A program made the position numbers and the translations under genes. Shown piece after piece: positions 1 through 64,000 of a stretch of DNA of 64,000 nucleotides. The stretch comes from Capitulum mitella (Eukaryota > Arthropoda > Thecostraca > Pollicipedomorpha > Pollicipedidae): positions 22,010,596 to 22,074,595 of the forward strand of contig CP099844.1 in the NCBI GenBank assembly GCA_030062745.1, read 5' to 3'. Each line of letters begins with the position of its first letter. Within the stretch, counting starts at the first letter, position 1. Below the pieces are notes generated by a model that was not told the origin of the DNA, did not search any database, and saw only the letters and a list, made by a program, of their open reading frames with translations.

Positions 1-1812
1 GCAAGGGCGCGGGAAACCAGGGGGAGGTGGGGCAGCATCCCCAACTTTCTGAAATTTGGCATTGACCCTGTGGGAGTCAACTGGCAAGAATGGACCCGAA
101 ATGTTTGTTTGCCCCACGGGTGGAACTTTTGGGGCATTTTGGTGGCCTCCCCCCGTTGATTCGGGATTTTTAACATCCGTTCTTTTCGTGTTGCATGGCA
201 AGAATCACCTAAAAACGTCGGAATTAGTCGAAAATAGCACAGCCTCCAGTCATTTTTACAAAGGCCCGCCCTGTTCACCCCTCCCCCCTTACTGTGGAGG
301 AGTTCCCGCGCCCCTATGAGTCTGTCACAGGGTTGAGGGAGAAATGGTACACGGTGTTGAAGCTGTAGCATACCTGCACTCCCAATACGGGCTTGCGAGG
401 AACATCGTACCTGCCACCACATACCATTTTGTTTGGTCCCGTTGCTCCCCAGTAAGTCTTATCTCTCCTCCTTCAGCTCCATTTCTCTCAACTTTGAGGC
501 TTTTTTGGAAAAAAACAAAGACGTGTGTTTTTCCAAAATATGAAATGATTAACAGTGATGCTTTATCATTTCTCTCATTTGATAAATAGGTTCCGTTTCG
601 GTAAACGGTTGAAATGTGGACATTCGAGTGTCCCATATACGGGTCAAATGTGACAACAGGGGAGAACCGGGAGAGAAGGGGATGGATCCATGTCCTTCTC
701 TCCCGGTTCCTCTTTTTTTTGCAGTTCTGCGCGTGTGTCCCGAATGTTATAATGCATTCAAGTACCCGCCTCTTTTAATCCTGTTTTCATGGTTTAACGT
801 TCATCGGTGAAAACCCGAGTTCGTCGGACGCGATGTGAAAAATGAACGTTGAAACGATGAAATGATGGTTGCTTTCTAGCCATGTAGCATCGCCAAAAAA
901 TAAACGAGACCAGAATAAAGGAGAGGGCAGAACGCCAAGACCCGGGCGTGCCAAAGAACGAAATGCTACGAACGTATGCACACCGCCATGCTGCCCGCTA
1001 TAGCGCGCCATCATCCGCTGATCGAACCCTGCCGGCCAATCGAATAGCAGTTGCTTTAGCACTGCGCCGCCCTAATCCACCGAGTCCTTTGGTCATTAAA
1101 AGATAGGCTCTACGTCTAAAAGAAAAACATTAACGGCCGAGTGAGTGAAGCAATTATGAAGGCTCGTTACATAATTTATGAAGGTCCGTTTCAGAAAATA
1201 AGTGCTTGTGGTCTCTCGGAAATCCTTCTTATTCTGTCTCTCAGCTAAGTGTTGGCCGCATTGAAAGGCTAGGAATAAGCGAATCCCCTGTGTCTTTTCC
1301 TCTGGACCAACCATAGTTATCCTACTGCCTAAGGAACATTTGGAATGTAGCAGAAACTAGCACCTCTTCAGTCAAAAGGGCAATGACGTCATCAAGCATG
1401 TCAACTGAATGGAAGCCCAGGTAGCAATTTTCATGTCCTTGGTTGGGTGCTCGAACGTCTGGTTTGTAAGTTGTGAACATCATAGTCGCTCGGCGTTGCG
1501 TGATATATACGGCATTGCAGATTTGAGAGCTGCGATGCCGCTGGGCATGTGGATCGTGGTAGGCTAAAAGATACAGTGACGTTAAGTCAAAAGCAAAAAC
1601 CACATAGGACGGCTGGGCAGCGTGCGGGCAAGCGCTGTTGAAATAGGATCTTGGCACCAGGCAAGGCCTTACGCACCGTATTGAGTTTAATCAACTCTTG
1701 TGCACTGGGTCTTGCGCTGTTCGTACATTTGAATAAATTTTTAGTCACTTCATCAGCAACCATAGGTACCAGAACACCAGCCAGTTTTGAGGCCCCTGTT
1801 GGTGAAGGGGAA
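1..1812. other. Upstream region of Cul4, no gene recognised
   Basis: No protein family was recognised here. Bases 1-62 are a copy of a short dispersed repeat (family B, also near 46.7, 56.5 and 58.8 kb). The rest is unique-looking, CpG-normal sequence. Base composition changes near 1,690, where CpG becomes scarce, so the Cul4 transcription start is probably at about 1.5-1.7 kb; this is inference. A 111-codon open frame on the minus strand (1,322-1,657) resembles nothing I know. Confidence 0.4.
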
Positions 1813-2368
1813 ATGGCTGAAGCTGTTCAGTCCAAACGAGCAAATTTTTCTGCAATTAATCTTGGAGGAAATGGCATCAGTGCTGCAGCAGGCCAAGCTG
1901 CTGCCAAGACAGGGTCAGCAAAGAAGTTGGTCATCAAAAACTTAAGAGGTAAGTGGCTAGGCTTGTTCTGGTTAGGTATTCCAGGTGCGTGGTACTGAAA
2001 TTGCAAGGTCAAATGCTGCTGTTGCCTTTGTTTTGTATGTGGATAAGAATGCTGTAGTTTTAGTTGGTATTTTTAGACAATTTACAACAATGCTGGGCCA
2101 TGTCATTGGCAGAACTCCAGGCAACACTGAATGTAACCTGACTTAGTTAACCTAGTTATCCAGGATATTGCAGTTCCTGACATGTTGTAAATTGCTACTG
2201 CTGTTAATAAGAGGCTGTGCCAGACCTGTATCCATTTGTCAAATAACATTCTAGAGTGTCATCCCTAGGTCATCCAGAGTGGGTACATTATGTGGATGAT
2301 CAACTTAGGTCCCATGGCTTTGGCCCAGATGTAAGATTCCCATTTTGGACAATACATAAGTGAGTTTG

Positions 2369-2439
<71 letters not shown>

Positions 2440-5400
2440 TCAGTAATAAAAACAAACCCTGATCAGCAATGGGTATTCCAACACTGGCATCAGCAGAGAA
2501 ATAAGATCCCAAATAGATCAAAGGTACCAAAAGTAAGAAGAACAGAAGACCAAAACCATTGCACTGTTCTACAAAACTAAATGTTGTCAAGCCACCTTGT
2601 GGACTAGAAGGCATTGAAGCCAGTTGTGCTGAACAGTGCCAAGACTGATGAAGGAGAACACCAGGCTGAACCTGCAAATCTGATATGAAAGCAAGGAAAC
2701 TCAGTTGTCTCATCATGAAAAACAACATGACTCAAGACAACAACAAGCTCAAGAAGACCAATGTGATCTACAAGTTTACCTGCCCAACAAAGATTGCCAG
2801 ATTCATACAACCAATTTACCGAGAACACTAACAATGCATCTCTGAGAGGATGCCTCAACAGCCCATGACCCATGCCCATAAGCAAAGCATCACCCAACAT
2901 GATCACACCAACAGCACAACAATAATGAAGACATCCAGTGACAGAAGACATCTCCTGGTGCCAAATGCACCTCTCATCTAAGGGGACAGGCCATCCTTGA
3001 ACAAACAGCTTGTGTCTTTTGTGACATGGGGGCTATTTTCCCATTGATTAGAGTGTGTGCCCATAGAAGATGTCTTGGTTTGTAAGCATCTTGTGAGAAT
3101 TACAAGGCTCATTTATGCAATTGCTGTTTTTTTACAATTCCAAGCAATTATTCTGACTGCTTGAAAATGGATTATGGTATCCAGAATGTTGTAAAGTAAT
3201 AGAAACAAATGACCATTGGTGATGCATTATATCACTAAACAATATCAATTACCACCCAGATAATGAATGATTAGGTTGGTAAAAATTGAACAGATCAAAA
3301 AGAACAGTAATCAAATTGGGAAATTTACTGGTGCTGAATAGAACTTTTTTCAGGCAGGATGTACTACTTTAGTATTCCGATATATGTGTGTACACATATA
3401 TATATATATAGATTTATATGTATATATATTCCATTTTTATGGCCTTTCCAGTTTGAAAGATGCACCAAAAAGGTCATAAAAACATGGAACATGTCACTCT
3501 TTTCAACAAAACCTGTGTTGAAAAACCTCTCCTTAACTTACACCAATGCATTATATATTATATTGTTCTTTCCTTAACAATATGTTGTTTAGGCTGAATG
3601 TATTCTGGATGTAAGCCAAATCAATGTAATGACTGCAGTAACCTTTTTTATCTGCAGCCCATGAATATATCAGCCAATCATTCCAGAAAACATTAATATC
3701 TTCTGTAAGCATGAATGTCGTGAAATGAAGGCTGCTAGCATTTCACAGTTTTGCAATGCCCACTGTTGATCTTTATTTTTTTACTATTTCCTTTGTTTGT
3801 TGTTACTATTATTTTTGTGCTTCAAGAACGCCCGAAGTTACCGGAAAACTACCAAGAGGTAACATGGAGCAAGCTAAAGGAAGCAGTCTTGGCCATCCAG
3901 CAGTCACGCTCCATTGCGTACAGTCTGGAGGAGCTGTACCAGGCTGTGGAAAATATGTGCAACCACAAAATGGCTGCCCAGCTGTATACGGACTTAAAAG
4001 GTATGACTGTATTATAATCTTGACAGGTTGGTTTGCAAGTTCAATGTTGAGTGTTGGATTTGATGTGTTGCTAAAGGTTGCAAAATTAAAGGTGGTGGTT
4101 GGTTTTGAAAAATAAATTAAAATTTCAACAGAAGCAAAAAACAGTGTAATCTGAAGTCATTCCACATGCTAGTTTGTATTGTATGAACACCACCTGGCTC
4201 AGCTTTAACATAAAATCACCATCCTTTTAAGTCAGCATGGCTGCAAGTGTCATGGAACTGTGATGGGTATTTAACTGTTTCCTTTTCTTTTTGTTCCAGC
4301 TCTCACTGAGGCCCATGTGAAGTTACAGGTGGTGAAATTTTTGGGCGATGAGACGGCTGATCGAGACCTATTTCTGCGCGAGATGAACGAGTGTTGGCAG
4401 AGCCACTGCCGACAGATGATCATGGTCCGCAGCATCTTCCTGTACTTGGACCGCACCTACGTCCTGCAGTGTCCGGCTATTCTCAGTATATGGTAGGCCA
4501 TTTCAGATGTTTATATGCATTCCTTGGCATAATATTCTTGAGAACAAATTGACGTTTTCTCCCTTGACAGGTTACTGACTGGAATATGTTTAATCTGACA
4601 AATGTATTGCAGATAGATGCTGTCATTCTCCAGTCATTTGAGGGATTCATGTGCTGTTGAATGGACAGATGTGTGAGCTGTCAACCCACCATCCACCTGA
4701 CCGACCTTTCACAGCCAAGGTGTTTATGTGGGAGGGGGGGGTCATAGGCTTTAAAGCTTGAAAACTCGACCATGTGCTCTGTAAGGCATATTAACTATCT
4801 GGTCTTATATGGTAAAAATGTACATTACTTGCACAGAATGCTGTCTGTCAAATTTTGGTGGTTGCCTGGTAGAGTATATTTGACTGGGTTATTGGTGCTG
4901 GGTCAGTGCTGTTTCCCTGCCTAGCTGCTGCAGCCCCAGCCATCTCACGGCCTTTGACGATACCACCCAGGGACATGGGTCTGGACACGTTCCGCACGCA
5001 CGTGATCACGGACGAGCTGGTCCAGAACCGGACCGTGTCGGGCCTGCTGGCACTGATCGAGCGGGAGAGGGCGGGCGAGGCTGTCGACCGCATTCTGCTC
5101 AAGTCGCTGCTGCGCATGCTCTGCGACCTGCAGATCTACCAGGTCGCCTTCGAGGACAGGTTAGCGAGCTCTTGGTGTGAAGAGGACGTTCAGTAGCTGT
5201 AAGATGGGGCTGTACTATCACTGTGATGTCTTCTGGTTGTTTTCGTTTCTGGAAATGCAACAGTGGCAACAAGATACACATTCCAGTGGCACAGAGCACT
5301 TGAATCATGGTGCTGGTCAAATTGACATGCTGGTTCAGAAAAGCTCAGGTCTTTAGTTTGACTGCATTGTTGGTCTCCGTACACAGTAGTAGTTCTTGTT

Positions 5401-8400
5401 GGCATGACATCTGTTGTTCAGCAGAGGCTTTTGCGATCGTACCGTACGCCGAGGCTCTTTGAATTGCTTTTAGCTGGAAATGAAACAGTTAAGACTGAAG
5501 AATCCTCGAAGAAACTACTGGAAAATTCATGTGTCTCTCATACATCCCCCAGTGACGCAGTTGATCCATGTAAGAGTAACATTTTAAACGATAAAATAGA
5601 CTGCTTTTAGATTCAGCAATATTGGAATTACGGAAGGCGATTCGTTTCATAAAAAAATGTAATTCTGCGACAGTTTTTGCGAACACAAATAATGTAGCGG
5701 TCCATTATGATGGGCTCACTGTGCCGAAATGCAGCTGAGGTTCAGGATAGCATCACGTGCTGCCTGTGCGGTCCGGTCGAAACTGGTCCCGGCGGGCCCG
5801 TCGGCATTAGCTCCGGAGTCCGGCGACCCCGGCCCTTGTCAGCTGTGTCCGCTGACCGGCACCCCTCTGCCGGCGCAGGTTCCTGCAGGCCACCGACCGG
5901 CTGTACGCGGCCGAGGGCCAGCGGCTGCTGCAGGAGTGCGACGTGCCGGAGTACCTGAGGCACGTGGACCGCCGCCTCCAGGAGGAGCATGAGCGCCTGC
6001 TCTACTACCTGGACGTCTCCACGCGCCGCATGCTCATCTACTCGGTGGAGAAGCAGCTCATCAGCGAGCACCTGGTGACGCTGCTGCAGAAGGGGCTGGA
6101 CATGCTGCTGGAGCAGGGCCGGATCCCCGAGCTGCGCCTGCTCTACAACCTGGTGTCGCGCGTCAAGAACGGACTGCTCGAGCTCGGCGCCGGCATGAGT
6201 GTCTTCGTCAAGGTGCGCCTGCGCCGGCCGGCTGCGGCGGCGAAACGGTGCCGCCGTGAGCCGGGGCTGGCAGATGCGACTAAAGTGCCTGTCTGGCCGA
6301 CGCCTGTCAACCGGTCCGCGGGACCGATATTCGCACATTTCATGTTGTAGATGATCTAGTGATGAAGTAGTTTTAAAAGGGGTTTGTATGTTTGAAAATT
6401 GCGTTTCGTCTTAGAATCTGACGTCTTCCATTGTCACAATCATTACCACGCGAATTATATGGTCATATTGATTGCTGACATACAAGAGTGGGGCAGTAAG
6501 GTATGCATGCCTTTAATTGTGGTGGAGCGCGTGTCCATTTGGCAGTCGTTCAAGGCAGACTGAGCGTCCCGGACTCCGCAGAAACGTGGCCGGACGATCG
6601 TGGTGGACGAAGAGAAGGACCGCACCATGGTCCAGGAGCTGCTGGAGTTCAAGGATCACATGGACAACATCATGGCGCAGTGTTTCCAGAACAATGACAA
6701 GTTCTTGCAGCTGCTGAGGGACGCGTTCGAGAACTTCATCAACCAGAGGCAGAACAAGCCGGCCGAGATGATTGGTCAGTACATGAGGCAGGCATTGGGT
6801 CCAGTCTGGTGAGATTGCCATAACGAAAGGAACTGTTTGTTCAGTTACGCGTTGCCTAAATCTAAGGGCTTTTATTTGGGCTTTCCGTGTGGGTAAGCAT
6901 TAACGTAAACTGCCTCCAGGACTTTGATTTCGGTTTTCCGGATGTGATTAGGTGCTGACTCTTGCTGTCTCTCTCCACAGCCAAGTACATTGACAACAAG
7001 CTGCGCTCTGGTAATAAGGAGGCTACCGAGGAGGAGCTGGAACGACTAATGGACAAGATCATGGTGCTGTTCAGGTTCATCCACGGCAAGGACGTGTTCG
7101 AGGCCTTCTACAAAAAGGTACTGAAGGCCGTGTGTCTGGTTCTGGTTTGTCATGGTTCTGGTCGTCTGCTTGTTTTCGTTGGGCGAACAAAACCTGCGTG
7201 CTCCACACCCCAGCACTAGTTTTATGGACTCAATCGCCTCTCATGCAGATGCTCAGAGCTGTGTCCTCCGTATGCTGCAAACGGTTATAAATCATGATTC
7301 AGGTGCCAAAAAAACGTCGCACCGATATCATTTTGGTCGATTCGCACAGCGAGCCGTTTTGGACTTGCGATGTGTCAAAATGGCATAAGCTTGCGTTGCG
7401 CCGGCACGGAAGGCGCTCGCTCGGTGCTCTTCGGGCGCCGTGAAGAGCGGGGAAAGACAGTGAAACCGGACGAGTATCCTTGGTGTCTGGTGGGGAAATT
7501 TAAAAAAAAAAAAAAAAAAAATAAAAAAAAAAAAAAAAAAAAAAAAAAATGTCGAGGATGCGGTCTGTGATCTCTGGCGGCCGGCTGGTGGGTGGCCACG
7601 TTCTGATGTCGTGGTGTGGCGATCGGAGCTTCCGGCTGACGCTGGCGACGTCGACAGGATTTGGCCAAGCGGCTGCTGCTGGGCAAGTCGGCCAGCGTGG
7701 ACGCCGAGAAGTCGATGCTGAGCAAGCTGAAGCAGGAGTGCGGGGCCGGCTTCACCTCCAAGCTGGAGGGCATGTTCAAGGACATGGAACTCAGCAAGGA
7801 CATCATGCTAGCCTTCAAACAGGTGCGAACGTGCGCTGTTGCTGCATTTGATAGACGTGTATGCGGTGGTGCGCCGCTAAGAAATGAGTGTCGTGATTCT
7901 TTAAAGTAGTGTCTTTTAAGTTTGCTCTGGTTATTTTTATGTTCCTGGCTCGGGACTTGGCAAGCACACTTGGTGTTATGGCTCACGACAAGCACTGTAA
8001 ATGATGAATATCCATTGGAATTAAAATACTGGGAAGCTGGACGCTGTGGTGTTCATTTACCTTATAAGTAGTGGATTCATGTTTAACCTGTACAATAAAT
8101 CGAGTCATCCAATGCCTGATTTGCGGTCGGATTGCGTCCCCCTTTCAATTACGAAATGGGTAGTCGCGGGCTGAAACATATAATCTCTGTGACGATGCAT
8201 CCTCCTTTGATAACGATCCCCTGACCCCGAGCTGACCCAGCGTCGACCGGCAGCACCTGGCGAACTCGCGCGAGCCGCCGCCGCTGGACCTGAACGTCAA
8301 CATCCTAACGATGGGCTACTGGCCCACCTACACGCCGGTGGAGGTGCACCTGCAGCCAGACATGGTGCCCCTGCAGGACATGTTCAACAGGTTCTACCTG

Positions 8401-10927
8401 TCCAAGCACAGCGGCCGCAAGCTGCAGTGGCAACCGTCGCTCGGCCACTGCCTTCTCCGGGGGAACTTCAAATGTGTGAGTGTTGGCGGGGAAAGGGGGC
8501 AGCTAGGTCTCTGGCCCGGCCGAACGGGCCCACCGGCCGCTTATGGCAAGTTTCCCTTCCTCCATCTGGCTGACGCGGCCTTGGAGTGCGTGTTCGGCAG
8601 TGATTTGCGCACCCGTGAAGGCCTGGAGTGCTTGCAGGAACGGCATCTATTTCCGTCTCGCGTGGTGAGTTTTGTTAGCGTGTTAACACCTGACATATAC
8701 GACATTCTGTCTACCTTCTGGTGACAACCATGATATTGCCGAAGGTTAACACTAGATGCCCGAGTTTGAGTAATCTATGCGGCAAAAGTGGGCGCGGTAG
8801 ATCTAAAAATTGCAATTCCCCTCAGTCGACAGCACTTTGCAGTCCGTATCGGCCCCTGGGGAGAGGCCCTCTGTTTCGGCGCTCGTGTTCCGGCCCCGGC
8901 GTCACTGCGTGCGGATGTACGGGCCGTACCGTCCCGTTTACCGGCTCCGGCTCTTGCGCTGTCCGCAGGGCTACAAGGAGCTGCACGTCTCGCTGTACCA
9001 GGCGCTGGTGCTGCTGCTCTTCAACGATCGCGTCGAACTCACCCTGGAGGAGGTGCAGACGGCCACCAATATCGAGGTCAGAGAGGTGGATGGGCACGAG
9101 CGGTCCGGTGTGGCCCTTTTTTGTTGGCTTGCTTGTCTTGTTGAGAGGGGGGCTACCGGCTTGTGTATCCGGCTCTGATTTTGGGTTTGTGTATTCATCG
9201 GACTGTGCTTTGTTCGAGTTTGTCACGGATTGACCAACATCTCAGGATTTCCTGCATTTGGGTTGTGACAGTTGTGGGCGTAGCTCACCGCACAGAGCGT
9301 TATTTAGATTCATTCACTTCTCGCTCGTTTGCTTCCGGCTTGTGTTAGAAAGTTTGGACGAACATGGCATTGGATTTATATCATTTACCCGTCATTCCGT
9401 GATTCTTGAAGCTGGCTGAATTCGTCTGCCTTGTTTGAGGTACGGGGTCACGTTGCACACACGTCGCTCGTAGCGTGTTTGAGCCCAATACTACTGCCGT
9501 GCGTCAGTGGATGACGTTCTGACCGTTGGTCGATGCATTTTCCAGATAGAGGAGCTGAAGAGAACCATCCAGTCTCTGGCGTGCGGCAAGGCCCGCGTCA
9601 TTCAGAAAGTGCCCCGCGGCAAGGAGGTCAACCCGGGAGACAAGTTCGTCTTCAACAGGGAATTTACTCATCAGCTGTACAGAATCAAGATCAACCAAAT
9701 TCAGCTTAAGGAGACGGTAGGACGATTGTTGAAATTAGACGACTTTGGCTCGCGCTATAGACGGGTTTAGATAAATCGTGGTTCAACGTATGTGACGGGG
9801 ACGTTCATGTACGGGCTGGACGACCCCCGGTTGAGTAACGCGTTCACTGAGTATGCGTATCGCCAGGTGGCTTGTGTGTAATCTGAGGGGGGTCGTGGGG
9901 CGTGCTGCACTGCTGATATCGGCCCGCGGGACCTGACTGGCCGTCCCGGTACTCTCCCCCAGACGGAGGAGCAGAAGGACACGGAGGAGCGCGTGTTCCA
10001 GGACAGGCAGTACCAGATCGACGCGGCCATCGTGCGCATTATGAAGATGCGGAAGTCGCTGTCGCACAGCCTGCTCATTTCGGAGCTTTATCACCAGCTT
10101 AAGTCACAGTTCCAAGTCAAGGTATTGAGTCCCGACAGTTCGGGGTGCCCCACGTTGTTTTCTTCGTGCCACTCCAAGCTTTAACGTTTGTGTAGCTGTA
10201 ACTAAAGTGGTGTATGATTTATTTATTGGTATCATTAAAAATCGTAGTTCCGAGGCAAGCGATGACAATGAAAAGCAAGGGACACAGATACCCTTTTTAT
10301 TTGGCCGTCGAAATGCATTGTTTCAGTAAAAATTGAAGTTTACTCTCCTTTGAATCGTAGCGTTATACCTAACTCTGCCCAATGGCTGTTGGGAATGTGT
10401 CTGTTGCTAATGACCGGGAAATTATGGTTGGGCCATAATTTCATGATATCTGCACAATCCATTCTTTCTAGACAACTTCGCGAGGTATCTGGTTTGTGTC
10501 GTTACGCGTCTGGAAGGTGTTTTTCGTCTGAAAAGTCAGTCCCATTTGTCAATGCCTTGGGTTTTGCTTGCGACTTGTGGAAGTTTTGTTACATTCAGCT
10601 AGTAGTTCATCGTATTTAGTTCGCGACTGCGTCCTTTTCTGTTCGCGCTCCTTCGATGGGTCGTTTTGTCTTCGCGTGTTGTGAGTGAATTCTACCCTCT
10701 GAACGGGTCCGAACAAGTTTACGTTTACAAGTGTTGCCGATGACAGTGACATTGGTATCGTTCACCGCGTTGGCGTCTGTCACCCGTTCCCCGCCCGTAA
10801 CCTCACTAACGACGCGCGCCCGCCGCCGCAGCCGACCGACCTGAAGAAGCGGATCGAGTCGCTCATCGACCGCGACTACATGGAGCGGGACAAGGACAGT
10901 CCCAACACGTACAACTACGTGGCCTGA
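1813..10927 (+). CDS. Cul4: Cullin-4, scaffold of CRL4 (DDB1) E3 ubiquitin ligases, 13 exons, 758 aa
   Basis: Cullin-4 links DDB1-DCAF substrate receptors (N-terminal part) to the RBX1 RING subunit (C-terminal part) for ubiquitylation in nucleus and cytoplasm. Exons: 1813-1948, 3827-4000, 4300-4492, 4971-5159, 5879-6212, 6582-6774, 6981-7117, 7658-7822, 8254-8475, 8969-9076, 9546-9716, 9963-10121, 10832-10927. All introns are GT-AG and all phases join, giving 758 aa; human CUL4A has 759. Family landmarks in order are KKLVIKN at the end of exon 1, [30 protein letters not shown], the cullin-homology block [19 protein letters not shown] (exons 7-8), HSGRKLQW, and the C-terminal winged helix ending NTYNYVA. 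The neddylation motif IVRIMKMRK is in exon 12, with acceptor lysine 702 (codon 10044-10046). The first in-frame ATG is 1,813; frame-open sequence upstream lacks an ATG. Introns 1-2 are CpG-poor. Convergent with the LAPTM4 gene. CUL4A/B paralogy cannot be assigned in an invertebrate. Confidence 0.97.
1949..3826 (+). other. Cul4 intron 1 with CA/TA microsatellite, CpG-poor
   Basis: The donor GTAAGT follows ...KNLR and the acceptor is TTCAAG at 3,821-3,826. About 1.9 kb of AT-rich sequence with only a handful of CpGs. It holds a compound (CA)n(TA)n microsatellite at 2,367-2,440 and a second short TA run near 3,398-3,430. No coding signal. Confidence 0.8.
2367..2440. repeat. Compound (CA)n(TA)n microsatellite
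   Basis: About 13 CA units run directly into about 15 TA units in Cul4 intron 1. The TA half is self-complementary. Confidence 0.97.
7501..7549 (+). repeat. Poly(A) run in Cul4 intron 7
   Basis: Forty-eight adenines interrupted by one T lie between exons 7 and 8. It could be the tail of a retro-inserted fragment, but I do not recognise the sequence upstream. Length may be inexact in assembly. Confidence 0.85.
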
Positions 10928-12440
10928 GCGCGGCCGGCCGGCCCCGGGCGGCCGAGGGCGGCCCGGGCCGGCGGACGCGGCCCGGGCCCACGCCGGCCGC
11001 GCCCTCCTCAGCCGGCGCAGGCTCCTCCCGGCACCAGGTGCCGTGCGCGCCCGCGCGCGCGCGCAGGCAGGCGCGGGCCGCACGCCGTGTGCTACGTTGC
11101 TCTTTCCGTGCGTTTACGAAACGAATATAGATGGAACAGGTGGCGGATGTTTGCACTGGCGAGGACTAGCGCTTGATTCGTGGACGCATGGATGGATGCT
11201 GGGCGATTATGGTTGCTCTGTTCGACTTTCAGCAGTTGGAGCCCTTCATGTGACGAGTCGGTCGATTTCGTTTTGAGACGTGTGCGAGTCTGGTGGCTAG
11301 ACGTACCGGACTGCACCCTCTCAGCGGCAATATTCAGTCGCGTAAGAGCTCCGTTAGAACTTATCAGATCCGAGACGGTCATCGACCGTAATCCAACTGG
11401 GAGCCACGTTATACCGACATGGGCGACACGATCGACAGTCGCGACATTCAGTCCCACGTTGTTTAAGACCTGAGACAGCCGGAAGTGATGCTAGTGATTG
11501 AACAAAATACTCCTTTGAATGTCGCAGCGACAGCTTACGCTTGGGTTGGGTTGACGTTGGCATTGGGCTAACGCTGTGAACATGCCAATCGACCTCCGTA
11601 ACGTTCCCCCAAGCAGCCAGAGTCCTTTCAGTCACGCTTAGAACGAAACAAAGCCGAATCGACATTTCTTTGGCTTGTATTCACAGCAGATTTCCGAACC
11701 AAACATCACTCCATGACGTGCAGACCTCGAAGGTGCCGACACAGCGAGTCGCAGAGCTGAGGGTCACACCCGACATAAAACACGGCCGCCGAGCTCGGGC
11801 CGAGCGGCCCCGGGCGCCGATGACCAATCGAACCACATCGCGAGTGCTGGCCTGGGTGAAAGACAAACAAGCTGTGCGGCGGTAGGTGCGGCTGGCTGAT
11901 GTGGCGGAACTGCCTCCGCCAATAGAAACTACCACCCACGACGACTAACGGCGCACGCCGCCGCAGGTGGGAGGCCACGCGCACGGAGAGTCCACCGCCG
12001 CGGCAGCGGGCTCGCCACGCACGCCACCCGTCCACCATCCGGCAGCGCGTCCGTATCTAGCAGAGGAGTAAACGGCCGAGAGCTGGCGACCGCAGCCGCC
12101 GCCCCGGCGCCATCGGCCGGCTCGAGACCCACGCGTCCGCCCGGCCACAGCCGGCGGATGAGTTAGCGACACCGCGATTCCGGCGCAATCCTTCGGCCCG
12201 CGACCGACCCTGCCCTGGCTGCGCCGAAACAACTGCAAACACCGCGCCCCCCCCCGACCAGTCCGCTGTCCTGAATTCCACCCGCCGCCCGCCGGCCGGC
12301 AACTCACACATCACGCTGACAACCACCCGCGCCGGCCCGTCCGCTCTCGACTTCCACCCGCCGCCCGCCCGGCCGGCAACTGGGACGCTTCGGTTAAATA
12401 CACCTGCCGTCGCCCCCGGAGCCGGGAGGGGGAGGGGGTC
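10928..12440. other. Intergenic region between convergent Cul4 and LAPTM4 (3' UTRs)
   Basis: It begins with extremely GC-rich sequence (10,930-11,090, including a CG dinucleotide run at 11,051-11,064), then ordinary sequence, then CpG-rich sequence at 11,740-12,420 that should be the LAPTM4 3' UTR. An imperfect 44-bp block at 12,259-12,303 recurs at 12,338-12,381. No canonical AATAAA was found for either gene. Confidence 0.6.
12259..12381. repeat. Direct duplication in the presumed LAPTM4 3' UTR
   Basis: Two copies (12,259-12,303 and 12,338-12,381) share the core TTCCACCCGCCGCCCG followed by CCGGCAACT, spaced about 79 bp apart. Confidence 0.75.
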
Positions 12441-14558
12441 CTACTTGTCGCGCGCCGTCGCCGCGTCGCTGGTGGCGGCGTCATAGCTCGGTGGCGGAGT
12501 GGGGTAGTTGGCCAGGTCGACCTTCGAGAAGCGAGGGTCGGCCAGAGCCACCTCGTACTCGGGCAGCACGGCGGCCGCCTCTGGCTCCGCCGAGGAGCCG
12601 CCGCCGCCGCCCCCGCTGCCGCCGCCGCCGCCGCCGCCACTCTGACGCATCAGCAGGTAGCGGTAGCACGACCACACCATGGCGATCAGGTAGGCCTGCC
12701 GAGAGAGGTGTGGCGTCAGCCCAGAACGGTCGGACCACCAAGGTCAGAAGAAGCGCGACATCTCGGCACAACGACCACAGGAATTTAGACGACAATTAAA
12801 TCGGGATTAACGCGTTTCCCAACTGAGTAATTTACCGTACCTTGTTGTACTCTCATATCGAGTACTGCTGGCAGACATGGAAAGCAGCATCACGTGAAAG
12901 CATAAGATCCAGTGTAAAATGACGATCACCGTTGCGCTTCTGAGATCGTGGTTTGGTTGTAGCCAAAATCTGAGAAATAGCGTAGAAACTTAAGTTTGCA
13001 TATTCCCGAAAAAAAACGAAAAGGCCTGCATCCTAATATGTTCAACAACTGTCATCAGGCCATGGAACGCCCAAATAAAACTTAACACCTTAACGTATAC
13101 ACAAACACCTGCCGTCACAGCGACACCGGTGATGACGATTCGTGTTTCGTAACCATGCAACAGGGCTGAAACGGCAATCATTTCGACACGCGCGCCTCTG
13201 ACCTTGATCACCATGGCGACCAGGAAAGCCACCATCAGGATCAGCGAGAGCCAGCGCTGGTCGAGGCGCAGCAGCTGGTCACGGAACGGCAGGCTGGGCG
13301 ACTGCAGCAACATCACGTGCAGGTCCGGCATGAACGAGAAGTAGCTGATCATGGTCAGGCTGCGGCGGAGCGGGAGACGGTAGTCAGCCGGCGGCCGAAC
13401 AACACCCGTTTTTGCCAGCCAGTTGGGCCCGGTAATCGGTTCTTCACTTGTATACCATCACAGAGGTTCATCCCAGTCGCATGTTCTTTTTTTGTACCAT
13501 GCCAGGCGATTTCAACAATGGTGCGTCACTCTGCTTTCGAACAGAAGTTGCTGAAACTAACTCAGGTAGAGAAAAAACTTCTAAACACTGGTTGCTAATG
13601 GTAAGACCACTCTGCAAGTGATGCACATGAACACACCAACTAATTTAATGGTAGCACTCATTCCAGTCACACGTTCTTCTGTATAACGCCAGCTCATCTG
13701 AGCAACACCCTGGGACGTCACTTCACTTTTGACCAGAAGTCGCTGAAACTAACTCAGACAGAGAAAAAAACTCATAAAGACTCGATGCGCATGATGAACA
13801 CATCACCTAATTTAATGGTGGCACTTGTGTTTGCGCGATAAAAGTCATCACTGACCTGGAGATGCAGAAGTCAAACACTTGGAGGCAGAAGAAGGGCATC
13901 AGGTACGATGGCTGGCCCTTGATGGCGCCGACCACCATCAACAGCGTGATGACGAACGTGCAGAAGGTGATCATGATGCCGATGTTGAGGTCGTCCACGT
14001 TCCAGACCTGGCCGCCCAGCACCGAGTAGGTGGGGCCGTACTTGGGCATGACGCGCGGCGGCAGCAGCGCCTCGCCACCCTCCGAGGACAGGTTGGTCGC
14101 CGGCGCGCCCTCCAGCTGCACGCGCCGCAGCATCTCCGGGTGGAAGATGACCATGGCCAGCGCGGACAGCGCAAGCACGTTCATCACCTGCCGACAGAGC
14201 AGCCAATGAAAGCTGGTTGGTGATACGTATGAAGTCAGAGTATTCAAGGGTCACGGAAGTCCTCAAATCACCGAAAATACGCCCATCTTCCGCGATTCGA
14301 CATTTTATTAATTCGACAAGCCTGATACGTGACAATCTGGGGAGAATCTGATCGCTGAATATCAATACTGTAGCTGTTCTGTGAAACCCTGGCCTGGGAA
14401 TGGCGACATTTTCAACGCATCACAGTATTACTAACCAGGTGCCACATTCCCAGCATGATGGTGCCCGTGCGGACGTGGATGCAGCCGCAGACACGATGGC
14501 CACCGTCGCGCCGGCGGCGACGGGGCCCGATCCTGGGCGGCAATTCTGGTTCCTCCAT
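12441..14558 (-). CDS. Laptm4: LAPTM4-family lysosomal-associated transmembrane protein, 4 exons, 288 aa
   Basis: LAPTM4 proteins are four-pass late-endosome/lysosome membrane proteins that bind NEDD4-type ligases through PY motifs. Exons in transcript order: 14558-14436, 14187-13856, 13359-13203, 12695-12441; all phases join. The N-terminus reads MEEPELPPR, then an Arg-rich stretch and the family motif CGCIHVRTGTIMLG. Predicted membrane segments lie near residues 29-56, 108-130, 137-162 and 187-215. The first lumenal loop has an N-glycosylation sequon (NLS, 73-75). The signature block LMPFFCLQVFDFC (137-149) matches the family. The tail has LPEY (248-251) and PPSY (272-275) PY motifs, separated from the membrane by a poly-Gly linker not usual in vertebrate members. 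It is longer than human LAPTM4A (233 aa), mainly in that linker and loop 1. The ATG follows a good acceptor at 14,622-14,623, so an upstream untranslated exon is likely. Confidence 0.92.
13474..13826. repeat. Two-copy tandem duplication (period about 189 bp) in LAPTM4 intron 2
   Basis: Copies start at 13,474 (CCAGTCGCATGTTCTT) and 13,663 (CCAGTCACACGTTCTT). They stay alignable through AGAAGT(T/C)GCTGAAACTAAC to CTAATTTAATGGTRGCACT, with scattered substitutions. Confidence 0.85.
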
Positions 14559-16985
14559 GCTGATCAGGCCAGGTAGCATCAGCAAGGTCACGTCCAGGCT
14601 TGAAATACGGCCGTCTCAACTCTGTAAACACAGAGATCATGCAGTACCATTCACTATGCAAAGGAACCCTACACTGCAAATATACAGAGAGACATTTTTC
14701 AAAGGAATAGTGTTTCTCATAAAAATGGTCTGCACACTAGCACTGACATACAATGGCTATGGCCCAGACATGGACAAAAGTGCAGCAATCACGAACACCA
14801 CGGGTTCGTGACTGCTTATCTCAAGGCCAGAGTATAACTGAGTGCATGAAATCATCCCAAATAGTAACTGTTAGATGTTGTTTAAGTTCTATGATGTATC
14901 CTCAAGAATGAGGCCTGCAATAGAACAACATCATTGTTTTTTTAACTTGCAAAAATTAAGCAAGAGCTAGAACCAGCTGCTAAGGTTTCACAAGCATTAG
15001 CACAACTATCTTCAAACTTCATAAAACAAGTTTTGTGGGACTACACCCTCTGATAGACTGAACACTGCCAAGAAATGGACACAAGTCATGCCTGTGACAT
15101 CAGTAGTCAGGAAAAAACAAAACAAAGCAATCTGCAGAGGTCTGGCTTCCATTGTTTCCTTTTTACAGTTTCTCTGCACTTCTCGCAAAGTGAACTGAAT
15201 TACTGCACTTCAAACACAAGAATGAAATGTTTGTTCACAAAATTCGAGGTTTAATCAGACCAGATGCTTCATGACCTGAAGACTTTATACCCTGATACAA
15301 CACATTGGACACATCAATCACACAAATATGTTTTCAACTACAGTTTAGATGTGTAAATAGTACAGTCCAAGTATGTACATAAAACAAGAGTTTGTTACTT
15401 GGTTCATTTCATTCTGGTCAGAGTAGCATTAGTCTCAAAATGCCTTTTCATGGCTACAGTAGCCTTGGCTGAAGCTATCACTGCTAAACAATTGCAAACC
15501 AAATTTTCTATTCTATCTTAACACATCTGGAACTGACAAAGCCAAATCATGGTCTATAGTCTTGGAAGCCAGTCTGGAACAGTGTTGGAAGCCTGGTTTT
15601 CCTTCCTGGTGTCAGAGTACAAATTCTCTTTTGGAGTATAAAATGGCATGCATTTATGCGAGGAACATGGACTAACTAGGTGCTCTGCAAGCGTATGTGG
15701 CCAGCAGGGCAGATCCAGTGGTTCCCAGTTTCCTGGGTCTATATGGTAGGTTGGCCGAGTTGTTGTTGGGGGGTGGAAGGTGGCTGGCTATGGGTTCAGA
15801 GCATACTTCAGTGGCTCAGTATGAATGGTAAACCATCAAAAGGGGGAGGGCAGGGAATGCTGGGCAATTTCAAACTCTGGTTGATTAGAAATACCCATCT
15901 TTTGGGGAGGAGCAAATGGCCATTTTGGAGTACAAAATTTTTCTTGGAGCATAAATTTTGGTGTTCCTTGACACCAGAAAATGACAGATTTCCCAACATT
16001 GGTCTGAATATATGCCTCTCAATTTCCAACCTATATAACACATTCTCATCTTTTTGCAGACTTCTTTCATTATATTAATCATACAGAACAGCACATAAAC
16101 TTTTCTATGAAAGAAACTGTCCCAATACTGGTATTATTTCTGACCACAATGGAGTTATATTTTGCCATAACCAAACTAGATGGGAATTGGTGGCACGATC
16201 TTGTTTACAATGTCCTTGCTCCAAGGATACCCAATGTGCTGAATAATATCTGATGGTCATCTGAACAGAATACCAGAGCCCAAAAGACAACAAAGGTTGC
16301 AAATGAACTTGACTCTGTCTGACAGGGATTAGGTTGGTTAGGCCGGGTTTGGTTTGGTTAGATTGAATTAGGTTTGGCACTTTGTTTATCTTTTTTGTTA
16401 ATCATTAAGTTTGATTATAATGAAGATGTCACAAGGAACATCCTTGGAAACTGGCCATTTTGAATTTGTTACCAGAGAATCCCAGCAGAAAACAAACCAA
16501 CAAGTGGCACAGCAGTCAGTGATGCAAGGAGTGACAATATTATTCAGTAATTTTTTTCATATTCTTTATCTAAGAATGGTATTATGCAGCACCATATTGT
16601 AAGTATTTGCCTTAAAATCATATGTTCTATGATTTGTAACCACTCATACTATTTTTCACCCAAATGTCCAAAGTGGTTTATCATAGTTTTCCTGAATGTA
16701 ACCTGTATATCTGAATGTTCTGTATTCCATAACCTGAAGCATTCATTGGCCTGTGCATGACCATATTGCATCAAATCAGTAGATGACTGATGACAATAAC
16801 TTTCAGATAACCTAATTTTCCAAGGCTTCTAGTAATTTTTGAGAAGAGGATCTGAAACATTATCTGCAATATGTTGCACACTAATCCATTCAAGACAAAC
16901 TGACATTTCCCTTAAGATCCATGAGACATGTTTCACCATATTCTGCCTAACATCAATGCCACTTACTGCAAAAACTGACAAATAA
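14559..16985 (-). other. LAPTM4 5' UTR exon end and presumed CpG-poor first intron
   Basis: On the minus strand a strong acceptor (CTCTGTGTTTACAG, exon from 14,621) precedes the start codon, so the coding exon begins with 5' UTR. From there to about 16,985 CpG is almost absent. Near the far end the minus strand has a donor-like GTAAGTGG at about 16,974. I infer a first non-coding exon just beyond it. No coding exon was seen. Confidence 0.5.
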
Positions 16986-19330
16986 GGCGGTGATTTCTCT
17001 TGATGCTTTCTAATCGCTGATCACGTCGAAGAACGTCAACAGGAATGCGCTAGACTTCGTCTACGTCGTTTTGCCATTGCTCCGAAAGGAGCCCTGACAG
17101 CTGGAGAACCATTTTCCACATTTAATAAAAGACTTTTCAAGGTACCAACGCAATTTCCCACTTATTGCCGATTTGTCTCCATGATATGAGCACCTACTCA
17201 CCGCCAGGAAACTTCGAATTCCCGTTCGACAAACCCCCATGGGCGACTCGTCGCCAATCGATTCTCCGTCGGTTTTGCCGCTCTTGGCGTGACGCACATT
17301 CAAGGTCACTGCCACTACTACGCTATCATATGTGACACCATACATAAATACATAAATATGGTGTCATTAAATGCAAATCGCTGCGGTAAACTTAAGTTTT
17401 CATCGGTTTTAAATAGCAATACGGAAGAGAGTGAATCTTTTATCGTGGAATTCAGGTAACTGCAAACGATGGACCATAAGAACAATTAAAAAAAGAAACT
17501 GTCGTGAAGCAAGATTGTGAAAAGAACGAAGTAGCAGAGTAGCAATAGGACAACGAAGCAAGTAGGAGAAACAGGAGACAAGCAGGAGTAGGAATAGGAA
17601 GGACGAAGCAGGAGACAAGTACAGGAGACAACAACAAGTAGGAGAACGAAGCAACTTTACAGGAAATAAATGAGTGGCATCACCAGCTTCTCGACAGTCG
17701 CAGTAGCCGAGATGCAGCAATCCCAGTCGATCCACGTCCTTCTTCATGACAGCAGAGCTAATATTCTCTGGTCATTTCCTCCAGGCATTGCCATCACGAT
17801 ATTAAGTTTTCATGAGCTAGGGGGTGTGGATGACAGCTCGCAGTAGGGTTGTTTACCCCTTCCCTCGCTCCTACGGTAGTGACGCCGCCACGTATTGCTG
17901 TCTGGTCCGACGAAATAAGGCTGGCGCTGGTTGCCCGACTAGAAGCTCCAGTAGGATTGCATGTGGTTCCAGTACTGCGCGAGGTTGCTGCATTTGCACA
18001 GCTACCTGTTCGAAACCAGAGCCTTGGTGCTCCCCCCCGCCACGCCAAAGCAAGGGTCACTGCAACTTCCGCCGACTACGGCTGCCCACTATTCGCGACC
18101 CTTCGTCTCTTGGTCTATTCTGTATGGAACGTCTGTTGCACCAGTAGCTGCCGCTGCACGCTGCATGGATCAATTCGAGTAGCTGCTGCTGCTGCGCGTC
18201 ATCCTTTAGTTCTATGCAATTGGCAGACACGTCATCGGACATAGTTTCAAACGCCTTTCACTGATACTGCGCCTTACATTTTTGTCTTGTTCGTGTGACG
18301 ACCATGGTGTGTTCATCGTAACGTGATGTCATGCCAAAATTATTGGGTCCCTAATATTCGCCGCGATAACGGCCCTGAATAAACTGACCTGAGCAGGTGT
18401 GAGGCTTCATGAACGGCCGAGTGCACGGGAAGAAAACACTGGTTTGCCCCAGGGGGTAGCCAAGACTTCTTCAAGGAAAATACGAATGAAGGGTATGTCT
18501 CTGAACGTAGGGAGACGGCGGTTATAGCTGCCCGCACGCCGTCGGTACGCTAACGGCCTATTGCAATTCTTGCTACGATGTTCGCTGAGAAGACAAACAC
18601 ATCAAAATAACGACATACGGAAGCGCCTCTTTCCAACAGACGGCCACCGCTAGGTGCAGGGCCGTATCAGGCCGCATCCAGCCAAATTTCGGTCCAATCA
18701 TCCCCTATGAACTTGATGCTGTTTACCATGCATCAGATACGGCTGGCGCGGTGCGATTACACCCGAGGGCTGATGACCTTGGCAAGGTTACCAACAGCTG
18801 GACCATGGCTCCGCCTCCACACCGTATGGCGAGATGCGGCCAGGACGGCCCAGGTTCGCTCGAACAGTCGACATTCAGGCCCTGGGAAGCGTGGGTGTCA
18901 CGCACCGCACTACACTGTTGCAAAAACTAATTGCCGTCATTTGCTTGCAAAATCAAGGGCATGCCGCTATATTTCGCAACGCCGCCACCTCGAAAGAGGA
19001 CGGCTGAAACACGTCGGAGTCGATTAAGATGAAACGGCCTGACAGCGTCTGAGTCTGAAAGAAATTAGCATAACCCTTCCCCAAAACTTCAACAATAACG
19101 GCTACATTCTTGGAATTGTATTACACAGCAAACGGGGCGATGGCCAATGCACAACATTTCGAGTGTTTATGAATGTGATGACGAACGGTGACTGCCTTCA
19201 CGAGCCCGAGCCAGAGCCAGCACATCGCAGGGCATGGCCAGACAACCCGTTGTCGTCTAGTGTTTTCCTGAAGACTCTCGACGTGCGTTGTCCCGTCCCG
19301 TACCCGCGCCACGGTAGACAGGAGGGGTGC
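16986..19330. other. Region between LAPTM4 promoter side and BAP18 3' end
   Basis: CpG-normal sequence. It includes a small hairpin (17,333-17,366) and a purine-rich degenerate repeat of AGGAG/ACAAG type (about 17,515-17,660). A minus-strand open frame at 18,242-18,057 followed by a Gln-rich frame looks weakly like a retroelement gag start, but no diagnostic motif supports it. Otherwise nothing recognised. Confidence 0.4.
17333..17366. repeat. Perfect 10-bp inverted repeat (hairpin)
   Basis: TGACACCATA (17,333-17,342) and TATGGTGTCA (17,357-17,366) are exact reverse complements with a 14-base AT-rich loop, lying a few hundred bases upstream of the presumed LAPTM4 promoter. Confidence 0.85.
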
Positions 19331-22300
19331 TCAGGACACCTCCTCGGTGGGACCGTCGAAGTAGCCCTCGCCCATCTCTTCGACGTCGGCCTCCGGCACG
19401 CCGGCGTTCAGCATGTTGAGTGTGACGTCCGACTTGGCCACCAGGCTGGCCTTCTGCTTGGCGCGTTCTGCCGGTCGCGCCGCCGCTGTCGCCCCCTGCG
19501 TGTGCGCCCCCTCGAAGGCCTTTGTCTTGAGTGCGTTACGAATCTGGCTCCTGCAAAGGCATGGAGAGATGAACAGGACGTGTCGACGGGCGGCTGCATG
19601 GTGAGACACAAGACTCGCGAACGATAATCAACAGCATTTGGGAGTTTTTTCCTATAACAAATCACTCATTCGATACATGTTTGGCGAGCATGGCTTGATA
19701 TATGTAAAAGATAAAAATATTGTAAACGAAAAACTGCTGCTCACTACGAGAAGCCAACCCAAATTCAGAAAGTCTATCTTTGTCCTTTTTTGCTGGCACA
19801 ACTGTCAAATCTATTTCTGAGAGCGCGAAAAAAACGTTATGTACGCTCACATTACAGTACTTGCCCTCCCTGCCCCCTGAATAACACAATTAAAAACAAT
19901 ACAAATATCGGCAGCAGCGAGAAATATACAGAACTATTAGCTTACATCTACATATCTGGCTAGGTCACTCATCCATGTTAGGTACCTTAGACAACAGAAA
20001 AGTCGCAACAAGACCGTTGCAGAACAGTAGGGTCCATTGACTGTTCATGTTTTCGGCACTGTGGTGCCGAGGACACATCTCAAGGGGAAGGGACGTTCCT
20101 TTACCACAGGCGACAATAATACGGATGAATACAAAATCATCTCTAAAGGCATCCAAGGTTGTTGGAGTGCTAGCTCACATTAAGTACAACCAGCTATTCC
20201 GAGACCTAACACAATCGCCCTTAACACATATCGCTGCAGCCAGCCCGGACTTACACGCTTCGTGATTTCAGTGTTTCACTGATCTTCTGAGGGTCTGGGC
20301 CAAATCTTTTCACGGCTTCATGCAGCATCTCGATCTCTTCTTCTCGCCACTTTCCACTGAAAACGGGTTAGGTGATGTTAACGATACCGCCTTCATTCTG
20401 CTACGAGCTCAGGAGATGTGATCCGGGTCGACCTTATACATTATCTTGCATTTGTCTGCCGGTGCAACAACATGGTATCATCGTCGCCACAAATTTGTCT
20501 CGCGATGCACATGGGCCTCTAAGGCAAACATCAATAAGCCTGCTATTTGGCTACAATGTTTCACAGTGCACGGACAGCTATATTTCGTCGAAACCTATCC
20601 GGCTACCCAGATTAGAACCCAGCCTCGAGGCTCGAGTGAAACTCGCGGCAATCTTTACCTTTCTACTTCTGTTGATGAGTCGGAAGACTCTAAGTACGTG
20701 GAAAGATAAAAACTGTCATACCCGCTAACCACTCGGTTACCAATTCAGCCCATGCCACCACTCTGACGCTCACTGGACTACCAATGGGAGCAGACCGACC
20801 ACAGGTCGCCGAAGTGCGGGAAATACCAAGTAGTGCCACACACGGCGGAGGTGGTTTGGAAGTGTCTGTCATCTAGCACAGGTGCACCTAAACACACCTA
20901 CCTAAACAACATACTGCAACGCCAAAGCCAATGGCGCCAAGTGCGCTATTTGGTATAATTTCACAGAAATGAGACCAATGTTTATGTCCGTCTACTGTCT
21001 GTGTATCTGTCGTCAAACATTACATTCGACGCAACGTTTAAACAACGTGAAGTATCTGCACGTGCAATGCATCTTGCAAAAGATCTTCGATGGTGACAGA
21101 CAAACGCGGTGTGTGGCATTTTGAACTGAACTGGTGGAAGGGTGCGGCGTGCTGCAAGATCAATTTGAATGTCATAGCCCTCAAAACATACACACAAAAC
21201 GTCGCATCGGTTCCGGCGGATACACTTGGTAGTCACTGGTCGGACGGGCTTCAAACGCATACATACGAGACCTGAACGGAAAACTGCGTGGCGTCCCGAA
21301 CGTCCAATGTCCAAGGCACTTACCACGCACATTTGCTGATGGGGTAAAAACGTTTACCCTGCAATTTTCAGTTCAATTTGGTGCCAATGATCACAATATC
21401 GCTACATGTTAAGAAGACCAAAACGCACCTCAATTTCCCACACGTCATTTTCTCCAGGAAGTGAATGCATACGACCCACAGTATGAGAAACAAACATGCA
21501 GGAAACTGGCGATGCATGTCTTTTTCATGGTGGCTGGTGATTTCAATGTGATATCATGCAGGTGTGGTTGACCTTTGCAGAGAAAATGACAACCATGTGT
21601 CTTTGTTAGTTTGTGCTCAATACCCATCCAACTGTGATTCAGGTAATCCACTAAATTACTACAGTTCTGTCATAACTTTATTTTCCTCCCATTTCCTTCA
21701 CATTCTTCCACATTTTTCCAAATAACCATTTGTCACCTTCAGGTGATGAATGAATTCACACTTAAGTGAACTACAGACCAGCTAGAGTGAACTACTTGGA
21801 CTAGTCATTGTCAAAACACTGGCCACATTACAAAATTACACCCTTTCTAATAAAAATCTCTCACCTGTTGGTTGCATTTGGAGAAGCCTGCTGCAGCTGG
21901 ATGGTGAGGTTTCCCAGCCTGTTGAATGCCTCACCAGCTTCAACAAAAATCTCCCCTACCTATACAAAGAAAATGTCATCTCATTCACATTTCAGTTTCT
22001 GTGGTACATGTGACAAGATGAAAACTACAGAGATGCTGATTCAGGATTCTGGAAAGACAGAAATGGCAAAAACAGGGGTCTGACCCAACTGAGTCAGAAA
22101 TTCCACAGCAAATAAAAAAAATCAATATAAGCTACTGAGATACACAAATCAATGGATACAGCAATACCTCCTATTTCCTGGGTCATGCCTGCTGCCAATC
22201 ACCAGATCAGAAGCACAACCCAGGGCACTTTGCCTAATGACTCTATGCGAAATAGGGTTGGCAGATTTCAGCCAATGCCAGGCTTAAACCAGCTGGTTTA

Positions 22301-23783
22301 AACTAATTTAAGCCACCTAGTGGTTTAAACCAGACAACACAACTTTATTTCAGCCACTTAAGACTTCTTGTCACAAAACCATAACATAAACAATTAACCT
22401 AGCCTAACCTAACACAACATCAATCACAACCTCAACTTAGGCACCCATGACACCCAGTCACTGTCAAGCAGAAATGCTGAGATAAAGGAATGTGGAAATA
22501 CAGCCATCCTTTAGAATATGGCAATCTTGGTGGGAGATAAGTGAATCCATTAATCAACTTCCTGGTTTTGTTGGGTGCTGGGATGGTGTACCCATGAGTA
22601 TGCAGAAATACAGTGTTTAAAATCTGAATGGACCAGAAATGTTATCACTGTGAACTGACATTTATCTCCTGTCTTAAAAACAGCAGAGTGCTTGGACAAA
22701 AAAGGAGCTAAAAGCCAGAATGCTTAGGTAGGTAGGCGGTAAGCACGATACAAGAAGGTTAGACTGTGACAGTTGTGGCTCTTTGAAATGAAAAGTTTAG
22801 GCCAAACAGCCAAAATGCCATGTGCCAGATTAGCAGCTCTTCCAGAGTACCAGGCTTCTACCTACCACTAGTTCATGCACCTGCCTACCTGTGAGATTAC
22901 CTGCCCAAGCCCTGCAGTACTGCACCAATCACCATCCATCACAGCACACAGTTTTGGTTTCAGACTGTTCATTTGCTTGTTTGTTGTGGGTTAGGATGTA
23001 CAGCTTCTTGGGCTCAAGCATCTATCTTCTGAGTCATATCTTGTGTTTTTGGGGTATCAATCAGTCATTTGGTTTCAGACTGTTTGTTTGTTTGTTGTAG
23101 GAGGTTAGGATGCACAGCCTCTTGGGCTCAAGTGTCTGTGTCTTGAGTAAGTCCCATGTCTTGTCAGACATCAGTCAGTCATCTGTTGGTTCCAGACTGT
23201 TTTGGAAGCCATGAGGCCTTGTTTGTCACAAGGATGGAATATTAAGTTATGTTTCAGTGCTGCCACACTGCTACCACATTGCAGTAAAGACTGCACCAGG
23301 ACAAAAGCTTCCTAAAATGGATGTTCATAGGGCCACTGTTGAATTCAATACACCTGCTAAAATTGTTTATTAAATGTTTATTTCTTCATGCTGGTTTAAA
23401 CCAGCTTAAATTATTACAAGCTGACAACTGGCATAAATTCCATCTATGCTGGCTTTTTCCCAACCTTCACAAGAAACATACAAAATGGAGTTCGCACTCC
23501 TGCACTGGTATGAGTCCACTTCAGTTGTCATGGCTTGCAGTCAAACAACAATGAATGATGAAGTTAAGCATCCTGTACTGTTTGCACTCTAGTTACGGAG
23601 CAAAAATCATTCAGGGAACTGACCTGGAACACCTAGTGGCATGGCATACCAGGCAAACAGCATATTAGCTGGATTCCACTTCTAGGCAATGTGCATACAA
23701 TTAACTGAAATAATAAAAATGTATGTTGAGAAATGCTAATGGTTGAAAACAAAGTATTCCCATACCTTGCTAGCTGAGTTCAT
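19331..23783 (-). CDS. BAP18: BAP18-like SANT-domain chromatin complex subunit, 4 exons, 144 aa
   Basis: BAP18 (C17orf49) is a small nuclear subunit of the MLL1/WDR5 and NURF complexes that reads H3K4me3-marked promoters. Exons in transcript order: 23783-23766 (six codons, MNSASK), 21959-21865, 20356-20255, 19550-19331; all GT-AG with matching phases. Exon 2 gives VGEIFVEAGEAFNRLGNLT, the highly conserved N-terminal motif. Exon 3 and the start of exon 4 form the SANT/Myb-like domain (about residues 39-80: KWREEEIEMLHEAVKRFG ... SQIRNALKTK). The C-terminus keeps the KSDVTLNMLNA motif and an acidic tail. It is shorter than the human protein (172 aa) because the Pro-rich linker is reduced. Exons 1-2 sit in CpG-poor DNA, exons 3-4 in normal DNA. 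Head-to-head with CCDC47. Confidence 0.94.
22954..23205. repeat. Tandem duplication, period about 116 bp, BAP18 intron 1
   Basis: Units begin TGGTTTCAGACTGTT at 22,954 and 23,070, with a truncated third near 23,186 (TTGGTTCCAGACTGTT). Each contains GGTTAGGATG(T/C)ACAGC and CTTGGGCTCAAG, then ends in ATCAGTCA. Confidence 0.85.
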
Positions 23784-23835
23784 TTCCTCTGAACTGCCAA
23801 TTGCAAATTAGCACATGGTCACACCAGTGCAATGT
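23766..23835 (-). promoter_or_regulatory. BAP18 first coding exon with three-codon uORF
   Basis: A strong minus-strand acceptor (CCCTTTCTCTTTCAG) puts the exon start at 23,835, implying an upstream untranslated exon. Between it and the true ATG (23,783) lies ATG-TGC-TAA (23,816-23,808), a minimal upstream open reading frame 24 bases before the start codon. If translated it could lower initiation on the main frame. Confidence 0.55.
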
Positions 23836-24419
23836 CTGAAAGAGAAAGGGTTTCAGTTTACCTTCCTTAGACCTGACAATTTTCCATGACTGTTTATCCT
23901 GGCACAATTACATTATGCAACACAACAATACTCAGTCACCAAAAACAGTGAAAAGAAATCCATTTCCAGTCCTAGGCCCAGGCTTTGCAAAAACAAAAAT
24001 TCAATATTGGACAAATCCTGGTAATCTTATGTAAGAAACAAACTATAATTCCATGTTTTTCTTATTGTGAAATATCCTATGATGTACCGATCTAGGCGGA
24101 ACAAACAAGGTCCTCTCTGAAGTAAATGTGCACATCACAGTGACTGCATCTACAGGGATGGTAACAGCAATTATTCCCTATCTAAAGAGAACTGAACAGT
24201 TTATTGATGCATGGGAAGACAGGGCTCAAATATCTGCTCTGCTGCCCAAAAACTTGATGCCAGTTTTGTACCACGACTGAACTGGCTGACCTACATTTTA
24301 GATTCTTATGTGTACCCAGAGGGCACTTTTATGCACATGAATGAAGGACATCCAAAATTTAACATGGCTCACAGATAATAGCTCAGAAAATGACATTGAG
24401 AAGATGTGAGGCGAGCACG

Positions 24420-25320
24420 GGAGCTGGGACTTGGCTGGGGCCCATCACTAATTTCTCGACTTTTTTAAATTATGGTTGCCGCGCTGCAAGTGAACATTGC
24501 CTAAGAGCTGGCAAATCATAATTTATTAATTAGTCTACATCATCTGCATTCAACATCCACCGTACGAATGAAAACGAACACAATGTTGTGTGATTAACGC
24601 AGTCTCGATCACTTTCAGGACTATTTTCCTATTTCGGGCTGTGCTAGGGCCTTGGTTCACTTTAACTAGAGCAAGGTACAAGACATCAATGGGAAGATTT
24701 TTTCATAAAATGCATCTTTTTCTTTGTAAAGTTGTTCAGATATCAAACATTCCTAGAAAGGATGGAATAAATTATTTTTTGAATTAAGTAGTTCCCTTTT
24801 TCAGTTTGTAAGTAAAGCTTTTATTAGTAAATAAATATACCTCCTGAAGGTTCGCAAATCAGATACCTATGAACGATCGTCTCGCGCACACCACAATTGT
24901 CTCCGGTCTTCGGCCGGGTTCGCATGTGCATTACAAGTGGTCCACGAAACATTTTTACAGGTAGAGTTCACGCATTAGTTCAGTTGGCTATTTGAGTGCA
25001 AGACGCTTGTGGCAGCAGAGGTGGAGAGACAGGGTTGGTGACTTACGACTACAGGAAGTAAGCTGCGTATTGCATTAGGTATTCGAAAAGATGAGGGAAG
25101 CTTTCAAAATGTTAGGTAGAATGCGGGGCACCGGCGCAGCCAAGGGGTGGTGCAGGGGACGGGGACCAGCCCAATCCCCCCCCCCTTAGGCCCACCTTTT
25201 TACGAAAACCATCGCATCTCAACGTCCCAGCAGGCGGTTTTTGTATGATTTCAGTTCACAGTGGCCCTGCCCCCCTCCCCCTATAAGAAAACCCTGTCTA
25301 CTTCCCTGATGTGGGGGTAA
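24420..25320. promoter_or_regulatory. Presumed bidirectional promoter of BAP18 (-) and CCDC47 (+)
   Basis: CpG-normal stretch of about 0.9 kb bounded on both sides by CpG-depleted blocks that run into BAP18 and CCDC47 respectively. Both genes appear to have untranslated first exons here, since strong acceptors precede both coding ATGs (23,835 and 27,340). A donor-like GTAAGC occurs on the plus strand at 25,058. No TATA box is evident. A repeat family A copy sits at 25,128-25,310. Confidence 0.5.
25128..25310 (+). mobile_element. Dispersed repeat family A, copy 1
   Basis: One of five copies of a 130-180-bp sequence. Shared blocks are a C-run followed by CTTAGGCC, then TTTTNNGRAAACCAT, GGCGGTTTTTGTATGATTTCAG, a second C-run, and AAGAAAATCCTG ending near the GGGGCGCAGCC-type terminus. 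Other copies are at 60,805 and 61,551 (same strand), and at 42,223 and 46,447 (opposite strand). No coding capacity; probably a short non-autonomous element. Confidence 0.7.
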
Positions 25321-25367
25321 ATGGCATTTTTATCATTTCTTTTTAGTCACTGTTGATCTCAGGCTCG

Positions 25368-27294
25368 AAAGCACTACAAAATATATTCATATCAAAATCT
25401 TGCACATCTTTGGGTCATGAAAATGATGGTTCTGCTTTTCAAATCCATGCAGTTTTTTTAGTCAAAGTGCCAAGCTGTCTTCAGCTCAGTTGTTTTGACT
25501 GTTTGTTTGTTTGTTGGACCATTGGGTAGCTGGTGTAAAAGTCATGCCATCTTTGGATAATATAATGCAAACTTAAAAAGGTTTCATGAACAGAAGTCAT
25601 ATAAATAGCTGTTACCCTGCTAGCTGTAAAGTTCACTTGCAGCCACAATTTGATTATATGTGTATGATACTCATTGCAAAAAATAGGTTACATGTAGAGG
25701 CATAGCCATGGTTGTAGGAATGGGATTGACCAGGGTGACTGCAGCCTCATGAGCTGCATTCAAAAATGAACTTGGTCACATGCAAAGTTACCTTGTTGCC
25801 TTAGAACACCATTAGTGAGCCAGGTAATGGAAATGCAGTCTTGCTAGAAAACACAACTTAAAAGTAAATGGTAGCCTTGTAAGTGATGGTTGTCCACTTA
25901 TAAATGCAGCCATGGGGCTCAGAAAATGTTTTTGTTGCCATTTCTGAAGGGATTTTTTATATGTGACATCAAGGAAAAACAGTAACTTCAGCACTTAAAT
26001 TGGATTCATGTCCACAAATCACATAAATGCCATGCCTTGCAAGCATTTGCAAATTATGAGGATGTGTCCATAAGATTGGATGAGAAAATTATACTAATTT
26101 TCCTTTTGCCTCTGTGCTGCTGTGTCATGTAGGTAAGGAGTAGATTAAATCCTATTTGATCATGGAACTTTACAGGGAAGTATGTAATTGCCTGTTTTTG
26201 TGAAAAACAGTTAATGTCACTTTTCAGCTCTTCCAGTCATTAGTTCTGCAGTAACTTTGTGCAGCCTTACACATGACACTGCACAGAAATGGGCACCTCA
26301 TATCTACTGTTGCCACTTGTTACCTTCACTTTTTCAGTTTTCTTGCACCTGTGCTTGAATAGCTTATACCAGTTTGTGCACTGAACATTGTTGCTTGTTA
26401 AAACAGGTTTTTGGCATTGGGAGCAACACTGTTCTGTTACAAAATTAAGCAGGTGAAGACTGCCACACAGTCAACAGATTAAGTTGTGCCCAATTATACA
26501 TTCTCCACTCATCTGCATCAGTGTCTGAGTATTTGGGATAGTGTCCAACATTTGTCTTTAATTCACTAGTTGGCCAAAGTTTGCATGCAGAGGATTGAAC
26601 TATTTAATATTTATATTTGTTTTAGGAGTTATTTTGCTGAATGTCATCAAAAGGGAATTTTGCTTTTCATGAATGTCTTCATTGCAGTTGATATGTTTTA
26701 ATTGGGTTCAGTTGGTTGTTGATTAATTGCTTTTGTAGAGCACACTGACATGCTGATGCATTATTGACCTTCTTTATAAAGCTTTATGAAATTTTCTGTC
26801 ACTCCATGATTAATTGTCTCCAGCCATTTAATCAACAGTAGCAAGAGTTTTCTTGCTGAATCCTGCTTCAAGAGGTAGTTTCAAATCAGTGCAAGTTGAT
26901 GCTCATCTAATACTGTGCTGTCTTACACTATGATACTCAGTCTAACAATATGGCAATTACATTCCTGCTTCACCAGAGTAAGGCTTGACCCTTGGAGCCT
27001 CAGCCTTCCTCTCATGTATGTACAGTGACCCCTGACTTACTGAGATGCAATCAGAGGGCTGGTACAAAAAGTGTGATTTAATTTCTGTTCTGTAGCAGTT
27101 TTAAGTTGTTTTTAACCATGTTGAATGAAATCTGGGCATTAGAAAGTGATTAGAAGTATCAGGAAATGATGCCAGGGTTTTTTGGATGGCAGTCTTCCAA
27201 GTAGTGGGTCTTCATTATAAGCATCTGACATGGTTGTATTGTCAGTTCAGCCTGTACCACCTTTAACATGGATGTAGCACCCTGGAGTGGATGT
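25368..27294. other. CpG-free block upstream of CCDC47 coding start
   Basis: Reading every line, I find no CG dinucleotide in these 1,927 bases, although C and G are both common. No coding exon seen; it is presumably the first (5' UTR) intron of CCDC47. See the finding on CpG-depleted blocks. Confidence 0.85.
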
Positions 27295-27345
27295 CGTGGT
27301 TCCCAGCTGCTGGTGTTGACTGAGCTGTCCTGTCCTCAGCCGGCG

Positions 27346-30300
27346 ATGACGGACGCACGTCTGAAGACGCTGCTCGTCCTGCTGGTGCTGTCGCTGTACG
27401 TGCGGGCCTCCAAGTACCAGGCGGAGACAGAGGACAACGACTTCGCCGATTTCGAAGAGTTCGACGACGACGAGTTCGAGAAGCCGTACCAAGCCAACAC
27501 AGAGCCGGAGGAGTCGGAGCCGGAGCGAAAGACCACGCCCAGTCCTAGTCAGGACGCCGTTATAGACGACGAGGATGTACTAGTGGAGGTGAGTTGCAGG
27601 GGAAGCGTCATGGGATTCGTTGTGTCGGTCGCGTGCTAAGGCATATGCTGATGCCACGATAAAGTGTCAGAACGTCTTTTGCAACATATTTAGGGGCATT
27701 ATGGAAGAAAATATTGTGGATTTACTGTAGCCAACATCAGGGTGGATGTTAGGGCATAGCATGTGGTATCATTTATAAACTGAGGTAAGTGATGCAGTAA
27801 TTGTATGTTCCATTGCCATATGCAGTAATTGAGTCTCAGGGTATGTAAGTATCGATGCATTCCACGTAATGGTAAAATCGACCTTTGCGTTGTATGTCGT
27901 GATATCGACGTGTTATCGTCGTGTTATGCCCGACGACATGAAAACTGACCATGCATTCCAGACGGAAGATGAATTCGAGCATTTTCAAGATGAAGAAGAG
28001 TTTGAAGGTTTCGAATCGGCGTCGCCAAGTAAAGGCAGCAAGGAGCAGCCAAAGATTACCATCGCCAACGTGAGCTAATTTGTCTTTTCCGAAATGACGT
28101 AAGACTCCTTCGATGTCCGGCAATTGTCGGAGTTTCTGGGCCACTTCCTCACTTGTATAAAGTGAATGACTGGAAAAGAAGTATTGCATCGTGGTATGTG
28201 GCAACGATTAGGTCCCAGAATAAGTTGTTCCTCATTAACAAGCTCCAGAGTGAATTTAATGACGCCTGTGGTTTTATTTGCAGGTGCCAGTCCACCGTTC
28301 CACCAACTGGGACAAATTTTACGTGGAAATGCTGATGATTGCAGGCATCGTGGTTTACTTCATCAATTTCGTGTCCGGAAAGACGCGAAATCAGAAGTTG
28401 GCCAACGCCTGGCTCACTGCACACAAGCCTCTGCTGGAGAGCAATTTCTCGCTTGTCGGTATGAATTCATTTAAAAAGTCGATGGAAAGCGTCCCTGAAA
28501 CACAGCGACGACCCTAGGTTTTCTTTGGGAGAAGGATGAAGCAGTCGTTTTTTGTGTTTTCGAGAAATGGCTGTTGGCCCGTTGTGTTGTCGCAGAATTT
28601 GGCGGCCGTTGAGTTTGCATGGACTCATTTTACGTTTTTGCGTTTTTTGGTGGTCCACACCAACAGGGTGGCTATGATGCGCAGCGTCATACGGATAAAA
28701 AAAAATAGGTAAGCTACATACAATACATACACAAGCACACGCCCGTGTTTGGGGAGTTTGGGGGGGTTAATGAAGTATGCCAGACGCCCCTCCGGTTGCC
28801 GATCAGGGAGAGGGATGTGGAGGGCGCTGCCAGCGGCGCCTCCTGACCGAAGCCCTCTGCCCGCACCAGGCGACGACGGTAAGGCCGAGCCGGGCGCTGG
28901 CGGTCTGCTGAAGGAGTCGGAGAACATGTACACCCTCTGGTGCAGCGGCCGCGTCTGCTGCGAGGGCATGCTCGTCCAGCTCAAATTCCTCAAGGTCAGG
29001 AGATCCACTCGGCGTGACCGAGGTGTGGTGGTCCGGTAGAGCCGTGTGTTTAGGTAGCTTTGGTTTGAATTTTTGTGCCATGAAGTACGAAAGTTTGAAT
29101 GTCTGTCGTGCGTAATATTTCTTGTCATGTATAAAGGTGTTTGTTAACACACACAGTGAGTTCCGTCCAGTTTTTCATGAATGACGGATGCGCCGCTCAC
29201 ATTGTTACTCGCGGTACATACATTGCAAGGAAGGCCATCTTGTCGTAGTCTGAGGAGCAAGAATTCTAATTACTGTCCGACGGTTCTCGCGTTTTTGTGA
29301 TCCCAAAGCAGCTCGTATTAATCATCTTTCTCGTGTTGTACAAGACTAACGCTTTTTGCTTGGTTGAACTTCATATTCCTTGGCTTTTGCAGCGCCAGGA
29401 CTTGGTGTCCGTGATTTCCACAATGATGAAGTCGGCCTCTGACCAAGTAGAAGTGAAAGTCACGATGAACCCGGAGGAGCTGGACACATTTGTCTTCTGC
29501 TTAGCCAACAAGAAGGCCGCTGCGAGGCTCGCGAAAGAGATGACGGATTTGGTAAGTCGCTCTCATGTTTCGCATTTTCGGGTACTAGCGCCATCGGCGG
29601 TAATGCCGTTACTCCGTTTGGTACATTTCTGTGAATATTTTACTGTGAAAGGTCGTTTTTGCGTGATGACGTCAGTCTGAGTAGGGCCTGTGACGTGCGC
29701 GGCAGTAGAACCCGATATTGCTCAGCTGATGATATGCTATTTTGCATACACTATCCGTCTCCTAGCCCGAGGTCGCTGCCTCCCACAGAGCACGTACTGT
29801 CCGGAGCGGAAGTCGGCCGAAAAGTACGGCCTGCCGGCGCATTTTTCGCTCATGTCCGAGATCCACGAGGCGACGGCGGCCGTTCTGGACCCGCGCGTTA
29901 CGGCCGTCATCAACAAGTACCCGGACCTGGTGGAGTTCATCCACGTCTCGGACCAGTATTCCGGCCCCAAACAGGTGCGCACCGGGCCAGGTCTTCGGAC
30001 AGGCGCGCGACGAAGCGGGGCTAGGTCTGACTCGGTCATCAGCAGTTGTCGGGTGTAGGGGTGTTGGGAGTCGGTCCCACGTTCGTTTGTAGCACGTTTG
30101 GTTGTTACACCAGATTGTCTTTGACTGTTGCTCAAGGCTGTGGAAGTGGAGGGGTTTGGAGAAGATCATTTTGCGCGGAGTGGGTGGCATGCTGTGTGAC
30201 AGTGAACGCTTTCACTGTCCTGATACTGGACAGACACACCCCAGTTATCTCGGTCGACATGTTCGTGATGGTGTGGCCCGCCTTGTGACCTAGATGCCGT

Positions 30301-32111
30301 TTCGCCCTTAAATCCCAATAACAGCAACGGCCGAAGTGATTGCCTTCGGAGCCGGGGGGAGCGCAGACTGGCGAAGGGGTCTGGTTCTCCTACCGCGCCG
30401 CGAGGAGAGCGGGCCGGCGCCTCCGACCGACGACGTCTGCTCCCGCCGCGCTCTGATCCGATCTGAGGTCCTCCGCCGGCAGATCGACGACACGGCGCCC
30501 GTGGAGCTGCCCAAGGTGAAGCCGACACTGGCGTTCTGCTTCAACCTGCCCGGCCGCGGCCGGCTGATGCCTGCCGACGTGGAGAACATCCGGCCGCTGA
30601 TGCAGCTCGTGCTCTACATGGTCGACAGGATGAAGCGCTGCAAGCTTGGAAAGGAGGTGCGTCAGGAGACTCGGGAACTGGGTTGGTGAAGGACCAGGTA
30701 CCTCTTGTTCGTAGGATTTCGCCAGAGATTGGAACTTTGAACGGCCCGATTTTTTCAAAACGATGTTGTCCTCTGTGGTTCCATGGCAGTCGTCAATGCC
30801 AGCATCGTTTAAGGCTGCGGCTGAGATGTGTATAAAACAATTTGTGAGCCTTGTGAGCTATTGCACCTGGCGTGGCGCATCGCACAAGTCAAGAACTTTT
30901 TTTAAATATTTTCTTTCGTGGACGCATGTGTATGCAGATATACTGATGTTTATGTTTTTTATTGCTGACCTAAAACGGTTTGCCTTCCAAAGAATTGGTA
31001 TCATTCATACCTGGTGCGCGTTTGACGGGTCACCTGCCGGCTACTCACAGGCCCGTCAGAAGGCGGAGAAGAACCGTCTGCGCGTGCAGGAGGTGTTCCT
31101 GAAGCAGACTCATCAGTCACGTGCCGAGAAGGCGCAGGCCAAGCGGGAGGAGAAACGCCGCCTGGAGAAGGAGCGCATCATGGAGGTGAGGCTGGCTGCC
31201 GCTTGTTCCGCGTCCCGTCTGTGTCCCGTGTGCCGTGTCCTGTCCTCTGCCCCGTATCCCGTGTCCTATGTGCGTCCCGTGTCCAGTATACCATGTCCTG
31301 TGTCCCGTATCCCGTATGTGGCGTCCTTTGTCCCGTATCCCGTGTCCTGTGTGTGTTCCGTACCCCGTGTCCCGTGAGTCCCGTATCCCGTGTCCCGTCT
31401 GTGCTCCATATCCCTTCTGCCGTGCCGGCTTCAGCTGCCGGCCGTGGTGGGAGTGGGACCGGCGACCGGCCGCAGGCCGTCACGGCGTTCGTGCCGTGCC
31501 CGGTCGGTGGGCATTGTCCGGACGTCCGGCCGCGAGCCGTGGGGCTGCGGAGCCTGAACACTCCACGTCTGGCCACGTCCGTCCGGGGATCTGCCGTTCA
31601 GTCCCGGCCGCCGTGACCGTCGCGGTGCAGCCTGCGTGGCTCGGGTAAACGATGCTGGTCGGGACATCCGCGACGCTGTTGGGCCAGAGTTGGAGGTGTT
31701 GGCCAGTGTCGGGGCTGTTGGTAACAGTGTGGGTGTAGTTGCGATTCGTCGGTATGGGTCAGGTCGGCGTCTTGTATCAGGGTGAGCTGTGCGGGTACGG
31801 GTACGCAGTGGTGTGGGTGTGGGTCGGAGCCAGTAGTGTTCGCCTTGGTCATCCTCCACAGTGTGGGCGTTGGCCAGCGGTGTGTGAGGGTCGGTATCGA
31901 GATGTGCGTGTCGTTGTGGCGCTGCTCAGAGGGCTCCCGGACGCCCTCTTACGTCACCGCTGACGCTCTCTGACGTCACCGCTGACGCCGCGGCCGACGT
32001 CGCCGGCAGGAGGAGGACCCGGAGAAGCAGCGCCGCCTGGAGGAGAAGACCGAGAAGCGCGAGGCGAAGCGACGCGCTCAGATGCGTCAGATGAAGGTGA
32101 AGGCGCTGTGA
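27346..32111 (+). CDS. CCDC47: CCDC47 (PAT-complex ER membrane protein), 9 exons, 468 aa
   Basis: CCDC47 (calumin) works with Asterix/WDR83OS in the PAT complex of the multipass translocon, chaperoning membrane proteins at the ER. Exons: 27346-27588, 27962-28069, 28284-28458, 28870-28994, 29393-29551, 29789-29974, 30483-30656, 31051-31185, 32010-32111; all GT-AG, all phases fit. 468 aa against 483 in human. There is a signal peptide (about 1-22), a long Asp/Glu-rich lumenal segment (about 23-105), and one membrane span (about 133-150, [12 protein letters not shown]). The conserved cytosolic domain contains [20 protein letters not shown] and [13 protein letters not shown] charged coiled coil (391-468) contains [13 protein letters not shown] and ends VKAL. 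The ATG follows an acceptor (GTCCTCAG, exon from 27,340). Intron 8 contains a minisatellite. Confidence 0.97.
31206..31425 (+). repeat. GTCCCGTRTCC minisatellite in CCDC47 intron 8
   Basis: About twenty degenerate units of 10-12 bp built on CGTGTCCCGTATC, starting some 20 bases after the exon 8 donor. Confidence 0.85.
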
Positions 32112-35100
32112 GCGGCGCCGTTGCCCTCTGCCCCCGGGCGGCGGCCTGGACGACTGGGCCGAGCTCGTCCGCCGGGGGAGGAGAGCCCAGCCGGCCGGCC
32201 GGTCGTGTCTCCGCCTGGCCTGCTGGTTTATTATTACGTTTGCGTGTGAGCGTGACGGTGCTGGGCGGGACGACGCTCGCGCGGGCGGCATTTTAACCCG
32301 TTCCCGGTCGGCGCAGGCGCCTGTTGGTCTTGTGACGGGTCGGGTCGCGGGTGATGGCGCGAAGTCGGGCTGCGTGGCGGACTGCCCCGGCTGTGGCCCC
32401 GAACCGGCGGCGCCCGGAACAAGAAGGCAGACACAACCGTCGGCACCGACTACCATATCCTGCGCTCTGTACCGGCACGGGTGTCAGAGTTACGCGGTCG
32501 CTGGTACCGGCTGTCGTCCTCCGTACGGGTTGCGGTCACCATCAGTACTTACTGTACTCCTGTCGTCCGTACCGGTACAGGGGTCAGCGGCACGCGGCCT
32601 CCGGTACCGACAGATGATTTCTAATTTCTCCGGTCGGCACCGTTTCCGTTAATCCCTGCCATCTGTCTGCTCGGCGATCGGCGGAAGCCTGAAGCCCTGT
32701 CATGGTTATGACCGTTCTGGCACCTGATTTTCAGTCGTCACACAGTCTCTTTGTGGTTTTTTAAGTAGGTTTTCGCGTCAAGGAACTTATCTGCCATATT
32801 TGCATGCTCCATCCGATGGCTGCAACCGACGCCGTCTTGCTATTGCTACTCAATGAACGTCGTGGCGACGGGATTCCATGTGGCAAGTTGGGTTATTTCT
32901 TCCCTTCGCATAATTTCAAATCCCGTGCCACTCTCGGTGGGTGGGAATCGTCTGCTATTGTCAGTCTGCGTCGTGTCAGCGTTTTGTGGTTTTCCATCCA
33001 GCGCCGTCCGCATGTTGAACGGTATCATTAATTTGTTTTCGTTGTGAAATTCATGATTGAAGTATTTGATGTCTTGTTACGTTCTTGTAAGTTACCGGAA
33101 TCAATCTCTTCGACTTCTCTCCAGAAACACAGAAACTGATAGCCGAACGGCGATCATGAGTCGCATTATGAAGGAACGGGTCTCCTGATCCTCAGAACAA
33201 TTTCATTTGCCGCATGTACATCTACTACAACTGCTTCCAGTTTTTCTCCAAACTTGAACCTGTTTGTGCCTTCCCAGCTCCACGCAGGTTCACCTCTGCA
33301 ATCTAATGAACGTGGCGTATGTGTTGCGTTCACTCAGACGTTGTTGACTGCATTGACAACAAACACCGCGCCGTTTCCGATCTCTGCGGCTTCTGTTGTG
33401 TTGGAATAGAACCTTGGACTGCCGACGAGAAACGGTTAGCCCGACGGACCACATCGCCGACGGCACGGTTGCAATACTCGCAGGGTAATAAACATGATTG
33501 CCTGACTCGGAATTTTCCTGCCGGGCTGTACCGCCTGCAATTCCGCCGAACAAACTTGCTCGGCCGCTAAGACGCTGTTACTAGGAACTGGGTCCGAGCT
33601 TTCTCCTAAAGAACTGCCCGAAAACACCCTCGGGACCGGGCGACGGATCTCGCGTAACCGCCAGTCGATGAGGCCGTTGTCTGCGCCCGTGGCTCTGACC
33701 CTGATCCGACCGCCGGCGGGCTGGGCTGTGGCCCCGACCGGCGCGTCCATTGGGCGTGCTGGTCGTGCTGGCTCGGGGTGCCGAGCCTACCCGGCCCGGC
33801 GTCACGTCGCTCGCCCTCATTAGCCCAGTCTGATGCCTGCCACGCGCCGCGCCGGGCGCAAACAATGACCCACGCTGCACCGACTGCAAATGAACGCTGG
33901 CTGCCTGGAACCGACCGATCTGGGGAATTGATTGACGGTAATCCCGCAATCCCGCAAAATTTAGTTTTCATAATAAAAAGGCTGGCCTTCCGTTGGGTTT
34001 AGTATGTCTTCGAAATGGAGATGTTTGAGGGATACTGGTTTGGGCCGGTCCGTTGAGATGGATGCCGCTTAAAATGCGACCGAAATCTATTCGAGTCTCT
34101 TGTCCGTGTGGATGTCGTCGAATGGCTTATCATGTCTGTTTCTTGGACCTTTAAAAGTGGTTCCGTTCCGCAGACGTACGGACCAACGACTTCCGAAGCA
34201 CTACATTTCGATGTTTATTCTCATGATTCACAACATTTCCACACGGACTGGTACAAATATAGCACGGCTCGTCACCTGACACCGACTGTGACACGTCAAA
34301 AGCGCTGACACTCATCGTCGATGTCTGGTGACCGCGGCTCCGTGCAGCTGAGAACACACGAGCGCGGTCACCACATCCGCTCAGGGCGCACGTGACACCA
34401 CGGAGAGCCACCGGCCCGGCCACAGCACAGCAGAGAGGCCGGCCCGCCCTGGAAGAACTATCCCTGCGTACACAGGGTGGCGTGACGTCACGGGGTGCCA
34501 CAGGTGCGATCCCCGCGGCCTCGGCCCGCGTGTTTCCGACCAGCAAAGCGCGCCAACAACTCATGCAAAACACGGAGCGTGCGACAGTTCTACACAGTTC
34601 TATCCCGCTTCTACACACGCCACACGACACGACGCGCGAATTCAGTTCCGGAGTGCATTCTATCGTCTGTGTGCAGAACTGTTGGTAGAAATGAAACTCA
34701 TGAAACGTAGGAGACTGATGTGTGCCCATATACAACACCGCCAGACTTGTGATTGGTTTCATTTCGGCGGAATCCATTCCGAGTCGGACTCCTGGCTTGC
34801 TGAATTGATTCTGGTAATGACTCAATGTGGTTTTCCAAATCTGTACTGATTCCGATTCCGACCCAGAATGAAAGAGTCAATGCCTTAATCGGTTCCACTA
34901 AAACCCGCTGGATTGGATTGAGCCGTTGGGGTGGATTCCAATTCTGATTCTCTTGATCTCATTCCGGCATTTACCAGAGGAATCGATGCCAGTTATGGTC
35001 GGGACTAAACCGATTCCGGAATCGATTTCCATTCGGTGGAATCGGGTACGAGCCTGAGCATCATACTTGTATTCCGACAGCGTTCGCCAACAGGGAGTCG

Positions 35101-36369
35101 TGAATACCCTTCTGTTGTTTTGTTTTTAAGATAATCAGAAACAAGGGAGCTATGGGTACGACACGTAGCGTGTTCCTTTATACATCCTATAGTGTTTGTA
35201 AATCCTGAGCTAGAGTTGGGAACGGAAATGTGGCGTTTCGTTACGTACCAAAAAGGACAATAAAAATTTCCGGGACCCGGGCGTAAAGTGGCCGAAATCC
35301 GAGGAGTTCCCAGGTTGGGGGGTGGGGGCTAGGTTTGTCCTCGCCCCTCTCCTTGGCGGAAGCCTGACGACACCCCAGGTCTGGCCCGAGCTGCCTGCCC
35401 GCTGTCGCACGCAGGTTCCCGATACGTGAAAAAGTGCTTTCACTCGTAAGTAACAACATTGTTGGTGACAGCCAGCTTAAACAATCTGACGTTCCCTCTT
35501 TCCCCAGGAATGTGTTTTAGTTTAAGCGTAGAGTGCTCGTCATGGACTTTCAGTTGGGTGGTCAATCGTTATTCAAAGAACGGAAATGGTCTCTTCATCT
35601 CATGCGGGGTGCAAAATATGTACAAATATCCAGTAACCACACTTAATCAATCTTCGCAAACGAACAGTCCTTATCTGCGGCAGCCCGCAGGTCGAGGTAG
35701 CCATCAAGTCTGATCACCACGACCCAGTTTTGATGCCTCTGTGATCAGAGTTTTGATTACAGCTCCAACGGCTGTCAGGCTTACGATATGCATTCAACGC
35801 ACGCTTCGCACGCACGCTCCCATGCCACGTGTACGCATGAAACGCACATTCACGTCATCGCTCCTGTGCGTTAGGGTGTGTCCCAGGCATAAAGTCAAAC
35901 TACATCTATTAAAACTGGTAAAAGGCCAAGTTTTTTATTCTTTCTGGTTAATTCTGTAACAGAATGTAATAGCCGCCGGCAAGTTTCCGCGAAAATCGAG
36001 TAATGTTTTGAAATCGCACAAATTATTGGAAATGCAACCCACCGCACAGGGTGCTGGTACAGTGGCGCCATGGAGTCTGCTCCGTTTTGTTTCGTTGTGC
36101 GAGGGGAAGTCCCCCGTGCCAGTTCACGCCAGGTGACGTCAAAGGCAAAACGCTTCGTCATTCATTGGGTGAAATTATTGCTTTCGGTGTAGTGCGTACT
36201 AACAAGTGCCCCTCTCATCCTCGTCTTAGTGGTTGAGACGGCGCAAATGCAAGGAAAAGAAAACGGAGATCTGGTTGATCGGCATGACTGAAGAACACTT
36301 TAGTACTACTTGTCTCCATTCTCGTGTTGAGGAGCTGAATGTGCTGATGACTTCCACAAGCGGAGGAAG
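32112..36369. other. Intergenic region downstream of CCDC47
   Basis: The first 0.2 kb should be CCDC47 3' UTR; AATAAA occurs only far downstream (33,485 and 33,972). 32,440-32,620 is rich in short GGTACCG palindromes. 34,740-35,055 is a degenerate GATTCC/GGAATC-rich repeat. 35,000-36,240 shows nothing recognisable. The stretch just before 36,370 may be the decayed 5' part of the transposon gene that follows. Confidence 0.45.
34740..35055. repeat. GATTCC-rich degenerate repeat
   Basis: Numerous scattered GATTCCG/GGAATC motifs (for example CCGATTCCGACC and CGATTCCGGAATCGATTTCC). It reads as a worn simple repeat or part of a transposon end; no terminal repeats found. Confidence 0.55.
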
Positions 36370-38770
36370 ATGAGCTCGGCGGACAGCGTCAAGGAGACAG
36401 TGGCTCTTCTCATTCCGATTTGGGCGCGAGCCCGGATCCATACCAGTCTCGAATCACATCCGCGAGCAAGTGAATGGCTGTTTTCCGGGCGGGAGCCGCT
36501 GAAGAAGGATATTTCAAGGAATATAGCCACTGAGGAAGAAAAGAGGACTCATCTCAAGGACTTGCTGACAGACTTGCTAGGTGTCACTCATCGAGACGCG
36601 TTATCACTCATCAAGATCCCCGGAGATGGCGAGTTCTTGAAGGCCCAGCCCGGGGTCGATGGCCGAGGTCGACGTGTCCTTGGCGAGGCGGGAGGGCCGA
36701 GCGGCGGAACGTGCTGCGCTGAAGCCGTGCGAGCGCAGCGACACGGGCAGTCCGCAGAGGCGACAGAGGAAGTGGTCGAGCTTATCTCCTCTTCTGAAGA
36801 TGGCGGAGGAGAAGGATGCTCTGAGAGCAAGGTTAGTGAACCCCAGCTTTCATCGTCCTCGGAAAAAGGGAGGGGGCGGCTGCGACGTCAAAGCACCGCC
36901 TCCGTCATGACAAGCGAGGTGACAGTTATCCTTCACCGGACCAGGACAAACAGCAGGAACGCTGCACATATCCCTTCCGTTGAGGCGTCCAGTGATCAGT
37001 TCGCTGCTCCTGCTGGGAACTCATTTTCAGCGCCTCAACAATCTACAGGACCAGAAAGGCTTGGCGCGAGGCCCTTGCTGCCGAGATCAGGGCCGACTTT
37101 GACCCTGGTGTTTTGCTCAAAGGTCATTGGGACGGACAGTCTTTCAAGACTACCAGGAACATCTCTCAGTGGATCGCCTTCCAATCCTGGTGTCTGGGAA
37201 GGATGCCACGAAGCTTCTTGCTATGCCAAAGCTGCGCTCAAGAACTGCAGAGATCATGGCGGTTTGCTTGTCTGAAATGCGGGACTGGGGTCTGGAAGAC
37301 AGGATCGCTGGCCTGTGCTTCCACACCACCTCATCAAATACGAGAAGGTAACTGCATCAGGATCGAGCTGGGGCAATGGAAGGAGCTCATGAATCTGGCT
37401 TGTTGTGGGCACGTATCCGAGGTTGTCTTGGAGAAAGTCTTCTCCCTGCATCGCCAGGTCTCCGCAAATCGACTCTTCTCCCTGCATCGCTCACTCTCGC
37501 GAATACTGGCCCAACCTCGACCTGAGCCAGTACCGCAGCGGTATAGGCGATCCTCGAACTTCCAGACAGTTTGCTGGGGTCCGTGAAGATCTGGTCGGTT
37601 TTGCCAATGAACCAGGGGTGTCGATTTCTCTAAATGATTGGGGCTCCGGGCCGCGGGCCCGACAACCTACCCTCCCCCAAATGTGGGCTGCTCAACCGAT
37701 TTAGCGACTTGATTTTGATCAAAGGAACATGTATTCAGAAGATAGAAAGACAGATATGTCACTTTATAACATTTTTACACTTCTCACCATTTCTTATCTA
37801 TTGAAGCCGTTCTTTTCCTCATTAGTGCCATTTTCCCTTTAACCGGCAGAAAATATTGAGGGACCCAAACCAACATTGGGGCCCCAAATCAACAATGGAT
37901 GGGCCTGTGCCCTCCCAAAAGAATACAGATCGACACCCTTGCAAAAAACAAAACAGCTGACCACGCTCAAGCCGCGTGATGACTACGAAGAACTGCTCGA
38001 ATTCAGCATCATCTTTCTCGGGAACACGCCGTCAAAGAGAATCAGGCTCCGGCGCCCTGGTGCTTTCCACCAAATTCGGTGGATGGGGAGTGCGATTTAC
38101 GCGATCAAGATGTTTCCCTTCCGAGAGCAGTGCCACATCCAGCAACGGATGACAGGAAGGCGGGGCACAGGACGGTCCTATTCGGAGTCGGTGTCGGTGT
38201 CCACCTACGCCTAGTCTCACTCTTCGTCGTCGCCGCATACGTCAGGTATTGGTTCACCTGCTCTGACCCCATCCAGGCACCAGGGAACGACCTGCGCTTT
38301 CAGCAGGCTCTGGTCGTGTGCCCGGACAAACAAATTAGCCAAGCAGCCGTCACTGCGTTCTCGACGCACCTCTGGCACCTCTCTGAAGTGTTGGGTGGCC
38401 TCGGCCTCTTCGATGACGGTGTTCCAGCGGAAGAGAAGAGAGCCATAATTCAGAACATGAACAGCCAAGGTTCCAAAGAGTCTTCCAAGAGGTTGCCACC
38501 AATTCAAAAACCCTTATAATTGGTCCTCACCGACTCCTTACAACCTCAGGTCAGCGTCTTTTGAAAATCATCAGGTTTGATGCGGATGTCCCTATCAAGG
38601 ACTCAGATGTCCGGGAGCGGGACCCGAGCTACCGGGGCGCAAAATAACTCATCAGCGCCCTCCGCGTCACGAATGACCTAGCAGAACGCGAAGTGGCTCG
38701 TCAGGAATGAAGAGGAGAAGCAGTTTGTCTTCCAGGTGGTGGAGCATCATGGCCGGCTCCACCCCACCCG
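36370..38770 (+). pseudogene. Broken transposon-type gene (uncharacterised arthropod family), split by a MITE
   Basis: Conserved-looking segments occur in order but in different frames. DAXXLIKIPGDGEFL lies about 36,595-36,648. GVDVSLARREGRA (36,656-) and EIRADFDPGVLLKGHWDG (about 37,085-37,140) follow, then VDRLPILVSG ... CFHTTSSNT (37,160-37,345). After these come CCGHVSEVVLEKVFS (37,400-37,445), DDYEELLEFSIIFLG (37,978-), LFVVAAYVRYWF (38,219-), HLWHLSEVLGGLGLFDD (about 38,368-) and RVTNDLAEREVA (38,662-). From memory this layout (hWDG ... RLPVLVSG ... CFDTTxxNTG ... ARWM ... VTNDVAER) matches transposon-like proteins common in crustaceans and other arthropods; the superfamily is unclear. 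At least four frameshifts, stop codons near 38,650-38,715, a His where Asp is expected in the CFDTT motif, and a MITE insertion at 37,613 show it is dead. Confidence 0.7.
37613..37941 (+). mobile_element. hAT-like MITE copy 1, inserted in the transposon pseudogene
   Basis: 329 bp with ends CAGGGGTGTCGATTTCT and ATCGACACCCTTG (inverted repeats). Flanking 8-mers CAATGAAC and CAAAAAAC match at 6 of 8 positions, consistent with a worn 8-bp target duplication typical of hAT elements. Its interior matches the reverse strand of the copy at 49,334 (shared AATGATTG, GGCCCGACAAC, CAACSGATTTAG). No ORF. Confidence 0.8.
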
Positions 38771-39562
38771 TGGGGCATCCACGGCTTGGATTTTGTTTCT
38801 TTCGTTAGGAGATATTTTTCAGTTCCTTCTTTGCGTGCTTATTACTTCTTGTTATCGGAGTATAAATTAGGAAACTGTTTTTTCCTTTTTTGTATATTTT
38901 CCGTTATATACGAGGCAGGCAGAAAAATTTCCCGATTTTGCGAGAGTTTTAAACGTAGGACGACTGGATTGAAATTTGGCCTACTTCATTTCTTTGACGA
39001 AGGAGTCAAATTAAAACCTGGTCCATGCGAATAACCAGCTTTAAGCTTCCGGACACACCCTGCAGTGTGCGTGTCTGTGAAGAGGTGTACTCGCCTCTTA
39101 CCGGGACGACCCGGCTGCCATAGGGGCATACCCTGTACTGTCGAGATCAACCAATGCTGCTGACCTCATACCGCGGGAGGATATGGCTCAACAGTACAGT
39201 CGAGGGAACAGTGTGGCCCTCCCCGCGTGGGCTGCTGTAGCGATGAGACGATCACAGGACGGCGAATCGCGGCGATAACCCAACCGTCCAGGTGGACTGT
39301 TTCACCACGGGCCAGGGGGGAGGGGAGGGGGCACCTTGTCCTCGGTGGATTGTCCTCAACCCATCAGGACCAATCGACATCTGGGCTGGTGTGGCGTAGG
39401 TTCAGCAACACCGGTTTATCAAGGCGTAACGATCCAGTGGCCACTCCGAGGAACGGACCTCCCGCGGAACTCAGCAGGGGCTACTGACCTCTCCGTGGAC
39501 TCAGCACACATCTCCCAGGTGGACGCAACAGGACCGTCTCCCCCAGGTGGACCCAGCAGGCC
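38771..39562. other. Region downstream of the gprs-like gene (its 3' UTR side)
   Basis: An 82-codon plus-strand frame (38,786-39,034) encodes a Phe-rich, low-complexity product I do not recognise. 39,050-39,560 should hold the 3' UTR of the minus-strand gene. No clear polyadenylation signal was found. Confidence 0.4.
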
Positions 39563-42500
39563 CTAGGTGGGCCGGCCCAGCGGCGAGCCAGTGAAGCCGC
39601 CCTCCGAGCTGTGTTTGCCGTCCGAGCTGTGCCGGTCGCTGTTGATGTCGCTGGAGGTCGAGGACGAGAGCGTGGTGGTGCTGCCGTACGGATCGAGCGA
39701 GCTCTGCACGGACAGCTCGCGGCGCCGGCTGACGCGCTTCGGCGACATCTTGGTCGGCTCGACGCTGCTCGGGTCGGCCTGGAAGGCCAGCGCGTTCATG
39801 ATGATGTGGTCCGGCACGATGCCCAGCGGGTGGATGTCCTTCATCAGGATGGTGGCCGGCACCTTGTGGAACTGGATGAACTCGAGGAAGGTGGAGATCA
39901 CGCTGCGCAGGTCCAGGCTGGAGTTATCGCAGTACTTCTTGGACCACATCAGCGCGGCCTGAAGCGGGAGGAAACAACCAGGTCCAACACCTACCACTGG
40001 CATGTTTGTATATGTCTTGTTGCCATTCATCTCGTATGGAACCTTAGTCATGCTTAATTTGATACCAATTACTGTCACTCGTGCATTTGGCTGCTACAAG
40101 CCCATGAGTAACAAGCATCCATGCAGCCATGTATGTGCATACACCAGCGTGTCTGATATTAACCCAGAGGTTTTGCTTGGAATGAAATTTTCCTAAACGA
40201 CCCGGGCCTTACTAACCTATTCCCATATCAACGTCCATGCATAAATGACTACGCAAAAACACCACTAAAACTTTTAAATTGGCTGTCGTAAAAGTTTGCT
40301 ACTCAGATTGAGAGTTCACACGAAACGTTCATGTAGAGAGAGAAAACGACGACACACATGGCAGGGAAACATCATGTTTGTCATACTCCCGACAAAAGTT
40401 ATATTCTTCAACATAAGGCAAGCAAATACTGCGTTACATCTAATGAAGACCAGGGAGTTAAAGGAAATCGAATTTTATGACCATGCATTGTGCCTTTCCA
40501 TCATTTAGCATTCGCACCTAAACAAAGATAACCAATCAAATGTCACTTGTTCAACAAACGTCGTATCAGTCACGCCTTATGCGTTTAAAAAACTAAACGT
40601 GGGCTGTTAATGTCTCGTGATAACCGGTTCAGCTGTAAAGTTTGTTTCACAGCAACATCAGCTGATACGCGTACGAACCTTCGTTGGCAGTGTAATGCTA
40701 ACATTTTACAAATCAAGTCTACGATTTCTGTATTTCGCGTTTCCCATTTCCCGTAAACTGCAAGCGGCGACCTGACCTGGAATTTAGTGACCTCGTCCGC
40801 CTTTAGCTCTCTGGCCAGGATCAGGCGCACCACGTGCTGAGGCAGCAACGTGAAGGAGCCCAAGTTCAACACTTCGTTGCCATGGAGATCGACGAACTCC
40901 AGCACCTGGAACGTCATCGATAACCTGCCAGCTGGCCCATTTTAACAATGCAGACAAATTCATCGCCCTCGGCCAAATGTGTTCGTTTCACGTAATTAAC
41001 CGGAAGCGCCATTTTGCCAGCGATGACGGTAAATCTTTAAAGTCGCGTTCACCGTTGAAACACCTGGTTGCGCCTAACACAGAGCAGCAAAGCCCAACCA
41101 TACATCCTAGAGTGACGGCAAACTTGTGCATGAGACCGAATGAAACATTCGACAAATATACCTTTATGTCCAAGCGATGTACATGCGCCCAGCGACGATA
41201 TAGCGTTGCCAGAATTCGCAGTCAAGCTGTTTGAGCAGTTTATTTTCTCATAACGCCTTATGGTGAAGGGAGCTTCCTACACCATGGGGGAACGCATTCC
41301 GCAGGTACGCTACCCCTCCCCTGCTTTTGCCACACTCCACATATTCAACCCAGATGAGACAGAGCTACTGGCAAAAAAGATTCGTTAGCTCCAGTAGTTC
41401 GTCCCTCAGCTTTTATGCTGCTTACCAGCCTACTCGCTACCGCTAAAAGTGAAACAACCCGCTGCCTGCTCGCATGTAACGACCCCTCTCTCACCTTCTG
41501 CACCATGGACTTGGTGCACTTGTACTGGATGTAGCGCTCGGCCGAGGCCAGCAGGGCGCAGACGGTGTCCACATTGATGCAGCACTGCACAAAACCGGCG
41601 CATGCGCGGCGCAGCTCGTCCAGGCCATAGTAGTCCGCGGCGTTCATCAGGCCTGGGTCATACCACATACAACATAACTGGTTTGCATCTGGCAGCACAC
41701 CAGTACAACGTTATTGTAGCGCACACCAGTACAACGTTATTGTAGCGCACACCTGTCAGCGTTCATCGGGCCTACGTAGTACCAGTGCGTCAGTGTGACG
41801 TGACGTGCGTCAGTGTGACTGACGGCGTTCACCAGGACTAATGCAACGTCACGGGGACGTGGAGGCGGTAGCGAATATCAGTCCTGCGTCACCACATTTC
41901 AACATCACTGTGACGTACAGCTGAACGAGTTCATCAGGTCTCCGTCGCCACCGTCAAACACAGCCTGCGACGTTTGTCGGAATTCCGTCAAAGAAATTTC
42001 ACGTCAGTGCGTCACGTGAGTGCTAAATCGCTGCTATACAGTCAGCGTCGTTGACCACATTTCCAGTTCATCGTAGGATCAATCTACACGTCGTGCCCAC
42101 ATTGAAGTGAAAAGGAACATGTCATACCCACATCGCCGTGAAGGACATACAGCAAACGACGTGCATTAGAATTTCGTCGTACTTATTTACCTTATTTACC
42201 GTAACCGTGAAGGACGGCAGCGGCGCAGTCAGGATTTTGTTAAGAGAGGGGGGGGGGGCTAGAGCTCAGTGTGAACTGAAATCATACGAAAGCCGCCTGT
42301 CGGGAAGACGATGTCCAATGGCTTTCACAAAAAATGCGGGCCAAAGGGCGGGCGTGGGAGTTGGCCAGACGTGTGGTTTCCTCTCTGTGGGTGCCCCGGC
42401 ACCCACAAAATGGAAATGGACACCTACAATTTAAAATATGTTTAAATGTTCAAACGGGGGTGTTTATTTCTGTAAATGATTGGGGGACCGAGCCGAAGGC

Positions 42501-42611
42501 CCGACAACCAAATCTCCCCCAAATGTGGGTTTCTCAACGGATTTAACACACCTTATTTTTATCAGCGGATATATATATATATATATATATATATAATTGC
42601 TTTTATTTCCA

Positions 42612-42650
<39 letters not shown>

Positions 42651-45600
42651 AGAAGATAGCAGAAAGACAGATAGAGGCGTCCATTTCTGTGAATGATTGG
42701 GGGGGGGCGAGCTGAGTGCCCGACAACGTCACCTCCCCCAAATCTGGGTTTCTTAACGGATTTAGTCCACTTTACTTTGGCCAAAGGAAATTCATAAGTT
42801 CTTTTGTTACTATTTATCCAATAAAACTGTATTCATCCCCGTGCATAACGGTAGGTATATAGGCAGAAGATAAAAAGATAGTTATATCTCTTTAGACTTA
42901 TTAGACTATTCCTCTGAATTTAAGACATAAACTCTTGTTGCGCCTCTCCCCCCTCCGAAACGCAATGTATGGATGTCCCCATATCCCTTTTTGGGTACCC
43001 ACAATCATTTTCCAGAAACCACACCCATGGGCCGCCCCCCCCCCCCGGCTGCGCCTGTGGGGTACGGGACAAAATGTTCTTCAGATCACCGTCATTTCAG
43101 TCTCCCTGGCAATGACTTCATCATTTATCGAGCGGTGTGCGGAACTGTAGGGTCACAGCCCGTGTAAACGTACTCACCGAGCAGTGTGCGGGGCTGCAGG
43201 GTCACGCAGCCCGTGTGGACGTACTCACCGAGCAGTGTGCGAGGCTGCAGGGTCACGCAGCCCGTGTGGACGTACTCACCGAGCAGTGTGCGAGGCTGCA
43301 GGGTCACGCAGCCCGTGTGGACGTACTCGATCAGCTGGCGGAATACGTCGGGCTCGAACTCCTCTATGATGAGTGTCTGGTGTTGGGTCTGGGTCGGCTG
43401 CCGGTCAGCGCAGGACGCTCAGTGACGAGACAGTGGTCGGACGTAGAGGGCTCGGAAGTGGCGAAGGCAGTGAAGAGGCGGACCTCTGGGGAGGCTTCGT
43501 CATCTTCTGTAGGGCTGTTCGACCCTGTGGCTGATCCAAGGTTCAACGGTATAGGGACACGATCAGCATGGTAATGATAGCAGCTCCCGAGTTTTGTCTG
43601 TAATTGTCGTTAGTGAAATGATGTCAATATGTCATTCCGGTAACCGACGATTTAAAAAGCCGACGATACGTTTTTCAATACGGTGGTAGACCAATAAATA
43701 AGACATGATTAAACAGTGTTTATTAAAGTCGCCATTGCAGCTGTTGCCTTTTGCCAATGCAAGATAATACACTATGTAGGAAAATTCCGTAACGGGAAAC
43801 TGATCACGTAAGTTGGACGCCTCCATCCACTATCTGGCAATGGCTTCTTGTTCCATGGAGGGAACATCTTGCCACATTTTTCATGAAGAACTCAACCTAC
43901 TGCGCCACAATGAATGGGAAATCAGACTTGCTCATTATTGTATTATGAAAGCCATTGACTGAGGGGCAACTCGTGGACCTCGTCCTACATGTTGCCTTCT
44001 TCTAAGTAAGTCAGAAATGCCAGTGACAGAAACGTCCGTCGGCCGGAAGAGTGAAGCTTACGCATGGCCCTGGACGATTAAACGCACGACGTAAACGACA
44101 GTAATACATGTATTTTTATTGCAAACAAAATCATGCTGTGTCACCAAAATCAGAAACTATGAAATCAGAAGAATCCCTGAGAGTATCATTGGAAGTAAGC
44201 GCATGGCGAGGAAGTCTCACCGACTCTTATTGGCTCGGGAAAAGACATGCTGAAAGAATCTGCATAAAATTACCATTTAGTCCAGTTCAGGTTTCGGAGG
44301 TAGCGTGTTCATGTCACTGACCATATTTGTCAGCGAAAAGCAGATTGGACAAGTGGCATCATCATGAACGATGTACAAACATTAAATCAACGGTAATCTC
44401 CATCCACACTTCAGTGGTGATCAGCAGCACTTAAATCATCAGTTAAAGTTCACAACGACGTAATTAAACAAAGTGTTCACCAATCACATCTACGTCGCGC
44501 CGTTTTCTCCACTACGCTGGATCTCCACTCTACACTCCACTACTCCATTCAGCTACGCTGGATCATGAACATACTCTCAGGTAGGAAGGAATTTTCGGAC
44601 AGCATCTCCACGCGTAAAAAACATCCAGCATACGTGCGATGAGTCATGCGTAGACGCAGGCGGCAGACATGCATGCTGCATTGGATATAAGCAAGAGACG
44701 ACCGCAAAGAGAAACTTGGATACAGAAAGAATGCCGACAGAATGTTCTACCTGGTAATAACGTTTGCCAACGAGGAATTAGATGCGTCTCATTCACACAT
44801 GGCCTTGTGGAAAGTCGCAAAGTTGGTTGGGAAGTATACCACTGGTGCATGCACGTGCGACAACACTCGGGAAAATCGGAAACGTTTACGGACTAATGCG
44901 GCCAATTCCAATAGACATGCACCGGCTGCATCTAACAAAGATGGATGACGGCAAATATCACATCTTACAGTTTGAGTGCCGATGTGTCTACGGATAATTG
45001 TCTCATAAATGATAAAGGCCTAATGATTTCGATACTACCTACCGCATTCATCAAACTGACAGACGCATATCAAGACACCATGTCTCGATGCGCATGCATC
45101 TTGCTCCGTGTGCTGAAACTGCGTGCATGCTTTTTCGGTGCAAGGGTCCATCTATGTGATGGGTGTGAGCATACTCTTGTGCGTGGGTATGTAGCCGTTT
45201 CCTAAAATGTGAGCAGTTAAGATGTGAGCTGAAATGTGAGCATACTCTTCCCAGACTGCAAATAACAAATCTTCTGAGCGCTTCTCGGTATTCCGTCTGT
45301 GCTATGTACATTTTGGAGGAAAATTTAAATCAACGTGTTTCGTTGCAGGTGAGGGGCCGCATGCACAGGTAGGCTGTTAGCGTGGGGCAGGGCCGTCGGG
45401 TGATAACATGCCGTTAGGCAGGGTGTTCGCTGTAGCTGTTTACCTCCGGAATGGTGGGAAGCTGCTGCAAATAGCCCAGACGCTGAAACAGGTCCGCGTC
45501 AGCGCCGGCGCCGGTGCAATGTTGCACATAGTCGCATGCATTTCACAAGGAGCTTTGTGACAGGAGCCCGAAGAGCACCTGCCGTCCCATTCCCCGACAC

Positions 45601-48600
45601 GCTCGTGCAGCAGACAAGGCCCTGCACAGACCGGTGCGCTGCTTCTCCGTCCTTCCTGGTCGGCGGCTGCATCTGGCCGAACGTTCTGGGCCACATGCTG
45701 CCTGATGGCCTGACCTGATTAGTCGTGCATAACTTTGTAATACAATAGTGGTTTTTGAGAGAAAGAGGAAAAACGATAGCAGCAATATTAGCCGTGAAAC
45801 TAGTTGTTTGGCGAGTTCGTGGTTTGGCGAGTAAATTTGCATTTTCCATTCGCATCCCAGTTATTTTATGAAGTCATTTCGTTGGTGATGACGTGCTCTA
45901 TAAAACAGACTTGATATTTTCCTCCCAACCCAACCAATGTGTGAGATTATTTAAGCAAAAGGTATTGTGTCCGTCACGAAGTGTTCCAATATTATTTTTA
46001 TGTGCCCGTCATGGTCTCAGTGAAGGATGCCGCGAAATAAGTTAAACGTAGTCGAAATATGTGCTAATGGTGCTGCTGAAGATTTTCAGGGTGTAAATGA
46101 GTAACGAGATCTAGCTATGCTATCTTAGTCTGAAGTAAGTAGACATTCTGTTCCGATGTTTTCGGTTCCGTTTACGTCATGTCGCCGTTGAGACAGACTG
46201 TTTAATGAAGCCATTAACAGATATAGTGCTATCCATCCGAAGTATTCGGTATTCCGTCGGAAGTTCGGTACCTGCAGCATACATCATGTGCTAAAGCTAG
46301 CTATCAGTGGCACACGAAAAGACGGTATTTTTCCCCGCGACAATCAAGCTTTAAAACCCTCTTTGAATGGTAGTGTCTTGTTTCTGCTTTATACTTCTGG
46401 CGTTTCATGCCTACAAACTATGGTATATAAGTACCTTTATTGGCCTTGGACAGGGGCGCAGCCAGGATTTTCCTAGGAGATAGGGGGCGGCGGAGCTAGG
46501 TGTGTGCTGAAATCCTACGAAAACCGCCTGCTGGGAAGACGACGTGCAATAGTTTTGACAAAAAATCCGACCCCCTGGGCTGCATCGGTGGTCTTGGGTA
46601 TCGCAGAACACTTAGAAATACCTGAAAAGTTGACAGAGGGGTTTTCAGAGGCACCGCCCAGGAGCGGTAGAACCTCTGTGGAGATGGGCGTGACAAACGT
46701 GATTTTTACCTCCTTTCTTTCTATGCAACGCCATAGGGTTAATGCTAAACGTTGCCCAAAGTTGGGGGGCTGCCCCCTGCCCCTCTCCTGTTCCAACGCC
46801 CCTGGCACCGCCTCTTGGGAGCAAACTTTCTGTCAGGAATTGCTGTCAGACAGGCGCAAGTCCTTTGTCCTGTCTTTCATCACATCTGCGCCGAGACTTT
46901 GTCTTCATAAAATCCATGGTTTCAAAAATTCCCAACCCCGAGCTTAAAACTTAACCCTATTCCCGGAAGGCTAGACGGTATGATCGATTCCCGGCAGGGA
47001 GGCGGGCGGATTCGGCCCCCCTGACATCTCGAGAACTACATATCCGATTTCATCGCAATGAACGACAATCCATTTTCCATGACGTAAACAATGTTTTCTA
47101 AAAAAGTTTCAAAATTTTGAAAGGGGTGGACACAGGAGGCAAGAATGTCAAAATGGGGAATATTCTTGGACTTCTTATAACTCCGTTGTTTATGGATCGA
47201 TTCTAATGAAAATGCCATGAATCGAGAGATTATGGATGGCACTTTTACCATTGGTTCATATATTGGAAATTTTAAGAAAATTCACAGACGTTAACAGGGT
47301 TTTGAAAATGGGAGAACTAATTTTTCGAAAACTGAATTAACAAAAAAGCCAAAAGCACTTTTTGGCTTGTAACAATCATATTACGCTGAAGAAGTGCAAA
47401 TTGCATTACAATGTCTGTATAACATTAGCATAGGCGGTGTCAGGGACATGAAAAAAGGAGAACTGTCATGGTCATACGTTCCTCAGATCAACTAACGATC
47501 TTTGACCTTAAATGACCACTAATAGCCTTAGAGTCTCTTGGAATGATCCCTTGTGCATTTAATATTATCTAAAAACGTTTCCAATCATTTAAATTCACTT
47601 TGTTTCTGAAATTTTACGGCATTTTACGGCTATTGTGATGTAGGGTATCCGCACTGGCATTTCAGGCCATAGCTCCCTGACTCGACCAGATATCAAGCTT
47701 AAGCTTAGTACACAAGAGAAGGGCAGCCTTCAACTTTATATATATTCTGGATTTGGTATTTCAAAAAAATAGCGGCAAAAGTTTTTCTTTAAAACCTAAT
47801 TTTGTATTTTGACCTTGACCTGACCTTATAAAGTGATTTCAGACAAACAAAAGTGTATTTGTATGCTGTCCAACTATTAGCCTACATACCCATATAAAGT
47901 TTTAAGTCCGATCTTAAAAACGCTATTTTTGGCAGTCATTTTGCTTTTACCCTCAACGGGCCAAAAATGGCCTGAGGTCCCTTCCAAAAATGTTGCCTGG
48001 CTCCGCCCTTGAGCAAACCAGAATTACGAAATTCTGTCACGGTATGTAAAAAGAATAGCTAGGAAAGTGATTACGTTTCGTGAAGCTGCGTCAAAAACTC
48101 TGGAATTGGCAAATAAAAAACCCGAATGGGTCGGATTCAGCCCTCCCCCTACCGGGAACAGGGCTAAGGCAGACATTCCAAGAAGCAATGGCCTTCATGA
48201 ATCTATTTTACCAAGCCCGTACGGTATTTCGTAATACCACTCGCAGTCCAACGGCATGCTTCCGAGCATCACAAAAATATTCAATATTGCGAGGTCATAG
48301 TTCAAACAAGTAACTCCATCTGAACTGATGAATCCACGTTGTTCACTAAGAGTGACGATCATTTTGTGACCTTAGACTTGTCTCGATTTTTTGAGACATT
48401 TTTAGACACAGTGCCTTTATAACTAACGCAGTGCGTTCAAGGAACGCATATTACTCTGAATGAAAAAAATGGCAGATGCACGGCAATATTAGAGAAAATA
48501 TGGAAGTAAAAATAGGACCATTTAAGAATTGATTGCGTTGGAAACCAAAGTGTGATACATCTGAAACGGTACACTGAGTGGCCAAGAAGCAAAATCGCTT

Positions 48601-49557
48601 CTCCTTCCAAATCACGCACGACCCGTTCGGTGGATTCAGTTGGGAGTTGTGTTTGAGTAGATACCTATAACGGTATGTACCTTTAATATTACCAGAAGAC
48701 AGACCTCAGCAGTTGAAAGCAAAAATGCCGACAGGAGCGAAAACATGATTTGAGATAACCATGACAAACATGAAAAGAGTTAAAAGTTCAACCAACTATG
48801 GTTTTGTATTTGATTACAGGAGGTAGCGTCATGTGTGCACTGACAGTAGCATACTGTCACTAGTAAATTGTGTTTTTGCCGTGCAGTTTAAGCCACGGGC
48901 CGATACCGATACTGAGGAGGTCATGTTGGCGCGCCTGCTTTTCCTGTTGTTGACTATGCCCTTGACTATGCCCTGAATCCTCGGATCCAGCTTCGTGTTG
49001 CCACCGTTTACAGACACTACAAACATGGCACGAAAAGAACAGGCTATGGAAGAAAGAAAACTGACAGATAATGAAGGAACGTATCTGAACATCCCAAGAC
49101 TCCCAGGGTTTCTCAGTTATTTTTTCAGAACTAAGAAGCTACTGTCAGTATTTTTATTAAACAAATGGGACAGCCCACTGTATAATAACCGCTGCCACGT
49201 AAAGTATATATATGTATATATATTTCTATATATATATATATATATATGATATCCCACTCCATGATCTCATAACAGTTCATTCAGCGTCATCCGGTACTGA
49301 AATGACTGGTAAAATAGCCTCCCGATGCAAAACTAGGGGTGTCGATTTGCATTCTTCTGAGAGAGCTCTGGCCCCTCCAGTGTTGATTTAGGTCTCTCCA
49401 GTGTTGGTTCGCCTCCCCCGAATGTTTTCTGCCGATTTTAAAGGGAAGTAGGCAATAAAAACAAAAAGAACGGCCGCATTAGGTAACAGATAGGCAGAGA
49501 GTATCGAACAAGTCATTAAGCGATGAATCCATCTATCTTTCACCATCTATCTATCTG

Positions 49558-49598
<41 letters not shown>

Positions 49599-51232
49599 AT
49601 ATATATATATATATGTGTGTATATATATATATATGGGGATATATCTGGTACCCTGTTTGGTAATTAGTAACATAAAAAGCAACGAATCTTTGTTGACCAA
49701 AATAAAGTGGGCTAAATCCGTTGAGAAACCCGCATTTGGGGAGACTAAGTTTCGGGCCCTCGGCTCGGCCCCACCTCATAATCATTTACAGAAATCGACA
49801 CCCCTGTGCAAGACGCAAAAGTGACTCCTGTTTGCAGCTGCATGGAATATTCGAAAGGAGAGGAGACACCTCTCACTCGTCCTCAAGGGACCTGTCCAAT
49901 CCCGACGGTCTGCTGAATCCGCCCCAAGATGAAAGTTTGCGACAGTGGATGCGCAAGAGAACACATGAGGAATATTTCAACGATTAGCGACACGGAAGTT
50001 GGCACCAGCAAGCCCGTCTCTGCCTTGCATCGCAGCGGAAAGCGGACCCAATGGCGCCTGCACAATGAACGCACGATCAGACGCAGTTGTTTGAGGACTT
50101 ACTTTTTCGGTCGTGTTTTGAAGGTTGAGCAGAGGCTCGCTACTTCTCTTCAGGAAGAGTCTTAGTTTGTTCTCCTTCTGCGGCTGGTCCTTCTTTCGTT
50201 GTGGTGAAGATGTAGAGTAGAATATTTTGTGAAAAACCCTTCCGAGATAAAACTGCTCGTTAATACGCAGTCAGATCAACATGCGTCTACGTACGTCGGT
50301 GCCTTATTTCCCCGAGTAACTTTCCTTTTATTCCACTCTAGGTTTGCCAAGATAGAAAAAAAGACGTGACATCTCATTCGCAATGCACACTCGTCTGGCG
50401 TTACTTGAACATCTTCAGATTCAAATTACGATAAACCAAACGTTCTGAGCTAACAGCGCGCCCTGGTAGCACATATTGCGACTCGTTTCATTGATCTTTT
50501 GGCCAGCACATGAGTGATGGATAATTCACCAACAGCTCATATCCAAAATCTTCCATCGCTGAGATATCCTTAACTAACCGTCCACGAAACCCAGCATTGC
50601 ACGTGACTTTACGGCCTGACCCAGACGGCCAGTTTGGAAATGGAAAGTGGTACGAATGATGGGAAGTTAAAACCCATAAAGACTTGTAGGCAACAGTCCA
50701 GATATTTTACAAAACGTCGAAATTTGGACCATTTCGATACCAGAAGTACGTTGCTTTTGCTGACGCTCGTCAAGGACAGACAGAAATTCAGAACTCTTTT
50801 TGATTGACTTTCCAAAGTTCGCGCGATTGCAACCCCTCCGGACTAGCCAGCAGGCGCCTTCGGAGGTGCAGAAATCCGTGGACTCAGTGGCAACATCCCC
50901 CGGTTTCCGACCCCAGATCTCGCAGCGCCCGGCGCGCGTCCGTCCCGCGGCGCCGCGCCGTCTCGGCGGCGGCCGAACCACGCTTCGGAACACCGTCAAA
51001 CATCGATCCGGCGGGGCACCCGGCCGCAGCTCACTGACCTGCTGCGGGAGGCGAGCACCGCCTTCACGGCGCACACCGGCTCGCGCGTGTCGCCCACTAG
51101 GAACGTGACGTCGCACAGCTCCGGCATGCTGGCCAGGAACTTGAGGTCCTCGGCCAGGCCGGTCTTGTTCTCGAAGATGTTGTAGTCGGGTTCGTCGGTC
51201 AGGGCCTCGGCCATGGCCAACAGGTAGGTCAT
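39563..51232 (-). CDS. gprs: BTB/BACK domain protein, serine-enriched protein (gprs) family; one exon not located
   Basis: Exons found, in transcript order: 51232-51039, (gap), 45482-45444, 43397-43280, 41652-41495, 40905-40777, 39958-39563. The first has ENKTGLAEDLKFLASMPELC and DVTFLVGDTREPVCAVKAVL, the opening of a BTB/POZ fold. The 39-base exon gives RLGYLQQLPTIPE. The next gives HQTLIIEEFEPDVFRQLIEY ending LQPRTLLG. The BACK-like part follows (NAADYYGLDELRRACAGFVQ, YIQYKCTKSMVQK, LNLGSFTLLPQHVVRLILAR, ALMWSKKYC). The C-terminus is Ser-rich. This matches my memory of the Drosophila serine-enriched protein; its function is poorly known, and BTB-BACK proteins often act as cullin-3 adaptors. 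Exon 1 ends in phase 2 and the 39-base exon starts in phase 0, so at least one exon between 45.5 and 51.0 kb is missing. The start ATG is tentative. One exon has repeated donors. Confidence 0.8.
41695..41746. repeat. Exact 26-bp direct repeat
   Basis: Units 41,695-41,720 and 41,721-41,746 are identical (they begin GCACACCAGTACAACG), followed by a third partial GCACAC. They lie 43 bases upstream of the acceptor of the gprs-like exon at 41,652. Confidence 0.9.
42223..42345 (-). mobile_element. Dispersed repeat family A, copy 4 (reverse)
   Basis: Starts GGCGCAGTCAGGATTTTG, then a G-run, CTGAAATCATACGAAAGCCG and CAAAAAATGCGGGCC. This is the reverse complement of the copies at 25,128, 60,805 and 61,551. 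Confidence 0.7.
42372..42452 (-). repeat. Dispersed repeat family C/D, copy 1
   Basis: GTGTGGTTTCCT ... GGGTGCCCCGGCACCCACA ... TATGTTTAAAT. The same string recurs at 54,468-54,556, and in the other orientation its end resembles 42,945-43,035 and 55,535-55,618. Confidence 0.7.
42455..42900 (+). mobile_element. Two partial hAT-like MITE copies with TA microsatellites
   Basis: Two left ends sit in tandem (42,455-42,566 and about 42,672-42,790). Each has TTTCTGTRAATGATTGGGG, GCCCGACAAC, CCCCCAAAT and AACGGATTTA as in the complete copies. The first breaks off into two TA runs (42,566-42,646) separated by about 30 bases. Confidence 0.7.
42945..43035 (+). repeat. Dispersed repeat family C/D, copy 3
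   Basis: ATGGATGTCCCCATATCC, then GGGTACCCACAATCATTTTC and GAAACCACACCCATGG. A close copy lies at 55,535-55,618. Confidence 0.7.
43131..43331 (-). repeat. 51-bp tandem array covering an exon end and its splice donor
   Basis: Units on the minus strand: 43,331-43,281 (authentic exon end), 43,280-43,230, 43,229-43,179, and a diverged 48-bp unit 43,178-43,131. The first three differ by a single base. Each encodes EYVHTGCVTLQPRTLLG in frame and each of the first three ends at a GTGAGT donor (exon ends 43,280, 43,229, 43,178). Confidence 0.95.
43398..45443 (-). other. gprs-like intron, nothing recognised
   Basis: Two kilobases of CpG-normal sequence with short open frames on both strands and no family resemblance. 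44,515-44,575 has short CTACGCTGGATC direct repeats. Confidence 0.6.
46447..46575 (-). mobile_element. Dispersed repeat family A, copy 5 (reverse)
   Basis: Begins CAGGGGCGCAGCCAGGATTT, then a G-rich stretch, GCTGAAATCCTACGAAAACC and ACAAAAAATCCGACCCCC. It is the best-preserved terminus of the family. Confidence 0.75.
46745..46806 (+). repeat. Dispersed repeat family B, copy 2
   Basis: GGGTTAATGCTAAACGTTGC, then AAAGTTGGGGGGCTGCCCC and CCAACGCCCCTGG. It matches the reverse complement of 1-62 and the copies near 56,528 and 58,826. Confidence 0.65.
46955..48163 (+). mobile_element. piggyBac-like non-autonomous element, copy 1 (about 1.2 kb)
   Basis: Flanked by TTAA (46,951-46,954) on the left and CTAA (48,164-48,167, a mutated TTAA) on the right. 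Terminal inverted repeat CCCTATTCCCGG ... CCGGGAACAGGG. No transposase ORF. The interior matches the reverse complement of 56,700-57,919 over nearly the whole length (for example TTTCAAAATTTTGAAAGGGG near 47,110). The TTAA target plus ends starting CCC is the piggyBac signature. Confidence 0.85.
49203..49250. repeat. TA-rich microsatellite
   Basis: Imperfect (TA)n run of about 45 bases in the large gprs-like intron region. Confidence 0.9.
49334..49806 (-). mobile_element. hAT-like MITE copy with 8-bp target duplication
   Basis: 473 bp with ends TAGGGGTGTCGATTT and AAATCGACACCCCTG. Flanking 8-mers TGCAAAAC (49,326-49,333) and TGCAAGAC (49,807-49,814) agree at 7 of 8 positions. It has no ORF and contains the (CTAT)n/(TA)n microsatellite. 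The orientation is opposite to the copy at 37,613. Confidence 0.87.
49540..49637. repeat. (CTAT)n(TA)n microsatellite inside the MITE
   Basis: About twelve CTAT units followed by a TA run. The corresponding place in the 37,613 copy is GAAGATAGAAAGACAGATATG, the likely unexpanded seed. Confidence 0.9.
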
Positions 51233-51540
51233 GGGTCGGCTCCGGAGCGGCGGTGGCGGCGGTGGCGGCAGAGTCCGTGTCCTGCGGGTGCGCTCACCTG
51301 TTGCGCTGGCTCGGCTGCCCCCCGGTGGCCGACTGGCGCGCGGCGGACGGAGCGGCCGCCTCCATATGGCGCCGCAGGTGGGTGCCGGTCAGGGGCGGCG
51401 CGGCGGCGGCGCGCGGCGCGTGGCATGGCCGATCGATGCCAGCCGTGGCCGCGTCCGCCGCCGCCCGGATCGTGTGTGTGCTGACGACAGAATCGTCAGC
51501 TCCCAACGGGCCCGGTCGGTGGCCCAGTCCAGGCACAGCG
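51233..51540 (-). promoter_or_regulatory. CpG-rich 5' flank of the gprs-like gene
   Basis: Very GC- and CpG-rich 300 bp directly upstream of the tentative start codon, then the GA tract. There is no CpG depletion on either side of this start, unlike at the housekeeping genes. Probably the promoter or 5' UTR; no core motif was identified. Confidence 0.4.
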
Positions 51541-52032
51541 GAAGAGAGAAGAGAGAGAGGAGAAACAGAAAGAAAGCGGGAAATAAAGAGAGAGAGACAA
51601 AGAAAGAGAGAGAGGGAAATAAAGAGAGACAGCGAGAGAGAGGGAAGGGGGGAGAGAGAGGGAGATAAAGAGAGACAGAGGAGAGGGAGAGAGAAAGATG
51701 AGAAGGGGAAAAGGAGAGAGATAAAGAGAGAGAGAGAGATAAAGAAAGAGAGAGAGAAATAAAGAGAGGGAGTAAGAGAGAGAAGGGGAGAGAGAGGGAG
51801 ATAAAGAGAGACAGAGAAGGAGACAGGGATGGAGAGAGAGAGAGAGAGATGGGAAAGGGAGAGAAAGAGAAAGATAAATAAAGAGAGAGGGAGAGAACTA
51901 AAGAGAGAGAAGGGGGGACAGAGAGGGAGATAAAGAGAGAGAGAGAGAGAGAGAGAGGGAAGGAGAAGAAGATGAGAAAGAGAATGGAAGAGAGAGATAA
52001 AGAGAGAGAAACAAAGAGAAAGAGAGAGAGAT

Positions 52033-52115
<83 letters not shown>
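51541..52115. repeat. 575-bp GA (CT on the other strand) polypurine tract
   Basis: Almost uninterrupted purines: degenerate GAGAGA/GATAAAGAGAG units from 51,541, then a pure (AG)n run of about 75 bases (52,039-52,115). It begins about 300 bases upstream of the gprs-like start. Confidence 0.97.
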
Positions 52116-52119
<4 letters not shown>

Positions 52120-53211
52120 TTTTAACAATTACAGTAGCTAAGTTTTGATTTTTGATCGTTGGCCCTCACTATGTGAAGTGCGCAGTGAGCAAGCACTAGG
52201 AGAACTATGACAAATGCTGGCCAGCCGCAGCATGGTCGTTTAAAGGTTCCATTTGATCCGTTTTTCATAATGACCTGTGTAATACAGATTGTTCAGATTG
52301 CTACCAAAGGAGGTGCCACGTCGCTTGTTTCACCCGCTCCCGCTGTACCTGTACCGCAAACAGTGGCTTAGCTAAAGGGAGGGGGACGGGGCGGCCGTCC
52401 CCTCCTTGAGACCAACTAGGGGCCCTCGGGCCGCCAGCAGCGCCGAGACGGTCAGGGACCCTGGCATGGTCTGCAGCAGAGCTCTGACTGCCTATGCGAT
52501 AGTTATACTACTGACGACTCCGCTCGTGCCAGTCCTTATGGGCCACTAAAATATTTTTTTAGTCCAAATTTCTGTACACGACACAGTAACCCAGCCAGTC
52601 ACCTGCGCCAGCTCCCACCCTACGCAGAGACATTTCAGCTACGAGTTCAAAAGTGCAGAAGCATTCACGACAACGAACGGCTGTCTTTTTTACTCCCTAC
52701 AAACGGAAATGATCCGGGCCAAGAGGTACAGAGATGACGCGATATCAGCCAATAGGAAACGATTATGTGATCGAACGAGGGGCGAAAACCGCCGAATGCA
52801 CCAATGACAGATCACCAATCAACGTACCGCATTGTGATGGAAAGAATTACAGGACGTTAAGCTGCATTATTTGCCGACGAGACTGACTTTTTGACAGGAA
52901 ACATCGAGTCACATTACTGACAAAAGAACGTCATTTAGCACAACCACCCCTTTTTATGAGACGACACTGGGCATTCCAGACGTCTTTATCTGAGTACGTC
53001 GAACTCTGCCTTGATGCTTTAGGGTTGGAAATTTTTAATACTGGATGGAGACATCGTTAAAATATCTTTAATATCAAAGTCTCTTGAAGCAAGAAATGCT
53101 CTAGACTATCAGAAGGCCTTAGGAGAATGACTACCTGCATCTTTAATTTTTTTAAGACCTCGAAATGGACGTTGCTACGGAGCCAGATGTTCTGAAACAA
53201 CTAATGGCCAT
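52116..53211. other. Intergenic, possible decayed repeat at 52,365-52,440
   Basis: 52,365-52,440 reads like a transposon end (GGCTTAGCTAAAGGGAGGGG followed by a self-complementary GGGGACGGGGCGGCCGTCCCC-type stretch). The rest is unremarkable, CpG-normal sequence with no coding signal. Confidence 0.4.
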
Positions 53212-53945
53212 AAGATAGTCTGGGGCCCTGGGATGATCAAAGACCCTGGGATTTTCGAAGCCCTCAGGGGCCGTCAGGGATCTCGAGATGGCCAGGGGTC
53301 CCGAAACCGTCATGAGCTTGAAGCAGCCGGAGCCCCTCGAATGGTCAGGGGTCCTGGGACAATCGGAACAATGAGGTATCCATGCGCTATGTGATGGTCT
53401 GACGCCCTGATGCAGCCGAAAACCCTGAAACAATCAGAGGCCCTGGGGCTGCCAGAGGTCCTGGGACAGGCAAGGGCCCGGGATGGGCGGGGGCACGGGA
53501 CAGTCCTGAGCCCTGAACAGTCAGCGGTCCTGAGTGGCTCATGAGCACTAGGATGATCGCGAGCCCTGAAACGGTGCAGAGGCCGGGGATGATCAGGAGT
53601 CCGGAAACGGTCAGAGATCTTGGGACAGTCATGAGCCCTGATGCAGGGGGAGCCTGGGACGGTCGGAGACCTGGGAATGGGAAAGGTCCCGTGACGGCAA
53701 AGGCCCAGGAATGGCCAGGACCCTGGAACAGTCAGGGATCTCGGAAGAGTCCTGCCAGTCAGGGGCCATAGGACAATCACGAGTCTGAAGCGATCAGCGG
53801 CCCTGAGATGGTTGGATTCCTTGAGACAGTCAGTGGGCCTGGGACCTTCAGACGGTCAGAGGTCTTGGGACAGTTATGATCCCTGAGACAATCTGGGTCC
53901 TTCCGTCCTGGGACAGTCAGAAGCCTTTGGAAACAGGGACCTGCG
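53212..53945 (+). repeat. Degenerate minisatellite, period about 18-20 bp
   Basis: Roughly forty worn units built on GGCCCTGGGACGGTCAGGG / GGTCCTGGGACAGTCATGA. It leaves open frames on both strands that are artefacts of the period. Confidence 0.88.
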
Positions 53946-54467
53946 GACGATCAGGAGCGCTGTAATGTAATGCAATGTAAGCATGGTAGTAAAGCAAATA
54001 GGTTGAATGCACTGCTCATGGAGTGAGCAGTGCCAAGTGTCCAATTTACGATTGCGTGCTAGGAAATCGCACAATATGTGAACCACGCCGATGACTAAAA
54101 GGGAGAAGACTGGGAGCTTAGTATGTCAAACGCCCCACGACGCATTTTACTGGTTTTAGGTTGATGACGTGAGGAGAGATGTACCGCTCCCTTATCGCAG
54201 TCCACGTAAAAGACCAGCTGTCGCCTCAAACCATTTCAAACTGAAATGACACCTGGATCCGAGAACGTCTTCTGTTACTTATCTTCCGCCTAACCCAACA
54301 GCCAACAGTAACGTGACTAACATGTGAACGGCGATATACGACGCAGTAGTAATACGACCACATACATGCATAATGGCGACTTCCACTTTGCCGCAGAAAA
54401 AACATGTGCAGGGAAAAGACAAAGGTGCACCTCAGAGAGTGCCTTTCAACAGCGCAGGGGGACCAGG

Positions 54468-54556
54468 GGTGTGGTTTCCTGTCTCACTGCGGGTGCCCCG
54501 GCACCCACAGTGTGGAAATTGGGCACCCACAACTTAAAGCATGTTTAAATATTCAG
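54468..54556 (-). repeat. Dispersed repeat family C/D, copy 2
   Basis: GTGTGGTTTCCTGTCTC, then GGGTGCCCCGGCACCCACAG and CATGTTTAAATATTCA, close to 42,372-42,452. Confidence 0.7.
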
Positions 54557-55534
54557 ATACAGCTATACTCTCAGACCCATGATCTTAACCACCTAAAACC
54601 AGCTTTATCAGCAATAATCGGGACTTATTCACCCCATTATCATCCATCATTTGTTTTTATCTACCATCCTCCAAGTAAAATCATGTCAAACTGAGTCCTG
54701 GAGAAAGGTCGTTCATTAAAGAGAATGCATCCACTCAGTGTGTGATTTAAATGGTACACGTTCGGTTGAAGAGGACGTTTTTTTAATCGAAGCGTAAATA
54801 CCATTTATTCTTGCCAACTCGCTCTCGTTAGCTCATATTTTCCTGGGGCAAGTAGTACTGGCTGCCAGCTCAAGTTTAATCTATTTACCCCAGTTTTTTT
54901 TACTGCTAAAATCACCGATAAGACGTGTTAGCGTACCGTTAGCCCAAGCGATGTCGAAGTTGACAGCAATTGACGAACCCCGAAATTATGAAGGCAGCCA
55001 TCATGGATTCAAGCAAGTTCCACTGCAGTTCCTCGAGTTTCCCCCGCAGGTATGCATTACGTGAGCAGGTCAAAATACATTGGTACTTTTTGTGAAAGCA
55101 ATTGTCGTTGCCATTTATAACTATGTCTGGTAGAGCAAGGCAGAGTGCTGGGCACGCATCGGGGCCGTCCAAGGTTTACCTATGTATTTTCAGCTCGCTG
55201 ATTGGTTCTTTTCTCTAGTGCTGTGTTTGTATTTCGCGTACCGATAGCACTGTCGATAAACACACGAACTAAAATGCGTGAAATATTAATCTAAGATGAC
55301 CAAAATGCGCCTTTCATTCACATGACTATTCATAACTCATAACTAATCTTAGATATTCCCTGGAACGCGTTTTGGGATACCGGAAAAAACAGCTATATTT
55401 CTTTTAAGGATGTCATCGCCATAACGCCATCCATGATTCACGTAACACATACTTCTGTAATTTACCTACCGTAATACCTTTTTAAAGTCGTTTCTCTGAG
55501 CTTTAGACAGAAAGGCCTGTCACGATCCTTTCCT

Positions 55535-55618
55535 TCCCCCAATATGCAAGATATGGGCGTCTCCACATGTCCTTTGGGCACCCACAATCATTTTTCGAAA
55601 ACCACGCCCGTGAGGGGG
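55535..55618 (+). repeat. Dispersed repeat family C/D, copy 4
   Basis: ATATGGGCGTCTCCACATGT, then GGGCACCCACAATCATTTTT and GAAAACCACGCCCGTGAG, close to 42,945-43,035. Confidence 0.7.
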
Positions 55619-56527
55619 ACGGCGGGAAGGAAAAAGAATGCGTCGGAGAGTTCGCCACGAACGAACGCGCAAGGGCACGATACGTAAGACACAGTAGTGG
55701 GCCTCAGGGAACAGCCCTAGTAGCTTTAAGCGGAAGCTCATGGTAGCGAATCGGGAAGCCGACTGCCCACCGCTTGCCAGTCTGTTACTAATGTTCGTTC
55801 GGGGCCACGTGGCGAAGGGTCAGCCGGCCAATAAAAGACAGAGAAGAGAGTAGGAGTAAAAAACGTATCAAACTGGAAACATCCAGGGCAAACAACAGGA
55901 ACAAGACCTTGCTTGTTCACATGTGCCTCAAACATCCTACCACTGAACGACGTTTTCGTGCGCGGGTGCAAATGTAAGGCCTCGGGAAAATGGCAATATG
56001 CAAACTATTTTATTTATTTTGCTTTATTTTTGTAAATTTCTGTGAGATAAGGGCCTAATCCAATTTTACTTCAAGAAACCCTGAGAAATAAGGTGGACTA
56101 AATGTGCTGTTAGGCTGTACCGCATTACACGGTGAACAGAGGCCGCTCGGTGCCGCCAGTCTTCGGTGGAATGGTCCGTCGTACTCAGTGTAACGGAACA
56201 CGGAGAAGTCCTCTTAAAATAATGAACTGGAATGAAATTTTCGGCGGGTCAATACCCACATTTTGAACGTTAGCCAGGCGATAAGTAAGGCCGTTAGCAT
56301 GGCTGGAGATCGGGGAGTTTGGGGCATCAGGACCCCACAATATTCAGGGATTTTAACATTAGGCCTATGGTAATGACTGGAAGGAATGGTCTGAACTCCC
56401 ATGTGCATCCATCAAGAATTTTCGGAAATCTCCCGCCATAGCCGCGCATTTATGATACATCATGAGGAATCAGGAGCGTAGAAATGTCCAGAAAAGTGGA
56501 GGGGGGGGGGGTCAGAGACTTTTCCCC

Positions 56528-56595
56528 ATAGGTCTAATGTTAAATTTCCCCAAAAGTGGGGCAATCGTTCCTCAGCCCTCTTGTTCCCACGCCTA
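56528..56595 (+). repeat. Dispersed repeat family B, copy 3 (partial)
   Basis: Shares AGGTCTAATGTTAAATTTC and AAAAGTGGGG with the 58,826 copy. Confidence 0.5.
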
Positions 56596-56699
56596 TGTGA
56601 GGAATTGCTGTGTTATGTTTAGTGCTAGTCACCTTTATCTATAACTTCATACCAGTCATCTTGTTGGTCATATCGTGCCCAGTAAGACACAAGTCTTAA

Positions 56700-57919
56700 T
56701 CCTATTCCCGGCAGGGGGGCTGAACCCGCTCCCCTTGGGTTTTTTGTTTGCCAGTTCCAGGGCTTTTGGCGTAACTTTATGAAACTTGGCCGCTTTTCCT
56801 AGATATTCCTTCAACGTACTGCAACAAAATTTCGTGCTTCTGTTTTGCTCAGGAGCGGAGCCAGACAACGTTTTTGGGAGGCACCTCAGGCCATTTTTGG
56901 CTCTGATGAGGGTAAAAGAAAAATGTCTGCCAGAAACGGCGTTTTTAACAAAGAACTTAGAACTTTATATGGATGTATAGGTAAATAGTTGAGCAACATG
57001 GAAATATAACTCTATTTATCTGAGGCCACTTCATAAGGCCAGGTCAAGGTCAAAAGTCAATATTGGATTTCATAGTAATAATTTTGACGCTATTTTTCAA
57101 ATGCCAAATCCGGGATGTATATGACATAGAAAGGTACGCTTTACTTGTGTACCAAGTTTCAGGTTGATATCAGGTTGGGTCACGGAGCTATGACCTAAAA
57201 TGTCATTGCGCGTACCCTATATCTATGATGACGGCCGTAAAATTGAATTTTAGAAATAGAGTGAATTCAAATGATTGGAAACGTTTCCAAATAACATGAA
57301 ATTGCATGTTATTTGGAAAAAGACCATTTCAAGTGATTCTAAGGCCATTGGAGGTCATTTAAGGTCAAAGGTCGTAAGTTGATCCGAAGAACATGTGGCC
57401 ATGACCTTTTTATGTGTCTGACACCGCCGAAGCTGGCATTTTACAAACATTGCAATACAACTTGTACGTCTTGAGCATAACATGACTAGTAGAAGCTAAA
57501 AAAAAGTGTTTTATTAATTTTCTTGCTAATCTGTTTTTTAAAAAGTAATTCTCCTATCTTCGAAACCTTGTGAACGCTCTCTCAATTCTCAATTCTCTCA
57601 AAATCTGAAAAGTATGGATCAATGGTAAAAGTGCCATTCATGACCCCTCGATTCATGCTAGTTTCATCAAAGGGACCCATAAACAATAGAGTTACAACGA
57701 GTCCAAAAATATCCCCAGTTTGACTTTTTTGTCCTCCCTTATCCACCCCTTTCAAAATTTTGAAAACTTTCCCTTAAAAAAACGTAGTTTACGTCATTGC
57801 AAATTGATTGCCGTTTATTGCGATGAAATCGGATATGTAGTTCTCAAGATCTCGGGGGGGGGGGCGAATCCACCCCCTGTCGGGAATCAGCCATATCGTA
57901 CTGCCCTCCGGGAATAGGG
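56700..57919 (-). mobile_element. piggyBac-like non-autonomous element, copy 2, inverted (about 1.2 kb)
   Basis: Exact TTAA on both sides (56,696-56,699 and 57,920-57,923). Ends TCCTATTCCCGG ... CCGGGAATAGGG. The interior is the reverse complement of 46,955-48,163, with many substitutions. No transposase ORF. The intact TTAA pair supports transposition rather than segmental duplication. Confidence 0.88.
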
Positions 57920-58269
57920 TTAAATGGCACAATGGTGCTATTTTACCGAAAATGAGGTCTTCCTCAGTGGTAGCAATTTGCAGCAGGATAGATAAACTGC
58001 CTAGCAAAATTTCGTTCATAAACTATGCTTAAAAGTGCTTCTTTTTTCATTCCAATCGGGGAGTGACTTCCCTTAGGTGCACTTACCTCTGGAACTCGAA
58101 CAGGTGATGGTCTTGTTGGTCATACACTTAGACGGCAGTGACCAGTTTTTGTATCTATTACAGGACTTCGAAATTTTTGTCGGCAAGTAGGCATAGCGGC
58201 GATCGCCAATGTGTGATGAACTGTGAATGCCATTCCTCACTCTAATACAGCTATTGACTCGAGAATTGT

Positions 58270-58330
58270 GTCATCATCTATCCAATCATCATCTATCATC
58301 TATCAACCATCTATCCAATCATCTATCCAA
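58270..58330. repeat. Irregular ATCATCTATC simple repeat
   Basis: Mixed CATCTATC/CAATCATC units over about 60 bases. Confidence 0.85.
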
Positions 58331-58825
58331 CGGATGAACTCGCTGCTCGCATCTCCCCTGAGTACTGTGGTCTCTGCGTATTTAAATCAACCTATTTCTG
58401 TAATACTGTTACAAATATTTACCCTGCGTGGCGGGTGCAACTGGTATTAGCTATGGGATGTAGACACCCACTATAAGCCTGTGCGTTTATTCGTTTATTC
58501 AAGTTTCACTGGACACCAGCCTTTCGTCACAAAACTGAGCAAAAGTCTCCCGGCCCGGGCCGTCTTGAAGAGCCACGGTCCGTTTGGACAAATGGATGCG
58601 TCCCTGAGTCCGGATATGACGAGCTCCACTCCCTCGTCTAAGTACATGCGGCCGTGGACGGCCTTCGGTGAGCCGAATTTTTCTCAGCGTTGGACTCACT
58701 GCAGGGCCGTTTATTCCGTGATACCTGGTCAGGCCATCTCGTGAAACATTCCACTCACGCAAGGTGTGTCATGTTTAACACAGAGTAAGGGCGTGTAAAT
58801 TTCCAGCCAACGCCCATTGGATCAA

Positions 58826-58890
58826 TGTTAAATTTCGAAAAAGTTGAGGGGCTGTGGCCCATTGCCCCCCCGCTTCCCGCGCCCCTGACG
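58826..58890 (+). repeat. Dispersed repeat family B, copy 4
   Basis: AATGTTAAATTTCGAAAAAG, then GGGGCTGTGGCCC and GCTTCCCGCGCCCCTGACG. Its reverse complement matches bases 1-62. Confidence 0.65.
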
Positions 58891-60804
58891 CAGGGTGTCG
58901 TGAAATGCAATGAAACAGGCATTTAACACACCATAGGTAGGCCGTAGGCCATAACGGCGCAACATAACCAACAGCGCTGCAGCGTATTCAGGCTAGTCGG
59001 GACGAATATCATTTTCGGGTTCTTTCCAAATTATCCCGAACTACAGGAAAGGTAGTGGCCCCCATCGCTCCTCTCCCCCTCCCCCAGTGACGCCACTGCT
59101 GGCCATAAGCCAGACAGGTAGAGCGGAAGTCCTCCAACTTCGAATAGCTCAATGTGATACGATCTTTCATGCGAGCTCGTATGCAGAAATAAACCGATAA
59201 GGAAAGAGAATTGCCTCAGGGTGATTCCATCTTTAGTAATAATGTACCTTTGCGGTTGTCACAAAACACCTTTTTTCGGGGAGCAAATTAAACGGAATCC
59301 TGAGCGTAGTCCAAAACGTCGCAGTGTTTGATAACAGCCTCTCTTACCCAGAGACGCAGCCCAGGGGGGGGGGGGTATTGGAATATTTTTGTGTTCCTGA
59401 GCGCTTTATCTCGTCTTCGACCGTCTGCTTAAGAACTGGGGGGGGGGGGGTTTCCAGCCCCAGTCACGAGTCAAAGCGTGGAGTGACACAACATCAATGT
59501 ATTTTTAGGGTACCATGGCCATTCAGTTTTAACGATGCAAAAGGTAGCTTGTCGACAGCAATGGTAATTTAAGGCACGAGTACAGATGCCACATCATACC
59601 GATAAGGAGCACCACCCACTATTTATACCTGACAGAGTTGCGCACAGAGATCATCCTAAGTCCCCGAAATGAACCACACTCCAACTAACTACGTCTTACG
59701 GGGCTAGGTACACTGATTAACCCAAGTTCATACAGAGACCGGGTTTTTCCATTCTGGTCAAGCCAGAATGGAATTCGGCAGTGCTCTCGCATGTTTCCGA
59801 TGTGGGATCCGTTCGTCTCACAGAGGCGCTTGAGTCGCCGGATGAACTCGAATGAATTCCCTACCGGCGGACGGGAGCTTTTATATTGCTCTCGCGGTTC
59901 CGGGTTCGCGCTCTCCGTCCCGGGCCCCTTCTGCGTGTGTTGCATATGTGCTGCCACGCACGACAGTCGGCTGGTCGACGTCGGGCGCGGCGACTGAGTC
60001 TGCTCAGCCTCGCCTGCAGCTCCGCGCTCGGAACATAGTCACTGTAAAATACAACAGTCGAAATTTACAAGTTACATTCAACTCGAAAGGCCAAGCTTCT
60101 AGCTAATTGGTGCGTTGCTACTCGAGTTGCCCAGCGAGCGACAATGCGTTTTCGTCGGTCGTGATGCTGTGGCCCGGCTGCATTTGCACTGTTTCGATTT
60201 CACGGCCAGCGCTGCTGTAGCTGGTCGGCCCCATTGCACGCCCGGTTTTGCAGCTGCTGTCGTGTCTTAGCGGCTGTGCTGCTGGCGGCTGTGCTACCAT
60301 GCTGCTGAGCTGTCTGGCGATAAATAATCTTCTCTTGACTCTTCTTGCCAGGTGCTCGATAAATTCTCTTGTTCTGCGGTCCGTGGGTTGAGCTCGGGTA
60401 TTTGTCAGTCAGTGGCTTCATGGTGCCGCGGCGCCGCACACTGTGCACGTGTGACGCGCCGGGCACGATGGTGCATGACTGGCCGGACCTTGCATTGCTT
60501 GCGCTCTGGCAGGTTGTGATCTCAGGTGCTCCAGGTGGGATGCTGAACCGGGCACGGCCTGACGTCAGCGGCCAAGATGAAGGTTCCGCGCGCCCTCGTT
60601 TGCGGCGACACAGGGTCAGAGCTCATCGTCCCACTGAGGGCAACGGCCTGCCCTGGATCCGCGGTTCTCGGCCCGCTGGAAGGCCATCGTCTTGCCCTAG
60701 ATCCGGCTCGCAGCTGGGAAAATTCCATGAATCGACGGTCGTTGGACTCTCTCACTCTACCTGTCGACTGATGGGCCGACGGCGTCGAGGAGAGAATTTG
60801 TTCC

Positions 60805-60951
60805 ACAGGGGGGCCCGGGCCCCGCCCTTAGGCCAGCATTTTTGGTGGAAACCATTGCACATAGCTTCCCCGGCATGCGGTTTTTGTGCAATTTCAGTTT
60901 ACACTGAGCTCCGCCCCCCCCCTCTTAAGAAAATCCTGACTGCTCCCCTGC
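60805..60951 (+). mobile_element. Dispersed repeat family A, copy 2
   Basis: CACAGGGGGGCCCGGGCCC, then CTTAGGCCAGCATTTTTGG, GCGGTTTTTGTGCAATTTCA and AAGAAAATCCTGACTGC, ending TCCCCTG. Confidence 0.75.
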
Positions 60952-61550
60952 TCTCACCAGTCACAGACGTGAAATCGATTGCGAAGTATCTTTTTAATGA
61001 CTCTTGAAGGAAAACTTTCTTCATTTTGCCAAGAAATATAAAGTTACCAAGCTACCATATCGTGCACACGAAAGAAGACAAACCAGCCGCAGATAAGATG
61101 AGGTCTTGCGCATCAACGTACGTCTCGAATCGTAAATTTCTTCGTCCCTGGGTCGTCCAGGGCATGCGAGGTATAAGATTAGCTTCTGTCTGAACTGGGA
61201 CGGATAATGATGAATATGTTCGAGAAACATGAAATCATATGCATCCTTCTTCCAAACTGATTTTTGTGTCTCATATGATCTTCAGAAAATTGGCATGAGT
61301 TTGATCTCCATGCAGTTAAAACGGTGTCATGCTACTGGTGCACAGGTTTTCCTTATTTTGAGAGATATTAATTATCAATCACATGGTGCAGAAATCACTA
61401 ATTTTTCCAAAACACATGCTAAAAGTTGAACTACTCATTGTAAATGCATGAAGAAAGATGCCATTTTAGAAGCAAAATGAAGGAAATGTTACTGAAAGTG
61501 GGACCAAAAACCAGGATTTTGAGAGACTGATGCACTAGGAAGGTCAAAGG

Positions 61551-61700
61551 GACCCAGGGGGCTGGGCCCCCTCCCTAGGCCTGTATTTTTGTGGAGACCA
61601 TGTCACATTGTCCTCCCATCAGGTGGTTTTGGTATGATTTCAACTCACACTGATTTCCAGCCACGCCTTAAGAAAATTCTGTCTGCACACCTGGACTGAT
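61551..61700 (+). mobile_element. Dispersed repeat family A, copy 3
   Basis: GACCCAGGGGGCTGGGCCCC, then CCTAGGCCTGTATTTTTGTGG, AGGTGGTTTTGGTATGATTT and AAGAAAATTCTGTCTGC. This copy has lost nearly all CpGs that other copies keep. Confidence 0.72.
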
Positions 61701-62029
61701 GAGCATAATTTGTATATTAAGCAGCCTGTATTGGCTTTGTTTTCCAACCACAAGCTACAGCATAAAATTTGGATATGTCAGGTTTTAAGCTGCAAGGATT
61801 GCTTTATGGATGCCCAAAGCCCTTTCTCGGGCCAGCTTTGAGGAACTCTTTACAGCAGGGATGTGGGAACTTCACCACAGTTGGAGGGAGGAGCAATGAG
61901 GCATTTCGTGACAGTTCTTTCCAGACAGTGCCTGTAGTATCCATAATGAATTAAAAAAAAAACTTAGGAGGTTGCTGCTCCCCTGTCCCCCCACTTCCCA
62001 CACTCTTGCTGTAAAGGGCTGCATACGTA

Positions 62030-62595
62030 GACCCGCGCAGACCTCGTTAGGCCAGCAGAAGGGCCTTATAGGCCAGCATGAGGCCCTGTTATGGACATGC
62101 AAACTGCCCTTCTGCAGGCCAGTGATGTGTCCCACTGGTCTGTGTATAGAGCCAGCAGCAGGGGTCCCATTGGAAGCCAGTAAGAGGCCATCTAAAGACT
62201 CAAAGGCAGATCATTTTGAGGTTAGCTCAGCCTTGTTGTAGGCCAACAGATCATCCTTTATAAGACTTTAGGTGCCTTACATGCTGTCGGGGGCCCATCT
62301 ACATGTCTGTAAGTGGATTCTTTACAAGCCAGCAGATGGGTCCAGTATGGGCTAACAGGGGGGTCCAGTATGGGCTAACAGGGAACTCTTTCCAACTCAG
62401 CAAGGGGACCCCTTGTAGGGCTCCTCTACAGGCAAGCAGGGGTCATCTGCAGCATGGCACAAGACCCCTTAACAGGCTAACAGAAGCCACTTAGGTTGAG
62501 AGCCAGGCCCTTTTCAGACTGATATGAGCCTTCTGTGCATTGGTAGGGGTCATCTTTACAGGCTAGAAGGGGCCCCCTTCACAAGCTTTTTCCTT
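62030..62595 (+). repeat. Degenerate minisatellite, period about 22-23 bp
   Basis: About twenty-four units resembling AGGCCAGCAGGGGTCCCTTTAC; the best-conserved neighbours are at 62,330-62,385 (GGGCTAACAGGG). Confidence 0.85.
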
Positions 62596-63010
62596 TTTTC
62601 CTGCCAGCAGAGACTTCTTATGTAGTAAAGTATCCATAGCTAGTATGTAGTAGAAAACCCATGGTAACTAATAATAATAGGAAAAGCCCCAAATGCCTTT
62701 TGCCCAAGGGGCCGCTCTGCTGAGTAGTCATGAAATCTCCCAGCACTATGTGCAGAGGGGTGCCTTCCAGCTCAAATTCAGTGCTAAGAGAGAGAGGCTG
62801 CAGCCCTCCGAGCCCCCTCCCCTGGATGCATCTGTGGCAGAGACTCAGAATGGACTTTAAGGCATTACTCTTTTATTCTTTGTTTTTTCAGGCAGATCAT
62901 TCATTCCTTCTAAGGCAGTCAAATCTGAACATTTGCAGTTGCCACAGTCATCCATAAGACATCGCCAACTCGTCTTCAATCTCCGCTCTCGCTGCTGAGT
63001 CGGCGCCGGT

Positions 63011-63762
63011 ATGCACTGCGCCCGCGGCTCGCTGCGGCTGGCGGCCCGGCTGAGGCCGGCGGCGCGGCTGGCCCGGCCGCTGGCCGCCGCCCGGCTCGAG
63101 CGGCGCCACAAGTCGGACGACATCTCGCGCCTGTTCGTCCCCGTGCCGATCAAGCCCGGCGGGGACGACATCAGCGCCGTGGGCGCCGAGCTGGCCGGCA
63201 AGCTGCGCAAGCCCGAGGTGCTGCGCATCCTCAACAAGTTCTACCAGCGGCCCAAGATCCGCACCGTCGGCCTGGAGAACGGCCTGGACGGTGGGTGGCG
63301 GCCGGATGCGGCGCGGACCCGGGAGTCGGTGGGTGTGGATTAGGTTGGGAGCTTGGCCGTGGTGCGGTTGTATGGCTTGGTGGCGGGCTGCGATGAGGTT
63401 CGGGCTGGCTGGTGTCGGTGCGGTGGAGCATTTGCGTCGCGGTCTCGCTCTTGTCATTGTGCCAGCAGATTCCTGATGACCAAGAACATGTTTGTTCATA
63501 TTATTCTGTGTCATTAAGCTTTTTGAGGTAGCTGTGTGCAGTATTTATGGTGAGTTCTTCAAGGGCAATCATTAATGTCTGTGTGTCTTTAATTAATGTC
63601 TGAGATGTGCAAACCTCTGGCGAGCTTTGACGGTATTGAGCGAGCTTCGACTGTCTTGCAGCGTACCTGTTTCATCAGGCGTACGTCAGTTTCCGTCGCT
63701 ACTGTGTGGAGGCGGAGAACCTGCCTCCAGACCTTCACATCATCTTCAGCGATATTCTCCGG
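63011..63762 (+). CDS. SUPV3L1: SUPV3L1/SUV3 mitochondrial RNA helicase, first two exons (gene continues past window)
   Basis: SUV3 is the ATP-dependent RNA/DNA helicase of the mitochondrial degradosome, working with PNPase. Exons: 63011-63290 and 63662-63762 (further exons lie outside). Residues 1-35 are rich in Arg and Ala with no acidic residue until later, as in a mitochondrial presequence. Then follow the family's N-terminal motifs: LFVPVPIKPGG, VGAELAGKL, VLRILNKFYQRPKIRTVGLE and NGLDAYLFHQAYVSFRRYC across the phase-1 junction, then LHIIFSDILR at the end. The helicase core motifs are not in the window. The ATG is the first in frame and follows a likely acceptor at 62,891. Extremely CpG-rich exon 1 directly follows a CpG-poor block. 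Confidence 0.9.
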
Positions 63763-64000
63763 GTATGACGGCCAGTTCCAGCAGGCGCGTTCACGTCCAC
63801 GCTGCCAGACTTGTTAACTGTTACCTACGTTGCATATATCCGGCAACTGTTCTGCGCTCATCATTGACAGGAAATCAAAACCAAAGCAACAACAGCAAAA
63901 TATAGCAAAATAATTTAATTATCAGAGAGCCGGGGGGCAGCAACAGTATCACATCGCGGTCTGTTTACGGCGCATTCACCCCAGGCCGATAATGCAGCGA
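63763..64000 (+). other. Start of SUPV3L1 intron 2
   Basis: Donor GTATGA at 63,763; the rest of the window is intron with no further exon visible. Confidence 0.7.

Follow-up and report, generated by a model that had tools for sequence, protein, structure and literature searches.

Arthropod DNA methylation is described as lying in the 5′ part of conserved, broadly expressed genes and as being enriched in exons in most species (PMC7343188, available text). In the methylome of Daphnia magna, methylation is low before the transcription start site (TSS) and rises steeply right after it, with enrichment at the 5′ end; levels are low overall, fall gradually along the gene and are higher in exons than in introns (PMC11963560, available text). 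Complete or nearly complete CpG depletion has been reported for many ion-transport genes of the copepod Eurytemora carolleeae (PMC11706791, available text), and because such genes occur there, near-total CpG loss is by itself already known. A search of the available literature on barnacle methylation found no barnacle methylome paper, and the main text of a survey of 138 ecdysozoans lacks all five barnacle terms looked for (PMC8821070). The footprint described here, in a 64-kb stretch of Capitulum mitella DNA analysed over its whole length (the window), may be a first look at methylation for barnacles.

We propose that the CpG-depleted blocks of this window are very probably the scar of long-standing germline CpG methylation over the first part of broadly expressed genes (1.7 to 3.2 kb in this window), starting near the promoter. 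Both the methylation in the blocks and the TSSs to which they are related are read from the DNA sequence.

CpG-depleted blocks in the window

The window was segmented with a two-state hidden Markov model (HMM) on CpG, using a penalised fit. The five CpG-rare blocks recorded in the first-pass annotation proved to be real, with CpG observed/expected ratios (o/e) of 0.03 to 0.14, and their recorded coordinates are off by no more than some 120 bp; the exception is the Cul4 block, which is about 680 bp longer and extends to 4,946. The remainder of the window, which had been called CpG-normal or CpG-rich, falls into HMM segments with an o/e of 0.81 to 1.06, no depleted segment being found over the whole window besides those of the five blocks. 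The lowest CpG count per 1,500 bp is 0 in the window, compared with a minimum of 47 among 100 first-order Markov simulations. Five dips of 70 to 203 bp returned by a looser HMM fit (at 1.3, 37.7, 47.7, 54.5, and 57.6 kb; TpG, 1.06 to 1.30; CpA, 0.88 to 1.39) are absent from the penalised fit and were rejected, as was a CpG-poor zone at 51.5 to 54 kb (o/e of 0.51 to 0.60 in four 500-bp windows), which consists mostly of repeats and is not a block.

The Cul4 block (1,726 to 4,946, plus strand; HMM, exon map, Pfam Cullin, and PDB cullin-4) runs from exon 1 to intron 3 and comprises two depleted segments, 1,726 to 4,326 (o/e, 0.11) and 4,477 to 4,946 (o/e, 0.14). Within exon 3, a CpG-normal island at 4,346 to 4,474 (plus strand) carries 10 CpGs in 129 bp (o/e, 0.97), with depleted introns on either side; this exon retains C at 4/8 NNC codons before G and has 2/8 NCG codons, and the retention of CpGs here, inside a block, is not predicted by uniform methylation. 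The LAPTM4 block (14,615 to 16,979, minus strand; o/e, 0.11; HMM, Pfam Mtp, and tblastn) lies 5′ of the start codon at 14,563. The BAP18 block (21,515 to 24,394, minus strand; o/e, 0.07; HMM and tblastn) spans intron 1, exon 2 (VGEIF…; about 21,868 to 21,960, minus strand; tblastn), and the first 350 bp or so of intron 2, the gene being presumably BAP18, as named by tblastn with the human protein. It is separated by 824 bp of CpG-normal DNA (24,412 to 25,235; HMM), a candidate bidirectional promoter, from the divergent CCDC47 block (25,252 to 27,340, plus strand; o/e, 0.03; HMM and Pfam CCDC47), which contains no CpG between those at 25,366 and 27,295 and stops 9 bp short of the ATG at 27,349. 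The SUPV3L1 block (61,228 to 62,960, plus strand; o/e, 0.12; HMM, Pfam Suv3_N, and PDB SUPV3L1) lies 5′ of the ATG at 63,010. As the first-pass annotation had claimed, the single BTB gene for which it proposed the name gprs (39,563 to 51,388, minus strand; first BTB-like exon with an ATG near 51,232; BTB matches weak, under the cut-off of Pfam) is without a block in the HMM.

Relation of the blocks to gene 5′ ends

A block lies at, or at most 100 bp from, the start point used in 5/6 genes of the window, a match equalled by chance in 99/64,000 rotations of the window, where the 100-bp tolerance was picked after the data had been seen and BAP18 was entered as exon 2. The link between blocks and gene 5′ ends in the window thus exceeds chance; the absence of such a link genome-wide had been named beforehand as grounds for abandoning the methylation reading. 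The earlier placement of the blocks within the 5′ part of genes stands for Cul4 and BAP18, the only window genes with known coding exons inside a block, and needs amending for LAPTM4, CCDC47, and SUPV3L1, in which the whole block lies 5′ of the start codon. Because they end 9 to 52 bp upstream of the ATG, these three blocks are probably 5′-UTR introns, and their transcribed status is read from acceptor-like sites: that of SUPV3L1 at 62,892 ranks at the rounded 100th percentile of 7,557 AG sites, that of LAPTM4 at 14,621 at the 98.5th, and that of CCDC47 at only the 93rd.

The same position upstream of the ATG would also be expected if these three blocks were methylated 5′ flanks or promoters, with transcription beginning just before the ATG exon, a reading that also draws on the lack of strong donor-like sites near the SUPV3L1 5′ edge (the best nearby site is only at the 94th percentile). 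We consider it unlikely, though the least improbable of the alternatives: coding exons lie within the blocks of Cul4 and BAP18 and, as we read the ORFs, in those of NSUN2 and an Exo_endo_phos gene described below, the acceptor-like sites at block ends are strong in SUPV3L1 and LAPTM4, and silencing-linked upstream methylation appears in just two arthropods of one paper, in its available text (PMC7343188).

The edges themselves are sharp. A step model fitted at least as well as the tested ramps at 10/10 edges, with support intervals of 21 to 101 bp everywhere but at the BAP18 5′ edge, where the interval is 331 bp. A 400-bp ramp costs more than 2 log units at 6/10 edges, including 4/5 3′ edges, and less at Cul4 5′, BAP18 5′, BAP18 3′, and CCDC47 5′, while ramps of up to 100 bp were excluded at none of the 10. 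That 4/5 3′ edges in the window fall no more than 75 bp from an exon start, mapped or predicted, had suggested domains bounded by splice sites, i.e., a first-intron mark that begins at the first 5′ splice site and stops at a later acceptor. This idea, which we now regard as improbable, was dropped after true edges had been placed at random in simulations of three genes: of 450 edges, the HMM assigned 57.6% to the interval from −75 to +100 bp around an exon start, and the coincidence is unremarkable because CpG-dense exons draw HMM edges. Furthermore, the BAP18 block stops in intron 2, the Cul4 block crosses two exons, and, according to our own ORF reading, a coding exon contains the block edge at one proteasome locus (L027).

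Nature of the CpG loss

In the non-coding DNA of the blocks, o/e values were 0.08 for CpG, 1.48 for TpG, 1.50 for CpA, and 1.12 for GpC, compared with 1.03, 1.22, 1.18, and 1.05, respectively, in non-coding DNA of the same genes past the block; TpA was alike in the two (0.68 and 0.73). The excess of TpG and CpA, which had been suggested as a check on the methylation reading, is therefore present, both dinucleotides being raised alike in 4/5 blocks, with SUPV3L1 the weakest for TpG (1.17 to 1.21). A crude equilibrium calculation for the non-coding DNA of the blocks, assuming equilibrium and transitions only, gives approximately 18-fold CpG hypermutability. Coding DNA within blocks has a CpG o/e of 0.44, compared with 0.08 in non-coding DNA; by raw count this is the reverse of an exon bias, although constraint retains part of the coding CpGs.

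Codon context provides a comparison within the same exons. In block exons, third-position C is found in 66/93 codons before non-G and in 1/40 before G; outside the blocks, the corresponding figures are 333/390 and 130/151. The loss of C in block exons is CpG-specific. Likewise, NCG makes up 5/33 NCA and NCG codons inside the blocks and 96/112 outside. A milder AT shift is apparent at third positions before non-G (66/93 versus 333/390; P = 0.002). Arg CGN codons, in which both transitions alter the residue, are less depleted (4/8 inside versus 61/77 outside; P = 0.08).

One interspersed repeat family of about 140 bp, with seven consensus CpG sites, has copies inside and outside the blocks. The copy inside the SUPV3L1 block (61,558 to 61,693, plus strand) retains 0/7 consensus CpGs, carries TpG or CpA at 5/7 of the sites, and has one CpG elsewhere. 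Copies outside the blocks have five CpGs with 3/7 consensus sites (60,811 to 60,950, plus strand), nine CpGs with 6/7 (42,218 to 42,359, minus strand), and eight CpGs with 6/7 (46,451 to 46,572, minus strand). A further copy straddles the CCDC47 5′ edge at 25,252 (25,178 to 25,308, plus strand) and has four CpGs before the edge (25,203, 25,213, 25,223, and 25,235) and none after it; in its outside part, 3/4 consensus CpGs have been lost (two to CpA and one to CC) and three CpGs occupy other sites.

These observations bear on two further explanations. Purging of CpG by selection, acting on 5′ transcribed RNA through a ZAP-like CpG sensor or on 5′ regulatory DNA, would agree with the closeness of the blocks to gene starts, yet it is very improbable, given that introns, which are absent from mRNA, and synonymous sites lose CpG comparably, that TpG or CpA stands at former CpG sites of a repeat copy, and that the BAP18 block stops within an intron, the exons further on being CpG-normal. 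That the blocks are simply AT-rich first introns of different base composition, bearing no CpG-specific scar, accords with their lower GC fraction (0.39 to 0.47 versus 0.44 to 0.59 in other segments) and somewhat AT-richer third positions before non-G, but is rejected by the codon context, C being lost almost only before G, and runs counter to the unreduced GpC, the similar TpA, the raised TpG and CpA, and the CpG-normal later introns, so that next to no weight is left to it.

Recurrence in the assembly and DNA methyltransferase genes

Blocks recur elsewhere in the assembly. Two of 12 arbitrary 10-kb loci contain one, over the 5′ exons of NSUN2 and of an Exo_endo_phos gene, and both of these blocks contain coding exons (ORFs read by eye). 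Among 15 proteasome places, a block lies within 1.5 kb of the hits at 10, or at 9 under the stricter rule used for arbitrary loci, and none was found within that distance at the other five. The earlier claim that blocks mark the 5′ part of every housekeeping gene is therefore too strong. At the intronless proteasome locus L025, the block begins within the coding sequence (CDS) and, since it overruns the CDS end by more than 1 kb, may belong to a neighbouring gene; because of this locus, and since the loci had been excised around exons, the position of blocks relative to the proteasome hits is no decisive test of direction. The DNMT2 locus contains two blocks about 2.7 kb apart. Blocks can be as small as 0.55 kb.

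Across 659 windows of 400 bp, CpG o/e is bimodal, with 46 below 0.25, 19 at 0.25 to 0.5, and 594 above 0.5. The 12 arbitrary loci have an o/e of 0.73 to 1.19, and genome-wide CpG depletion, of the kind associated with vertebrate-type methylation, was not found in these loci and windows.

The assembly encodes DNMT1 (on C2; E = 1.4e−33), DNMT2, and a DNMT3-like gene, the exons of which gave four colinear hits on C11 (best E = 1.9e−8). DNMT1 and DNMT3-like genes, as predicted enzymes, are thus present in the genome, and the absence of both, which would have told against methylation, does not apply. Together with synonymous-site CpG loss, the gain of TpG and CpA, the repeat copies, recurrence, and bimodality, these genes lend support to the methylation-footprint reading.

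Proposed origin of the blocks and comparison with known systems

Under the proposed methylation scar, the action of DNMT3 and DNMT1 would deposit 5-methylcytosine in the 5′ part of the gene and preserve it there, where methylated CpG would deaminate to TpG, or to CpA if the other strand mutates. Such decay would act equally on introns and synonymous coding sites and would continue until some 8% of the expected CpGs were left in non-coding DNA. Sequence lying upstream of the promoter, like the later gene body, would be unmethylated in the germ line and would so retain its CpGs. A more specific version, in which an all-or-none germline domain is anchored at the TSS, covers the first 0.5 to 3.4 kb or so independently of gene length and exon layout, and tracks an early-elongation chromatin state, is offered tentatively and is rather doubtful, because blocks of 0.55 kb occur and the sharpness of the edges is resolved only down to about 100 bp.

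A strong, bounded footprint would provide a map of germline methylation domains from sequence only. An annotation would then be enough to ask, for thousands of genes, whether the length of a domain is set by its distance from the start, by chromatin state, or by splicing. Promoters might be predicted in a non-model genome from plain sequence and, if the TSS-anchored domain is true, both promoters and methylated genes could be read from DNA letters alone, the scar being so complete. Most likely, plain DNA letters here hint at a past methylation tag and at gene starts.

As in the general arthropod pattern (PMC7343188, available text), the blocks are 5′ confined and may favour conserved, broadly expressed genes, although methylation is here inferred from sequence; unlike the exon enrichment described for most arthropods in that source, the footprint is strong in introns. 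The 5′-end enrichment and sharp onset near the start resemble those of D. magna (PMC11963560, available text), from which the blocks differ in that the footprint is near-complete, extends to introns, and ends more abruptly at most of the 3′ edges. The likeness to Ciona sperm (PMC3827831, available text) lies in the all-or-none domains with sharp boundaries described there in germ cells; in Ciona, however, the domain is central and most methylated genes are covered almost whole, whereas here it is confined to the 5′ part. No methylation-type domain spanning most of the transcription unit was found in Cul4 or CCDC47, which are CpG-normal from 4.9 kb and 27.3 kb, respectively, through their last mapped exons. 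As in Stegodyphus spiders (PMC6409797) and E. carolleeae (PMC11706791), CpG loss serves as a record of past methylation, although the spider and copepod figures (low peaks of 0.34 to 0.35; mean of 0.5) refer to whole genes or coding sequences and are not like for like with ours. Unlike the data available in those two sources, depleted and CpG-normal DNA here adjoin within one gene.

CpG-depleted blocks and gene starts in the window

Block calling by CpG observed/expected ratio (o/e) in 500-bp steps and by a two-state HMM (also in a looser fit) showed that the five CpG-poor places noted by eye in the first-pass annotation are the sole long CpG-depleted segments of the window. The HMM places these blocks at positions 1,726 to 4,946 (Cul4, with a CpG-normal gap at 4,346 to 4,474), 14,615 to 16,979 (LAPTM4), 21,515 to 24,394 (BAP18), 25,252 to 27,340 (CCDC47), and 61,228 to 62,960 (SUPV3L1). 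CpG o/e of the HMM segments was 0.03 to 0.12 within blocks (0.14 in the short second Cul4 piece) and 0.81 to 1.06 outside them, and the lowest CpG count per 1,500 bp was 0, versus at least 47 in 100 Markov simulations.

Cul4, LAPTM4 (Mtp), CCDC47, and SUPV3L1 were identified through Pfam or PDB matches together with exon maps built from human protein queries; the gene that we take to be BAP18 was assigned by exon mapping with a human protein. The start codon of Cul4 (1,813) lies within its block, and those of LAPTM4 (14,563), CCDC47 (27,349), and SUPV3L1 (63,010) lie 52, 9, and 50 bp past the block end, respectively. BAP18 exon 2 (from VGEIF) is inside the block; its ATG exon was not found in the exon mapping, and 21,985 was taken as its position. 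With this start point, and with a 100-bp tolerance set after the data had been seen, a block is at or no more than 100 bp from the start point in five of the six window genes, a result equalled by 99 of 64,000 rotations. Acceptor-like sites occur at the block ends of SUPV3L1 (62,892), LAPTM4 (14,621), and, weakly, CCDC47 (27,340), and close to the 5′ edges the highest-scoring donor-like site ranks between the 94th percentile (SUPV3L1) and the 99.7th (LAPTM4, 17,201). Because such sites flank them, these three blocks are probably, though not certainly, 5′-UTR introns.

The sixth gene of the window, the gprs-like BTB gene, carries a 51-bp tandem unit (43,156 to 43,328) in frame in its BTB-like exon, in three registers at least 96% alike, which appears to be a recent in-frame expansion.

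Specificity of the depletion for CpG

After masking of microsatellites, the non-coding DNA of blocks (11,335 dinucleotides) displayed o/e values of 0.08 for CpG, 1.48 for TpG, 1.50 for CpA, and 1.12 for GpC, the corresponding values for non-coding DNA past the block in the same genes (12,675 dinucleotides) being 1.03, 1.22, 1.18, and 1.05. The smallest TpG excess was that of the SUPV3L1 block (TpG 1.21, CpA 1.39).

The inside set for codon context comprised Cul4 exons 1 and 2, a portion of BAP18 exon 2, and a 495-bp stretch of a proteasome gene that lacks introns (locus L025), all within blocks; the outside set was 19 of the 27 mapped exons. Among C/T-ending codons of block exons, third-position C was present in 66/93 before non-G and in 1/40 before G (30/41 and 0/17 in the window block exons alone), compared with 333/390 and 130/151 outside. 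Likewise, NCG made up 5/33 of NCA plus NCG codons in blocks versus 96/112 outside. A milder AT shift is also evident in blocks (third-position C before non-G, 66/93 versus 333/390; p = 0.002); the codon-context counts nonetheless distinguish CpG decay from mere AT bias. Arginine CGN codons, in which either transition alters the amino acid, were less depleted (4/8 in blocks versus 61/77 outside; p = 0.08).

Cul4 exon 3, which was excluded from the codon-context set, has normal CpG density (at 4,346 to 4,474) amid the block, between a CpG-free intron 2 and a depleted intron 3. It kept NNC before G at 4/8 and NCG at 2/8 positions, and arginine codons account for only approximately half of its CpGs.

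A repeat of approximately 140 bp, present in five copies in the window, was compared at seven aligned consensus sites, defined by CpG in two or more of the three copies outside blocks; the sites are few and were chosen for having CpG outside. The outside copies have CpG at 6, 6, and 3 of these sites; the copy within the SUPV3L1 block has none, with TpG or CpA at five. The copy spanning the CCDC47 5′ edge contains four CpGs, all before the edge, and at consensus sites retains CpG at 1/4 outside the block and 0/2 inside, so that three consensus CpGs are gone outside too. Other repeats of the window include an inverted pair of an interspersed element of approximately 1 kb (47,016 to 48,066 and 56,795 to 57,860; 76 to 86% alike in pieces) and, in one of the late introns of CCDC47, a minisatellite-like GC-rich repeat with a unit of approximately 50 bp (31,191 to 31,424).

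Block edges

At all ten edges, a step model at least equalled the tested ramps. An 800-bp ramp costs 1.5 to 13.1 log units and a 400-bp ramp more than 2 log units at six edges (including four of the five 3′ edges); a 100-bp ramp was excluded at none of the ten. The BAP18 3′ edge (21,515), where ramps up to 400 bp also fit, falls within an intron and is therefore not exon-made. Although 3′ edges coincide with exon starts in four of five cases, 57.6% of simulated random edges do likewise, and a splice-site rule is therefore unsupported.

Blocks and methyltransferase genes elsewhere in the assembly

With a block defined as 500 bp or more at an o/e under 0.25, blocks of 2,354 and 1,534 bp were present in 2 of 12 arbitrary 10-kb loci of the assembly (477 Mb, 16 contigs). 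At one locus (L015), which may hold a neutral sphingomyelinase gene, the block contains the first Exo_endo_phos-matched exon, with the later ones past it, all three matches being below the Pfam cut-off. At another (L023), the block edge cuts an exon matching NSUN2 residues 53 to 100, and by our reading the earlier NSUN2-like exons would lie inside the block. No block was found in the two 10-kb flanks of the window.

We grouped 25 proteasome matches into 15 places, of which 10 have an HMM block no more than 1.5 kb away and 5 have none within that distance; under the arbitrary-locus rule the count is 9/15, L030/L040 dropping out (o/e 0.31 to 0.35). Nine of the ten blocks are on the 5′ side of the match. 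The tenth is at L025, a proteasome alpha gene that is open and apparently lacks introns, where the block (1,414 to 3,349) begins within the coding sequence and extends more than 1 kb beyond its end; it could belong to a neighbor or be set by distance from the start. Outside the window, blocks measured 0.55 to 3.4 kb, several being cut by locus ends. By CpG o/e, 659 windows of 400 bp fell into 46 below 0.25, 19 at 0.25 to 0.5, and 594 above.

Sequence matches indicate that the assembly harbors genes for predicted DNMT1 (contig C2; PDB match, E = 1.4e-33), DNMT2 (C4; Pfam match, with a weak PDB match, E = 0.0076), and DNMT3-like enzymes (C11; four colinear exon matches, 46 to 66% identity, best E = 1.9e-8). 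The DNMT3-like exons (16,411,915 to 16,463,516) span approximately 51 kb, wider than other genes mapped here. The DNMT2 locus has two blocks, from L008 position 8,900 to L009 position 857 (behind the first exon) and at L009 3,582 to 4,573, with approximately 2.7 kb of CpG-normal sequence between, and a neighboring gene (weak MARVEL match) has a 3.4-kb block on its 5′ side. No block was found in 30 kb around the DNMT1 matches.

Comparison with known systems

Published reports describe methylation in Daphnia that rises sharply after the start and then declines gradually (PMC11963560), all-or-none domains in Ciona sperm with sharp boundaries and nearly entire coverage of methylated genes (PMC3827831), and housekeeping genes marked by methylation in crayfish (PMC6172769). 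Intron involvement is not new, since in Stegodyphus the extent of methylation is about equal in exons and introns (PMC6409797). Near-total CpG loss has likewise been reported already, many genes of a copepod being described as completely or nearly completely CpG depleted (PMC11706791). What is unusual relative to these reports is the combination of a strong footprint shared by introns and synonymous sites, its restriction to the 5′ part of the gene, and CpG-normal sequence directly after. The phenomenon is of a known kind, and it is this combination of features that merits a genome-wide test.
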